A stretch of DNA of 64,000 nucleotides, from assembly GCA_963971575.1 (NCBI GenBank), contig OZ020617.1:21723403-21787402 (forward strand). Direction: 5' to 3'. Below are positions 1 through 64,000 of this stretch, piece after piece. Numbering within the stretch: the stretch's first letter is position 1; each line of letters starts with the position of its first letter. Source of the stretch: Liopterus haemorrhoidalis. Lineage: Eukaryota; Arthropoda; Insecta; Coleoptera; Dytiscidae. The translations under genes and the position numbers were made by a program. The notes below the pieces were generated by a model. The model did no database searches. It was not told the origin of the DNA and was given only the letters and a program-made list of their open reading frames with translations.

Positions 1-769
1 AATTATATTTTTTTTGTAAATATAAATTTATTAGAGACAATAATTAATTAATAGGGCGCAAGGTCTGAGGGGCGATTCGTGGACTTTTTTATTTTTCGTC
101 ATCACTTGTATTTTAGAAGTGAGGTTATTTTGTTATTTAGGTTTATCACCCGTATTTTTACCTGTCTATTAAAATAAAAATGATGCCCTCCTTAAATAAA
201 ATGAAAAAAGATAAAAGAGCACTATTTTAGGTTATATAAATTTACAAGTGTCTACTGTAAGTATTTCACAAGGGCGTTATTTTAAGTATTTGCCAACGAC
301 ACCAAAAACATTGCTACGGCTCTGGGTATAGCGCTGCATTATAGACCTTAACGAAAAAAGACCATAAAATCAAAATTGTAAATGGAGAAGCCACAAAAAT
401 GAATATTTCGAGCATTTAAACCAAGCTAAATATCACACAAATAATGATATCTGTTCAATCATTGGACACCGTATGTTCACCGGGTATCTACCATCGCTTA
501 ATCTAGCAATTTGGTCTACCCGTTACCTCTGCAGACGTGTAATTTATTCAACTGTATCACACATTTGCTGTCTGATCCACAGAGTTGATTTTACGATCTA
601 GTGTAATACCATTGATCTCTGAACTACGTAAATTATCCATTGATTTTCGTGTAAGAGAGAATCCTCTCACTACAGGTAAATCACCTTTTAATAGGTGCCT
701 TAGATTTCCGTAGACTGCTCAGTCAAAACCAATTTTTCTATTAATATCTACGAACTGGTTGTCCTATAC
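1..769. other. AT-rich sequence, no gene recognised
   Basis: No convincing ORF, RNA gene or bounded repeat was seen. Positions 450-735 are less AT-rich and on the minus strand give short open stretches without a family I recognise. Confidence 0.5.
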
Positions 770-1227
770 CAGAGTTACCCAAATGGTGGGTCGCGACCCA
801 GTCCCGGGTCGCATAAAAACTCGAGAAACCTAGGTGTTTTTTTTTTTCAAGAAACACTAGAATACGATTAAATATCATTGAATCTGGACTGAATAATACT
901 TGCGTACCGGCGAGCGGACCGAGAAACATCGATTACGTTATCATCGTTTTCTCCTAATCTGAAATTATTAGTAAAAAATAAAGAGCACCACACTTCTCAT
1001 TAATAAATAATTGGTTCTCATTAATAATTTTTGTTTAATTTCTACAAATTTTTGTAACGGTTAAAGCTTTTTTATTATAATTATTATGTGAATAAATGAA
1101 AACTGTATGGACATCCATATGTTTTAGCTTACCTATGGGCTATTATAGGCGGAAAATTTTTAGTGGGTCACGAAGAAAAAGTGTGAAAATTACCGAGTCA
1201 CGGGAAAAAAAAGTTTGGGAAACGCTG
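770..1227. mobile_element. Non-autonomous hAT element (458 bp) with 8-bp target duplication
   Basis: The left end CAGAGTTACCCAAATGG and the inverted right end CAGCGTTTCCCAAACTT are similar terminal repeats of the hAT type. The flanks are TCCTATAC (762-769) and TCCTAGAC (1228-1235), an 8-bp target-site duplication with one mismatch, the length produced by hAT transposases. No transposase reading frame remains. The palindrome GGGTCGCGACCC near the left end is typical of this group. Confidence 0.8.
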
Positions 1228-1235
1228 TCCTAGAC

Positions 1236-1890
1236 GATAGTTTTGTCCTGCCCCAGGCAGTGGCGGCTGGGACAGGATGGCGTTGAGATAGTGACTAAAA
1301 TTTTTGAATAAAAAAACTGAATCTAAATTTTTATTTATACTTTAAAATAGCATAAAATTAGCGAAATATATGTGAATATATTTTTATTATTTCTAATCCA
1401 ATACATGTTAGATTTTAAAAGTTTAGATCTAGAAAACAATGCTTAGGTAGTAGCAACGTGGGACACTTCTGATAGTGTCCAAATACGCAACGTTGCCACA
1501 TACGATTTAGAATGTATTTATCTACGCAAGTAATAAAAATTAACTGGAAAAGGCAAAAGCGGCGAGGTTTATCGTCTATGTATTAGTGAGTCTCGGCCGG
1601 TGTCCTAAGCTTAGTTCGTTTGTTTTGATTTGTGATAATTACTCAAACGTGAAAATGCATGAGTGAGTACATTATATTAAAACTAACGTTATTAACTATG
1701 AAACTAAATTATTAATAACAAATATTAGTCCTCATCGGCCAAAATTGAATATTTCACAATCGAATAAAAATGGAAATAGAGTGTTCAGTAAAACCAATGG
1801 TAATAATTTAGAATGGGGCACCTAAAACTACAAAAAAATTTAACGACATATAATTGAATTGTCTATTTCTCGGAGCATAATAAAAAAATA
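1236..1890. other. AT-rich sequence, no gene recognised
   Basis: No coding or structural signal was seen apart from short A/T runs. Confidence 0.4.
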
Positions 1891-1892
1891 TA

Positions 1893-2740
1893 TACGAAGA
1901 ACATTCAATAATTAAAGAGACAAATTGATGTAGAAAAAAAAAAAAAAAAAACGGTTTGTAGCGGGAGTTTGGTACTTTCATGACTTTTGGTTGGCATCAT
2001 TAGGATGAGTTGAGAACACCTGACGGATAAAAATTGTTTTGTTTATAACCTCAAAATTGCATTTAAAGATGGCGTGTCCGCTTGAAGTTTCCACATTAGT
2101 TGAACAATGTTCATTGATCCGGTTTTTGCTTTCTGAAGGTGAAAAACCGGCTAAAATCTTTCCTCGAATGATTCTACAGTATGGTGAAAGTTGTATGAAT
2201 CGCGGAAATTTTTATAAATGGGGAGAACAATTCAAAAATGGTCGAACCTCAGTGACTGACGAGCAACGTCCATTATTTATTTGTGAAGATCGACATATTA
2301 CTGTTGAAGATATAGCAAAAAAAGTTGCAGTAAGTGTTGGCACAGTTCATCACGTTATCACTGACAAGCTCAAGTACAGCAAAATAAGTGCAAGGTGGGT
2401 CCCAAAACAATGCCCTCATACCGCCAAGCTGACCCAAGAAACCATTGAACAAATGGGTTGAGAGATACTACCTCATTTGTTTGGTCCTCTCAAGGAAGCA
2501 TTACGTGGAAAAAAGTTTAGCGACAACGAAGAAGTCAAAGAATTTGCGGAAAACTGGCTCAAACAACAAGACAAATATTTCTTTGCATCAGGTATAAAAA
2601 AACTAGTTCATCGTTAGGACAAGTATATTAATATTCGTGGGGATTATGTTTAAAAGTAGTAAAAGTATCATTTTGTAAAAATACACAGTTTTTTTCTACA
2701 TCAATTTGTCTCTTTATCTTTAATAAAGTAATCCCTCGTA
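1893..2740 (+). mobile_element. Mariner transposon, internally deleted
   Basis: Terminal inverted repeats begin TACGA. The left arm (from 1893) and the inverted right arm (ending about 2740) share AAGAGACAAATTGATGTAGAAAAAA and further upstream bases. The plus strand holds the N-terminal part of a mariner transposase followed directly by its C-terminal part. At about 850 bp, the element is shorter than the usual mariner length of about 1.3 kb. The catalytic middle is absent, so it could only move in trans. Confidence 0.85.
2069..2650 (+). pseudogene. Mariner transposase remnant lacking the DDD catalytic core
   Basis: From the Met at 2069 the frame encodes MACPLEVSTLVEQ and then the DNA-binding region, with NFYKWGEQFKNGRTSV and ITVEDIAKKVAVSVGTVHH, the second helix-turn-helix of mariner transposases. 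The WVPKQ linker motif follows, then a stop at 2459-2461. In another frame the sequence resumes with HLFGPLKEALRGKKFSDNEE and WLKQQDKYFFASGIKKLV, the mariner C-terminus. The roughly 200 residues between, which carry the three catalytic Asp residues, are deleted. In an intact copy the product would bind the terminal repeats and excise the element in the nucleus. Confidence 0.85.
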
Positions 2741-2744
2741 TATG

Positions 2745-3490
2745 ATAAAAATTATTTCACTTTCAAGTCATATTTGAAAAAATGACTGGAAAGTGAAATA
2801 TTTTCAATTATTTTTATTTTTATTATGGTATGGTCAACAATTTTTTTCTCAACACACAGAGTTTTCGAGAAAAATTGTGTTCACTACTTGACGACAGGAA
2901 GTAGAAATTCCGAAGATCATTTGGGAACATGGGGAAAATTTTTTGAAAATCAATTAAAGGTAGAAGAGTGGAGAAATTTCGAAAATCATTTGAAGACGAG
3001 GGGGGAGTAGTGATTCCAAAATAACTATGAACAGAAATTTCGAGCGAGCCGTTTGAAATTGTTCAGCTTCGGCCCTCGGGCTGTAAGTTGGACACTACTG
3101 CACTATATTGATAAAAAGTGTCTCCCTAAATATTTTACTCTCCAGCCGCTACTGGCCCCAGATATTTGTAGCAAGAACTAGGTTCAGGTCTCGGGTAGAA
3201 GTAGTCTACTCGAGATTGTCAAATTACCACAGCACTAAATTTATCACTATACCGTCGGTGAAAAATAAATGATTTGGGCAATCTATTAAATTTTTATCAG
3301 CCTCTGTCCAGTTTAATCTTTTTAAAATTCTTTCTAATGCACAGTGGCGCGTTATACCGCAGGAAAATTAGTTTTTTTTTTTTTTATTCTTGCACTCAAC
3401 ATTATAGAAATTAAATAATATTAAAGAAGGCATAACAAGCAATCAATACATGTAAATATAATATTTTTTAAATCTCTGTCGCAATATTTA
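2745..3490. other. Intergenic, with a probable hAT right end near 3030-3105
   Basis: Sequence at about 3040-3105 reads towards GGGCTGTAAGTTGGACACTACTG. Its reverse complement starts CAGTAGTGTCCAACTTACAG, a hAT-like terminus. The matching left end was not found, so this is an end fragment. The rest is AT-rich and featureless. Confidence 0.35.
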
Positions 3491-3757
3491 ACCATATACG
3501 AGAGCTGCCTTTTAAGTTTTTACAAAAACTGTTTTTTTTTTTTAAACAAACTGTTTTATTGCTTTTCAAAATATTCGCCTTTAAGATTTATACATTTTGC
3601 ATGCGTCCAAACTAATTCTCGAAATATTTTATCCACTCTGACGTTGGTATCCATGGTAAACATGGTTTTCGTAGGCTTCAACAGTTTCTTGAGGTGATGA
3701 AAATCGTTGTCCACGAATTTTTTGTTTGACATTGGGAAACAACCAAAAGTCGTTAGG

Positions 3758-3944
3758 CCGGTCGCTATGGCGTAGTGGTTAGCTCATTTGACTGCTAACC
3801 ATGGGGGCTCGGGTTCGAATCCCGGTGATGGCATGGATGTTTGTATTTGTTTTAAAAATTAATGTATCCATAATAAAAATAAAGATATACTGGTTAATGG
3901 CCATCGTAGCTAAGACCAAAAATTAAATTAAAAAAAAAAAAAAA
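3758..3944 (+). mobile_element. tRNA-derived SINE with 13-bp target duplication
   Basis: A tRNA-like head contains an A box, TGGCGTAGTGGTT (3768-3780), and a perfect B box, GGTTCGAATCC (3812-3822), the internal RNA polymerase III promoter. A roughly 100-base unrelated body and an A-rich tail (to 3944) follow. The flanks AAAAGTCGTTAGG (3745-3757) and AAAAGTCGTTAGG (3945-3957) are identical, the target-site duplication made by LINE machinery in trans. It sits inside the mariner transposase and so is younger than that element. Confidence 0.93.
3768..3822 (+). promoter_or_regulatory. Internal RNA polymerase III promoter (A and B boxes) of the SINE
   Basis: The A box is TGGCGTAGTGGTT at 3768-3780. 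The B box is GGTTCGAATCC at 3812-3822. The 31-base gap between them is the spacing found in tRNA genes. Confidence 0.85.
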
Positions 3945-4889
3945 AAAAGTCGTTAGGGGGTAAATCAGGTGAATACGGGCAATGAGACATTAATTCGACG
4001 TAATTCTCCTTCAAATAATCAATTGTTTGACAATTGTGCTGTGGGGAGCTTGCATTGTCATGATGAAGAATGATGCGACGTTTTTGGTTGTTTTTCCTGA
4101 TTTTGTCGATGATTTCTGGCAAAAAATTGTTGAATACCGTTCAGTATTAACTGTTCTCCACTAAAGGAATGATTGCGACACGTCCAGTACAACCGAAGAA
4201 ACAAGCGATCATTTTCTTGAAAGTGCTTCGTGAACGAACAATTTTTGTGTTGCGGTTCGTCTTGGAAGACCCAAACAATGGATTTTTGCTTTTTGATTTT
4301 TCCGGTTCATACGAATAAATCTATGTTTCGTCACCAATCAACACGAGCCTTTTTTTTGAGCTTCTGTAAAATTATGCGAAATCCATCGGGAACATATCTT
4401 ATTCACAGCTAAATGTTCATGCAAAATCGAATGTATTGAGGTCTGTGATATGCCAAAGATGCCTCAATCTCACGGTAAGTCACATGCCGATCTTCTTCAA
4501 TAATTTTGCGCACAGCATAGATGTTTTTTTGAATCACAACAGATTTTGGTCGACCTTCACGAGATTCATCACTGACGGACACACGACCACGAAGAAATTC
4601 TGCAAATCTATTGTAAACAATCTTTTCTGATGGTGCTTCATTGCCAAAAGTTGAACGAAGCGCATCTATGCATTGTTGTTGAGTTAGGCCTTTACGTTCG
4701 GCCTTTAAAATCGTAAAAAATTACACATTTTTTTTTTTAAACTGTCATTGTCAACAAATTACTTGCTCAATTTATAAGCTGTCACTGATTTCACAATAAC
4801 TAATGTCAAATTTTACGAATATAGTAATGACGCATTTCAATATTGCCATCTAGTGGTAGTTTGTAGAAACATAAAAGGTAACCCTCGTA

Positions 4890-6090
4890 TTTCCCACCAC
4901 CTTATTGCTTCATATTTTGTTGATTTATAATTAGCAAAAGGTCACAATTTCTAATTCACTTTAATTAATTAATTGTAATACGAAGAAGTATAGGTTTCAA
5001 AACACAAAAATATAAAAAGCACACCCTTGTCAAAGGAAAAGAACTGCGGCGTTAAACTGTCTGAGTCAGCGGCACGTTATCCTATAAACAAAAAAGATAT
5101 TTGTTTGCCCGCGTGTCAAAATAATTGTTATTCATTACTAATATTTATACGTATCGTTCTCTGTGCTTAAAAGCTTTAAAACTTATATTATAAGTTCAAC
5201 TGGACAAGATAAATTAAATAATTTGGCAATAATGTGAAAAAAAAAGAATAGATTACAATAAAATGCTAGACAATTTATCAGTCCAAACAGCATGAATATC
5301 CAGTTAAAGTTTTTATTTTGTTCATACTTAGTTATCCCCTGGCAGAGAATCCATCTTGTGATTTTTCTTTAAATTAATTTTGTTATTATTACCTGAAATG
5401 GGAGTGCATATGACACACCGAGAAGAATCCTCGGGGAACGAGCAGGTCAGGTAGGGTGGCTAAAGCCTAGTTTCGATGATATCCTTTTTAGTTTCAATTT
5501 ATCTCATTTTTATGTAAACAGAAATATTTCTAATCTGTTTCACTGCTCCGGGTTTTTTTCCCTGGTCTAAATATTTGTTGGAAACATCATACGTATAAAC
5601 TTTATAAGGAAAACTGTTTATAATGAAAAGTGTTAATTGGCTGCTCTCAGGGCCGCTGAGAAGGGGTGACATCTCAGACTTTTGTCACAGGCTCGACCGC
5701 AAAAGGGACCCGGCTCATTGGATTAATAATAAGTTTTGCATTGAAATAAAAACAAAATTAACCGTTAAAGCACAGCCGCCCTATTTTCAAGGCAACGAGT
5801 GTAAACAAGTTGAGTTTGACACCACATTTTTGGGCAGTATTCGAGGATGTTTCAATAAAATATTTAAACAAATTCTTTGTATTAAAGGTTTGTAGTTTAT
5901 AGTACGTTTTTAAATAAATGTTTAAAGTTTTATTGTCTTTTTAAGTCTGTAAGTGAAGACTATATGGTAAATACGTGACCAGGTATATAATTAGACCTGA
6001 TATGTATAACTAAGGGTGTCAAATTCCAGTGGTTCGCGAGTCAGTTCCCGTACAAAAGTAACTTAAACTGACTGCACCCATCCTACACAT
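4890..6090. other. AT-rich sequence, no gene recognised
   Basis: The only departure from plain AT-rich sequence is 5640-5720, which contains CAGGGCCGCTGAGAAGGGG and may be a hAT end, but no partner was found. Open stretches here have no recognisable domain. Confidence 0.4.
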
Positions 6091-6091
6091 C

Positions 6092-6850
6092 TTATTTTAT
6101 TTATTTATTTATTTATTTGGACATTACAGACATAGTCCGTTTTGTGCCCCAAGACAAACATACAATATACATACATACAAACATAATCAATCATCAACAA
6201 TATTTTTTAAAAATGTACAATTTCATATATATGTACAAACATCAAGTTGCTCTACTCATTCAGTTTCAAAACATATTTGAGACATTCGCAAAATACAATC
6301 AAAGCCAGACATACTATACAGATTATAACGGCAGCCTGAATCTACCTGCAGTTTTACAAGTCAGGTGTTAACATTAGATTATATTCTGTACACAAGTTAT
6401 AAGGCTTAATACCACTTTGCGGAATTTGGAGTAATTCATATTAAATAAATCAACTTTATTTCAGTCCTTAGCGAGGATCCTGTTATATAATGATGTCATA
6501 CATAACAGACTCATTTCATATTGCACGGTAGTCGCTCTTTTATATATAAAGAGTATGTCTCTGATTCTGAAACCCCGGGAAGGCACTTTTAGAAAAATTT
6601 GTCAGGCCAGTCAACTTAGTTGTTAAATATCTTGAATAAAAATACCACCGATGTCGTATCTCGCCTCCCAGATAGGGTTCTAACATTATACTTTGATAAT
6701 ATACTGCTCGTTGATATGTATTTAGGATGAACTCTCGTCAAATGCAGTTCAAACTTACGATTATACCGCGATTGGACAGTCTCAATACTACTAATATGTT
6801 TACTGTGATATGATACATATTAAAGCTCATCCTTAAACAGCAGCCGAACT
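6092..6850 (-). pseudogene. 3' fragment of a CR1/Jockey-like LINE with (TTTA)n tail
   Basis: The left end is a TTTA microsatellite (6092-6118), which on the minus strand is the 3' tail of a LINE. Reading the minus strand from about 6850, broken frames give the C-terminal region seen downstream of reverse transcriptase in many insect LINEs. Examples are a TTSVVFLFKIFNN stretch, WPDKFF, a GFQNQRHTLYI stretch and KSDYRAI. Many stops are present. The element is 5'-truncated, with no RT catalytic motif left. The family assignment rests on recalled resemblance and is moderate. Confidence 0.55.
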
Positions 6851-7123
6851 TCAAATTTTACGAAGGGTCTCCTGATAATTTTTGTCAAACAAAAAAGGAA
6901 GAAAAGCGTTAAATTTATTCATATGTTAAAGCTTAAAAATATTTGTTTCCAATGAGGTGTTGCTAGTCATACAAAATTGCCAACTTTCGCGCCACCAGTC
7001 TAATACTCCTGTATTAGACCCACAACTCGAGAATGGTTGCCCTAGGGGCTTAGTCATTAAAAATGGACTATACTTTGCAGCTGTTGTTGGGTCATTCCAT
7101 ATCATGTGGTCTAGAGTCTAAGG

Positions 7124-8757
7124 CTCCCCACCTCATCATTTTGAATTTGATGAAACTTTTTACACTGAATCTTACATTACCCAAGTGAATTCTGATAAAG
7201 TTTAAGATCCGCCAGTGGAAAACTTGTGGAGTTATAACTCATTGTTTGATGTTGCAACTTTATGTCAAAATATTTTCTTGGGTATACAAGCAAAACAAAT
7301 GAAACTCTGCGATCTAATATAACTTTTTATGATTTATTGAATCTATTTCAGCAATCTATTTTTTTAAACTGGTATAGATAAAAACCTCCAAGTGGGCAAA
7401 AAAAAAATGAATACACTAAAAAAAAATCTAATTTTTGCCTTTTGTAACTTTTGTAATAATGAAGCTTTCTCTGCAAAATTTTATTTCTTTGTGTTACATC
7501 TCTGTTCTCAAATATACAATTTCAACACATAAGCTTATCTCGTTACTTTACAATTCCAAATTTTGTGATTTTACAAAAAAAGTCAAACATTGGGTATTTT
7601 TAACCAGCTTTTACAAAAAAGAGTCACCACAAGAGAAACATTTTTATACCAATACTATTAGAAAGAGCATATTTCAGACCCCCCTTTAACAGTTGGTCGC
7701 GTTTTTCAACGCCTGTAAAAAGTGCCTGAAAATAAGGGTCGAAAGTCATAAAAGTTTCTGTGGTAATGGCATACATTAACAGCCAAATATGGTCAGCTCT
7801 TCAAGTTGTACTTGTTATATGACTGTTTTTCTGCAATTTTATGAGGAAAATACTTGCTTACGTTGGTCCATGGTGGCATTACTACTACCAGTTCAATAAA
7901 TTTGAACCAGCAACCACATTACCAGAGAGATCACGCCTGACAGCTGTGCAATACCAGCTACGGGTGTTTTTCTTGAGGTAGGTTTCTTGGTTAAGGTTCC
8001 AAGTCAACGATTGGGTAGCTTACCTTAGGTTCCCAAGCTTATAGTGGGTATCTTCTGTTGGTTCCCAAGCAGAAGTTCTGAAGTGTATTATTTCTTCATT
8101 GCATTTTATTGAATTTATAAGCCACCTTATCCAAAGTAGTTTCTGAAAACTGATCGAAAACTGTTGCCCAGATGATGTAACTATGGAGCAGACAGTACGG
8201 AAAGAAGATGTTTCTGGATGACTCTTTTTTGTAAAAGCTGGTTAAAAATACCCAATTTTTTACATTTTTTATAAAATCTCAAAATTTAAAGAGAAATTGT
8301 AAAGTAACGGGATTAGCTTATGAATTGAAATTGTAAATTTGAGAACAGAGTTGTGACACAAAGGAATAGACAAAATTTTGCAGACAAAGCTTCATTATTA
8401 TAGGAACTACAAAAGGCTAAACTTTGAATTTATTTTAGTGCTTTCATTTTTTTGGGCCAATTTGAGGCATTTTATCTACACCACTTAAAAAAAAATAAAT
8501 TTCCGCATTAGTTCCATTTAATAGATCATGAAAATTTGTAATAGATGGCAAAGTTTCATTCGTTTTGCTTATATACCCAAGGAAATATTTTGACTGAAAG
8601 TTGCAAAAATTATACAGAAATACTGTACATGGTCACAATATGGTATAAAAAAAAACAAATATTCCACTGGCGAATCTTAAACTTTACCATAGTTAGTCTG
8701 AGCCACATAAGATTCAACACACAAAATCTCATCAAAATCCGTGACGGTAAGGTGGGG
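7124..8757. mobile_element. Foldback-like element with inverted arms of about 500 bp
   Basis: The left arm (about 7124-7627) and right arm (about 8216-8757) are reverse complements with moderate divergence. Matching blocks include AACCAGCTTTTACAAAA at the inner edge, TTTGCAGA..AAGCTTCATTAT in the middle, AAGTTTAAGATYCGCCAGTGG, and CCCCACCTTA/CCCCACCTCA at the outer edge. The left flank contains GGGTCATTCCATATCATGTGG. The spacer of 588 bp has no intact ORF. The superfamily is not assigned. Confidence 0.75.
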
Positions 8758-8759
8758 AA

Positions 8760-9323
8760 CTTATTATATATAACATCTCAAGTGGTCAAATTTTTGTCAT
8801 CAAAAGTGGTCAAGTAGTTAAAGTGATAACAGGGTCTGTCATCACTTTCGGAAACACAAATCGCTTTGAATAGTGAAATCCAACCGCGTATTGCAAATTT
8901 GCTAACTTTTGGTTTCTTATTAATGGTAGCTTAGTGAACAATTATTGTCTTTAATAGCAACATAATTAATTCCACTTCGATGACTAATTCCCCTGGACTA
9001 GAATAAGCAACTAAATAAATATGTCTTCATTTTGTAGTGTAAATAACAGTGCAATTATAAACTGAACACATTTCATCGAAACTTGTAAACTTGTAATGAA
9101 TGTGATTAGAGTTGGAGTCGAGTTCATTGATGTTAGTTTCATTCATGTAGAGAACTATTCACCTTTATTCACCTTGACGAACTATCGATTATGGCTTTCT
9201 GTTTGCTACCTAAATCAAATCTCTTTGCAAGTTCATACATAGTATATATGCAAATATGTATGATCAATGGTTAATACTGAAATATTCCTGATGGCATTAA
9301 GATGAATGAATGTGAATACATAC
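8760..9323. other. Downstream intron or flank of the GPCR gene, no feature seen
   Basis: This AT-rich sequence lies 3' of the TM7 exon on the minus strand. It should be intron leading to the cytoplasmic-tail exon, which I could not identify. Confidence 0.4.
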
Positions 9324-9436
9324 CGCTCATGAAATTGTAGATAACTGGATTAATAGCACTGTTGGCGTAACACATCCAATGGAAAACCAGGGCTAAAGCT
9401 GAGTACGTGTCCGTTTGAGGCAAATTCATCGTTAAT
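9324..9436 (-). CDS. Internal exon of the same GPCR (extracellular loop 3 and TM7, NPxxY)
   Basis: On the minus strand a pyrimidine-rich acceptor (TTTTTTCTTCAG) precedes position 9436, and a GTATGT donor follows 9324. The exon starts with one base (A) that completes the AG left by the TM6 exon to give Arg. It then has 37 codons and ends with the first base of a Gly codon. The peptide reads LTMNLPQTDTYS (loop), then a TM7 helix containing HWMCYANSAINPVIYNF and ending in MS. NPVIY is the conserved NPxxY motif. The HWxxYANSAxNPxIYNFxSG form is typical of orexin and allatotropin receptors. The next exon should begin with the rest of Gly and a Lys-Phe cytoplasmic-tail start; I could not locate it below 9324. 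Exact phase match and order on the minus strand make it the direct continuation of the exon at 35.7-35.8 kb. Confidence 0.87.
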
Positions 9437-9851
9437 CTGAAGAAAAAATATACATTTTATTAATAAAAAATATGTATACTCATATAGTGAAACATTTGCA
9501 GAAACTTCTTAAAGCTTGTATGTTCAAAATAGGTATTTTTAGTCTTAAAATGATTCTGTTGATTAACTACACGATTTCATTCCAATATGGTATAATATAA
9601 TTATAGCTATTTAGTTAATTACTTTATCAGAAACACAATTTTAAGTTATTTCTACTTGCATTATTATTGACGTGGTTTTTAACCGTTGTTAACAGAAATG
9701 ATTTCTTAAAATTAATGATTTTAGAGAGCACTCCAGACGATTTATTTAAACAAAAGACTCACAATCCTATAAATTTAATCAACAGCTTACCCTAGTGTGA
9801 AAATTATGGAAAATTCGACTTAGGTTTTAGTGAGCCAACGATAATATAAAG

Positions 9852-10183
9852 CAGTGTTTGTCAACAGGTGGTCCGCGGACCACCAGTGGTCCTCAGAAAA
9901 ATTTTAGTGGTCCGCTTAAGTTTTTATATGTGTTTTTTGCAGTTTTTTTAAATTTTCATGTACATTTTTTGTGTAAATAATTTATATTTTCTGTAAACTT
10001 TCTGTGATTTTCTACAAATAAAATGAATGTATTTATTAGCACATTAAATATATCTGTTTTCTTGCAAAAAATGAACCAACAATTATTATTAGTGGTCCGC
10101 CTTAGAAAATTATATATTATTAATTGTTATTAATTAATAATTAAATTATAAATTATACATGCATTTTTGGTTGAGAAACACTG
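9852..10183. mobile_element. hAT MITE (332 bp) with perfect 8-bp target duplication
   Basis: The left end CAGTGTTTGTCAACAGGTGG and inverted right end CAGTGTTTCTCAACCAAAAA are hAT-type termini. The direct flanks ATATAAAG (9844-9851) and ATATAAAG (10184-10191) are identical. GTGGTCCGCGGACCACCAGTGG near the left end is palindromic. It has no coding capacity. Confidence 0.9.
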
Positions 10184-10369
10184 ATATAAAGTACAATGCT
10201 AAAGCTGCGTCCAGAGCTCTTTAAATTAGTTGATTGTGCATTGTTAATTGTGGATAAGTTTAGTAGATAGTTTTAACATTCAAGGCAGCGTTTACAGCTA
10301 AGGAAATTAGTGCGTTACGAATATTACGACATCACTGTGTCTTTAAACCAACTACAGTGGCTTCGTAAA

Positions 10370-11420
10370 AAGTTTATTATCTATTAACGTTTTCCTAATT
10401 CTGTTGTCCTAGATTTTTATTAACTAAACTTAACCTAATAGGGGATACGCATAAAATTTATATTTCCTTAAAACTACATTTTTTTGATATTTTAATGTTA
10501 GTTATGTCACCTAACACAACAAAAATCACATTTTAATTAATATTATAGCCAAATTTTTTAATTAAAATATTGTAAATTTGAAATAAGCCGACCACGCCGC
10601 GAAGGTTGCCGAGTAAATACGACTGAGACTGTAGCGGTTTGACGTCACAGATACAGTCTAAACATAATCTTTACGTGTGTATATTGTATTGTTTGAGACT
10701 TTTGTATTTTAAACAATTTTTCACGCATTTATTATTAAAATAATTTATAAAATATATGTACTCACATAAAAATGGTCTTCACAAACATAAAGTTTACTTT
10801 TTTCTGAAATATCGGTTTTATTTCGCCTCATAGCTTTCAGCCACAAATTTCGCCTTTTCTGTTGTTTTTCGCCATCAGGTAATGATATAAATTATTTTTT
10901 TGGATTTCTAATTGAACTATTTGTGCACATCGGTACTAAACAATATTTTCGACTATGTTTCGAAGTACTGGGGCCTGGATCTTCCATATTTTATATATTT
11001 TAATATAAAATTTAATTCGGTAAACATGTATAAATTGTTTTTATAGAATTAAACTTTATTATAATTAAAATCACTCTAACTTTACATAACCTATAAAAGT
11101 TATACAAACAAATAAGTTCATAACAGACTATGTACGCTGGGTAGGCTAGTAGTGTCATGCGTCAGCGGTATGACGTCACACGTCTTTTTCGCGCGCTACA
11201 TACATTTATGATTTTTTTTAAGCCTTCAAATTAAAAAAAAAAAAAAAAATTTATGTTTATATGCAACAAGAGGAATATAATAAAAAAAATTAAAAAAATC
11301 ATGCCTATCCCCTATTATCTAAATTGATCATATTTACTGATCGTCTTTGTAATTTTGGGCGATATTTGTTATAATCGGCACCATGACATTTTGTTAGGTT
11401 ATGTAAAGGCATACAATGTG
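10370..11420. repeat. Old repeat copy split by a later MITE
   Basis: Positions 10370-10438 and 11323-11420 are two halves of a repeat also found at 37690-37925. The left half ends with TCCTAGATTTTTATTAACTA and further bases up to TTAACCTAAT, and the right half starts ATTATCTAAATTGATCATAT. In the 37.8-kb copy (inverted) the two halves are contiguous, which gives an empty-site comparison for the insertion between them. Confidence 0.65.
10439..11323. mobile_element. MITE-like insertion with ATAGGGGATA termini
   Basis: The left terminus ATAGGGGATACGCATAAAAT and inverted right terminus ATAGGGGATAGGCATGATTT form a terminal inverted repeat. The roughly 885-bp element interrupts an older repeat whose uninterrupted form is at 37.8 kb. 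It contains two TGACGTCA-type palindromic sites and no ORF. The superfamily is unclear; the target duplication is at most two to four AT bases. Confidence 0.65.
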
Positions 11421-11785
11421 AACGTTCACCCAAATGTAAACTGAGATAGCCAGTGTGTTTATACGTCTGTCTCATTAAAACATCTCACTAACTATAAGTT
11501 TGGAAAACTATCGACAATCGATAACGTATAACTTATTAAATTTAGAGCTCTGAACGATTGCTCACGTTACCATATGACAAACTTGTTAGTGACAATCAAC
11601 AGTGCACAAATCATAGCCTATAGTTGACTAATTAGAATTCTGAACTGCATAGAATAATAGGCCATATCCATGCTTATCTGGAACGACTCTTACATTTGTA
11701 AATTGCTAACCAATAAATTCATTGGGTGGTAGGCGGTTAGGACAATCATAAAAAATTGATGTGAAGTGTGAATTTTCACACATTT

Positions 11786-12802
11786 CAGGGTTTCGCAGGT
11801 ATTTATTAACTGTGTGATGATTATTTGGGATGCCAAAACAAATTTTATGTCAAAATATTTTTTTATGAATTTTAATTCGAATGCCTAATACCATTATTTA
11901 AGTTTCTAAATATGTGCAGTATTTTTTTTATATAGCAAGGTTCATTAAGATTTTGAAAATTGTGCCTATGGCTTCTATTGGCTGTTTTAATTCATAACAC
12001 CGCCCCTCTGATTTCGTATACATTCAAACATAGAATTAAATTATAATTTCAACACTTCCCTGGAACTAGTTATTAAATTTACGCTTTTAAAAATTAAATG
12101 CAACATTTACCAAAATATAACTAGAATTTTGACAAAATAAAAATGCAAAAAAAAAACTGAAAAAATAAAAATTGACGGGATTCGAACACAGTTTCTTACA
12201 GTAGTTTCAACTCACTAGGCGAGAACGCTACCACTGTGCTATACAGGGTCACTAGTTTACTATGTTAAATAGCGGATTAAATATATTACATATTTTACTT
12301 AAAAACACAAAAAATGCGTTATTTTCCGAAAACATAATCTGATCAAAAATTCCTGTTGTACTATTCCGGTTCACACCAATGTACATTACTGAGAATTTTT
12401 TCAGATTTTTAGTTTAAACCATCTGGGCTACAGGGTGTGGGACAAAATTTTTTTTGCACAATTTTGGCAAAAATCGCCTCAAAATAATTTATTTTGCAAA
12501 AATAAAATTTTGATCGTTAATCCACGTACCAAGGGCTTTCATTTGATACCCTACACAGAATTGTAAAAAAATATATTTTTTTTCGATGAGCACATATTTG
12601 TTTATATTTTTAGGGGGATATGTTTTTTAGATGTTTTAGTATTTTTCCTATGTGCGGGTCAAAGAGTTGTATAAGCATGCAAAATTTCAACTCTCTAGGT
12701 TTAGCCGTTTGGCTACAATTTTTACCGAACAGACAGACAGACAGACAGACAGACGACAAAATGACGGTATAAGGGTTTTTTGGTCATACCTACAAAACCC
12801 TA
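11786..12802 (+). mobile_element. Repeat family ending GGTCATACCTACAAAACCCTA, copy 1
   Basis: CAGGGTTTCGCAGGTAT at the left and ATACCTACAAAACCCTA at the right form an imperfect inverted pair. A CAGACAGA microsatellite lies at 12731-12754, just inside the right end. The same arrangement recurs at 40835-41466, in a truncated inverted copy at 29013-29110, and in pieces at 15600-15690 and 19860-19980. About 35 bases to the left of the inverted repeat are also shared with copy 2, so the true element may begin near 11753. No ORF of note. Confidence 0.65.
12174..12250 (-). repeat. tRNA-like sequence (degenerate tRNA or SINE head)
   Basis: On the minus strand the segment reads TATAGCACAGTGGTAGCG (A-box-like) followed by GTGTTCGAATCCC (B-box-like). 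An AGTGGTAGCGTTCTCGCCT block between them resembles a tRNA. Acceptor and T stems do not pair well and no A-rich tail follows, so it is a pseudogene or SINE head rather than a working tRNA. It lies inside repeat copy 1 and is absent from the copy at 40.8-41.5 kb. Confidence 0.5.
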
Positions 12803-13189
12803 AAAAGGAATGGGTTGTATTGAGTAAAAATTGAAATGAAAATAAGAGATAAAACAAATAAAATATTTCGAAATCCAGGTATCCAGGCCAGTTTTATTTG
12901 AAATTTAATTTTATCTGAACCAGACCCTGTTTCTTTTCTAATATTGAGGATTACGGCAATAAACTTTCAATTGATATAATGATCTCAGATAACTGCATTT
13001 GTCAGTTTATTTAGTTTAGTTTTCTATTCTGCTGCATTTCGTCAATTCCGAGAAAGCGTAGAACGAACTAACTTCTGCTACTATGGCTTTTAATCTTTTG
13101 TTATATATGTAGTATATATTAGTGAATTACATGCAAATTACATTTTAAAACATATTTTGTTATACTATGAATTTCTTTGTTTCAAATAT

Positions 13190-13500
13190 CCGATTATATT
13201 TTTGCTAGTTGTCGTGCCCGTACTTCGGTCGTTTTATGTATCATACATTCTTGCTGTAAGGTAAATAATAAGTGAGATATTTCAATTTCAGGGTACGCTC
13301 CAAATAGCCACCCAATATACATTTTATTAAAAACTCCACCGAACAAAACATCATTTTTTCATTCTAAACAAATTTTCTCATACACATTTTTGATATAAAG
13401 TGAGATATTTCAATATTTTAATTTATGGCGTTGCCTCGTTACTTTAAAATTTCAAATATTCATCCATTTGAATAAAAAGAACAAAACAAGTTGGGTTTGA
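13190..13500. repeat. Degenerate tandem repeat shared with 59140-59880
   Basis: After GTCGTGCCCGTACTTCGGTC come two diverged units, each with AAGTGAGATATTTCAAT and a CTCC or GCC/CAAATA block. The same opening (CTATCGTACCCGTACTTCG) and four such units occur at 59140-59700. No coding potential. Confidence 0.5.
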
Positions 13501-13529
13501 CCAATTTTTGTTACATTTTTGCTTAACTA

Positions 13530-14409
13530 TTAGGTGTAACGGAAATTTTTTTCATTTTAATCATTAGTGCAGTATGCGAACTAGTCACGACTTATTCGCT
13601 GAATTAAACAGATGTCTTTTGCGTTTTGATTAAACTCTGTAATCTTGAGTACCTAATTATTGTTTTCGTTTTATTTTAAACCTTTGCATTTTAAAATGGC
13701 GGAAGAATTTTCATCAAAACATTTTTTATGCTGTTTAATGTGGTATGAGTACCATAAAAAAGATTCTGCTACAGTTGCTTCATAAAACATTTGCACTGTT
13801 TATGGTGATAAACTAAGTGTACGCACATGTGAACAGTGGTTTAAAAAATTTAAATCAGGAAATTTATGCTTGGATGATGAACTTATATCTGGAAGGCCCT
13901 ATAAAGGAATAATTTATTAGATGTTAAAACCGGGGCAAAGTGTTAATTCTGATCTTTACTGTGAACAATTGGATAGACTGAATCAGAAATGGACCAGAAA
14001 TCGGCCAGAAATTGTGAATAGAAAAGGACTTATTCTTCAAGGCGACAATGCCTGACCTCATTCATCAAAAAAAGACACGTGAAAAAATTTTCGAGCCTGA
14101 TTGGGAGGTTCTAACGCATTCACCCTACTCATTTTACCCTCCGACTATCACTTATTTCGGTCACTGGAATAATTTTTAAGAAACAAGACACTTAGAGATA
14201 TGGACCATGTTAAAATGAGCCTTGAACAATTTTTTCCTTAAGAAAATCAGGAATTTTATAAATCGGGAATGTTTTCTCTTCCTGATAAATGGCAGAATGT
14301 TATAGATCACAATGGTAACTATATTACTCAATAAAGTACATTTTCTTCTTTCGATTTGTTTCTATTTTAATAATATCAAACAAATGAAAAAACTTTCCGG
14401 TACATCTAA
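13530..14409 (+). mobile_element. Mariner transposon, internally deleted, with intact ends
   Basis: The left TIR TTAGGTGTAACGGAAATTTT and inverted right TIR TTAGATGTACCGGAAAGTTT continue matching for 28 bases. TA flanks both ends (13528-13529, 14410-14411), the mariner target duplication. The length is 880 bp. Confidence 0.92.
13694..14330 (+). pseudogene. Mariner transposase, degenerate
   Basis: The plus strand encodes broken pieces in transposase order. The first piece is the HTH region, with a CLMWYEYHKKDSATVAS stretch and CEQWFKKFKSGNLCLDDE leading to SGRP. After a deletion come LKPGQSVNSDLYCEQLDRLN, LILQGDNA (second catalytic Asp) and a degraded third-Asp region, SPYSFYPPTIT, where the usual SPDLAPSD-type motif is lost. 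In-frame stops lie between the pieces. The first catalytic Asp falls in the deleted part. The product is non-functional. Confidence 0.85.
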
Positions 14410-14649
14410 TAATATGCATTATTTCATGTTTTTAGTTAGCGTCTTTTCTAGAATATACATTTTGAGATGTCATTTAGCCTGAATTAAATTCTAGTTTTGT
14501 TTCTATCATTATGTCAAATTTCTTTAAAAATAAAAAACGAGAAAAAAAAATAGATATCTATAGTTTCTAGTTTTATCTATGTAGAAAGATAAATTTCAGT
14601 AGCTAGTGTTTTGCAGGACTTGTTTGAACATGACGAAAATTTTTTTAGT

Positions 14650-15300
14650 TTTTCATATAGTTGGTTAAAAAGTCTTTGGTGTCGTTTTCGGTTTCCCATT
14701 TAAGAGGCCCCTTTTTTGAAACATATGTGGGCCAGCCTGGTAAATTCTGTCTTTAGTCTTGTAAGCAATATTTGATTTTATCTTTTTCCGTAGGTCTATA
14801 GCGTCTTTCACTTATCTTCTTATGTTTTATGCCCGGTTTCCTTCCTCTTTGACCTGTTCTTCTCCACGCCTGGATATATGCATCACTGAATTCTTTCGAT
14901 TTTTCTTTATCTGAAGCCGAACATACCATCTTTTACTAATAATTATCTTTAAATTACCAAATACTTGGTCTGCTCACTAGCTAGCTCCACCTGATGTTAG
15001 TAACCAGTGACATTGTGGATATCTGAATTTTTCATTCGGTCTCTCAAGATTATACCAAACATCGTATACATTATTGCTCTTTAGGCAACGCTAAGCTTTT
15101 CATCTGAGATTTTTGCTAGGCTAGTGGTTTTAAGCCCATATGTAGCGACGGGAAGAATAGATGCATCGTTTAGAATTCTTTGAGGCGAAGTTCAATTTGC
15201 CGAAAGCTGCCTAGCGTGTTCTAATTATTCGGTTGATTTCTCCCGCAAGCAAGCCTGTAGCTGCAAACGTTAAATCGTCTGTACTTGTTATCTGACCGCT
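14650..15300 (-). pseudogene. Probable RTE-like LINE remnant
   Basis: Minus-strand frames contain INRIIRTR and AAFGKLNF, which resemble the region after the RT domain of RTE-like LINEs (commonly AAFGK-type). Broken sequence with NVYDVWYNLERPNEKFR follows. Stops and frameshifts are frequent. The assignment is by resemblance only. Confidence 0.35.
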
Positions 15301-15399
15301 AGGCAAGGGCACGGACGTGAGTTCAATTTCTACTTATGTCAAATAATTTGTGTAAAAATATTTATACAAATTACAGGTTTTGCTTAGCCGTTCGCAACC

Positions 15400-15562
15400 G
15401 GCTTTAAACTGTAGGTGCCTTTCTGTGTACGCTAAAAAAATGGACGTAATACTACCCATATTACTCGTGAATGTACATAGATTGAAAACATAGTCATGAA
15501 ACCTGGAAACAGGAGGCCTTGACTGACTTCGGGCTGTAGTGCCAATGATGATGATGATATCT
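15400..15562 (+). repeat. LINE 3' end with GAT-rich tail
   Basis: CTGACTTCGGGCTGTAGTGCC followed by AATGATGATGATGAT looks like the 3' end of RTE-like LINEs, which often close with a short GAT/ATG-type microsatellite. No coding sequence of this element is attached. Confidence 0.45.
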
Positions 15563-15799
15563 CCCGTCTAATAATCTGTTTGATCAAATTTAATACATTT
15601 TTTGGACACAATAAAAAGTTCGGTAACTGTCGAAAAGTAATCCGATCAAAAATTCAAAGTGTAATATTCCGGTTCACATCAATGTGCATTATTTTGTTCA
15701 TAAGGTAGAGAACAAAAAAAATTATATATATGTGTATATTTTTGTATATGTTTATTTATATTCAATTACTATGACTGCATTCACAAATAGCATCTTCAT

Positions 15800-18700
15800 A
15801 AGTAAGTCCGTACAGCGTCTGCCTCCAGGGGAGCGGCTGTATGGTTTACGTCAGCTTAGGATACAGCTAGCGGAGGAGGAGCACTACTCCCAACGGTAGC
15901 TGATGCTATGCGAACACCAGTTGCACTGCGGTGTAGAGGGCGCCGTACTACCAAACATTTTAGTACTGCGGCCAAGTGCTGCGATCCTTGGAGTTTGTTC
16001 GATGTCTTAACCTTGTTATGCCTCGAATATTAGAACTTCACAGACCAAGATAGTGCCATCGGTAGCCGTGCAATACTCCTGGCACTTAAATATATCATAG
16101 CACAATCAGTCACAACACTGTATTTCATCTCTAACACAATGGAGCAGGAAAGCCACATCCTGCCTAAGCATTTTCCAAGTCGCCGCATCAAGGAAATAAA
16201 TTTCAAAATGAAAATTTGCACCTGGAATATACGAACTCTCCAGGACAACCCAACATCTAATAAGCCGGAAAGAAGAACAGCTATGATCGCTAACGAACTG
16301 CAAACATACGACATAGACATCGCTGCTATTAGTGAAACACGCTTCCCCGAATCTGGACAGCTCACGGAGATAAAGGGAGGTTACACCTATTTCTGGTCCG
16401 GACGCAAACTACATGAGAAGAGAGAATCGGGCGTTGGCTTCGCTATTCGTTCGTCACTACTCCCTCTTATGGACAAGCCCCCAATGGGGATCACAGACAG
16501 GATTATAACAGCTCGTTTTTGTTTAAAAGCCAATAAATACCTGTCACTCATCAGCATCTACGCTCCTACGATGCAGCATGATGATGAGAGCAAGGAAAAA
16601 TTTTACGACGACTTAAGACATGTCCTGGATAAAGTTCCTCGAACAGATAAACTGCTACTCCTTGGCGACTTTAATGCTAGAGTAGGCAGGGACGCAGCAA
16701 ATTGGACTGACGTAATCGGCAAGCATGGCACTGGAAAGTGTAATAGCAATGGTCTTATGCTTCTTACATTATGTCAGTCTTATGGACTAACAATAACCAA
16801 CACCATCTTCCAACTTCCTAATAAATATAAAAATACATGGATGCACCCAAGGAGCAAACATTGGCATCTGATTGATTATATCATTACGAGGAACACTGAT
16901 ATCCAGGACATATTAATAACAAGAGTCATGAGAGGTGCGATCTGCGACACAGACCACAGACTTGTAAGATCTAAATTAAATCTTTATTTCAAACGAGTTG
17001 ACAAAAGACCTAGAACAATACCCCCGCGAATGAACACGGATATTCTAAGGGATTGCTCAACACGGATGAAATTTGCAGAAGAAATTTCGAAATGCGTATC
17101 GGGTATCAACAACTCAAATATCCGATCGCCGGAACAGCAGTGGTTAAGTTTATCTACTGAACTGTACAACACTTCCGCAAATTTCTTAGGCAAAGTTAAG
17201 AAAAGAAATGAAGACTGGTTTGATGAAAACGTCGCAGAAATCAGAACTCTTGTTGAAACCAGAAAGTCTGCAGAAATAAAGTGGCAAATAAACAAAACGG
17301 AAATTAATAGAGTCGCCATGTTGGAGGAACGAAGGAAGCTAAGAAATAGAACAAGAGAACTAAAGAATAAATGGTGGACAGATAAAGCAAATGAGATCCA
17401 ACAATTTGCTGATACTAACAATTTAAAAGCGTTCTATCAAAGTCTTGTTAAAATCTATGGACCCCGGCGAAAAATCTCAATGCCTCTGAAAAGTAAAGAT
17501 AACTCCACGTTATTGTATACTGCGAACGATCTTCTCAATAGATGGCGTGAACATTTTAACGAGTTACTTAACACTTCGTACCCACGAGACGAGACTGTCA
17601 CTGAACTGCTCCCACAGTACCATGTATGGGAAGATCTGGATGCTACGCCAACGCATTATGAAGTTGAATGTGCCATCAATCGTTTGAACAATAATAGAGC
17701 ACCTGGTTCTGATGGCATACCAGCTGAAATAATAAAATACGGTGGAAGCGCGATAGCTGTTACGCTGACACATCTTATCCACAACATCTGGGAAACTGGT
17801 CAGATACCTCAAGAGTTTAAAAATGCTATCGTACGTCCTCTGTATAAAAACAAAGGTAGTAAAAGTAGCTGCGATAATTATCGCGGAATATCTTTACTTT
17901 CATCAGTAGGCAAAGTTCTCTCAAATATCTTGAACGACAGATTGAACATCATATCTGAATTCCACAATCCAGAGTCCCAAGCTGGGTTCAGGAAAAATAG
18001 AGGATACAATGACATGATATTTTCGCTTCGTCAGCTGCAAGAGAAATGTACAGAGCAAAACAAACCGCTCTATATGTGCTTTGTCGATTTCTCGAAAGCA
18101 TTCGATACAGTGCCGCGAAACATATTATGGGAAGTATTACGGAAATTTGGCTGCCCTCCGAAAATACTACATCTTTTGAGAGAACTACACTGTAACACGA
18201 AAGCTTGTGTGTCTTCTAACGGGGAGTTTTCCTCTGAATTCTCTGTTACAATTGGCACAAGACAAGGATGTGTTCTTGCGCCTAGTCTGTTCAATATATT
18301 CTTAGCAGCGGTTCTAGAGATAGCCTTCTGTGATTATATCGGTGGGGTCCATATCCGGTACCGCATAGATGGCGGCCTGCACAGGTTATCTCGTTTCAAA
18401 GCTGCATCTAAGCTAAAGTACGGCGTCATTCAACAAGCTCTGTATGCCGATGACTGTGCTTTAGTTTCAAATAGTCCTGAGGATCTGCAAGATGCAATAA
18501 CCCGCTTGGCTACGTCAAGTACCCGATTCGGACTCAAGATCAGTCTGTCGAAAACAGAAGTCATGGCCAGAACAACTAATGGTAACGCAATACCAGATTT
18601 CTTTGTCGGCGATGAAGTACTGAGAATTACAAAAACCTTCAAATATTTAGGGAGTATACTTTGCAACGATGGTAATTTGGACTTGGAGATAAATAATAGA

Positions 18701-19510
18701 ATATCTGCTGCAGCTAGAGCTTATGGCATGCTACGGAAACGAGTTTGGCTAAATCACGATCTGAGGTTACAAACTAAACTGAGCGTTTATAAGTCGGTCA
18801 TAATACCTACACTGCTATATGCATCTGAAACATGGACTCCATATCGACGGCATATTCGTCAGCTGGAAAAATTTCACCAAAGATGCCTACGCACTATTTT
18901 GCGAATCAAGTGGCAAGATCATATAGACAATGTACGAGTATTAAATGAAGCTCAAGCGTGCAGTATAGAATCACTCCTAGTCAGAAATCAACTGCGATGG
19001 ACTGGCCACGTTGTACGTATGTCCGATGACAGACTACCCAAACAGCTGTTGTACTGTGAGCTGCAAGAAGGTCAACGAAATATTGGTGCTCCCCGAAAAC
19101 GGTATAAGGATGTTCTCAAAAACAACCTAAAAACTACAAACTTGCTGAATAACAACTGGGAAACTCTAGCAACTAACCGCAACTGCTGGAGGAAAACAAT
19201 TCAAGATGCAGTTGCTGTATATGAACAAAGTCGCCAGCAAGCTGTGAGAGCTAAAGCGGCTGCCAAGAAGAATAGGATATCGACGGGAGAAGGAACCTTT
19301 ATGTGCGACATATGTGGAAAAAATTTTATTGCTAGAATTGGCCTTATAAGCCATCTCCGTGCCCATGAACGTAGAAGATGCACTACGCTCTAGAACATCT
19401 TATATATGTGTATGTGTGCATGTGTATATATTTGTTTTTATATGCATATGCTCATATTATTATTGTAATTTTTTTGTGACTCCCGTAGTCGGACACGACG
19501 TTGGGATTAT
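15800..19510 (+). mobile_element. RTE-like LINE, apparently full-length coding region
   Basis: A 5' leader of about 340 bases, noticeably less AT-rich than its surroundings (CAGCGTCTGCCTCCAGGGGAG onwards), precedes the ORF at 16139. The 3' UTR runs to about 19510 and includes TGTGACTCCCGTAGTCGGAC and CGACGTTGGG, a block echoed after the related remnant at 51.7 kb. The insertion splits a copy of the CAGACAGA-bearing repeat, whose halves lie at 15600-15690 and 19860-19980. Exact ends and target duplication are not clear. Confidence 0.75.
16139..19393 (+). CDS. Endonuclease/reverse transcriptase of an RTE-like LINE with C-terminal C2H2 zinc finger (1084 aa)
   Basis: One uninterrupted ORF. Residues 24-275 form an AP-type endonuclease: KICTWNIRTL with Asn30, ISETR, LLLGDFNARVG (Asp177, Asn179), and the catalytic end motif TDHR (Asp272, His273). 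Residues about 515-800 form the reverse transcriptase: NRAPGSDGIPAEI, FVDFSKAFDTVPR with Asp650, TRQGCVLAPSLFN, YADDCALV with Asp771/Asp772, and YLGSIL. A basic region follows. The last 30 residues hold a textbook C2H2 finger, C1056-x2-C1059-x12-H1072-x3-H1076. The product nicks target DNA and copies its own RNA there. All catalytic residues are present, so the copy could be competent. The Met at 16139 is the first in frame before the EN domain; an alternative is Met24. Exact clade is not decided. Confidence 0.92.
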   Translation: MEQESHILPKHFPSRRIKEINFKMKICTWNIRTLQDNPTSNKPERRTAMIANELQTYDIDIAAISETRFPESGQLTEIKGGYTYFWSGRKLHEKRESGVGFAIRSSLLPLMDKPPMGITDRIITARFCLKANKYLSLISIYAPTMQHDDESKEKFYDDLRHVLDKVPRTDKLLLLGDFNARVGRDAANWTDVIGKHGTGKCNSNGLMLLTLCQSYGLTITNTIFQLPNKYKNTWMHPRSKHWHLIDYIITRNTDIQDILITRVMRGAICDTDHRLVRSKLNLYFKRVDKRPRTIPPRMNTDILRDCSTRMKFAEEISKCVSGINNSNIRSPEQQWLSLSTELYNTSANFLGKVKKRNEDWFDENVAEIRTLVETRKSAEIKWQINKTEINRVAMLEERRKLRNRTRELKNKWWTDKANEIQQFADTNNLKAFYQSLVKIYGPRRKISMPLKSKDNSTLLYTANDLLNRWREHFNELLNTSYPRDETVTELLPQYHVWEDLDATPTHYEVECAINRLNNNRAPGSDGIPAEIIKYGGSAIAVTLTHLIHNIWETGQIPQEFKNAIVRPLYKNKGSKSSCDNYRGISLLSSVGKVLSNILNDRLNIISEFHNPESQAGFRKNRGYNDMIFSLRQLQEKCTEQNKPLYMCFVDFSKAFDTVPRNILWEVLRKFGCPPKILHLLRELHCNTKACVSSNGEFSSEFSVTIGTRQGCVLAPSLFNIFLAAVLEIAFCDYIGGVHIRYRIDGGLHRLSRFKAASKLKYGVIQQALYADDCALVSNSPEDLQDAITRLATSSTRFGLKISLSKTEVMARTTNGNAIPDFFVGDEVLRITKTFKYLGSILCNDGNLDLEINNRISAAARAYGMLRKRVWLNHDLRLQTKLSVYKSVIIPTLLYASETWTPYRRHIRQLEKFHQRCLRTILRIKWQDHIDNVRVLNEAQACSIESLLVRNQLRWTGHVVRMSDDRLPKQLLYCELQEGQRNIGAPRKRYKDVLKNNLKTTNLLNNNWETLATNRNCWRKTIQDAVAVYEQSRQQAVRAKAAAKKNRISTGEGTFMCDICGKNFIARIGLISHLRAHERRRCTTL

Positions 19511-19626
19511 TTATTTAGAGAACAATAGTATTTTGAAACCTTTTTTGGCTAATATTGAGTTTTTTTTTTCAAAACCAAAATTTTGTTCGTTCAAGTATTA
19601 AGTATTTTTTTTTCATGTACCTCAAA

Positions 19627-19629
<3 letters not shown>

Positions 19630-19667
<38 letters not shown>
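19630..19667. repeat. (AT)n microsatellite
   Basis: About 19 AT units. Confidence 0.95.
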
Positions 19668-19669
<2 letters not shown>

Positions 19670-20015
19670 TGGTATTGGTTTAGGTCTTAAACAATCCTCC
19701 GCTAGGTACTGCACTTCAGGCTTACCACAAGGTAGCACGTCATACGCGAATACCTTATATATATATATTTACGGAAAATGCATATATCTACATATCTGTA
19801 CACAAATTTTCGAGCGACATGTTTTTTCAGTCACTATATTTTCTCTCTATGTGGAAACAACTGTATATGCATGTATAATTCCGACCCTTTGTGTTCAGTA
19901 GTTTGGCTGCACAATTTCTACCGTAGACAGACAGACACATAGGTGACGCCAGAATGATTTCTTGCTAGTTATACCTACGGATCCTAAGAAGAACCGAGAA
20001 GTCTTTACAAAATAT

Positions 20016-20651
20016 TGTCACAATTATGATATAATTTTATGCTAATGTCCCAATTCTTTGAGCAGCTTTTAGGCCGTGTAGGTCGCGGTTGCTGACTTGC
20101 GGTTTTGGGAATTAAAGAATGTGCAGAGTGTTGCGTGTTTGTCAACATAAGTTTTGAACTACTTTCTAATGTGTTGATAAACATTATTCAATTGTGCCGA
20201 CAATGGTCTTTAATTGCTGCCAACAATTACACAAATGAATAATGTCATAGTGTCCTGGTTAACAGTTATAAAATGGTCTTAGGGAATAGAGTCGTTAGTC
20301 AGTGATTCATTGAGTCAGTCATTGAAGTAGTCAGATATTCAGTAATATTCATTCAATCATTTTTGTGAGCACGCTACCCAAGGACCAGCCCAGCTGTTCA
20401 AGTCACCAACCCGAGATGTGAGTGCCGTCTACAGGGCTTCTCCACGTGTCCGCCTCGTGGGGATACATGGGGTGGTTCGACCGATCCTGGAGAAGCCGGG
20501 ACAAGAACGGGACTTACATCAGCTACTAACAGTCAACACCAGCAGCCATTCTGACAATTAATTGTATTGTGTTGTAAAATTATTATAATATAATAAATTT
20601 TGTAGTAAAGATGTCTTACGTTAATGACGTTCTTGAATCCACCCCGTGACA
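20016..20651 (+). mobile_element. Solo LTR (636 bp) of an LTR retrotransposon
   Basis: The segment begins TGTCACAATT and ends CCCCGTGACA, so its ends are the perfect short inverted repeat TGTCAC/GTGACA required of an LTR. It is flanked by ATAT (20012-20015) and ATAT (20652-20655), a 4-bp target duplication. Inside are a TATA-like TATAAAATGG near 20268 and a polyadenylation-type AATAAA near 20591, in plus orientation. No gag-pol sequence lies next to it, so it is the product of LTR-LTR recombination. The target size suits Gypsy-type elements. Confidence 0.85.
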
Positions 20652-20655
20652 ATAT

Positions 20656-22780
20656 TAAAGAAGAACTATCCTGCGAATTTCCTTTTAACTTTAACCACTA
20701 ATTATTGTATCTCATATTCCTTTCGTTAATATATTCAGAAATGGATTTTTTATTTCTTGAAAAATTAGATTTCGGTGTCAGATTTACAAATATCGAATTT
20801 ACCATCATATAATGATGTTCCAGACTGAGATGTCATTTAAAAATAAATAGTTTGTGGGATAAAATTTCAACACTCCATTTGTCAACAAATTCTGAATTCA
20901 GACCCTGTGAGAGACAGGCAGTAACAATTCTGTGTTCCTGACTTTTGTACTTCTCTTCTATTTGACGTTTAGTTTAGAAAGTGTTCGTCGCAAACTTATT
21001 GAACTAGAAATATTTTCATTATTAAAACGAAACGGTAGCAGCTGCAGTCACCATACATTATTGTCTCTTTCAACAATAGATGGCAGACACGTACAACCTC
21101 AAATTGACGTGAAGGACCATGACAAAGAAAATTAAGTGTCTGACGACTTGAAACTAAAATAAAACTTAAAGTACACTTTTACGTTTATTACACACGTGGC
21201 TGTTAGAGTTTCAGAAAGAATTTTACGACTTAATTGTAAACTAAGACTTTTTAATATTTTTCTCCGTTTAATAACATTTTATGGGGTTTTAAATTAATTT
21301 TTATGTTGTAATTGCAAATTTGCGTTCTATAAAACTAAAACCATGCTCAGTGTTAAAGACTGAATTAGAATAATCGATAATATTTTTACTTTCATTTTTT
21401 AGTTGGATAATTGCTTTTTAGCGCGCGAATAAGAATATTAAAACTTGATTGTTAAACTTTTTATATTTACTCTAAGTTTAATAACTTTTTATGTCATAAT
21501 TTAAAACTTATGAAATTATTCACTACCGAACTTTTTTATTTACGGTATGGATACATAACTACAAGTAAACAGATACATTAAAAATACAAAATAAACAAAT
21601 AAAAATAAAATAAAAAAAATTAAATAAAATGGTTAATACAAGTAATAAAATAATAATATTTTTTGCTATCATATTTGGATCTTAAGGGTAGTGAACCAGG
21701 TTAATATCTCATATGAGATCGTCTTTTTCCTCCTCAATGCTCTTTTTTGTCTAGATGAGCTCGGAGGGAGCACGGCTTGTATACTTACGGTTACCTCACT
21801 TCGAATAGCCAATCAGACTATTGTTTCTGATGTCACTCAGAATGCCAACGCCCAAAATTAAAAAAAAATATATTAAAGTTTTAAAATTTGAAATAAATTG
21901 TAGCAGATTGTATTTGAAATAATTTTGAATCAATATTTTATTCAAATAATTTTATTTTTTGCATAAAATATTATTTTTGTTGTTTCTCTTATTTGTATAA
22001 TTTTAGGAAGTATGTAGCAATTAGAAAAAATTAAATCTATTTAAAATTTTAATTTTGATATTTTGGTATTTTTAGAATGATTTTTTAGATCATTCTAAAA
22101 ATAATAAACATAAATAAAAATCATGAAATGTTTATTAGACAGAACAAATATATAAATACAGTAAATGAATTATAATTTATTAAGTTCTTTTTTTTTACTA
22201 ACTTTATCACCTGTTACATAAGGGATGTTAACATTTTGTGGTTCTTACAATCATTTAAATTATTAATTCTAATAAAAAATTCAAGGAGTTCTAAACACAG
22301 CTCCTTAATAAAGTAGATAATTACAAATTTAAAAATTGCATTTGGTAATAGTAATCGTTACTTGGAAAGAATAAATTTTAAGCACGATATGCAGTCAGGA
22401 TTTTGTGCAGGTCATTTCAGTATACTCCAATATATAAATTTCATGGCTCTCTTTTTTTTTTTAAAGTAATGTCCTGCTGAACGACCAAATTTTCTTCTGT
22501 GCCTATGTTGAACAGTGATTCTTCTAAAATTTCAGAAACAATGTCTATATATTTTTCAATAGTTAACAATTATCCTAAATTTATGGCGCCATGCTATGAA
22601 GAACAACCCTAAATCATAATAGTATCACCATTTAATTTTGTCAACTAAAAGATATGTGTACTTGATTAGTTTTTAAGAATTATTGTTTCATGTCTTTCAA
22701 ATATATGTTTTGTTATTCATTTTATGATAAATATATGTACAGAAAATATATTAAAAATTAAAGAAAGTTTTGTAGGAAAC
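20656..22780. other. AT-rich sequence, no gene recognised
   Basis: Short direct similarities (CTAAGTTTAATAACTTTTTA near 21475 and CTCCGTTTAATAACATTTTA near 21262) suggest an old duplicated segment. At 22075-22107 there is a 13-bp perfect hairpin (TTTTTAGAATGAT with inverted partner). No coding signal. Confidence 0.4.
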
Positions 22781-22790
22781 TTTAGGAGAT

Positions 22791-23770
22791 TTTATTTTAT
22801 TTTATTTTATTTTACATTGTTTGGAACACAAACAGAACAAACCCAGTGAAGTGTTCGCTATCAAATTTTTTACACGTTTACATAAAAGGTGATAACAAGT
22901 TGTAACATATTAATGTATAAATATACAATTGAATAGGGAAAGAAATATTAAAGTATAGAAGTATAGAACGGATAAAATGGAAAAGATATAATATCAGCCA
23001 GAACGTATGTGCTTTAATTTATTAATACAAAGGCGTTTAAATTGAATTAGGTTTACGTTAAAAAGATCAATATCTGAAAAATTGTTATTATAAGAGGTGC
23101 AAAGTCTATTTATTACTGAATTATCGAATGATTTGGTGTTTGACAAGGGCTGATGAAAAAGTACCGTACCACGGGTATTGCATCTCGGAATTAGAAATGT
23201 TATGAATGATAATAATTCATTAGACAAAATATTATTAGTTACAACTTTATATAAGGTCAGCATGTCTGTAAGCGTGCGACGATCGCTCAAATGTAACATG
23301 TTAAAGGAAAGACATGCCGCATCATAGTTTACATATTCTGTAGAGGATTTATAGCAAAAATATTTAAGAGCTTTTTTTTGAATTCTTTCCAATTGACTGA
23401 TGTACTGAAGATAATTAGGATTTCATACAACAGATGCAAAGTTTAAATGACTAAATACAAAGGAAAAATACAGTGACTTAAAGACAGCAATAGACTAAAA
23501 TTTTTTAGTTGAGCGTATTATAAATCCCAACATTTTCAAGGCCTTACAACAGATGAAGTCAATATGACGGTCAAATAAGAGTTTTTAATCTAGAAGTACC
23601 CCAAGATCTCTCACACAGTTGGATGTTTGGAGAATTTTGTCGTTTAGGTTATAATTATATGTTATTCTAGTTCTATTTCTAGTAAAGGTTATGATCTGGC
23701 ATTTATCATAATTTAAATAAAATTTATTTATATCACAAAAAGTTTGAAAATTATTAATGCCCATTTAATT
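22791..23770 (-). pseudogene. 3' fragment of a Jockey-like LINE (end of RT and C-terminus)
   Basis: On the plus strand the left end is (ATTTT)n at 22791-22813, a LINE tail for a minus-strand element. On the minus strand from about 23760, interrupted frames read FCDINKFYLNYDKCQIITF and RDLGVLLD (RT motifs after the YxDD box), HLNFASVVWNP, QLERIQKKALKYF and then an open stretch to 22994 ending in NKLKHIRSG. The last 132 codons (22994-23392) remain open. The YxDD motif and everything 5' of it are missing, a normal 5' truncation. Confidence 0.75.
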
Positions 23771-23779
23771 TAGTCTCCG

Positions 23780-25080
23780 ACTGTAAAAACTATGAGGTTG
23801 CTTAAATTAGGCAACATTATTATTTTATAAGAGAATTTCAATGAGTGAAGCAATTTTTTGTCAGCAGAAATCCACTGTAAAATATGACACCCCATATTAA
23901 ATAATAAAGTGTAAATACATAAGTACGAAGGCACACTAACGTGATAGATGGAATAGGAATTTTTAAAAACCAAGATTGACGATATTTAGACGGTCTGCCG
24001 TTAATAGTTGTTAGAGACGTACACTCTCAGCAGGAAGGAGTTCCATCTCAAAACCTTAGTTCAAATACAGACCAATTGGATTGATACCAATGGGAGAGAG
24101 AGAGAGAGGGAGAAGAATTTGTCAATAAGTCATAATTTACGTCTTGAACTCATACTAAGAATATAATAACAAGAATAAAGGTAATAAAGCGGCAAATACT
24201 CAGATGTTTTTATTGCATTTATTCAACTCAACCAAACAATTTCGCTTTCCGCTGTCTGTTCATATAATGCTAAAGCCGGCTGAGCGATGTTCTACCTACA
24301 TATTGCAAACCAACAACCGTGTTGAACGGTGGGAGAACTAACAACCTACTTATCCGGATCACTGGGCCGGATTAATGAGTCGGCTCAGCAAACTGAACTT
24401 AATATTTGTAAGTCCGTAATAATTAATTTCAATAAAATTCATATAAATTTAATTTTCATTTTTTCTCGATTATTTTGCGACACAAGATTATGACTTATCT
24501 ATATCTTTGAATTCAGCATAAAATACTTTATCAAATAAATAAAAGTGTGTCCCTTTTTAAAATAAAAAAGTTGAACAACATATTTTGAAAACCACTGGTT
24601 GAAACGAAAAATTGCTCCACTCACTGATATTCTATTATATAATAATAATTGTTGTTTGATTCAAACAACCTCATAATTCTCGTGATAGCAACACTGGACT
24701 AATTAAAATGAACCGACTGTATATTATAACGATTTTATGGTTGACACAAAAGGGGTAGGAATATTTTCAATATAGTAGCCCTAATAATTATAATGCATAA
24801 TTAGCAACTAATTATTCAATGCCATCTATTGATTATATTAGTCGATTTATTACCGGCCAAACTGTAAATTTTGTTTATAAACTGGACATGATTTGTAGAG
24901 GATACGGGCAGTCGACTGTAAAACTAGGGACAATCATCTTTTCCTACGCCAACTGTGAAAGCAACGGGCCCGTGTAGCTCCATGCGGGAGCGTGAAAAAC
25001 CATATGGCGGAAATATAGTGTAGTGGAAGGATTCCTACTAGAGGTATTGAATACGGGTATGGGAAACTGAAGTATTATTA
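23780..25080. other. No gene recognised; one (GA)n microsatellite
   Basis: A GA repeat lies at 24092-24112. The rest is AT-rich unique-looking sequence with no supported ORF. Confidence 0.4.
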
Positions 25081-25950
25081 ATTCGAAGTGTTGGAATTTT
25101 AAGGAGTAAATGGGAGATCAATTAGTAATTGTGGGGAGTTATATAAATCCGAGACGACATTTAGTAACTGGGCAGCCGTGTATCAATCTGGGAGAGACAT
25201 TACAATTGACTACGGGATTAGTAGCTGTTTGCGGTTATGTAACTCCACGTGGTTGAGGAATCAAGGGAACACACCCGCAGGCATTTAGCTCCTGGGACAG
25301 GCGTTTAGCTCTCAAGTTACTGAGAGGAGAGACATCATCGACCCGCGATTGTGCTGGTAGATGTTCAGACATTACAATTAGAATATTTGGTTTATGGATC
25401 TCAGTACGTTAACGTACAGGCCATCCATGAAAAGGTATTCAGGTACTCATGTACCTCGCTCTTATGTAAATACAATCCCTGTACCTTGTCGAGCGTGTCA
25501 TGGTCTTAGATTTCTCTGACTCTTGCTCTGTACAAGGAATATTTGAATATTGTTGTTCGTTATAAGAAAATATACATTTTCCCACTCCAAACCTAGGTTC
25601 AGTCCTGTCCATAATAATCTGTATGTGTGAATGAGTGGATAAACATGCTTTCCTAGATTTTGTGCCTTATCGAGGAAGGAAATAATAAACCTTGAAGATG
25701 AGAAATGAACGAGAAATTCTCGCTGACGAGAAAGGAGTGTACGAACCCAGATATTACAGCTAGATTTACTGAAAGTAGTGTATGTTAATAAATGGTAGAT
25801 TAAAGATTAATTGGGAGTTGTTCTTTCAATTCACAACCCACACAACCGTGGTACTGAAATTCAGATCAAAAGGTTGAACGTGTGACTTTCAGGCCCTTGT
25901 TCCTCATATTTCAGGATGTAAGAGGAAAGGTAAGTGATTGTTCTACCTTT
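25080..25950. other. Less AT-rich block of unknown origin
   Basis: The block stands out from its neighbours by base composition and lack of poly-A/T runs. It repeats the phrases GACATTACAATT (25197, 25369) and CATTTAGCTC/GCGTTTAGCTC (25283, 25303). No ORF is convincing on either strand. An old LTR or other repeat is possible, but no paired ends were found. Confidence 0.3.
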
Positions 25951-26159
25951 TTTTTTGTTACGGCTGATTGGAAGGGTATTCGCCCAATTAGCAGTGTAAA
26001 TGGCATCCAAGTTGATTAAACGCATACGGTAGGTTCTGTTAAGGATCTTACCGTCGGTTTTGCCATCTATGGATTTTAACTGGTGCCCTTTTAAAAGAAT
26101 TCTCCCACCACTCCTCTCTGACAGTGAGCTGTGATGTGGCTAGGGTGCTTTAGTTGAGC

Positions 26160-26400
26160 TATTTTAACACGTTGAGCCCCACATGCCGATCGGTGGATCA
26201 CTCCTTTAAAACGTTAGCGGCCCGCGGGTTCACGGGTGAGCACGCGGCAATTTCTACTTCGGGACCGCGTGTGTACCGGTGGGTATGATTTAAATAAAAT
26301 TTAGGTATAGTAGTCCATTCGCCGGTGCCTTGAAGAGATACCGTATATAGCGGTCTTGGCAGGTTTGACATAGAACTCATTTTTAAATGATTTTTTTGAA
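26160..26400. repeat. Possible piggyBac-like fragment
   Basis: TTAACACGTTGAGCCCCACATG at 26164 resembles piggyBac-family termini, which begin at a TTAA target and commonly read TTAACRCGTT. A second AAACGTTAGCGGCC follows at 26207 and a GC-rich stretch to about 26280. A matching inverted end was not located. Confidence 0.3.
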
Positions 26401-27550
26401 AATACAAACATAAATTTTTAATTTTTATATAAGTTTCATTTAAGATATAATAAGTAATTAATAACTACTAAAGAAAGGATGTCAGAACTGCTATATACTA
26501 CTATTTTGGGTGGGGAGGCACTTAACTGTTGTGTAATGAATCTCACTGTTATGTAAAGAATACATGTAATTATTTTTTTCGGACAAAATACTATCTTATA
26601 TGCAGCAAATCTTTAAATTTACTCCATTTTCGAAATCTACGACTTCTATTTACCCGAAATTGATATAGAACTCGACATATTTGATAAATAGCAAAATTCA
26701 ATTTTCGAACGATATTTCGAAAGCGACTTCATTTGAGACCAGGTGCTGCGGACAAACCTAAGCAAATAGATGCATTCCCTATATGCATGGAGCATCTTAC
26801 TTATATGTTATAATTTACAGCTGGTCCTGCCGGATATGTTAATATTTTTATTTAATTTCGGGCAAATTCCGAATAATAACAAGTCATATGCCTTTTTTTT
26901 ACTTCATTTTTGTAATTTACAGGTCCAATTTGGCCGAGAACGACAAAAGGTGTCAAAATAATACAAAGTTGAGACTTTACGCATTTCGGCCGCTATCTTA
27001 ATTTCGGCGCCCCTCAGAGAAAAATTCCGCACATATTCTAGTAGCCAAGGATATGCCCTACAGATTAAGGAAGAATTGAAATAAAATGTTAATATACGCA
27101 TATTTGCAGTGATAGAGTAGTATATCATCATGTCTTGAATTTGGGAAAAAATCTATCAAAATTTAAAATTTTCGCCATTTTGATAACAGATTCGTAATCT
27201 ACGATATTAAATTAATAGAAAACGAACCATATCTTAGTTAATATATCATTCGTTAGCCATTTCGGAAATCACTTTTTTGCGTCTCAAAATGAATTATGCA
27301 CGGTATTTTGTAAACTAAGTGACGAAAATTCGCATACGACACGGCAAATATTAGCTAATGGTCTATTCTACAAATATGTATTTAACCATTTCGATCATAA
27401 AAAATAGTTATCGTTATCGTAATTGGCGCGCTATTTTCGCCGCCATCTTGAATCTGTCTCCCTTCACAAATAGGTGCTGGAGGTCAAAGTTTTTTATTTA
27501 TTTATAAAGAACACGTCTGTGCAGTATCAACGTAAAATATGGTTCGTAGG
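26400..27550. other. AT-rich sequence, no gene recognised
   Basis: Two related phrases near 26990 and 27440 (TTTCGGCCGCTATCTTAATTTC and TTTTCGCCGCCATCTTGAATCTG) suggest an old internal duplication. No coding frame is supported. Confidence 0.4.
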
Positions 27551-27558
27551 CACTAGAC

Positions 27559-28102
27559 CAGTAGTTCTCAATCTTATTTGAACTACCGAACTACTAAGTG
27601 TTCCTCGAAATCTACATTCTTTAAGCGAACAAACAGAAAGATATATGTATCTATATTTCTACCTACGTTCTAAAATATAGTAAGGAAAGATGTTGTAAAT
27701 AAGACACCTTGAAGCTTGAAATTAAAAATTATTTATTAAAATCATATTCTCATGTAATGAGAAGGATGAACCTGGTGCGCTGCTTTCAATGTATCAATAC
27801 TCGGCTCTATTTTTGTCAGCAGTATTCTTAAATCACCGCTATTAGGTATTTGCAGTCGGTTTCTTTTTTTGTTAATAGATTTGTGACCGTACTAAACCCA
27901 CGTTCCACTAAATATGATGAACGAAATGCAATTAACAACTTTTGTATTATAGCCCATAACCCAGGATAAGCTGTAGGAATCTGCTTATTTATGCCCCTTT
28001 ATTTTTATTCAACGCACCCCAAATGCACCCGAGGCTACTATCGCCTCCTGGTTCGTACCAGCGCCCCCCAGAGGGCAGTATCTCCCACTTTGAGAATCAC
28101 TG
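27559..28102 (-). mobile_element. hAT element (544 bp) with perfect 8-bp target duplication and transposase fragment
   Basis: The left end CAGTAGTTCTCAATCTTATT and inverted right end CAGTGATTCTCAAAGTGGGA are hAT termini. The flanks CACTAGAC (27551-27558) and CACTAGAC (28103-28110) are identical. Between about 27960 and 27760 the minus strand encodes the end of a hAT transposase. Confidence 0.92.
27760..27960 (-). pseudogene. C-terminal fragment of a hAT transposase
   Basis: The minus strand reads LLIAFRSSYLVERGFSTVTN, then LLTKKRNRLQIPNSGDLRIL and a Lys/His-rich end. The SSYLVERGFS segment is the hAT dimerisation region, found at the C-terminus of ZBED-like hAT transposases. The DNA-binding BED finger and catalytic residues are absent from this short copy. 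Confidence 0.75.
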
Positions 28103-28110
28103 CACTAGAC

Positions 28111-28990
28111 AATATGCTTGGAACTAGAATGGTTGAAATCACAAAAACCTCGATGGGACATTTTCTTGCGGCACATCCCTATCAACATTTTTGTGTCATT
28201 GTAACATGGTATCAGTTAAATTCAAATGCTATCTCATACCCGGAAAAGGAGTAAAAGTTTTTTTCTTTTTTTTTTAGTCATTTACAGTGAAGCGTCACTA
28301 TTTTGTTTTTTAAATGTTATTCCGAAAAATAAATCTAACATAAAATCTTTTGATATCAACGTAACCATTACTTCTCAAAACAGACCAGAATTTTAGACAG
28401 TATTGTTAAGAAAATTGAATCATCTACGTTTCCTGATAAGGGTTATATTCCACATTCCATTAGGTATTTAATAGTTATGAAGATACCATAGAAACACTTT
28501 CACAGTGTTTGCGCTATTACGAAGGATATCAAAGAGCAACAGGAAAATTCACTTACTAACTTTATAAGTTAAAAATATCTTCGTTAAAGTTGTATATTTT
28601 GTTTTGCATTTAGCTTTTGCAGAACATTTATATTTCACTATCTTGGCTTCTAGGATCGTTGCTAGACGAAAGTACTTATTTTTATGCAGAGAAACAAAAA
28701 ATATAATATCTTCGTTCTCTAGGGTGTCTTTCCACAAAGTAGATATTATTTCTACTATTTTTAGTATTTGTTATTATTTTTGTAGGAAGCTTCCAGGAAA
28801 GCTCTCCTGGGTGAGATTAAAATCAAATAAACAATGGTACAAAAGTAATTTTATAACACATACTAAAAACCTGAAACAATAATACATGTAGACAATTATA
28901 TTTAAACTCAAGAAAAAAATATTGTGTATAAAAGAAACAGGGCAGAACGTGAATTTTGGAGTATCAATATTAGTTTTCAAATATGTAAAT
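28111..28990. other. AT-rich sequence, no gene recognised
   Basis: Overlapping open stretches on both strands at 28550-28880 have no recognisable domain and low-complexity composition. Confidence 0.4.
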
Positions 28991-29012
28991 GAGGTGATAT
29001 TTCAAATATTTA

Positions 29013-29110
29013 ATGTTTTTTAGGGTTTTGTAGGTATGACCAAAAAACCCTTATAGCGTCATTGTGTCGTCTGTCTGTCCGTTTGTCTGTCTGTCTGTCT
29101 TTCTGTCTCC
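29013..29110 (-). repeat. Truncated inverted copy of the CAGACAGA-bearing repeat family
   Basis: TTTTAGGGTTTTGTAGGTATGACC and ACCCTTATAG are followed by the (GTCT)n run. This is the reverse complement of the right ends at 12802 and 41466. The other end is missing. Confidence 0.75.
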
Positions 29111-30284
29111 ATGTAATTCCTGAGTCCTGAGGGTTTCCTCACTTTGCACTATGTAACGTACATAGTGCAAACATAAATAGATCGATGAAACATTATATTA
29201 GCTCTTAAAGCATTTGATAATATTTGCACTCCTATAGTATTATTATTATTATCCTTGGAGTTTTTCAAATCTTGACAAGTGTCCACTATTCGCAAACTTG
29301 AGTAACTTTTTGAGCCAATTATTATTATTATCATTTTTTTTTTTTTTTCAAAATATATAGGTAATTTCTTAAATATAATTTCGATAAATAAATTGTAACA
29401 GAAAAGCCATGTGCTAACTATATTTCACATTTTTTGAAAATCTATAAAAACTTTCCAGACACTTGGAATGATGATAAGTAGAAAAGTATTCGAGAACATC
29501 AGCTATGACATTTTCTCATCCAACCTGACAAACAAGAAATAGAAATAAATGTGTTTTTAAAAGTGCAATGTTTCAAACAATTTTAGTTAGTGGACATCAA
29601 ACTAACATAAAACTTAAAACACAAGTTTAAACACAGAATGAACTCTTTACTCAACTACGATATATTGATTTTTAAAAAAATTTTTTTTTTTTACAATTGC
29701 AATAAAAAGTAAGCTTTTGCGCTTTGAGAACACTGCTAAGTTGAGATTTACTGGGGGTTTTCACTTAGCGCTCTAAAGCGCATTATGGAAAATTCACTCG
29801 CTTTAACCTATAAATGTCAGCTAATAATTAAATATAATTTAAATATGAATAGAGATTTTATATTGAGAACTAACACGCGTTTAAAGCGATAAGTATGAAA
29901 TATGCAATCCAAACCTTCCCTGGGAGACAATCGCATTTTAATGCACTCATTATGGATCTCGCGTATACAGTTCACGCCAGTGAGCTCTAAATGTGTGGAT
30001 GTATTGTATGAATATTAGGGATTGTATTACCGGGTAACCGGTTTACCGGCAAATTGTCAAATTAACGTTCAACATTTGGTAAATTTTTGTAATTTACCGG
30101 TAATTCGGTGAATAAAAAATCTAAATTCGAAGTTTTTGTATACAAAATATTGTGTTTATAGGTATTTAAAAGAATATTTCAAATGAAACTAGGTAAGTAA
30201 CAATATATATATATATAAAATAAAACGCAGGTTGTCTTTTATTCGTCAGTTTATTAAAATAGTTCTTGTCAATTTATAAAATAT

Positions 30285-30490
30285 GAAACGTTTCGTGCAT
30301 GGGTAGTATGCACATCTTCAGTCAGTCAATAGATAAAATAAAATCACCACGTAGTCAACTCGAAGTTAAAAACTGTGTCAGTTTTTTTTCAACTGTGTGT
30401 GTTTGACTTCGAGTTTACTACGTGGTGATTTTATTTTATCTATTGACTGACTGAAGATGTGCATACTACCCATGCACGAAACGTTTCGTC
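30285..30490. repeat. Inverted repeat carrying two hammerhead-ribozyme-like cores
   Basis: The arms 30285-30366 and 30406-30488 are near-perfect reverse complements of about 82 bases with a loop of about 39. In the right arm the order is CTGAAGA (30451-30457), stem GTGCAT/ATGCAC with loop ACTACCC, GAAA (30478-30481), a small ACG-TTT-CGT hairpin, then GTC (30488-30490). This fits the hammerhead pattern CUGANGA-stem II-GAAA-stem III-UH. The left arm has the same core on the minus strand. Such motifs are known in Penelope-like elements and retrozymes. Stem I is not evident. Confidence 0.6.
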
Positions 30491-30504
30491 AAGAACCAAA
30501 TATC

Positions 30505-30507
<3 letters not shown>

Positions 30508-30535
<28 letters not shown>
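30508..30535. repeat. (AT)n microsatellite beside the foldback
   Basis: About 14 AT units. A shorter AT run lies on the other side near 30203-30218, so the foldback probably inserted in an AT repeat. Confidence 0.85.
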
Positions 30536-30539
30536 TTCA

Positions 30540-31235
30540 CACATTTTTAAGCATTGAACTAAAAAAAGCATTCATATGTAGCATAAAGGAGAGAATGACT
30601 AATTATTCAGACGTGTTACACTATTTAACAGACCCTAATTTGGTTTTTCCGGTTGAAGAAAATTATGGAATTTTTAATATAAGAAGTAAAGCCACAAGTA
30701 TTAAAAGTATTGTTGATATTGTAGAAAGCATCTCGTACAATTAAACAGACTCCAGCGATAGTAGTCAGAGTCACTTAAATGATTCGGATTCGGATTCAGA
30801 TTACGAGATTAATACTTCTACATCAAGTACTGAATTATCTATGAAGGAAAATCCTTATGTCCTTATTAAACAAAATACGGATATGGCTCAGGGAGTGTCA
30901 GATTTAGAAGAAAAGAACACTAAAGATCTGAAAGAGCTAATAAAAAAAAAAAGAATTAGAGTACTTTCGACAAGAAAAAATACGAAGGAAGTACATTCAA
31001 ATAGTTTTTGATTATTTGATGACCATTCGTCCAACGAGTGTTGAACTTGAGAGAGTATTTTTGGGAGCTGGATTATTTTGCACCAAAATTAGATCTCAAT
31101 TAGGAGATAAGACTTTGGATATGTTAAGTTTCTTAAGAAGTTATTTTTTTAAAATGTTATTTAATAAGAATTGTTCTACATTGCTATTTCTGTATTATTT
31201 TATTAATATTTTGTTTAGAGTAATATTTTAATTTT
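30540..31235 (+). pseudogene. hAT transposase, C-terminal part, degenerate
   Basis: The plus strand gives KKAFICSIKERMTNYSDVLH and LTDPNLVFPVEENYG up to a stop at 30742. An acidic Ser/Asp-rich linker and a Lys-rich segment (LKELIKKKRIRVL) follow. After a frameshift comes FDYLMTIRPTSVELERVF, then LFCTKIRSQLGDKTLDMLSF and LRSYF, the hAT dimerisation domain (31010-31150). Stops and shifts make it inactive. The N-terminal half was lost or replaced by the nested foldback. Confidence 0.8.
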
Positions 31236-31619
31236 TATGTTTTTCATATTCTATATTTTTCGTTACTTTGAAATAAATGTGAAATACAAATCGAAATTTC
31301 TTATATTTCTTAATACCTTAATGTTATTTTTCAGGAAAAAAATACTGGTAATTTACCGGTAAACAGGTATTTCAATTTTCATTTACCGAATTACCGGTAA
31401 ACGAAAAAGTCGGTAAATTTACAAACCCTAATGAATATGAAATTTTTAAACTCCACCAATCGCACATCTGTGTGTAATCGGATGTTAAACGTATGGTGGC
31501 ACGCATGGTGGACTCACCTGCCAGTAATTTGACCACAAGTTATCTAGATCACCTTGAAGTACTGTTGCTTGCGTAATAAGATTATTGTGTTATCTTAAAT
31601 TTGGTATCACCGGTATGGA

Positions 31620-31785
31620 AGGAGCATGTGGACGAAACTATGGATTTCAAAGTGGCAACATAAAATTGGAAGGGGGTTAGAACTGAACCTTGCGGTACAC
31701 CACTGAGGATTTCTGCAGAGACACATAGTCTCGAAACTTTGTCGAAAGCATGAGAGAAATCGAGATATATAATATTAATAGGCTT
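31620..31785 (-). pseudogene. Reverse-transcriptase fragment of a Jockey-like LINE
   Basis: The minus strand reads NIIYLDFSHAFDKVSRL and, after a deletion of the intervening RT residues, ILSGVPQGSVLTP. The first matches the RT motif with the first catalytic Asp (LDFSKAFDxV). The second is the GVPQGSxLxP motif. Only a few residues separate the two instead of the usual 60 or so, so the copy is internally deleted. Confidence 0.75.
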
Positions 31786-31789
31786 TACT

Positions 31790-33700
31790 TATAGAAGAGC
31801 TAATACTTATTGAACAATAATTATTTGCATCAAACTTGTCACCCTTCATATAAATAGGGATTACATAGAATTTCCATTTGCAAGGGTCTACCAAAGCGTC
31901 ATTGCATTTATTTAATATTAATGACGGTATGTTATCTGGTTTCAAGGGACATGATTCTTATGTACTACCTCAGAAATTACTTCGATGGATTTGTAAAAAC
32001 GATTGTAGAAAACTCCTGAGTATATTTTTAGCGCAAAATGTATTGCCGTTTTCATCGGTGCAATATTCTTAATCTCGCAAAAATGTTATTAAGGACATTA
32101 TATAGCTCTACAGTGAATACAATCATTTGTAAAGGAACTTGTTTATTGAATTTAACTCTACAATAAAGTAAAATAATAGAAAAGTAGTTCAAAAGCAGCA
32201 CACATGAATTGTAAAATAAATTAATCAAAACCACTACCGCACTGTTAAAAGCAGTGAGGTGTGATCCAACATATATACCAAATTTACACTACTTTTAATG
32301 ACTTAGTTTCAGTTGAGCCCGACACTATTTCGTGAATTGCAAAATGGTGTTATTTATAGAGTAGCTATTACTTTTCATTAACACTATATCACAATATATC
32401 CAACTGAATAGGTTGAAAGCTCTTTTTCGACTAATGTATATGCAACCAATTTATCATGTGTGTTGTGTGGATTATATACAAATACTATTACGATGCTCGA
32501 AAGAATTCGAAAATGGCAGGAAAGTGCAGTAACAGGTATGTTACAATAGCAGGTTTTTGGAACGTCATTTGTAATATGCAGAGGCCGGCACTTATATACA
32601 ACGATACTTTTGCCATAGGCGTGCTATTTTAAACTTGATTTTGAACGAATAAATGAGTAATAATTTTTAAATTCTTTTTACTTATAAAGCGTTCTCTCTG
32701 ATTTAAGGATACTATATATAAACTGTATTGGGTATACCAGGTTCTTTTCTCAAAGCCTATTTGACATAGGAGATTGGTAAAAAAGGGTAATTCCAGTAAT
32801 CATATGTTCTGTCTGATAATGTTGTTTACATATGTGAGGAAAATTGGAAATAAACAGAAAGGCCCCTCCTTCTAACATCTATTATACGAATATAAAAAAT
32901 ATTTTTAAACTTGTTCATTACCCTATGATAAAAATGAACAAAATGATAAGCCTTATTCAATCATTAAAAGTTAGTAAACTTTAATATCCTAGTTCCGCTG
33001 TAACTAAAGTAACAGACTATTCTTACATTAAATATCTTGAGTTGAAGTGAGCTGTTTTTATAAATAAGTCATTTTCATTTCATCTTGACTTTTTGTGTAA
33101 TTTTTAGTACAAACTTTCGAATATATTAGTTTTCATGAATTTTTATTTATTTTTTTTATATAGGTACTTTCATAATTTGTCATTTTTCATAACATGTCAC
33201 TTTTTCCTTTTGACATTTAGAATTTGGCTGCCAATATGAAACATGAAATAAACACTAAGCTCTTTACAACTTGAGAAACTAAAAGTCCAGTTTAGTTCCC
33301 CTTAAACATAATAAACAGTATAAAGAAAAAGATAAAATGGATATGAGTAAAAACAAATATCTTTACTGCATCGTATTAATTCGTTAATACGAGCAGTATC
33401 AATAAAATTTTAAACTGGAAAGCATGAAGGAAACTAGGTAAAATCTGTATTCAATATTTTTAGTTTCATTTTTGTTCTTGAACAGAGAACAAAATGCCGT
33501 TCCTGTTTCCGTACTTTAAAAAATTTTGGTAATATGTTTATTTTGCTTTCGTTTTTGGTTTGTTCTCATCCTTGACAAAAATTGAACTAAAGAGTCGGGA
33601 GTCGATAACTTTTTCCGACTCCTCCAAAAAAGCCTCTTGCCTAGAGGCGCAAAAGATCCTCTCGAGGATTTAGTCTGGATGCATAATTCGTAAAAAAAAT
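31790..33700. other. AT-rich sequence, no gene recognised
   Basis: No domain, bounded repeat or RNA gene was seen in about 1.9 kb. Confidence 0.4.
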
Positions 33701-34291
33701 ATATATTGTCTTTTAGTTTTACAGGGACTTTATCACATCAGTTCGCCTTCAGCGTTCACGCAAAGCTAGCTTCTTTTTATAGAAATTTCCATCACCTTTC
33801 TCTAGACCACTTGTGTAATGTTGTCTATTTCCTGTCGCAAGTTTTCTTTTAAGGCCACTATATTCTGTGGCAACTTCACTTATACTTCAAACAGCCCCAG
33901 AGGAAGAAGTCAGGAACGCTCATATCAGATGGTCTTTCCGGCCACAACACTTTGCCAAAACATAAATCATCCTAGGAAAGTTTCCTTCAATAACTTCAAA
34001 GTATCGCGCGCTGTGTGTTTAGTGGCATCATCCTGCTGGAACTACATTCAATATGAACTCATCTAATTTGGATATCAAAAAGTGATGTAACATGGTTCTG
34101 TAACGTTCGTTGTTGCATGAACTGCTTTGCCGATAGCGTCTTTAAAAAAAATAGTACCCAATCTCTCTTTCAACATAAACACCGCAACAAACAGTATTTT
34201 TTTGGGGATGTAAAGAAGTCGGGTGCTTAATTGGAGGGTTTGCAGTTCCCCAAAAGGAATTATTTAGTCGATTTTTGACGACTGTGTTACC

Positions 34292-35374
34292 TAGGGATGA
34301 GAATTTATTTTTGAATATCGATATATGCGCGATTCGATATATCGTAAGTGTGATATCGATATTCGATATATATCGAAGTAAAAATATCGATATTTTCGAT
34401 ATATCGAAATAACTAAGACGTAACATGTAAGATATATAAATTACAGTTTTGATTGGCTTGGCGGGAAAAGAAGTCACCACTTGACAGACAATCACTTTAC
34501 AGTTGGTACTCACCCAGCTACCAACCAACTTTCAAATATTTTCCTACTTAACTGCTCTCTTAATTAAATATATATATGCTGTTCACTTTTGTAAGGACCA
34601 ACCAGATCTTTTTGGTTACTTTTATAGTGTACTACGGACTTTGAATGTCAATTAAAAATATTCCTTACGCTGTAAAACCGACGTTAGGTTTATTGGTTAT
34701 GATCATTATTAAGAAAGTGACATTTTTTATAATTTTTTAATATCAACATGACATACAATTTCAAAGATGCAAATTATTGAAAACAAAATTTCGCGTTATA
34801 GGCTAATCCAAACGATTAGACGGAACTAAATGGAAATTTCGTTATTTTAGGTTGTCACGAAAAGGGACCTTGCTTTGGTTATTTCATGTTTCAGGCTTGG
34901 AATGTGAAAATTTAAAATTTCAACAGTGAAACCATGGAAACGAATGACATATATCCAATATTTTAATACATTTTTCCATATTTTGAAGACAAAAAATAAA
35001 TAAATGGGAAATTTTTATAAAGAATGACAAAAAATTAAAATGCAATGAAAATTACATTTTATAATGACAATCAATTTAAACTAGAATTTGCAATGTGAGT
35101 ATGATTTACAAAACTTAAACAAAATGACCAAAAGTCCAAATTAATAGATAAAAATTACTAGATTTCAAAATCTAGTTCCGTCTAAACGTTTGGAATAGCC
35201 TATAGTTCGTTTTTACAAAAACGAGCAGCATATATTTAAATGTAAAACATATACAAGAATACGATAATTTGTGCGAATATCGATATATAGGGCGATATAT
35301 CGCATTTCAAATATCGATATATTTTACTAAAGTATCGACATTTTCGAAATGTCGATATATCGTTACCATCCCTA
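34292..35374. mobile_element. hAT element (1083 bp) inside the transposase remnant
   Basis: The termini are TAGGGATGAGAAT and, inverted, TAGGGATGGTAAC. The flanks are GTGTTACC (34284-34291) and GTATTACC (35375-35382), an 8-bp duplication with one mismatch. Both ends carry dense TATCGATATATCGA-type palindromes. No transposase remains. A 400-bp MITE (34801-35200) is nested within it. Confidence 0.87.
34801..35200. mobile_element. TA-flanked MITE, family A copy 1 (400 bp)
   Basis: The termini are GGCTAATCCAAACGATTAGA and, inverted, GGCTATTCCAAACGTTTAGA, each continuing CGGAACTA. TA lies on both sides, as for Tc1/mariner targets. Internal sequence is shared with 44790-45590. Confidence 0.87.
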
Positions 35375-35688
35375 GTATTACCCTCATCGAAATACGCGTT
35401 ATTTTAACACCTACCAATTATTTCGCAAAAACATCGTCATTATTATGCAGCGTTCTTAAGAAGTATAGGTAACGCTAGATTGTTTAGTGTCCTGTATTTC
35501 ACATAGTTATCCTGCTCAGCTGTCACAACACGTATAACATCAATCGCCAATTGCAAAACTGACGGGTTTTTCAAATAGGGTGATATATTTTGCGCCACGT
35601 GATGTGTTTCAACCTATATTTGAATCAGTGTTCAACTCTCACCAACCACTAGCTAGATGAACATAATATAATTAAAAATGTAATTTAC

Positions 35689-35842
35689 CTCATGACGGAA
35701 AAGAGATGAACTGGAAAATAGCAAACAGCAAACATGACCACAACGGCTACTAACATTTTAGCAGCCTTACGCCTGGATCGCAGCTGTCCTTCGGTGCTTG
35801 CATTTGAGTTCATAGTAAACGTGTTACTGCGACGGTTACTTC
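35689..35842 (-). CDS. Internal exon of a rhodopsin-family neuropeptide GPCR (loop 3 and TM6), allatotropin/orexin-receptor-like
   Basis: Read on the minus strand, this exon follows a splice acceptor (ATTTACAG before position 35842) and ends at a donor (GTAAAT after 35689). It holds 50 complete codons with two spare bases at each end. The protein begins with a polar, Ser/Asn/Thr-rich third intracellular loop. The basic stretch RSRRKAAKM follows, then the hydrophobic helix LVAVVVMFAVCYFPVHLFSV. The CYFP motif marks TM6, matching the CWxP position of class A GPCRs. The ARRKxAKMLxxVVxxFAxCYxP pattern is known from allatotropin and orexin receptors. The last codon is split (AG) and is completed by the first base of the exon at 9436. 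A receptor of this type sits in the plasma membrane, binds a peptide and signals through G proteins. Receptor exon: sure. Exact ligand class: inferred from recall, not from alignment. Confidence 0.85.
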
Positions 35843-36640
35843 CTGTAAATTAAATAACTTCATTAACTATATGCTTTTTAGTATAGAAAATTTAATTATA
35901 AATGACGTAAAATAAAACTTATTTTCGGAGTTTGTTTTGGAATGTCTGACGAGTTTTAAAACTACTTTAGATACTGTTTAGCAGTTTTACATTAATATAA
36001 GTTTATACCAAATTAAATATTAATATCTAACTTTGTTTAATTGCTGGTAGCAAGAATGATACTTGAGTAAAGAAATATACTAAATACCGAATAATTAAGA
36101 AATAACCACTTCGTGCAGATTCATACTAGGTGGGTTCATCGACTTGGCAAGAATAAACAATCCCGCGTTGTTATTTGGCTGTCGAACATGTTTTTCTGCA
36201 TTGAAAATCGAGTACGTAGCAATTTTAAATATTTAGGAAAGTGAACAAAACAGCTGCGGAATCTTTTCTGATATTCAAGAGGTTTTTTTGAATTTTTTTT
36301 CTCAAGAATATGCTAACTTAAGGATACACAATAAGGAATATTATGTCAAAAAAATTAGTTATTGAGGTGTAGATATAGGAACTCTAGTCTATAAGGTATT
36401 ATTTATATAGTATATTTTAGTAAAATAATACTTATTATAATTTTTACTTTCTGATGTTAATTGAGGTTAATGGAAAATAATGCATGTCACTGTTCGATTG
36501 CCAAAAAGATTTCATGAATGTCGAGAAAATGGCGAAGATGATACTTTCTGGGCCATACATACCATGCACAGCACACACACCATGCTACAACATCTTCTCC
36601 AGTATTCCATTTCCGTAGCCGTGATTTTATTTCGAATGCA
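35843..36640. other. Upstream intron of the GPCR gene (part), no feature seen
   Basis: On the minus strand this precedes the TM6 exon. No exon for TM1-TM5 could be recognised here or further right. Confidence 0.4.
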
Positions 36641-38012
36641 AGAGTTCGTATCAGTGGCGTAGCCAAGGGGGGACTAAGAAGCTGTAGAGCCCCCCCCCGG
36701 ATACTAAATACATACTCGCACTTATAACCATGTAGACATAATTTTTACAAGTTTACATGCAACGCATCACCTCCAGGGCTACACAGCATTAGCAAATGAT
36801 GCAACGCCATCGAAATAGCGAGTCCTCACTCGGCTTACATTTGTTTTTATGAACAGCGTTGCCAGGTTGGGAGATAAATCGTCGTTTGGGCTAAGATTTT
36901 TTTTTTTCAGTTTTGCGACCTAAAATATAAGCAAGTCGCCGGGAATTGTTGGGCTTTTGACAAATTGGGCTTCTGAAGAGATTTGGGATTTGAGTGAAAT
37001 TGGAACAGTAAACTTCGAACCAAGAAAAATAGCAACAGACCCAATTATTATAGAATAGAATATCAATTTAAATATTGCCCAATTTTAGTTACAAAATCGA
37101 AAATTCAAGAGTCAAAAGAGTGGTGTAATATCACTTGAAACCCAGGAAACCTTAGTTCTCGCATGTTTGATGTTTGTAGATTTGTATTTTGTATGGTGTA
37201 AAATAAAAGAAGAAGTTGACGTTTATGTGATATATTAAGTAAACGAAGATTCATTCATAAATTAATATAATTCTATTTATGTTTACCATTAATATTTCAA
37301 TTAATTGAATATGTGTTACGTGAAAAACAAATCCCATATCTAAACGCGGTGCGGAAGTAGAAGATGGTAATTGAAATAAATTTTGGTTCTTCTTGCGATT
37401 TTTACATGTAAATTTCTTTTGAAAAGAATAAATATATTTCATAATATAAAGTATGTGGTTTAATTTTATAAAAATAATGCATGTTTTGAAAAAAAAGCCC
37501 CCCCAAGAAGAATTCCTGGCTACGCTACTGGTTCGTATTAACACAAGATTTGGCAGTGAAAGACTGGAAATCGTCGAATAAGCACTCGGGTCTCTTCGCA
37601 ATTCATACAGTTATACGATTATACTATCTTATTTTGAATTTCTAATAATAACATAAACTAATAAAAAAATACGAATTATTTCAGGAAACTTATGTCGAGT
37701 CTACTGTCCTAGATCTTTACTAACTAAACCTAACTTAATTACCTAGCTTTTAGGTATACCTACAGTAGTTTATTTTGTGCCACATTAGCCCATCAAAAAT
37801 AGTGTAATAAACTCTAGTAAATATACTCAATTTAGGTAATTAGGTTAGGTTTAGTAAGTTAAAATGTAGCACAGCAGAATTAGGAAAATTAGGAAAAAGC
37901 TAATAGATAATAGACATTTTGCAAAGAGATACGAGTGTTCGGGAATTTCCGGTCTTTCATTGTCATATCTAGTGTTAATACGAACTATTGCATTTCGAAT
38001 CCTTTTGTTCCT
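36630..38012. repeat. Inverted-repeat element with a hAT insertion in its left arm
   Basis: The left arm (36630-36651 continuing at 37531-37595) and right arm (37925-38012, inverted) share TTCGAATGCAAGAGTTCGTA/TTCGAAATGCAATAGTTCGT, GAAAGACYGGAAAT and ACTCG. Between the arms, 37690-37925 contains its own internal inverted repeat around ACTAACTAAACCTAACTTAA, the family also seen at 10.4 kb. No coding sequence. Confidence 0.7.
36652..37530. mobile_element. Non-autonomous hAT element (879 bp) with perfect 8-bp target duplication
   Basis: The termini are CAGTGGCGTAGCCAAGGGGG and, inverted, CAGTAGCGTAGCCAGGAATT. The flanks are GTTCGTAT (36644-36651) and GTTCGTAT (37531-37538), identical. C- and G-runs just inside each end are typical of this hAT group. 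There is no transposase frame. Confidence 0.93.
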
Positions 38013-38029
38013 GGATTCATAGGCTGTTA

Positions 38030-38861
38030 TTGTTATTATATACCATCGAAACCCAGTTATGCTCTATCATCATAGATGGATTTTATTTTCAGTTGTTTAG
38101 TTATGATATATAACTAACTGATGTTTTGGTTCCTGAAGGGGGTTCGGACCCGAGGACCACCCCTTTGTGTGTGTGCCTTTTATCACCCAAACCATGTAGA
38201 AATGAAGTATTAGTAAGAAAAAATAGAATAAATAAAAAATAAATAAATAAAAGTAAAATAAAGATAAAGAGAACGGTCGTGGCTCTGTAAGGGAGGTAAT
38301 TTTGGTATTGTTTAGAAATAAAATTTCATATGTAAATTCAATATAATCATCAAATTAGAGTAAAATATTAAAAATGTTAAATGATAAAAAATAATCTATT
38401 TCTTAGTAGGGACACTTAAGGGCAGACTTTTGTAAACTTAACATGAAAAGTGAATCGTTAATCCTTAATCAGATGAAATCTCTGGTAATAAATAAGATTA
38501 GAAGTATTAGAACCATATGGGAAAATCTATTAATCTCTGTCTTAAAATACATATAAGTTGGTTACTTATCTGGGGAGATTATACAATTTAATTTATGGAT
38601 TATAAATGTCGTCTCGATTGACCGGAGTGTGAAATGATATTTAACAGTTGGCAGTGTAAGTCGCTCAGGGTGGTTCTGTTTTTATGAAAAGTTGAGCTTA
38701 AACCGTCGTAAAGTTAAGTCATGTTTTAAGAGTGCAGTTTAGACAGTTATAAGGTGAAGACAATGTTTAAGAGTTGGTTTTTAAGAGTCATGGGTTTAAG
38801 ACATGGGTATTTAGGGGAGTGGAGTTTAGTCATCATGGGTTAGAGTCATTTAGTGTTGTCG
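38030..38861. other. Low-complexity region, possibly an old LTR
   Basis: From 38640 to 38861 the sequence is G/T-rich with repeated GAGTTTAG, AAGAGTT and TTTAAGA phrases. It continues at 39542 after a LINE insertion. A GGGTTCGGACCCGAGGACC palindrome lies near 38150. Ends could not be matched, so LTR is only a guess. Confidence 0.3.
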
Positions 38862-38874
38862 GTCGAGTCGAGTT

Positions 38875-39528
38875 TTTTTTTATTATATTGTTTTATTGGC
38901 CATTAGTTTCTACAACCATATTAGCCAGTTATAAATATAAATATACAATATATACAATAAAAATACAATAATAAATATATAATAATTTTATAAATTTTTT
39001 CTTCACAATAAAAGTTTAGATTTCTTCAGATGTATTTTTTAATTTCATTGCCTAGTTATAATTGTCTTGATAACTGTCTATATAATATATTGTCTACTAC
39101 ATTCTGAAGTTGATGTCTTTCAAAAATTTTGTTATGTGTTTGAAATTCCTAATGTTGTTTCTGTCTAGTAATGTATTGAAATTTAAATTTTGTAGTCCAT
39201 TTTTCTTAAATGATTCTATCATTTTACTTCTGGCCTCTTCATACAAATAACAATCAAATAATATATGTTGTAAAGACGCGATTGTTTCATAATCACAGGT
39301 ACAAAGAGGATTTTGAATAACTCCAATTTTGTTCAGATGTTCCGGAGTGCTGCAATGTCCAATTCTCATCCTACATATTTGAGTAATATTCATCCTTTTA
39401 CTTTTATATTCTTGGAACCAAAGTTTTTTTGTAATAATTTTTTGAATATCTCCATATCTTTTCCTTTTTGTAAGTAGGCTTGTGTTGTACTCATCCTGCC
39501 ATTTGTGAAATATTTTTAATCTGTTAAC
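38875..39528 (-). mobile_element. 5'-truncated LINE 3' piece with 13-bp target duplication
   Basis: The insertion is flanked by GTCGAGTCGAGTT at 38862-38874 and again at 39529-39541. The poly-T next to the left copy is the poly-A tail of a minus-strand LINE. Its coding part is the C-terminal domain described in the next entry. A long exact duplication suggests a recent insertion. Confidence 0.85.
39097..39528 (-). pseudogene. C-terminal region of a LINE ORF2 (zinc-knuckle-like, after RNase H)
   Basis: The minus-strand frame is open and includes ITQICRMRIGHCSTPEHLNK, then IGVIQNPLCTCDYETIASLQ and HILFDCYLYEEARSKM. The pattern RLRIGHx..H..., CxCxxxxETxxHxLFxC is the zinc-binding tail after the RNase H domain in Jockey/I/R1-group LINEs. 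Reverse transcriptase and most of RNase H are missing because of 5' truncation. The frame stays open leftwards to 39097 (stop) with no disabling change, consistent with a young copy. Confidence 0.75.
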
Positions 39529-39541
39529 GTCGAGTCGAGTT

Positions 39542-40800
39542 AAAGAAGAAAGTAATTCTGTATGAACATTAGTGTAGTGTCCAGCTAAAGACATTTGAGA
39601 GATAAATGGTTTTAGAGGATGTCAATCAGAACTTTGGTGTCCATTGGACAAATTAGTGATTTAGTGTCTCTGATTTAAATATAGCTGTCGTCGTTAATTT
39701 GTAAGTCTATGTAAATATTGTAAATATTAAACCGTATCATAATTAAAGTAGATTAGATAAAATGTTGACTTTAACAGAACAACCCTTAACTCCTTCCAAG
39801 AATCATAACAACCAGCTAGAGTTTGATGAATGAGAGTAAGTACAAATGAAAATACTTAAATTCAAACAGCCAACCGTGACATTTTATATCTGTATATCGT
39901 AGGCTTCCCACAGCTTAGTTAGTTAGTGTGTGGAGTACTGAGCGGCGGGCAAGAATTCATTACCAGGCACTGGCAAAAACACCTTTTTTCGACCGTTTCT
40001 CTCTCGGAAGGCATAGGGCAACCACCGAGGTAAAAACCCTAGTAAAATTTCCCCAAAATAATTAGTGGTTCATATTCCACGATAGTAAAAGGTCCCATAC
40101 GATTGTGTTACACAGGCAACACACAGAGCATCGAGCAAGACACTGTAATAAGAAAGATAAAGTATCCATTATTATTTAAATAATTTAAATTATGTTCACA
40201 TATAAGTTTAGAATTTATTATTCCCATTAATAAAAAAAAGCAATCCAAAAAGTAAATGAAGCAAATATATAGGTCTGGTAATTAAAATCAAAAATTCCAT
40301 TGTTACGGTGTAATGTGTTGTTTGATTATAAACAAGTGATAAATTGTAATAAAATAAACAAAACAGATTAAACAAAAACAAACCAAATTACCAAGTAACA
40401 ATTGAAACTGGAATCACTGGAAGCAAATATCTTGTAATAATATGCTGAAATAAACAATTTGTGAATGAGATTTGCAAACTATTATAACTGTATTCCAATG
40501 GATTGTAAAATGGAATGATTTTATATGGATATATTCTAATTATGAGAATTTAGGTCAGCAAAACGTTTATCACTGCGCAGAGTAGCACACAAACTATATT
40601 TTGTCGCTATTACAAGAGTACATAATATATAGAGGTTTAACTAGGGTAACCAACAGTCTCGGCCCTTTGTAGAAGTGACCTGGTACAACACTAGGCAAGA
40701 TATACTTGTCTCGATTTTTCACAATATGTAAAGTAGCAAAAAATGCGGATCGAAGTGAAGACAAAAAAGAGAACGGATCAAAGTTAAGACCAGATAAGAA
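39542..40800. other. AT-rich sequence, no gene recognised
   Basis: Positions 39542-39800 continue the low-complexity segment interrupted by the LINE. The rest shows nothing supportable. Confidence 0.4.
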
Positions 40801-40834
40801 AAATTGATATGAAGTGCGAATTTTCGTACATTTC

Positions 40835-41466
40835 AGGGATTTGTAGGTATATAGTAAGTGATAACAATTTGTAGGTACATATTAAAAATCATAAAATTTG
40901 ATAAATTTTGAAAGAATTACCTACGTGATTCCATCTAGAGACTTTCCCAGTCAGTCAGAGATATAGTGTAAGCACGGTTAAATATTGTAAGCATTGTGTT
41001 CTGTGTAATTCTGGAAAATGCACATTATTTGTCAGAAATTTTAAATAACACAAATCGTGTAACAAATTTTAAAAATATAATTATTTTTCTCAACGACACA
41101 AAAAGTTCTATAATTTTCAAAAAACTATCTCAATGTACATTATTAAGAATTTTACAGATTACTGGATCAAATCGGGTGGGGGACAAAAGTTTCTTGACAC
41201 ATTTTTGCAGAAATCTCTATTGCTAAAATAAATAATTATTTGCTAGTTTATCCATGCATTTAGAGGTTTAATCTCATATCCCACTCAAAATTTAAAAAAC
41301 ATATTTATTTTTTCGTTGAATACATATTTGTTTATATGTGGATCAAAGAGATGTGCCAAATTTCAACTTTCTAAATCCAATCGCTTGTCCACAATTTCTA
41401 GGGTATAGACAGGCAGACAGACAAGTGACGTTATAAGGGTTTTTTGGTCATACCTACAAAACCCTA
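40835..41466 (+). mobile_element. Repeat family ending GGTCATACCTACAAAACCCTA, copy 2
   Basis: The left CAGGGATTTGTAGGTATA and right ATACCTACAAAACCCTA match copy 1 at 11786-12802, with the same internal phrases (ACATTTTTGCAGAAATC, ACATATTTGTTTATAT, GGATCAAAGAG) and the GGCAGACAGACA run at 41412. It is about 385 bp shorter than copy 1 and lacks the tRNA-like segment. The preceding AAATTGATATGAAGTGCGAA also matches copy 1. Confidence 0.7.
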
Positions 41467-42095
41467 AAAAAATATGTTATTTTCTATCTGAAATATTAAA
41501 ATTTAAATTAAAAAGATAGGATAATGAAGGAGGTTATCTGGATAAAAGACAATAGATAATAACTCTAGTATCTAGATAAGTTTTGAGAAAATTTTATCTA
41601 GATAATCCCAACACTGGTCAAGATATAGGCTGTATATGTATAATAATTAATTAGGGGCTATGTACCTACTGTTGCGAAACACGGATGGATCGAAGCATAC
41701 CCCAAGGATCTTAATTGTAAATATTGGAAGCCCCCGATCAAAACGTTGTTCTTGTAAAATAGAGTTTATTAAACACATTAAACAAAACGGCAATAGCGAG
41801 CAACACGCGCAGAATGCATATTCCGCGCTAGTTGCACAATATAATATTTTGAATTGTGTCCTGACTTTTTCGGTTGGCTCCCAAGATTTTAAGGATTCCC
41901 CAAATTGGCTGACCAAAGTTTTATCAGCCTAGGTTCAACTCAACGTATCTAGAAACAATTATAGAAAACAGTGTATCCATCTATTGCCCAATAACTAAAA
42001 TAAGTACAACACCAATAACACCAACACGTTCTTGATACATATTAAATATTTTTTATTAAGACTGAATCAAGGCAAAGAATACAGTACCCCTGCAA

Positions 42096-42395
42096 AAGGC
42101 GCGCACCTAGAAAATTTTCTGAGGGGGGGGCTCAGAAAGTTACTTAAATTATTAAAAAGTTCTCACTTCTAAACTACAAGTGATGACCTAAAAAAAAAGG
42201 TCCTTACTTCTAAAATACAAATGATGACCAAAAAAGGTCCTCGATTATGTTTTGCCAGAAACAAGTAACAATCACATGTTTTTGGAGCTCTTGTGGGGGG
42301 TCTCATCTCTTATATTTTGATAAAAACACGCAAAAACCATGTGTTTTTAGGGGGGGGGGGTTAAATCCTGTGCGACCCACCTGGGTGCGCGCCTG
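42096..42395. mobile_element. hAT MITE (300 bp) with 8-bp target duplication
   Basis: The termini are AAGGCGCGCACCTAG and, inverted, CAGGCGCGCACCCAGG. The flanks are CCCTGCAA (42088-42095) and TCCTGCAA (42396-42403), one mismatch. G-runs (8 and 10) lie inside each end. Internally it holds two diverged copies of a block ending TGATGACCWAAAAAAAGGTCC, at 42180 and 42222. Confidence 0.82.
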
Positions 42396-42403
42396 TCCTG
42401 CAA

Positions 42404-43570
42404 CAAACCACAAGATCCCTTCGTGTTTAATATACCCCGCTCCCCCCCGCTCTCGTCTCTTTCACATTCGAAGGTATTACACCGTCATAACGGATTAACT
42501 ACTATCTATTTTCATTATTCTTATGCTGCTAGTAAAAAAATCATCATTACATAGTTACAAACATTGTACATGCAAAGAATTAACATGGACATTGTGAAAT
42601 TCCTACAGTTAAATGGTAGGAAGTAAGGGTAGAAATAAATTTGACATTTCAGTAAAATTTAAGGACTACAGTACACTATGTGACAGTTATTTTCTGCATT
42701 GTTGGATGTAATTGCAACTTGTGGCATATAGTCATGCAATAATACGAGGGCTGTCTGCAAACTAAGTTTAAAGAATAATTTAACAATATAAAAAAATACT
42801 AAAAATCTGAATATTTGAAGTTATTCACTGTTCTTAAAACGGCCGCATAAGAGGAATCACAACGGTATAGTTCTTAAGAGCGTAATGTACCTGGGTTACG
42901 CGCAACGGAAACGTGCATTTGGAAAGGCCAAATAATTTGAACCAAATGTTGTCGGATCAATTTGATTTTTTTTTTAATTTGAAGGTAAAGATAGGCTCCG
43001 GTCGATTTTAGAGTTAAAATTTGGTTTTATTTTCAATTTTCAGTTTTACAATGTCCTAAACTTTGCCTAACTTCACATCACTGTTACTCCGTAAATCAAT
43101 AACAATTGCAAATTCCATTGCTGAAATCCTATAGATTGTACTTTTATATTTAAAATGAGCACTTGTTTATGAAAATTAATTAACATTTAGCACCAATTGT
43201 TTGGCTCACACCGAAACACTATTCATATGAAATACTGGCATTTACAAGCATCGAGAGATATATCCATCTGGTAGCGTGGTTTTAAACTAATCTAGTCATA
43301 GTAGAGGGTGTCTAAGCTCCGTCTTCATTTTCTATACCTATCTTTGAATTCGGTGTTTGTTTAGTAAAACATAAACTGTTGACTATGCTTAAAAAGTTGT
43401 GTTTTATTCAATAATTTTCTATTGATTTATAAAAATAGGTAACTGAAGATCTTTGGAATAAAACAGTTTGTGATGTCAAATTTACGTGTTTAATTTTAGA
43501 CTTTGCTCTTTCCGTGGTAGAATACAAATTCATATTGACACAAAAAATGGTCCCAAAAATTAAGTTAAAT
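42404..43570. other. AT-rich sequence with a possible mariner terminus
   Basis: ATACGAGGGCTGTCTGCAAAC at 42751 looks like a mariner left TIR. No inverted partner or transposase was found within reach. Confidence 0.35.
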
Positions 43571-43575
43571 AATTA

Positions 43576-43711
43576 TGGCCGGTTTCTGAAAGCTTAGTTA
43601 ATTATAATCAAATGGTTAGAACTTGGTTGCTATGGTTACGTATGGGATTGTTATACTGTAATCGAGTTTAACCAAATGGTTAAACTCGGCTAAGCTTTCA
43701 GAAACCGGCCC
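43576..43711. mobile_element. Harbinger-like MITE (136 bp)
   Basis: The termini GGCCGGTTTCTGAAAGCTTAG and, inverted, GGGCCGGTTTCTGAAAGCTTAG match over more than 20 bases. TTA flanks both sides (43573-43575, 43712-43714), the target duplication typical of PIF/Harbinger transposons. There is a second internal inverted pair (AATGGTTA/TAACCA), giving a hairpin-like MITE. Confidence 0.85.
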
Positions 43712-43765
43712 TTAGTTGTAAACACAAATAAAATTACACTTAAGACGAACTGAATTATCTACATC

Positions 43766-43900
43766 TATCTATATATATATAAAAGGCAATGTCCTGACTG
43801 ACTGACTGACTGACTCATTCACTCATCACCATCCAGCCCGAACCCCTGGGCCTAGAAACTTGAAATGCGGAGAGTATGTTCCCTTCATGACAGAAGCACC
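43766..43900 (+). repeat. Possible Helitron 5' terminus with (GACT)n
   Basis: TCTATCTATATATATATAAA, then AGGCAATGTCCTGACTGACTG and a conserved-looking downstream stretch. Insect Helitrons often start TC-TATATATATAAA. No 3' CTRR hairpin end was located, so the call is tentative. Confidence 0.35.
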
Positions 43901-44084
43901 CACTAAGAAAGGTTTTTTCGCAATTCAACTCCTAAGGGGTGAAAAGAGGACAAATGTGATTTCAAGGATTGCTTAATATCTCTTAGAATCAATAAGATAT
44001 CGACTTGTTTTTTTGCTTATAACTATATTAATTTTTAAATTATTTTTTGAATTTCCTATTTATCTCCCCTAGTATAATTTTAGG

Positions 44085-44144
44085 GGTGCTTAATAAATTT
44101 CTGACACGCCAAGGGGTACGTCAAAAAATGTTGAGAACCACTGG
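44085..44144. repeat. hAT right-end fragment
   Basis: The reverse complement of the end at 44143 reads CAGTGGTTCTCAACATTTTT, a common hAT terminus. No left end or duplication partner (GTCTACAA) was found. Confidence 0.45.
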
Positions 44145-44789
44145 TCTACAATGAGGGTCAGAGACGTAGCAGGAGGGGATTGGAGAGAAACTTCTTCACA
44201 CATATTATTATTGATGATAAAAAAAACTATTATTTCTACAAAATTATCTGTAAAATCAGAATTGATAATAAATATACTTTTCACATACAAGGGCTTATTT
44301 TAAAGATAAAATTACAATACAGAGTGGTCAAGTGTTAACATTTGTAAATTTTATTCATTTACTGAGAGAACAGTGATGTGAAGTTAAAAAAAAGTTTAGC
44401 ACTGTAAAATTCATAATAAATAAATCAAATTGATTCGAATATATTTTGTATATATTTGACGGTTCCGAAAAATACAGGTTGATTTATAAATATTAGCACT
44501 TTTCCCTCTACCTGTAAGCTACTTCCAGGTGGGGCAACTTGCGTTCACACCCCCAATGACGTATTAAGACTACTGGCCACCGCACCCCGCGGTCAACGAT
44601 GGACTTTGGAGGTCGCTACATTCAGCTCTTGAAAGTTTATACTAAGCTGACAATCTGAATTAAAATTAGTAACAATCTATACGTCAAAATTTGTAGAGAA
44701 TTTTTATCTAACTGGATATTTTTAAATATAATCAAAAATTTTATGTAACTGTAAATAAACAAATTGCATTATAAACGCCATCTTGTACA

Positions 44790-45590
44790 TAATAAAATTT
44801 CCTTTTCAGTGCATTTTAATTTTTTGTCATTCTTAATAAAAATTTCCTATTTATTTATTTTTACCGACCGCCAACATATATAAGGGAGGTCACAATACAA
44901 TCATACCGATTTTGACATTTCGAGATTTCGATGGATCGAATTGAGGTCCCTACATAACGTTTTAACTATTTTTAGCATGTCTGTCCGTCTCTCCGTCTGT
45001 CTGTCCGTCTGTGTACACGTGCAAAGCAAATTCGGCTGAAAGGATATTTATGAAACTTCATATTTAAGCTTCTGCCATCAATGGCACGAGTTGATCAACT
45101 TTTGGTAAAAATCGGTTGACTAAAAATGGGAGTTTACAAGTATCGATTTTAAGATTTTTATGAATATTTCACAACAGAAAAATATTTAGAAAAAATTTAT
45201 TGAACAAAAGTTGCTATAAAAGCAATAATTAATAACTTTTATTTGAGACGTTTTTTGATAAAACGAAAAATTTTTATAAAATTTTTCGAAATTTTTTCTG
45301 TCTCAATTTTTTCATACTTATATGTAACGTTTCCATGGTCATGATAAATAATATCTCTGTTAGAAAATATTAGGCCAAGTTATTTCTACTCTGCTGCTAG
45401 AATGTATTACTTTATGAAGTACTTTGTTATGGCGGTCGGTCCTGTGGTGGCCACAGCTGATTTTTTTATCTTCAAAATATGGAAATGGTATTAAAATTTT
45501 TAGCATGTCATTTATTTCCATGGTTTCACTATTCTAAAATTTCCATTTAGTTCCGCCTAATCATTTGGAATAGTTCAATGTATTTATTTA
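44790..45590. mobile_element. TA-type MITE family A copy 2, split by another MITE
   Basis: The sequences 44805-44872 and 45462-45575 align, in order, with the reverse complement of 34801-35060 (shared TGCATTTTAATTTTTTGTCA, TTCAAAATATGGAAA and CCATGGTTTCAC). They end at TTCCGCCTAATCATTTGGAA. The 568-bp element at 44873-45440 lies between them. The left terminus of this copy is lost. Confidence 0.75.
44873..45440. mobile_element. MITE with ACCGACCGCCA termini (568 bp)
   Basis: The left ACCGACCGCCAACA and inverted right ACCGACCGCCATAACA are terminal repeats. A (GTCT/GTCC)n run lies at 44980-45012. It interrupts family A copy 2, whose uninterrupted form is at 34.8-35.2 kb. No ORF; superfamily not assigned. 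Confidence 0.75.
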
Positions 45591-45596
45591 AAGCTA

Positions 45597-45756
45597 CAGT
45601 CTGTTCCAAACGATTAGGCGGAACTAACCTGAATTTTCATTTTTGTCATTAGCTCCTTTTTTTTATGTATTGAAGTTGGGCTTCAAAGCTTCAATCAATC
45701 GGTAAAAGTAACTAGAATTGAAAATCTAGTTCCGCCTAAACCAAAGGAACAGACTT
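45597..45756. mobile_element. TA-flanked MITE, family A short copy (160 bp)
   Basis: The termini are CAGTCTGTTCCAAACGATTA and, inverted, AAGTCTGTTCCTTTGGTTTA, followed by GGCGGAACTA on both sides. Flanking TA lies at 45595-45596 and 45757-45758. It lies almost back to back with copy 2. Confidence 0.82.
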
Positions 45757-45759
45757 TAT

Positions 45760-46500
45760 CTGATGTTCCAGTACTTTTTTTTCTGCAACGGAAATAATAA
45801 ATAATATTTCAATATATTTTTTATACTTTGCGTTCACAATAATATCATGGTTACACAGAAAACAGTTTAACAATAGATTCTCTTGTTAAACAGATTTTGA
45901 TGACTTTTTATTTTGAGAGATTGGCAGTACTACTCATCTATGGCGTGTCAGTGATAACCTCAAATATTTAAAAATGTTTATTTAATACAATTTCTAAAGT
46001 AATTCCATGTCAGATAATTATAATATTACTATTAAGAAAATTCAAAAAGAAAGTTTGTTGTTATGCATCTTTCAAATTACTGTTGTGTTGTGTTATCATA
46101 GAAATTGTTTTATTATACAATTGTTGCTAGGGTGACCGCATTTCACAAATATCCCTAGATTGTATTCACATTGTATTCAAATAGTGTTCATTTAATAATC
46201 AATTCGTATAAGATAACAAAAATAGAATGTACGCTTATGTCTACATGTCCTAGGAAATAAGTTTGATAACTAAATGTTTCTGTCAAGTATTGCATAACGT
46301 TCAAGAAATAATGATCGCAATGTATAAAAAAATATTATATTATGCTCGTTTTATACGACGTATTGTCACACTTGTTTCTTTGGGGCACTCCAAATAACTC
46401 GTGTAACAATACATCGTCTTATAAAACTCATATAATATATATTATTGTTTTGCCATGAAATATATATCTCATAGCCCTAGAAATATTAAAAATAAGTTGA
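45760..46500. other. AT-rich sequence, no gene recognised
   Basis: A CTAGGGTGACCGCATTT/ATCCCTAG pair near 46128-46160 may be a tiny hAT relic. Nothing else is supported. Confidence 0.35.
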
Positions 46501-46513
46501 CTAGTTGATATCA

Positions 46514-49120
46514 TCAAGTGCCATATCTGATGCAGACTTCGGCTATCATGGAACGCCAATTGTCTCTATTCTCCACCATATTGACTAAATTTTTAAAGTT
46601 TTTTGTGTCAGTGTCACTAATGATATTGTCAATTAAAGTCATTCTTCTCCTACCACGTTCTCTCGTTTTGTCACACTGCGCACTACACATATCCCACTCA
46701 ATGTTTCTCTGTCTCGTAATATGACCGAAAAATGATAATTGCAATTTTTTTATTTTGCTGACCACTTGTCTTTTAGTTTTCATTTTTGTCAACACTTCAC
46801 TGTTGGTCATTTTTGCGGTCCACGGAATCTTTAGGCACTTTCGGTACACCCACATTTCACAAGCCTTTATCTTGTTAATATTATTTTTATTCAAAATCCA
46901 ACTTTCACAACCGAATGTCAGAATACTCCACAAATAACTGTTTATTATTTTATTTTTAGTTGTCACATTAATGTTTCTGTTTGTGAGTACTGGTCTTAAT
47001 TTAGAGAACGCACTTTTAGTTAACCCTATCCTTGCTCTTATGTCCGCATCTACTCTTCCATTATCTGCTATAATGCTCCCAAGGTATTTGTAACTTTTTA
47101 TTCTTTCTAATTTATTACCGTTGATGTTTAAAATACGAGGTGCATTGTTGTTCTCTTTTTTAGATATAACCATGTACACAGTTTTGCTAAGGTTTAATTT
47201 TAATCCCCATTCTTCACTGGTTTCTTGAACTTTAGTGAGTAATTCAGTCATCTCTTCTTCGTTCTCCGCAATCAACAGTGCATCATCAGCATATCTAATA
47301 TTATTATAGCATCTTCCCCCAATATTTACACCTCCTATGTTCACAATATGTTGGAAAATTTGTTCGCTATAACAATTAAACAAGTCTGGTGACATTATAC
47401 ATCCTGGTCTGACTCCTTTTTTCACTTATTTATATTCTGAAATACAATTCTCAATTCTTACGGCCGATGCTTGCATTTCATAAAGATTGTTGATGAGTCT
47501 TAAATCCTTGCTGTCTATTTTTATATCTTGCAGCATTTCTATTAATTTATCATGCAATACATTATCAAAGGCCTTACTATAATCGATGAAGCATATGTGC
47601 AGGTTCTTGTTCACTTCCAGGCTTCTATCAATTAGAGTTCGTAACATGAATAATGCATTTCTTGTACCTTTTCCCGATATAAACCCTGTCTGTGTGTCTG
47701 TTATTTCCGATTTTACTTTGTTTCTTATTCTTTCTAGTATTACTTTTAGTATGATTTTCATTGTGTGGCTCATCAAACTAATCGTCCTAAATTGATCGCA
47801 TGTTGTAGCGTTTTGTTTTTTTGGGAGTGGTATACACACTGATTTAGTTAGTTCTACTGGAATGTTTCCTGTATCATAAATTAAATTGGCAAATTTGGTC
47901 AACATGTCTATTCCTTTTTCTCCGAGGCATCTTATCATGTCAACAGTAACGTCGTCTGGACCTGCTGCCTTGTTTCTTGCCAAACTTTTGATTGCCTTCT
48001 CAATTTCCTCCTTCATTATTGCTGGACCTTCCTCTACTACACCAGTGACCTGTTGTAAATTTCTCACATTATCCTCGTACAGTTCCGAAATATAATCCTC
48101 CCAACACTTAAGCTTTTCTTCTTTTGTAAATAATTTCTTGCCTGTGTTATTTTCCAGATATCCTGTTGCATAAACATTTTTTCTTTGACATAACTCTTCT
48201 ATTTTTTTGTAAACTCCGTGACTGTGTACCTTGTTTAATTCATCAATTTCTTTACATTTCTCGTTTAACCATTTTTCTTTGGCTAGTTTGATACATCTTT
48301 GCAGTTTTACATCTATTTCTGCGTATTGGGGTGTGTTCTTATTTTTTCTTCGCTCTTCGAACAGAAGCTTTATTTCTTCTGTAACCCATTCTTTTTCCTC
48401 TTTTTGTACTGACTTCCTTGGAATATGTGTTTCTATTGTCGTTAAAATGCATTTTTTTATTTTCTCCCAAACATCGTCAACGTTTTCTCCTACATCTATT
48501 TTGCATGGTTGTACCGTTTTTTTAATCCGATCCAGCAGCTCCTCATTGTCTCGTATTATATCATAATTCCAACCGATTTTTACGTTTCTTTATGACAAGT
48601 AGTCTATGATCAGATTTGCAATCAGCACTTGGATAAGTCACTGTATTTCTAAGGGCATTCCTACATCTCTTATTTATAGTTATATAATCAATTTGATTTC
48701 TTGTTCTGCCTGTTGGGCTTATCCACGTCCATAATCTTCTAGGATGATGTTCAAACCAGGTATTTGTAATTATTTGTTCATTTCTTTTGCACCAGTTAAC
48801 CCAGTTGTCTCCCCTGTCGTTTCTATTTCCGATTCCGAAGTCTCCTACGATATCTTCCTCCCTTCCTTTTCCTACCTTAGCGTTCAAATCTCCCAATACA
48901 AATATAATTTCATGTTTTTTACATTGCTTCATTGCCTCATCAATTTCTTCGTAGAATTTTTCGACTTCCTCATCTGAATAGTCCGTTGTGGGTGCATATA
49001 CTTGGATTATAGAAATTTTTCTGGGGGTTGTATCAAATTTAACCAACAGAACCCTATCATAAATTGGGTAAAATCCGCCAATTTTTGACATAAATTTATT
49101 TCGTATAATTACCGCAACTC

Positions 49121-49154
<34 letters not shown>

Positions 49155-49732
49155 TTAGTTTGCTGAGTTGATCATTACAATATATGAGAAGTCAATAACT
49201 TAAAATACAGGTCTAAAATACTTATAAAAAAATTATTATTACAGTCATAAAATCATTTAAAGAAACATTAATTAATATACTGTCATTAGAAAAACAAAAT
49301 TAAATTAAATTAAAATAAAATTAAAAATAATTAAAATAGTTAATTGGCATGCTTTTCCCCTCCTGAGTATAAAATTCTACCATTGTTGATTTTCATGTTT
49401 CCTGAGCCTGTCCATCTTGTTTCACTGATGCCGAGAATGCTTATATTTAATTTTTCCATTTCTTCTACAACGTTCTGTAACTTTCCTGCCTGATATAGAG
49501 TTTTTACATTCCATGTTCCCAGTTTAAATAAATGTTTTTTGTTTTTATTCTTGCATTTTGCATAATTATTGCGTTCCATGATATTACTAGGCCTATGTAA
49601 TAGACAGTAGCTGGCCATTGCTTTCTGTCTTGTGTGATTTGTTGCCTTTATTTCAATTGGAATTGTGTCTTCATATCTCTTGTCCGATTTCATTGCCATA
49701 GTCGTCTCCATATAAGCACTCCTTATATCCAA
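46514..49732 (-). pseudogene. Endonuclease/reverse transcriptase ORF2 of an RTE-like LINE, with three lesions
   Basis: In minus-strand order: the endonuclease start LGTWNVKTLYQAGKLQ and ISETRWTGSG; an insertion after GGEKHAN; then IIQVYAPTTDY, VLGDLNAKVGKGREED and SADCKSDHRLLV, the catalytic GDxN and SDHR motifs. After a frameshift near 48565 a linker reads through to the RT. The RT has RNKAAGPDDVTVDMI, TISLMSHTMKIILK, FIDYSKAFDNV (catalytic Asp), then a stop, then KKGVRPGCIMSPDLF, RYADDALLI (catalytic Asp pair) and YLGSIIADNG. The C-terminal part has CESWILN and SFFGHITRQ. GVRPGC has Pro where Gln is standard. The product would nick and prime reverse transcription at the target. Confidence 0.87.
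49123..49344. mobile_element. AT-rich insertion with (TAA)n edge inside the LINE ORF2
   Basis: The ORF2 codons for GGEKHAN (49344 side) and GVAVIIRNKFM (49120 side) would be adjacent in an uninterrupted copy. Between them lie a (TAA)n run (49123-49154) and about 185 bases ending in AT-rich repeats. TTAAT at 49123-49127 and 49340-49344 is a plausible 5-bp duplication. A truncated LINE or SINE tail on the minus strand fits best. Confidence 0.6.
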
Positions 49733-50020
49733 TAATTGCTACTCATTGTATTCTATTTTATCTTTTGTTTGGTTCACATCCTTTTCTTTTTTTCCCATTC
49801 TTGTCCTCATTTCTTTGGTCTATTGAGCCAATTGAAGCGCTTTTAGGTCTAAAATAATTTTCTATTGGTCTTCCTGCCGCTTTTCCACTGAATTCTCCCT
49901 CTTTTCTTGTTCTTCTTTTTGTATCTTCCTTGAATTTCCTTATTGTTTGTGCTACTGTGGTTGATTCGTTTTCGTACTCACCTGGTGACCATCTCCTTTT
50001 TTGTCTGCTCTCCTGTGAAT

Positions 50021-50590
50021 TTATATGAGTCTCTTGAGAATTATTGCCCCCGTATTTTCTTTATAGTTCTTTCTCTCTTCTTCCTTCACAATTAACTTTC
50101 CATTTTTTATGAACGCATACTTCCCTTCTTCTCTCATTGCTAACATTCTTGGTATCAATTTTTTATTTTCCTCTCTAACTTCTTTTGGCAAATCATCCTC
50201 TAAATATATCTTCGAGTTCTTTAATTTCCCTCTATTCCTTAAAACTTCTAATTTCTTTCTCCATGCCATGAGGCCTATTTTAATTGGTCTATTTTTCTCT
50301 CCTTTCTTTCCTAATCGAAATATAAAGGTGATATCATTTGCCGAAAATTCTTGGACAATATTTTTAAAAATATTTATAATCATGTCTTCTAGCTCCCAAT
50401 AATTATTTTCCTTCTCTTCCACTCCAAAAATAATTAAATTTCTCCTTAATACTTCCTTTTCTACTAAACTGACGCGACGTTCATTACTTTCAATTTTGTT
50501 TCTTGCCCAAGATAAGTCCTCTTTCAAATGTTCAAAATTTCTATTCATATTTTCGTTCATTATTGAAATCATATTTTTTAATTCATCCAT
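50021..50590 (-). CDS. LINE ORF1 protein (L1-like, coiled coil plus RNA-binding fold)
   Basis: The 189-codon frame starts MDELKNMISIMNENMNRNFE. Residues 1-50 are heptad-rich and predicted coiled coil (trimerisation in L1 ORF1p). Residues about 50-130 hold RRNLIIFGVEE, ITFIFRLGKKGEKNRPIKIG and KSK-type basic stretches, matching the RRM-like core where RxNLxIxGxxE and FRLGKxxxxxRPIKI are conserved. EDDLPKEVREENKKLIPRM and the Lys-rich end form the C-terminal domain. In an active element it coats the RNA and acts as chaperone. The frame ends at 50021; similar sequence in another frame continues to about 49740 (SASIGSIDQRNEDKNGK), suggesting a frameshift shortened it. Confidence 0.75.
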   Translation of the reverse strand: MDELKNMISIMNENMNRNFEHLKEDLSWARNKIESNERRVSLVEKEVLRRNLIIFGVEEKENNYWELEDMIINIFKNIVQEFSANDITFIFRLGKKGEKNRPIKIGLMAWRKKLEVLRNRGKLKNSKIYLEDDLPKEVREENKKLIPRMLAMREEGKYAFIKNGKLIVKEEERKNYKENTGAIILKRLI

Positions 50591-50604
50591 GATGATTTTT
50601 ATTC

Positions 50605-51350
50605 AAGTTCGATTAATTAATAACTTGATTAAAATTCCTTTCTGATTTTTAGTTTTTGCTATAGTTTGCAACACTGAACTGCTACAGGAGTTACAGCTAC
50701 CTTTACTATCATTAATTACTGCATGACGAGCGGGGGAGCGGGGGAGCTCTTATTATAACCTTTCTTTTTATTTTTTTATTTTTAATATATGAATTAATTA
50801 ACTGTACTATTTAAGACACTTATTAACTAATTTAATATAACTTATTATTATTATTTATATTACGATTTATTTCTACAATATTCACTAAATTTAAGGTAAA
50901 AGTTTTAGTCTAACCTATAAACACACTTTTTAATTTATTTTCATTTATTATCCATTAAACACAGGTATTTTATTTTCTCGTTACAGATTTAGTTATTAAC
51001 TTCCGATGTTCTCACTTTCGCTAATAAAAACACAAGGGAATTTAAAAAAATAACTAATTTTTAGGACTCGAAATTACTATACGTATTTTATGAATGACAA
51101 CAAAACACACTCTAGTGATACTAGTTGATATAGTACACTGAATTTGGTTTGTAAATCCAAATATGAATAGTATTTCGGTGGCCAAATTTATAACCGATCT
51201 TTAAGAAAGAAGCAACAAGGTTAGACGTGAAATGAAAAACACATGCTTACACACACAGACCTATGTACGGAGTCGTCCATAAAATAGACTCCACTAATAT
51301 AGACTGTTTGTTCATGTAAAACCAACTCAAATACTTAGCCGAAATTACAA
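50605..51350. other. AT-rich sequence, includes likely 5' leader of the two-ORF LINE
   Basis: The less AT-rich bases near 50690-50755 (GAGCGGGGGAGCGGGGGAGC) may mark the LINE 5' end. The rest is unremarkable. Confidence 0.35.
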
Positions 51351-51354
51351 ACTG

Positions 51355-51740
51355 GTGTTCGTGATGTACGAGCCCCGAGGAAAAGATATAAAGACGTGTT
51401 ATTACAGATACTTAAAAAACACCCAATTAAGTTGCAAAAGTGGGAAAAATTGGCAAACAATTGAAATGCATGGAGGAGAACTACACGGGGAGGCAATATT
51501 CATGTATGTAGATAATAGACAACAAAATGTACGTTCTAAAGCCAAAAATACTTGACAGCAATAACACTACCATTCTAACATGCCCAATTTTTGTTAGACG
51601 GTTTAGAGCCAAAGAAGGTCTCTATAGTCACCTCAGAGCTCATGGAAAACGAAAACTCAACATTCTATAAAAATAAATAGAATTATTGTGACTACTATAG
51701 TTGAAATCGACGCAGGGTTATTATCTGAGGGAAACAGGAA
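51355..51740 (+). pseudogene. 3' remnant of the zinc-finger RTE-like LINE
   Basis: Plus-strand pieces in shifting frames match the end of the ORF at 16139-19393: APRKRYKDVLLQILKKHP, WEKLANN.NAWRRTT, a gap, then CPIFVRRFRAKEGLYSHLRA followed by HGKRK, the C2H2 finger with its first Cys pair altered. The downstream TTGTGACTACTATAGTTGAA and ATCGACGCAGGG echo the 3' UTR of that element (TTGTGACTCCCGTAGTCGGA). So at least two copies of this family lie in the window. Confidence 0.75.
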
Positions 51741-51744
51741 AGAT

Positions 51745-52450
51745 AAAAGTCTATGGCACCTGGGAACGACAAACCTATAATGGGAATTACTTGTGAAAGA
51801 GCACAAACTGAAATCAATAGATCAAAGCTGAATTGGATTACTTTAGGAGCTTCTTCAAAGAAAAACTGAAACATTCTTGTCTTTGTATCACTTATTTATT
51901 TATTATGGTTTTATTTAATACTTTATTTATTCAACATCTCAAACTAGTCGCTTCTTGTGCCCATGTACTCCTAATTGTAGACATTTAATCATATTTATTA
52001 CTGAATTATTCTTGTCGGAATTATTCTTGTCGCTCAACTTTAGGTTATATGGATCTAGCGATCAATCAACTACATATCGAATAGATGAATCGTAGCAAAA
52101 TTAATATGCACTGTCAAAAATTTTAATTCCAGTCTAATTTTATAAGATTTCAAGAAGATATCATTGCCTTATGTTAGTTGAATAATGAGTTGAAAATATT
52201 CTAATTTTCTCAATGTAAAAGTTTGATATTTTTCTAGATTTCAGACAAAATAGTAAAAACTGTTAGTAAGAGTGCTTCATCATTAATAGAAAATATGAAA
52301 ATATGCTTGGATGGTAATCACAAAAATATAATGATCAGTTATCAGTTCGTGCAAATTTACATTATTGTTATGTTTTAACAAGAACAATTATTTTCTACAA
52401 CAAAATTTAATTATTTAAATATTTTTATAGGTTTTCAAAATATAAATATT
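51745..52450. other. AT-rich sequence, no gene recognised
   Basis: Nothing supportable; a short internal duplication ATTATTCTTGTCGGAATTATTC occurs at about 52004. Confidence 0.35.
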
Positions 52451-52459
52451 TATATTCAC

Positions 52460-52645
52460 TTCACTATTTTCATCCTGTGACAACAATCCTGAAAGCAATG
52501 GGCACATCGTTCAGGTGTCGCATCAGAAACGAAATTTTCGTAGGCTTCAATTGCCGCTTCAGAGGTATTAAATTTTACTCAGCGCATTTTATCCTTTATA
52601 AAAGGGAACACGAAGAAGTTATAAGGCACTCCTGAAGCGGTCAGG
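52460..52645 (-). pseudogene. Mariner transposase C-terminal remnant
   Basis: The minus strand reads YNFFVFPFIKDKMR, then RFNTSEAAIEAYENFVSDAT with PERCAHCFQD after it. This corresponds to the mariner segment FFLFPxxKxxLRGxRFxxxEEAxxAxxxxV just after the third catalytic Asp. Termini were not found. Confidence 0.65.
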
Positions 52646-52649
52646 AACA

Positions 52650-53780
52650 GTATGTTTACTGAAAAAAATACATGTTTTTTTCTTCCAATATAAATTTCCG
52701 GACCAAGTCTATGAAATAATTGGTAATTTTACGTACTTTTCCACCATAGTTTCCAAACTATGAACTTTGTGTCAATATCAGAATGTGTGTCAAAGAGTCT
52801 ATAAGATATATGCTTGCTACAAAATACTAATATGCGTGATTACTTATATTGATATGCGTTTTATTAAGTAAAATACATACATACGAAGGCTATATATTAA
52901 TAAAACGTCATATTTTTCATGTTTGTAACAAAACGAAGTATAGCAGATTGGTTGAACTATAGCTATAATCAAGTTATTAATAAAATCGTTATTGTAGTTT
53001 ATCGCTTCCAGATATATGTAATAACCTAAAATAACATACTCTAAACGGCCGCAGATAATAAAGACAATTCACTAAATTAATTATCAAGATAAACAACTTT
53101 TCCTCGATATATCTTAATACAGAGGGAAAATAAAAGCTTTTATTTTAATATTAGATTAAAAATTAGACAGGTTACCAATTAATTTTATGAATACATTCTA
53201 GAGATTAGAGTGTTAGTAAAAATGTATGTAAATGGTCGGGGCATAACTGTCAAAATATTGTATTAAGCTTCCTGTATTATAAAATATCACGCAATCTAGA
53301 AAGAAGTAAAATATTCCTGCGTGTGAAAATACACTTCGATGTTTTTCATTTAATTAGATTACACATTTGTCGCAAATTTGGAGGATATTTATAGGTACAC
53401 ATTTTTCCTCCACGGCTGGGACTTTTCCTTTAGCAATTATTGAACAGAAAATGTTTATTTTGTTTGTTTAGTTATTTGATTTTATTTATATTTCCTAAAA
53501 GCCATAGAGGTAGCGATACGTTTGATTAATAATAAGTTTCATAGAAAAAAAAAATATTAATAATAATAATGGTCTGCAAAAGTTATATTAGGTGCACGCA
53601 AAAACAACATACAGGTATCATGTCCATCAAACGGCCTGAAAGAATTGCAGCGCGCTAGTTGCTCTTCCCCCGCATTCCGCTAACGTTTAGAAACAAAAAG
53701 TGCCCGTCTAGTGCTTTTTAGATATAAAATTTAGACTGACTACCATTACCCAGAGACTTCCATTACCCCGTGTCCCCCTA
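52650..53780. other. AT-rich sequence, no gene recognised
   Basis: No ORF or paired repeat stands out. Confidence 0.35.
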
Positions 53781-53789
53781 ATGCTTATA

Positions 53790-55320
53790 GATCATCATTA
53801 ATCAGCCTTTCTTGTCCACTGCTAAACATAGGCCTCTCCAAGCTTTTTCCATTCGGAATGATCTTGTACCTTGAATTTCCAGTTACCCGCAACTCTCTTT
53901 ACGTCGTCCGTCCAACTAGTTGGGGATCTTCCCCTGCTTCTGTCTGTTTCTTTAGGTCTCCAATTTAGGATCTTCTTTGTCCATCTGTCGTTTTGAAGTC
54001 TAGCCACATATCCAGTCCAGTTCCATTTAAGACCAGCAATTCTTTCGATGACGTCACATATTTTGTTTTCTCTTGAATCCACTAATTTGTTTTTCGATGA
54101 CAAAGTTTCCGATTCGTATGTTAGAACAGGTAATACAGATTGGTTAAAAACTTTTTTCTTCAGGAAATTTGGTAAGTTGCTAATGAAAACGTCTCGCAAC
54201 TTGCCAAAAGCAGCTCACCTTAGACCGATGCGAAGTTTCATTTCACAAGTTTGGATGTATTGGCCAATGCCTAATGTCATGCCCTAGATATTTGTAGCTG
54301 ACTACCTGTTCTATGTTTGACACCGAGGTATAGATCATCATGAATCGCGTCTTAGAGATATTTATCTTCAATGCGATTTTTCAGTTTTCCTTTTAAGTTC
54401 TTCCAGCATGTACACCATGTCTGCTACATTGTCAGATAGTAAAATATTATCGTCGGCGAATTTAAGATAGTAAATTCTCACTCCATCGACCATGGAGTGA
54501 GAATCCTATCTCCATAGACCGCGATAGGCTCAGTCACAGTTTTTAAACGCCAACTCCAGAGCTGCGTTGAATAATTTGGGAGAAATCGGATCGCCTTGTC
54601 GAATTAAGGGTGGTATGTTCTATCCCTCATTTCTCCGTTTTTGTGTGCAGTTTCACGTTTGCTGTAGCATTATTATAAATATTATCTATCAGTTTTTAAT
54701 TCCGTTCTAGTATACCGATAATCTATTCTGCTTTGTTTAATTGCTTTTATGACTGCTCATTTTTTCACGGAATCAAACGCTTTATCAGTCTATAAATATT
54801 ACTACTAACGGTCTGTTGTACTCTACAGCTTTTTCTATAATAACTTTTAAGACCAAAAGGTAGTCAATGGTACTATAACCACTTCGAAAATCAGCTTGTT
54901 CTACTGGTTGGTAGAAATCAAGATTGTTAGAAAGCAGTTTTGTCAAAATTCTTGCGAAAAGTTTATAGATGTGGGGCAGTAAGCTTATAGGTCAATAGTT
55001 TTCAAGGTCTGTTGTGCCACCTTTCTTGTGGAGCAGAATAGTTTCGGTATTGTTCTACTAACGGGACGTTATGCTTTCATCCAAGCACTTATCAAGCACT
55101 TAACAGAGCTGGGCCTCCAGCTTTTATTGCTTCTACAATAATACCGTCTTCACCAGGAGCTCTATTATTATTCATATCTTTGATGGTCGCTTCGATTTCA
55201 TCTATCGTCACTTCAGACATTTCTTCAGAACCCTGATTTACAAGGACACGGTCCAGTTTATTGAAGTTGGATTCTAGGACGCGATTCTGAGTGCGGTATA
55301 GCTCTCGAGACGTTAACATT
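53790..55320 (-). pseudogene. Degenerate RTE-like LINE (RT and C-terminus)
   Basis: The minus strand begins with RT pieces at 55319-55092: EVTIDEIEATIKDMNNNRAP and GEDGIIVEAIKAGGPALL. Scattered, stop-ridden frames follow, with FADDN-like and VYSTIDYLLVLK-type fragments. It ends with an open stretch (54199-53822) reading LKKKVFNQSVLPVLTYESET and KKILNWRPKETDRSRGRSPT, then SWTDDVKRVAGNW and WKKLGEAYV. NQ.VLPVLTYxxET and RxRGRPxTxWxDDxKxxAG are hallmark RTE C-terminal motifs. The plus-strand phrase AACATAGGCCTCTCCAAG at the left end is the common 3' end of such elements. Endonuclease is missing. Confidence 0.8.
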
Positions 55321-55324
55321 TGCG

Positions 55325-56090
55325 TTATCGAGGTCAGACCACAATAAAACTGTCATATTTTAAGGAAAAGATATTCAATAAATAGAACTTTGTAAACTTA
55401 TTAGTTTACAGTTAGTTTACTTGTTGGTAAACTGTGTTAGTTTTCTCAACTAAAATGTTTAATTTTTCTAGACTAACTCTAGGTTTTTTTTTTCTACGAA
55501 ATTATGTCTAAACTCATATCGAACTCATACAAATAAATATTATTTTATTTGTGGTTATTGCTATGAACATTACAACATAAAAAACAAATTCTTCAAACGT
55601 AAAAAATATAACAGTAGCTAGTAAATGTCACTAAGATATTTTCAAGAACACTATAAATATAAGAAACAAGAATTTATCTAATTAAACACTTCTGCTAAAA
55701 CCAAAAGCATTGAACAAATGTGAAATCAGATGTTTTTTTCTGAAAACTCTTATATAAGCATAAGATTTCATTTATGTTTTATATTAATCAGGGAAAATTA
55801 AAAAATGTTATTATAAAATATTGTTAATTATAACGATTCATTAAAGGAAGCAATTAATGTAAAATAACTCTTTTCAGTTAAAATTATTTGAAATTAATGT
55901 ATTTTTTAATACGAGATGTAGGAATTTCAATTAAACTTTGTAAGGGCGATTTAATATAAAAATTAATTATTATTTTCTAATACGCTGAATTAAATATGAG
56001 TAATAAAAGTTAATTAATTTTGAAAGAATTTATTCAGATGTTTTTAAAGATGAATTATTTTAATTGGATATTGTCTAAGTAACATAAGGT
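55325..56090. other. AT-rich sequence, no gene recognised
   Basis: Nothing supportable. Confidence 0.35.
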
Positions 56091-56330
56091 GCTTTCGGCA
56101 TAAGCTCATGATCTGCACATTCTTCATGATTTACACAAGAAACGTTCGGCATAAGGTTTCTGTGTGCTCTGTGCGGCACGAAAATCGTTCGGCAAATATC
56201 GTGCAGTGCAGTTTGTGCTGCAGACTCGTCTCAAGTTTAGAACGTGCGGCAATCTGTGCAATAGTGTTTTTCGTAATATTTTATTTCTTCATCAGAGCTA
56301 CACAAATGATAGAATTTAAGGGGTAAATAT
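56090..56330. other. Short less AT-rich block with TTCGGCATAAG repeats
   Basis: TTTCGGCATAAG (56093), GTTCGGCATAAGG (56144) and GTTCGGCAAATA (56189) recur along with GTGCGGCA. No known family; a 72-codon plus-strand frame here has no recognisable domain. Confidence 0.3.
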
Positions 56331-56397
56331 TTCGAAACTGGTCAGCTAGATCTAGTTGTATCATTTATGTCCGCAACCCGTACAACCTTCTCAACAT

Positions 56398-56427
56398 TTA
56401 ATATATATATATATATATATATATATT
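56398..56427. repeat. (AT)n microsatellite
   Basis: About 14 AT units. Confidence 0.9.
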
Positions 56428-56644
56428 TTAGGTGCATCAACAGCTAGGTTATTAGCACCATAGTACTCAGATTATATATTTACAAGTTTAATATATTCAT
56501 GGTATTTTGTTGAAATTTTCGGTTTTTCTGTTCGGTGGAAATGCTTATTTAAAGGTTGATGTGATTTTCTTTTCCTACCTTTGATGATAGTATTTTGGAC
56601 ATGGGATTAGGATATGCACCACTGATAACATAACATGGTAATTG

Positions 56645-57345
56645 TCACATGTGCTGGGATCTTCTTTCTCGAATATGAATTTCTAAGTTAACACAGTATG
56701 TCCTAGTCTCATTCTCGTCAGTACGATCAGTACGATTTGGTCTCGTCGGTCTTGTCTTGGTTCCCATCGTTCTGGCCTTTCTTTGATGTGTGGTAAATGG
56801 GTTATGTGTGCTTTTCCATTCGTCTTGCCATTTTGTTTGCACATATCTTTTAATTGATGTTTTTAAATCGAAAGTAGGTATCGGCATTGGAGTTATACGA
56901 TATCTTCCCGTAGGGCTTCTTTCGAGTCTGTATCTGCCTTTCCGTTAACATCTATACCTTTATGAAATAGAATCCACACTACCGTGATTTCCTTGTCTAT
57001 ACCTCTAATAAGATGTAGATTTTTTTTTTTATTATCATTTCATGGGTATAGCTGCTGTATACTTCGAATGGCGCTCAGGGAGTCACAGTAAACTACGTAT
57101 TTATTGGGGCCTTCTTAGTGTCAAAGTATCATTTCTGTTGATTTTAATGGACAAAAGGCTTCAACGGTGAATATAGTAGCTATATCTGGTAGACGGAATT
57201 TATGTAATGTACCTTCAAATATTATTGCGGCGTCTGTTTTATTTTTTATTTTAGATCCATCAGCGTAGATGGCATGAGATTCTTTTAGGTTGCCTTGGAT
57301 TTCGTGGTACAGAGCTTTAAATAGTTCGGGATTTTTTCAAGATTA
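56645..57345 (-). pseudogene. RNase H domain and tail of a LINE ORF2, degenerate
   Basis: The minus strand reads IYADGSKIKNKTDAAIIFEG (the first RNase H catalytic Asp in YxDGSK), FRLPDIATIFTVEAF (catalytic Glu in FxxE), then YVVYCDSLSAIRSIQ (catalytic Asp in DSLSA). A later frame has MPIPTFDLKTSIKRYVQTKW with QDEWKS following, resembling the WQxEWxxS segment before the terminal zinc knuckle. Frameshifts and a poly-T stretch break it. This type of RNase H is found in Jockey/I/R1-group LINEs. Confidence 0.75.
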
Positions 57346-57349
57346 TCGT

Positions 57350-57680
57350 TATAATTTTAACAGTTTTTTAACCTTTTTTACCTCTAAACATTTTCTGTTA
57401 GTTTTCTCCTTGGATTAAAACGTGATCTAATATTTAAAGGTGGACAAATTGTGGCTCTTTCATGTCTTTGATGTGGTCTTAATATCTAATGAAATAATTT
57501 ATGTAAATTATTTCATTTAAATTTATTTATTAACAAATCAGTCGCAGATATATGCGAAAGTAATTTATTAATTTTATTGATCAAATAAATTAGCACAGCT
57601 AATATCCAGTACCATATCTACCAGTCAATCAGCTTTTATGCACCAACGCTCTTTTTCTAAATCAAATGTAATATGTAAAC
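57350..57680. other. AT-rich sequence, probably more of the same decayed LINE
   Basis: Minus-strand fragments near 57400 are compatible with LINE sequence but too broken to assign. Confidence 0.3.
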
Positions 57681-57687
57681 TTATATT

Positions 57688-58743
57688 TAGAGCCCTGCAA
57701 ATTGGATTATCCGCGGATATCCACAACTTTTCTGCGGATGCGGATAAATTATCATTTAAACCAACCGGATTCGGAACCGATGCGGATAAAATTTCATATC
57801 CTCTTATCCGCAATATCCATATGAACATTAAATCTTCGGTTATTTTCGGGGAAATGCACGATTGTGTTCTGACTACGAAATCCTCGGTTACCTTCGGTTG
57901 TCTGTATACACATGTGATATTTTATAGCATTCTATCTCATTCAATGTTATTGTTATTAAGACAATTGTCCATGATCGATATTGTGTTGAGACAATCAACA
58001 TTTTTTTTTTTTTTATTATTGTATATAGAAAATAATATTTTGGACACAAGTTGCTTGGTACACTTTCGATGTAATTCTTCCTACCTTTGCTCTAATTCAG
58101 GCTTTAAAATCTAATAAACGCTTTTTTTACATAAAACTGATTAGTAAGTTTTATTTAAATACCAAAATTTACCTATATACATTTTTCCTCGAAAATTTTA
58201 TAATGTAACCTGCCAATTATTTTATAATACCCGAAGTAAAAAGTCTTACTGATTCCTAAAATTGAAATTGAAAAAATTGAAAAATGACGCATGTTGCTGT
58301 GTGAAAAAATATGAAGCACCCTCTGCCAAGTAACTTTTCTAAGGTAAAAGGTAAAACTGACGTGCGATGTTAGTTGACATTAATATGATATATGACATCA
58401 AACTATCAACACGAATTTCATGAGCAGCTCGCCACCATCTCCCGAAGAAATAGGACGCTTAGGCCCTTCAAAATTTTTGTCTCTCTCTAGGTTTCAAAAT
58501 TATTAGCGCATCTAGGCCCCAAAACTCTCGGCGTCCTTTAGGTTTGTTTTAGTTTAAATCCAAAAATTTTCAGTAGTGTTTAGAGCAACGATTACCAAAT
58601 CAGGCAAAAACATGTTAGTTCTTTCCAAACAGACAGCAAAACTTGTTGTGCGGATATTTATGCGGATGCGGATTTATAATTTACACAAGCTGTGGATGTT
58701 GATCGGATGCGGATACAGAAAAGCTTATTCGCGCATGGCTCTA
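57688..58743. mobile_element. Non-autonomous hAT element (1056 bp) with 8-bp target duplication
   Basis: The termini are TAGAGCCCTGCAAATTGG and, inverted, TAGAGCCATGCGCGAATAAG. The flanks are CTTATATT (57680-57687) and CTTATTTT (58744-58751), one mismatch. Multiple GCGGATGCGGAT and TATCCGCGG motifs sit inside both ends, a likely sub-terminal binding array. No intact transposase was seen. Confidence 0.85.
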
Positions 58744-58754
58744 CTTATTTTTGT

Positions 58755-59135
58755 TAATAAACATTCATTCAAATCATATTTTATCTCTCGTCCATTAAAC
58801 CATCATTTCAAAACGTGTTTTGATCAAATTTAAATAATATATTTTTCATATTTTTGCTCATTAAAATTTTAATGACATGTTTACACATGTTTGGGGAACT
58901 TCAAAATAAGTAAAAATTAGGTTCCCAACTTATAGCGAACATGATTATAATGTGATTTGCAATTATCTCAAAATTTCATTACTGTAACAAATCACATTTT
59001 GAATGTTACCTCGCCATATTTAGTTCTCGTCTCTCGTAAATTAGATTTGTTGCAATTTTGGAATGAAATTTTGCCATACTGGTGTAATATTAATTTATTA
59101 CTAATTAATTTTTACAAACTATTGTCTTATAAAGA
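58755..59135. other. AT-rich sequence, no gene recognised
   Basis: Nothing supportable. Confidence 0.35.
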
Positions 59136-59139
59136 GACT

Positions 59140-59880
59140 AGCTATCGTACCCGTACTTCGTATGATTTTTTTATGTACATTTTTGTTGTAACGTAAATAA
59201 GGGAGATTTCAATTTCAAGCAGAACATAAAATAATCGTTCCTTTATTCAAAATTACTCTTTTTATGTACGTTAGATATTTCAAGTTTATAGGTAGCGCTC
59301 CCCATAAAAACTGCAATGAACAGAAAAGAAATATTTTATTATTCTTAACATCATATATTAAATATTAGTTTTAGATTGCCCCTGTAACTCCTCAAATATT
59401 GATTGAATCGAAAAAGTGCATAGAACACAAAAGTTTTTTTCTCTTAATGTAAACATTTTTTACAATATACATTTTTCTGTTATGTTAACAATAAGGAAGA
59501 TATTTCAAAAGTTTAGTTTTAGGGTATCCTCCCCATAACTCCCCAAATATTCATCCAAGTGAAAATATATCTAGAACAAAAAAGATTTGTTTTCTTATTG
59601 TACATAATATTTGATGTATACAAGTGAATAATAAGGGAAATATTTGAAGTTTTTTAGTTAACAATTTTCACTCAGAAACATCCCCCTAAGTATAAAAATT
59701 TTGAGATGCCATATAGCCTATGTCCGAATCCTGGCATAACTATACCATCATACTAAATTGAAAATGTATCCCGACATTTTTGCGTGAATCTCGGACAGAC
59801 AGATAGACAAAAATTGTTTTTCTTCGCATATCTCGTCTTATAATCATCTGAAACGCGTAGAAACCAAATATGAGGACGAA
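59140..59880. repeat. Degenerate tandem repeat, longer copy of the 13.2-kb family
   Basis: After CTATCGTACCCGTACTTCG come about four units of 110-150 bp, each with AATAAGGRAGATATTTCAA, a TTTTAGGGTA stretch, CTCCCCATAA and AAATATTCATCCAA. A GACAGACAGATAGAC run closes the block at about 59793. Confidence 0.6.
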
Positions 59881-60424
59881 AAAAAAATCAGATATAGCTT
59901 CCAATTTTATTAATATAGTTTTAATTTTATTATACAGTGGCGTATAGAGAATTTCTGGTTAGGGGGGGGGGGGGCACTTATGATGTTCTTGGTAAACCCG
60001 GGCGGGGGACTATCGGGCCACAAACGGCCCGCAACAATCTTCTGAACCCCTGAAGAATTTTATTATACCTACGAAGACTTAAAAATAACATGGGAATATG
60101 CATTTTCTATTAATTTTAATACTAATCATAATAAAATATAGCTTATACAAGGTGTTCCAGCCAACTGACTCACCATTGCTATCTTTGTTAATAATATAGA
60201 TAAAGATACGGTTGAATGGACAAAGTTCGAGTAGGTTTTGTAGGAAATATTATGACAGACTCAAAAATATTTTTGGATGTTCCGTTGACCAGATATTTTA
60301 AAAATAAACATTTTTGTAAATGGAATATCCTGTATATTGTTAGGCTATTGGAATAATGATTTTTTTGTCTTTATAAAAAACTAAACATGTTTATAATGAT
60401 TTTTTTTTATAATAACCGAGATAT

Positions 60425-62329
60425 TTATTTATTTATTTATTTATTTATTTACTAAAAATCCACTTCAATACAAGTAGAAGAATAACATAAAGATAGATAA
60501 TTACAGATACAGAGTTATACTATGTTTAGCTTAAAAGTAAAGATAGGAGTATCAATATAAAATACATATAATTTAATTTTGAAACGGATTAACACCACAG
60601 ATATTTAAGTATGTGTGTGGTTTCAGTTAAAATTGAATAATTTAATTTATTTTTTAAATTTGAAGATTAACTAGCATCTTAAATTCGCATCTAGAGAACC
60701 ATTGAGGATGCGGTTTTAAGTGCTGAAATTATTTTGTATTTTTAAAATTATTCTCTATAATAATTAAGTACTTCATCCTGTGTAAGGTTTTTTATCCATA
60801 TTTTAGCGTATTTTGAAATTTTATTAGCAGCAAATGTTGTGATTGAAATATTATTATCAGTTATAAATTTTTGGAAGTTATTATATAGTTTAGGAACATA
60901 ATACATGAAACTTCGCTGCCCTACAGTCTTATTTGCTTTATAGGGCAATGCTTTGCCAGCATTTCTAGTTTTATGTTCATGCGTTGGAAATTGTATGGGG
61001 TATTGTATTTTATATATGTATTTTATAATTGATAATAGATACAGTTGTTTAATTGTACATAGATTACATTCTACGAAAAGCTTTTTTGTGGGATAAAGCA
61101 CAGGTTTTTTACATATAATTTTAATTATTTTCTTTTGGGTAATTTCTAGCCTTTGCATGTAAATACTTGCAGCACTCCCCCATGCAATTAATCCATATGA
61201 AAGTACAGATTGTACTAGAGCAAAATAAAAGTTGTATAACAATTTTATAGGCATATATTGTCTTAATATTTTAAAAACATAATAGGACTTTCTAAGTCTG
61301 TTGTTAATATTTTTTATATGTATGCTCCAATTCATTTTACTATCAATTGACACCCCAAGATACTTTACAAAATCTGTTTTTTCAACGTAAACTTGACAAG
61401 TGCAACCAGTGTAATTGCAGTTAACATCATGTATTATTAGCTTTGTAAAATTTGGTTGTGTTCTTATAGTATTAGAGAAGGCTAGAAAATATGATTTTGA
61501 ATAATTTAGACTTAATATATTATTATCCAACCAACATTTTATCTCTGAAAGATCTTCTTCCGTCTTGTGCTTAACTTCCTCCCATGTATCGGATTGTATT
61601 AATAAGGCTGTGTCATCAGCATAAGATATTATAGAGCCGTGTAGATTACTTAATTGTAGCAAGTCGTTTATATACACTAGAAATAGCAAAGGCCCAAGCA
61701 GAGTACCCTGTGGGACACCGCACTTAACAAACAATGACTCACTAGTGTAATCATCAATCGTTACTTTTTGCGTTCTATTTTCTAGATAGCTTTGAATTAT
61801 TTTCAAACCAATACCTCTTATACCATATTTTTCCAGTTTTCTGAGTAATATTGAATGATTTACCGTATCAAATGCCTTAGCTAAATCCAAAAATACTGCA
61901 ACAGATGGCTTAGAGATATCTAAACATCTATAAACATATTCCGCAAGGACTGCTAAGGCATCCTCTGTACATTTATTTCTCAGAAGACCATACTGATTGT
62001 TCGCTAAAATTTTATTTGTTTCTAAAAAAGAAGTTAAACGCTTTTTTATTAGTTTCTCTAATACTTTAGCTAAACATGAGGTTATAGTAATTGGTCTATA
62101 ATTAGTTACTAGATTTTTACTACCTCCTTTATAGATAGGGTGCACTATTGACGTTTTTAACACATTTGGAAAGTATCCTGAAGAAAAGCATTCATTATAT
62201 AATGTTGATAGAGGTTCAGCTAATTTTTTATTTATTTTTTTAATAACTATTGAATTAAAATTATCATTTACTGTGCAGGTACTGTTTTTTAATGATTTAA
62301 TTATACTTTCAATCTCTCCGGTTGTAGTT
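60425..62329 (-). mobile_element. 5'-truncated CR1/Jockey-like LINE inserted in the transposon's left arm
   Basis: The (TTTA)n tail at 60425-60450 marks the 3' end on the minus strand. GATAT at 60420-60424 and 62330-62334 is the target duplication, and comparison with the intact right arm confirms the empty site. The element is 1905 bp, with no endonuclease, so it is a truncated insertion. Confidence 0.88.
60748..62329 (-). CDS. Reverse transcriptase (C-terminal ORF2 part) of a CR1/Jockey-like LINE
   Basis: About 527 codons open to a stop at 60748. Reading 5'-3' on the minus strand: TTGEIESIIKSLKNSTCTVN, NVLKTSIVHPIYKGGSK, NYRPITITSCLAKVLEKLI, ANNQYGLLRNKCTEDAL, VAVFLDLAKAFDTVNH (catalytic Asp), VKCGVPQGTLLGPLLFL, SIISYADDTALLI (catalytic Asp pair), FVKYLGVSIDSKMNWSIH and YGLIAWG. 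These are RT motifs 1-7 and the thumb of the CR1/L2/Jockey group. The endonuclease is lost by 5' truncation and no true start codon exists; the frame opens in flanking DNA. No stop lies within the RT, so the insertion is fairly young. Confidence 0.9.
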
Positions 62330-62781
62330 GATATCAACGATACAATCTTATAAAAATAGTACGATTAAAAACTTACATATAATAAAAACAAAAGTAAAAA
62401 TTACAAAATATTTTGATTACAAATATTGTTCGAATAAATATCCATTACTGTTTAAACACAATCTTATTTTTTATTTTATGTTGCGCATTACATTGCTTAA
62501 CATATTTTTAGAAATTTTTGCTGAAAGCAAGAGATATTTTATTTTTTAGTTCCTCTAAATTATTAATTGGATCTCGATAGATTGTATTTTTCAGAAATCC
62601 CCAAACAAAAAAAATCTAAAGTTGTTAAATCAGGAGATCTAGGAGGCCAGTTAATCAGTCCATTAGTCCCAATCCACTTGCCGGCATATTTATTTTGTAA
62701 GTAATTATTTACAAGATAGGCATTATGTGCAGGCGTACTATCATGTTGAAAATACTTCAAATTAATTCTGTTAGCTATGGG

Positions 62782-63151
62782 TAGGGTGACCATCCGTCCC
62801 GGTTTTCGGTCAATTGTCCCGGTGTCCCGAAGACTGTCTTTGGGACGCCCGAGTGTCCCGGTTTTTGAATCTCTTTGTTCGTTACTTACTCTGAATTTGG
62901 GTAGGTGAGGACCTTTTTATTTTTTCTCTTCACTTTGAATTTGAGGAGGTGAGGACCTTTTTTTTTTTTTTTGCTGTTCACTTTGAATTTGGGTAGGTGA
63001 GGACCTTTTTCTTTTTTTTTGCTCTTCACTTTGAATTTGAGAGGTGAGGACCTTTTTTGTTTTTGCTCTTCACTTGGATCTGGAAGGAAACAAAGACCTT
63101 CGTTTTTTTTCCTGTGTCCCGGTTTCCCTTCACTGAAATCTGGTCACCATA
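62782..63151. mobile_element. hAT MITE (370 bp) with perfect 8-bp target duplication and internal tandem repeat
   Basis: The termini are TAGGGTGACCA and, inverted, TATGGTGACCA. The flanks are GCTATGGG (62774-62781) and GCTATGGG (63152-63159), identical. GTCCCGGTTTT and GTGTCCCGG motifs occur near both ends. It splits the transposase frame exactly; removing it and one duplication rejoins the reading frame. Confidence 0.92.
62890..63090. repeat. Four-copy tandem repeat of about 45 bp within the hAT MITE
   Basis: Units begin CTTTGAATTTGGGTAGGTGA, continue GGACCTTTTT, then a T-rich stretch and GCTCTTCA. The T-run length varies between units. A fifth, degraded unit (CACTTGGATCTGGAAGG) follows. 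Confidence 0.85.
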
Positions 63152-63781
63152 GCTATGGGCACATCCTCAAATAAATCTTTAAAACTATTTTCTAAAAAAT
63201 TTAAATATTTATACTCAAATACCAGTAGTCAAATTTCCTTTATAGAAATACGGCCCTATTTCGTAGAATTCCAAGCATGTGTATTTTCTCGTAAAATATC
63301 TCTTGCTTGCAGCAAAATTTCTAGAAATATGTTACGCAATGTAATGCGAAACATAAAATAAAGAATAAGATTGTGTTTAAACAATAATGGAGGTTTATTC
63401 GAACAATATTTGTAACCAAAATAATTGGTAATTTTTACTTTTGTTTTTATTATATGTAAGTATTTAATCCTATAAGTTTAACTATTTTTATAAGTTTGTA
63501 ACATTGATATCTCCGTTATTAAAAAAAATTCATTATAAGCATGTTTAGTTTTTTATAAAGACAAAAAAATCGCTGTTCCAATGTCCTAATAATATACAGG
63601 GTATTCCATTTAAAAAAATGTTTATTTTCAAAATATCTGGTCAACGAAACATCCAAAAATATTTTTGAGTCTGTCATGATATTTCCTAAGTAAAATACTC
63701 GAACTTTGTCCATTTAACCGAATCTCTATCTATAATATTAAGAAACATAGCAATGGTGAGCCACTTGGCTGGGACACCCTG

Positions 63782-64000
63782 CATATTGTAAACTGCATAA
63801 ATTATTTTGCTGTACGATTATTTTAAATTTTTTCAAGTTTTTATATCATTGGACCTTAAGCGCACGTGCTCCCAGTGAATACGCCACTGAATATAAATAT
63901 TAAACTACATTAAAATTAAATCTATATACGTAACCTAGATGAAACTTGATGAAAAATAAAAATGGAATGCCTATATATCTTTTCCTTTAGATTCAAGGTA
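63782..64000. other. AT-rich sequence at the window edge
   Basis: Apart from the possible hAT end at 63878-63887, nothing is recognised. Confidence 0.35.

Follow-up and report, generated by a model that had tools for sequence, protein, structure and literature searches.

Results

Two receptor exons within the window

The window (the whole stretch of 64,000 nucleotides that was analysed, C6:21723403-21787402 in the 1.02-Gb genome of Liopterus haemorrhoidalis) holds two short coding exons of a GPCR on the minus strand. Exon A (35842-35689, 154 nt; C6:21759244-21759091), coding exon 4 of the gene described below, encodes the end of intracellular loop 3 and TM6 with its CYFP motif, and has its acceptor in phase 1 and its donor in phase 2. 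Exon B, coding exon 5 (9436-9324, 113 nt; C6:21732838-21732726), contributes extracellular loop 3 and TM7 with NPVIY, the acceptor being in phase 2 and the donor in phase 1. An earlier note on this DNA had placed a TM6 and a TM7 exon here, and its boundaries agree with ours base for base, as do the canonical AG/GT splice sites that it described: with the exon border marked by a slash, the acceptors read ...aatttacag/GA (exon A) and ...ttcttcag/ATTAAC (exon B), the donors ATGAG/gtaaat and AGCG/gtatgt. Joined, the exons form a stop-free frame of 50 codons, a split Arg and 37 codons, and the junction codon AG/A, by which the note had linked them, encodes an Arg present in 120 of the 120 relatives used.

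Exons A and B match neighbouring parts of the Pfam profile 7tm_1. An HMM built from the 120 relatives, scanned across all 3503 stop-to-stop segments of the window, returned them with E-values of 1e-30 and 3e-21, compared with 1.1 for the next best segment; hence they are not chance matches. Their HMM positions, 282-332 and 331-376, adjoin in the correct order, and the pair keeps 20 of 20 columns invariant across the relatives and all 34 columns common to at least 115 of the 120. The best 12 PDB rows for the TM6-TM7 peptide are orexin receptors and the relatives include an allatotropin receptor, in agreement with the allatotropin/orexin-type receptor suggested by the earlier note.

A seven-TM core spread over five exons

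Upstream of exon A, three further exons lie on C6, in order and on the minus strand: exon 1 (C6:22288192-22287551), from the start codon to TM2/early TM3, exon 2 (C6:21925107-21924960), comprising TM3 with DRWYAI, and exon 3 (C6:21836324-21836082), comprising TM4-TM5 and located outside the window. The five joined exons give a seven-TM core of 433 aa without a stop, in phases 0-1-1-2-1, interrupted by four GT-AG introns of 362, 89, 77 and 26 kb, and all parts of the gene together span 775,484 bp. A processed pseudogene, named beforehand as a finding that would overturn the reading, would be intronless with a decayed frame; here introns of 26-362 kb are present, the 433 codons are free of stops, and the other receptor exons follow in order on the same strand and contig. 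The core covers positions 1-260 of the 260 in 7tm_1 (E 2.5e-63), as befits a rhodopsin-like seven-TM receptor, and the family signature E/DRWYAI follows TM3 as SIDRWYAICYPL in exon 2, a motif class described for 381 of 392 AT/orexin receptors (PMC6629687). Weak tblastn candidates for upstream exons within the window, at 40.1, 53.6, 21.6 and 2.3 kb (best E 0.002), were rejected for internal stops or an HMM E of at least 1.

Judged by sequence, the closest family is that of the insect allatotropin receptors (ATRs), orthologous to orexin receptors. The top blastp score of the core belongs to a Carausius protein named allatotropin receptor (P0024; 64.8% over 349 aa, E 5e-169), and the best 15 rows share 52-66% identity with it across alignments of 332-456 residues. 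The 120 relatives listed, whose named species are insects, Daphnia and one ostracod, are called orexin receptor-like, neuropeptide receptor A5, allatotropin receptor, hypothetical and, once, '5-hydroxytryptamine receptor 1-like'. They include the stick-insect allatotropin receptor and Bombyx neuropeptide receptor A5, the latter described as responding to allatotropin (PMC6602202), and we infer allatotropin as the ligand of the present receptor. In trees that hold only ATR-type relatives, the placements disagree: beside beetles with 88 residues, and beside Chrysoperla (support 65.6/92) with 305 columns.

No second ATR core was found in the beetle's own genome, where matches of the Tribolium query outside C6 (E <1e-12) are at most 39% identical, and a DRW(Y/N)A reading is absent from all other GPCR loci retrieved from it. 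A piece of 62 residues on C4 shares 52% identity with the Tribolium query; around TM1 its sequence diverges from that of ATRs, and it was taken as another receptor. Six peptide patterns of the Tribolium receptor gave zero matches in viral contigs.

Introns and their mobile elements

The TM6-TM7 intron (9437..35688, minus, 26,252 nt, GT-AG, phase 2) is the shortest among those identified for the gene. Next to it, 35843..64000 (minus) constitutes 28,158 of the 76,837 nt of the intron between exon 3 and exon A, in which the HMM scan of the window found no receptor exon. At the other end, 1..9323 (minus, 9,323 nt) is the first part of the intron leading from exon B to two tail exons, both outside the window. 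A tail profile built from 111 tail starts detected no tail exon within 1..9323, scoring at best -5.2 there, with values of up to 3.4 in other 9.3-kb pieces of the window and of at least 27 for the tails from which it was built. A reading of GRFRLPL followed by a stop at 6346, considered as a tail, was put down to chance.

Six-frame Pfam scans for mobile elements in the TM6-TM7 intron, with mariner and THAP positions converted from residue numbers, detected a LINE of about 3.3 kb (16139..19393, plus, antisense to the gene) with a single open ORF of 1084 aa encoding endonuclease and reverse transcriptase, a mariner-like transposase fragment of about 0.3 kb (HTH_48, Transposase_1; 13717..14019, plus), and a THAP domain fragment of 0.18 kb (10766..10942, minus) that is either P-element-like or host-derived. 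The description of this intron as transposon-filled is borne out only in part. That the mobile elements of the window are mostly intronic, as was also claimed, holds if our gene model is right, because exon 3 lies beyond the right end of the window and both tail exons beyond the left. At the Rfam gathering threshold, the one match is a tRNA-like SINE head.

Two candidate last exons

A tail-start pattern, blind to tail exons with a divergent start, has three matches across 1.02 Gb (two for the reversed-pattern control), of which two are located on C6, on the minus strand and downstream of exon B; the third, on C10, was discarded with a tail of only 10 residues. Tail exon alpha (C6:21598261, minus; 68 aa; acceptor ggcttcag/GG) begins 134,464 nt downstream of exon B, and tail exon beta (C6:21512959, minus; 83 aa; acceptor tttgtttcag/GG) 219,766 nt downstream. 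In the 40 kb below the window, covered in 4 stretches, no tail exon was found. Both acceptors are in phase 1 with the exon B donor, joining within a Gly codon, so one shared set of seven-TM exons and two phase-compatible last exons lie on one strand. With one ATR core and two tail exons, the exon B donor (CG/GT, 9322..9325, minus) is most likely the fork between two receptor tails.

Both tail types recur among the relatives. Compared between species, Tribolium isoform X1 ends alpha-type and Zophobas isoform X2 beta-type on closely similar cores, and among the relatives no one species has two annotated isoforms with an identical core and different tails. In the Exocentrus model P0020, an alpha-type tail is followed by one of beta type, which is also the order in the C6 gene. 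We note that this model, named hypothetical protein, looks automatic. A database search with TM7 plus beta (103 candidates scored) returned few of the locally matching beetle tails.

Discussion

Based on the exon structure and family comparison, we propose that exons A and B very probably belong to an intact-looking insect ATR gene, single as far as searched, of about 775 kb on the minus strand, whose core is spliced to alpha or beta. The five exons would be joined into a shared seven-TM core, and from the exon B donor the transcript would continue into either tail, giving receptors of 501 (alpha) or 516 (beta) residues. Both forms would bind the same peptide and differ in their cytoplasmic tails, with probable differences in desensitisation and trafficking as a consequence. 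Transcription, the use of both tails and the effect of the tails are what we infer from the genomic arrangement. As the last exons are 85 kb apart, tail choice may be coupled to the distance that the polymerase runs.

Alternatively, though we regard this as unlikely, the ATR gene uses the widely conserved beta tail only, alpha being a relic left by decay or duplication. Beyond helix 8, alpha indeed has almost no detectable relative, its sequence past residue 14 matching 1 of 115 relatives' tails (E 0.006) with only the start conserved, and the conserved tail core is that of beta, which past residue 14 matches 29 of the 115 at E<=0.1 and 18 at E<=0.001 (best an orthopteran, 2e-14) and resembles ATR tails of four insect orders. 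However, alpha possesses a clean acceptor and an open 68-aa frame closed by a stop codon, an AATAAA follows 63 nt later, residues 1-14 agree fully with those of the Chrysoperla tail, and 44 of the 114 tails with a match score higher against alpha than against beta, including that of P0011, a full-length receptor read from a 1,856-base contig.

That the gene encodes another orexin-like peptide receptor, unresponsive to allatotropin, appears distinctly improbable: most named relatives are only 'orexin receptor-like' or uncharacterised by name, but the identity to the Carausius protein, the kinship with allatotropin-responsive Bombyx A5 (PMC6602202) and the presence of DRWYAI argue against it. 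We give hardly any weight to a partial duplicate or pseudogene fragment, consisting of exons A and B alone or together with others and cut off from the working gene. In its favour, the window by itself yielded only these two receptor exons, and none in the 28 kb upstream or the 9 kb downstream of them. Against it, the exons that the window lacks are present on this strand in the expected order and phase, a second ATR core was not found in the genome, and all 34 columns common to at least 115 of the relatives are kept.

Returning to the gene with two tails, a tentative extension, which we would rate somewhat below even, is an ancient tail switch in insect ATRs, where one core is combined with an alpha or a beta last exon, beta dating back to early winged insects at least. 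The beta tail (core STYIYRFT...RTExxPL) is perhaps as old as the protostome ancestor; RTE-containing tails in a nemertean, a brachiopod and a chiton match weakly (E 0.003-0.04). Our literature searches found no report of two last exons in one insect ATR gene.

Allatotropin is linked to insect juvenile hormone synthesis and to gut and heart muscle activity (PMC3510462). If two tails are used, studies that worked from one cDNA of the receptor covered just one of two forms, and the tails would give access to the control of its desensitisation. A huge gene whose exons of 50 residues are separated by tens to hundreds of kb is also prone to truncation by automatic annotation, and 13 of the 120 relatives' models are shorter than 300 residues. 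The locus likewise represents a test case for accurate splicing over a 362-kb intron.

Relation to known receptors

The insect ATRs (Carausius P0024; Bombyx BNGR-A5 and A16) share the DRWYAI signature and several introns with the C6 gene, and the Rhodnius ATR is described with five exons and four introns (PMC4405368). The C6 gene differs from these in its 775-kb span, its 362-kb intron and its two last exons. Vertebrate orexin/hypocretin receptors, the closest solved structures to the TM6-TM7 peptide among the best 12 PDB rows, have a ligand that differs from that of insect ATRs, and their genes are far smaller than 775 kb. HCRTR2 is nevertheless also a large gene, reported at 108 kb (PMC4018553).

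A single insect gene with mutually exclusive 3' exons is described to yield the two receptor forms ETHR-A and ETHR-B (PMC8175484). There, the swapped part starts at the end of TM4 and reaches the C-terminus, whereas the C6 gene forks after TM7, so that only the tail would differ. In Aplysia, hence in another phylum and another receptor family, the tachykinin-related peptide receptors A and B are reported to come from one gene, to be alike except for the C-terminal tail and to desensitise differently (PMC11365428), an effect of the tail that was tested there and that we presume for the C6 gene.

Results

Two minus-strand exons of a probable insect allatotropin receptor (ATR, orthologous to orexin receptors) lie in the window, exon A (35842-35689, 154 nt, coding TM6) and exon B (9436-9324, 113 nt, coding TM7), exactly where the earlier note placed them and with the GT-AG sites and the arginine codon split AG|A that it described. 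Their join of 88 stop-free residues matches Pfam 7tm_1 at 1.1e-16, exon A alone covering positions 190-225 and exon B alone 232-260 of the 260-position profile. The kinship to allatotropin and orexin receptors suggested at that stage is borne out: among the best 60 of 685 solved-structure matches, orexin receptors take the top 12 places (9.5e-17 to 4.3e-15), and somatostatin receptors come next at 1e-10. A protein-collection search returned 252 proteins at E<=0.001, and the 120 of these that were listed, on which all counts of relatives rest, include Bombyx neuropeptide receptor A5 and a Carausius protein that bears the name allatotropin receptor, the top match among them being a partial click-beetle protein (72%, 5e-38). 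All 120 relatives match both exons in tblastn, and exons A and B keep 20/20 invariant columns and 34/34 columns with at least 115/120 agreement. The junction arginine is shared by 120/120, and the phase-1 donor of exon B leads to the expectation of a following glycine, in agreement with 116/120 relatives. A private change adjoins HW in TM7, where Phe replaces a residue that is Ser in 105/120 relatives and Phe in none.

When an HMM of the 120 relatives was run against the 3503 stop-to-stop segments of the window, the two exons scored 1e-30 and 3e-21 and the next best segment 1.1, i.e. no further receptor exon was found there; neither was a tail exon in window 1-9323 using a profile of 111 tail starts. 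Read-through of the exon B donor yields MSGMYSHSFILMPSGIFQY as a short alternative tail before a stop (9323-9270, minus), and read-through of the exon A donor gives an immediate stop; intron retention at either donor would truncate the receptor.

The remaining exons were sought in the 1.02-Gb assembly (91 contigs) using the Tribolium receptor as query. The window corresponds to positions 21723403-21787402 of contig C6. On the minus strand of this contig, exon 1 (22288192-22287551; 642 nt counted from the start codon, which an in-frame stop precedes), exon 2 (21925107-21924960, 148 nt, carrying SIDRWYAICYPL) and exon 3 (21836324-21836082, 243 nt) precede exons A and B in order. The four introns of this core, of 362,443, 88,635, 76,837 and 26,252 nt, are all GT...AG, with phases 0-1-1-2-1, and the joined core of 433 residues has no stop, spans 7tm_1 positions 1 to 260 (2.5e-63) and is 64.8% identical to the Carausius allatotropin receptor over 349 residues (5e-169). 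In a 305-column tree the receptor joins Chrysoperla, beside beetles (65.6/92), and in an 88-column tree it stands beside beetles without Chrysoperla.

Outside C6, Tribolium-query matches with E below 1e-12 are all at most 39% identical, a weaker 62-residue match on contig C4 (52%) diverges from ATRs around TM1, and the DRW(Y/N)A reading occurs in none of the further GPCR loci retrieved from the assembly; hence no second ATR core was seen in a search that scores the best candidates only. Scored exon by exon, the genome has 142 7tm_1 matches; some loci are full-profile in a single frame (e.g. C11:10382872 and C8:38788549) and others match only as separate pieces, tens of kilobases apart.

A genome-wide search for an acceptor followed by GKFR-x-EF gave three matches, all on the reverse strand, compared to two for the reversed control pattern. 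Two of the three lie on the C6 minus strand below the window, both with acceptors in phase with exon B, and represent candidate C-tail last exons. Tail alpha (starting at 21598261, minus; acceptor ending ggcttcag) comprises 68 residues, GKFRREFRRAFAQCC...NARI, then a stop with AATAAA 63 nt past it, while tail beta (starting at 21512959, minus; acceptor ending tttgtttcag) comprises 83 residues, GKFRKEFRSTFGCNCC...SSTYIYRFTTGGSTIARTEVVPLSQL...DAD, then a stop with AATAAA 475 nt past it. From the coordinates, the intron from exon B is 134,464 nt to alpha and 219,766 nt to beta, start codon to beta stop measures 775,484 bp, and the predicted products have 501 (alpha) and 516 (beta) residues.

The first 14 residues of alpha are identical to the Chrysoperla tail, and its remainder matches one of 115 relatives' tails (E 0.006). 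The beta core, i.e. the beta tail minus its first 14 residues, is matched by 29 of the 115 at E<=0.1 and by 18 at E<=0.001, among them an orthopteran (2e-14), beetles, leafhoppers, an ant and two unnamed. Among the 114 whole tails that gave a match, alpha scores higher for 44 and beta for 70, and in many cases the preference comes only via the shared first residues. With TM7 plus beta as the database query, 45 proteins were obtained among 103 candidates, and for several of them the match is confined to TM7 and helix 8, about 30% of the query; 20 are from ants and the others from wasps, bugs, a few beetles and flies, chelicerates, molluscs, a nemertean and a brachiopod, and most beetle tails that match beta locally are absent from the 45. 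Within the 35 new tails from this search, those of nemertean, brachiopod and chiton show weak matches to the beta core (E 0.003-0.04).

The Exocentrus model P0020 carries an alpha-type tail followed by a beta-type one, and the cores of Tribolium (isoform X1) and Zophobas (isoform X2) closely resemble each other, whereas the tails of the two differ. Two relatives' models end in MSGK, and two Hyposmocoma isoforms show a six-residue difference located precisely at the glycine that follows TM7, as an intron in the equivalent position would be expected to produce. Together, these sequences point to alternative tails in relatives, although no single species was found for which two isoforms sharing an identical core but differing in the tail are annotated.

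The TM6-TM7 intron had been described as transposon-filled, for which there is support over about one seventh of it, namely a LINE whose 1084-aa frame is open, a mariner fragment and a THAP domain; its remaining frames have no Pfam match. It also holds a fold-back or MITE-like element (30285-30487; 89-nt inverted arms, 97%, 25-nt spacer). Further LINE pieces occupy the intron upstream of exon A at 46517-49582 (minus, split into several ORFs), 51315-51664 (plus), 53816-55289 (minus) and 61180-62352 (minus). Two nested pairs of inverted arms (60144-60409/63520-63785, 89%; 62353-62518/63314-63479, 91%) surround a 48-bp tandem array (62888-63075), possibly as one composite element. A tRNA-derived SINE (about 3739-3960; tRNA-like match at 3761-3833, plus, Rfam tRNA 37.1 bits), flanked by the 13-bp direct repeat CCTAACGACTTTT, is a nested insertion within a mariner-like element recognised by eye (minus, about 4700-3570). 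A dispersed repeat ending ...GGTCATACCTACAAAACCCTAAAAA occurs in both orientations (12500-12806, 29016-29094, 41230-41471) and looks like a LINE/SINE 3' end.

Discussion

We propose that a 775-kb primary transcript would most likely be spliced into the shared core, the exon B donor then presumably being joined to either alpha or beta. Searches of open-licence PubMed Central brought up no paper that describes an insect ATR with two C-tail exons, and the available excerpts of PMC4357254, PMC3510462 and PMC6585902 do not mention receptor tail isoforms.

Long introns are known in insects with large genomes, those of locust averaging 11.12 kb according to an excerpt of PMC8011201, and Bombyx A5 and A16 both respond to allatotropin, with higher affinity for A5 (excerpt of PMC6602202). 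As far as the accessible parts of the sources go, the Rhodnius ATR gene is divided into five exons by four introns (PMC4405368), and the human HCRTR2 gene measures 108 kb (PMC4018553). Precedents for the proposed tail choice are, in the portions available, ETHR-A/B in Bombyx (PMC8175484) and the tachykinin-related peptide receptor of Aplysia, the two isoforms of which differ only in the C-terminus and show different desensitisation (PMC11365428).
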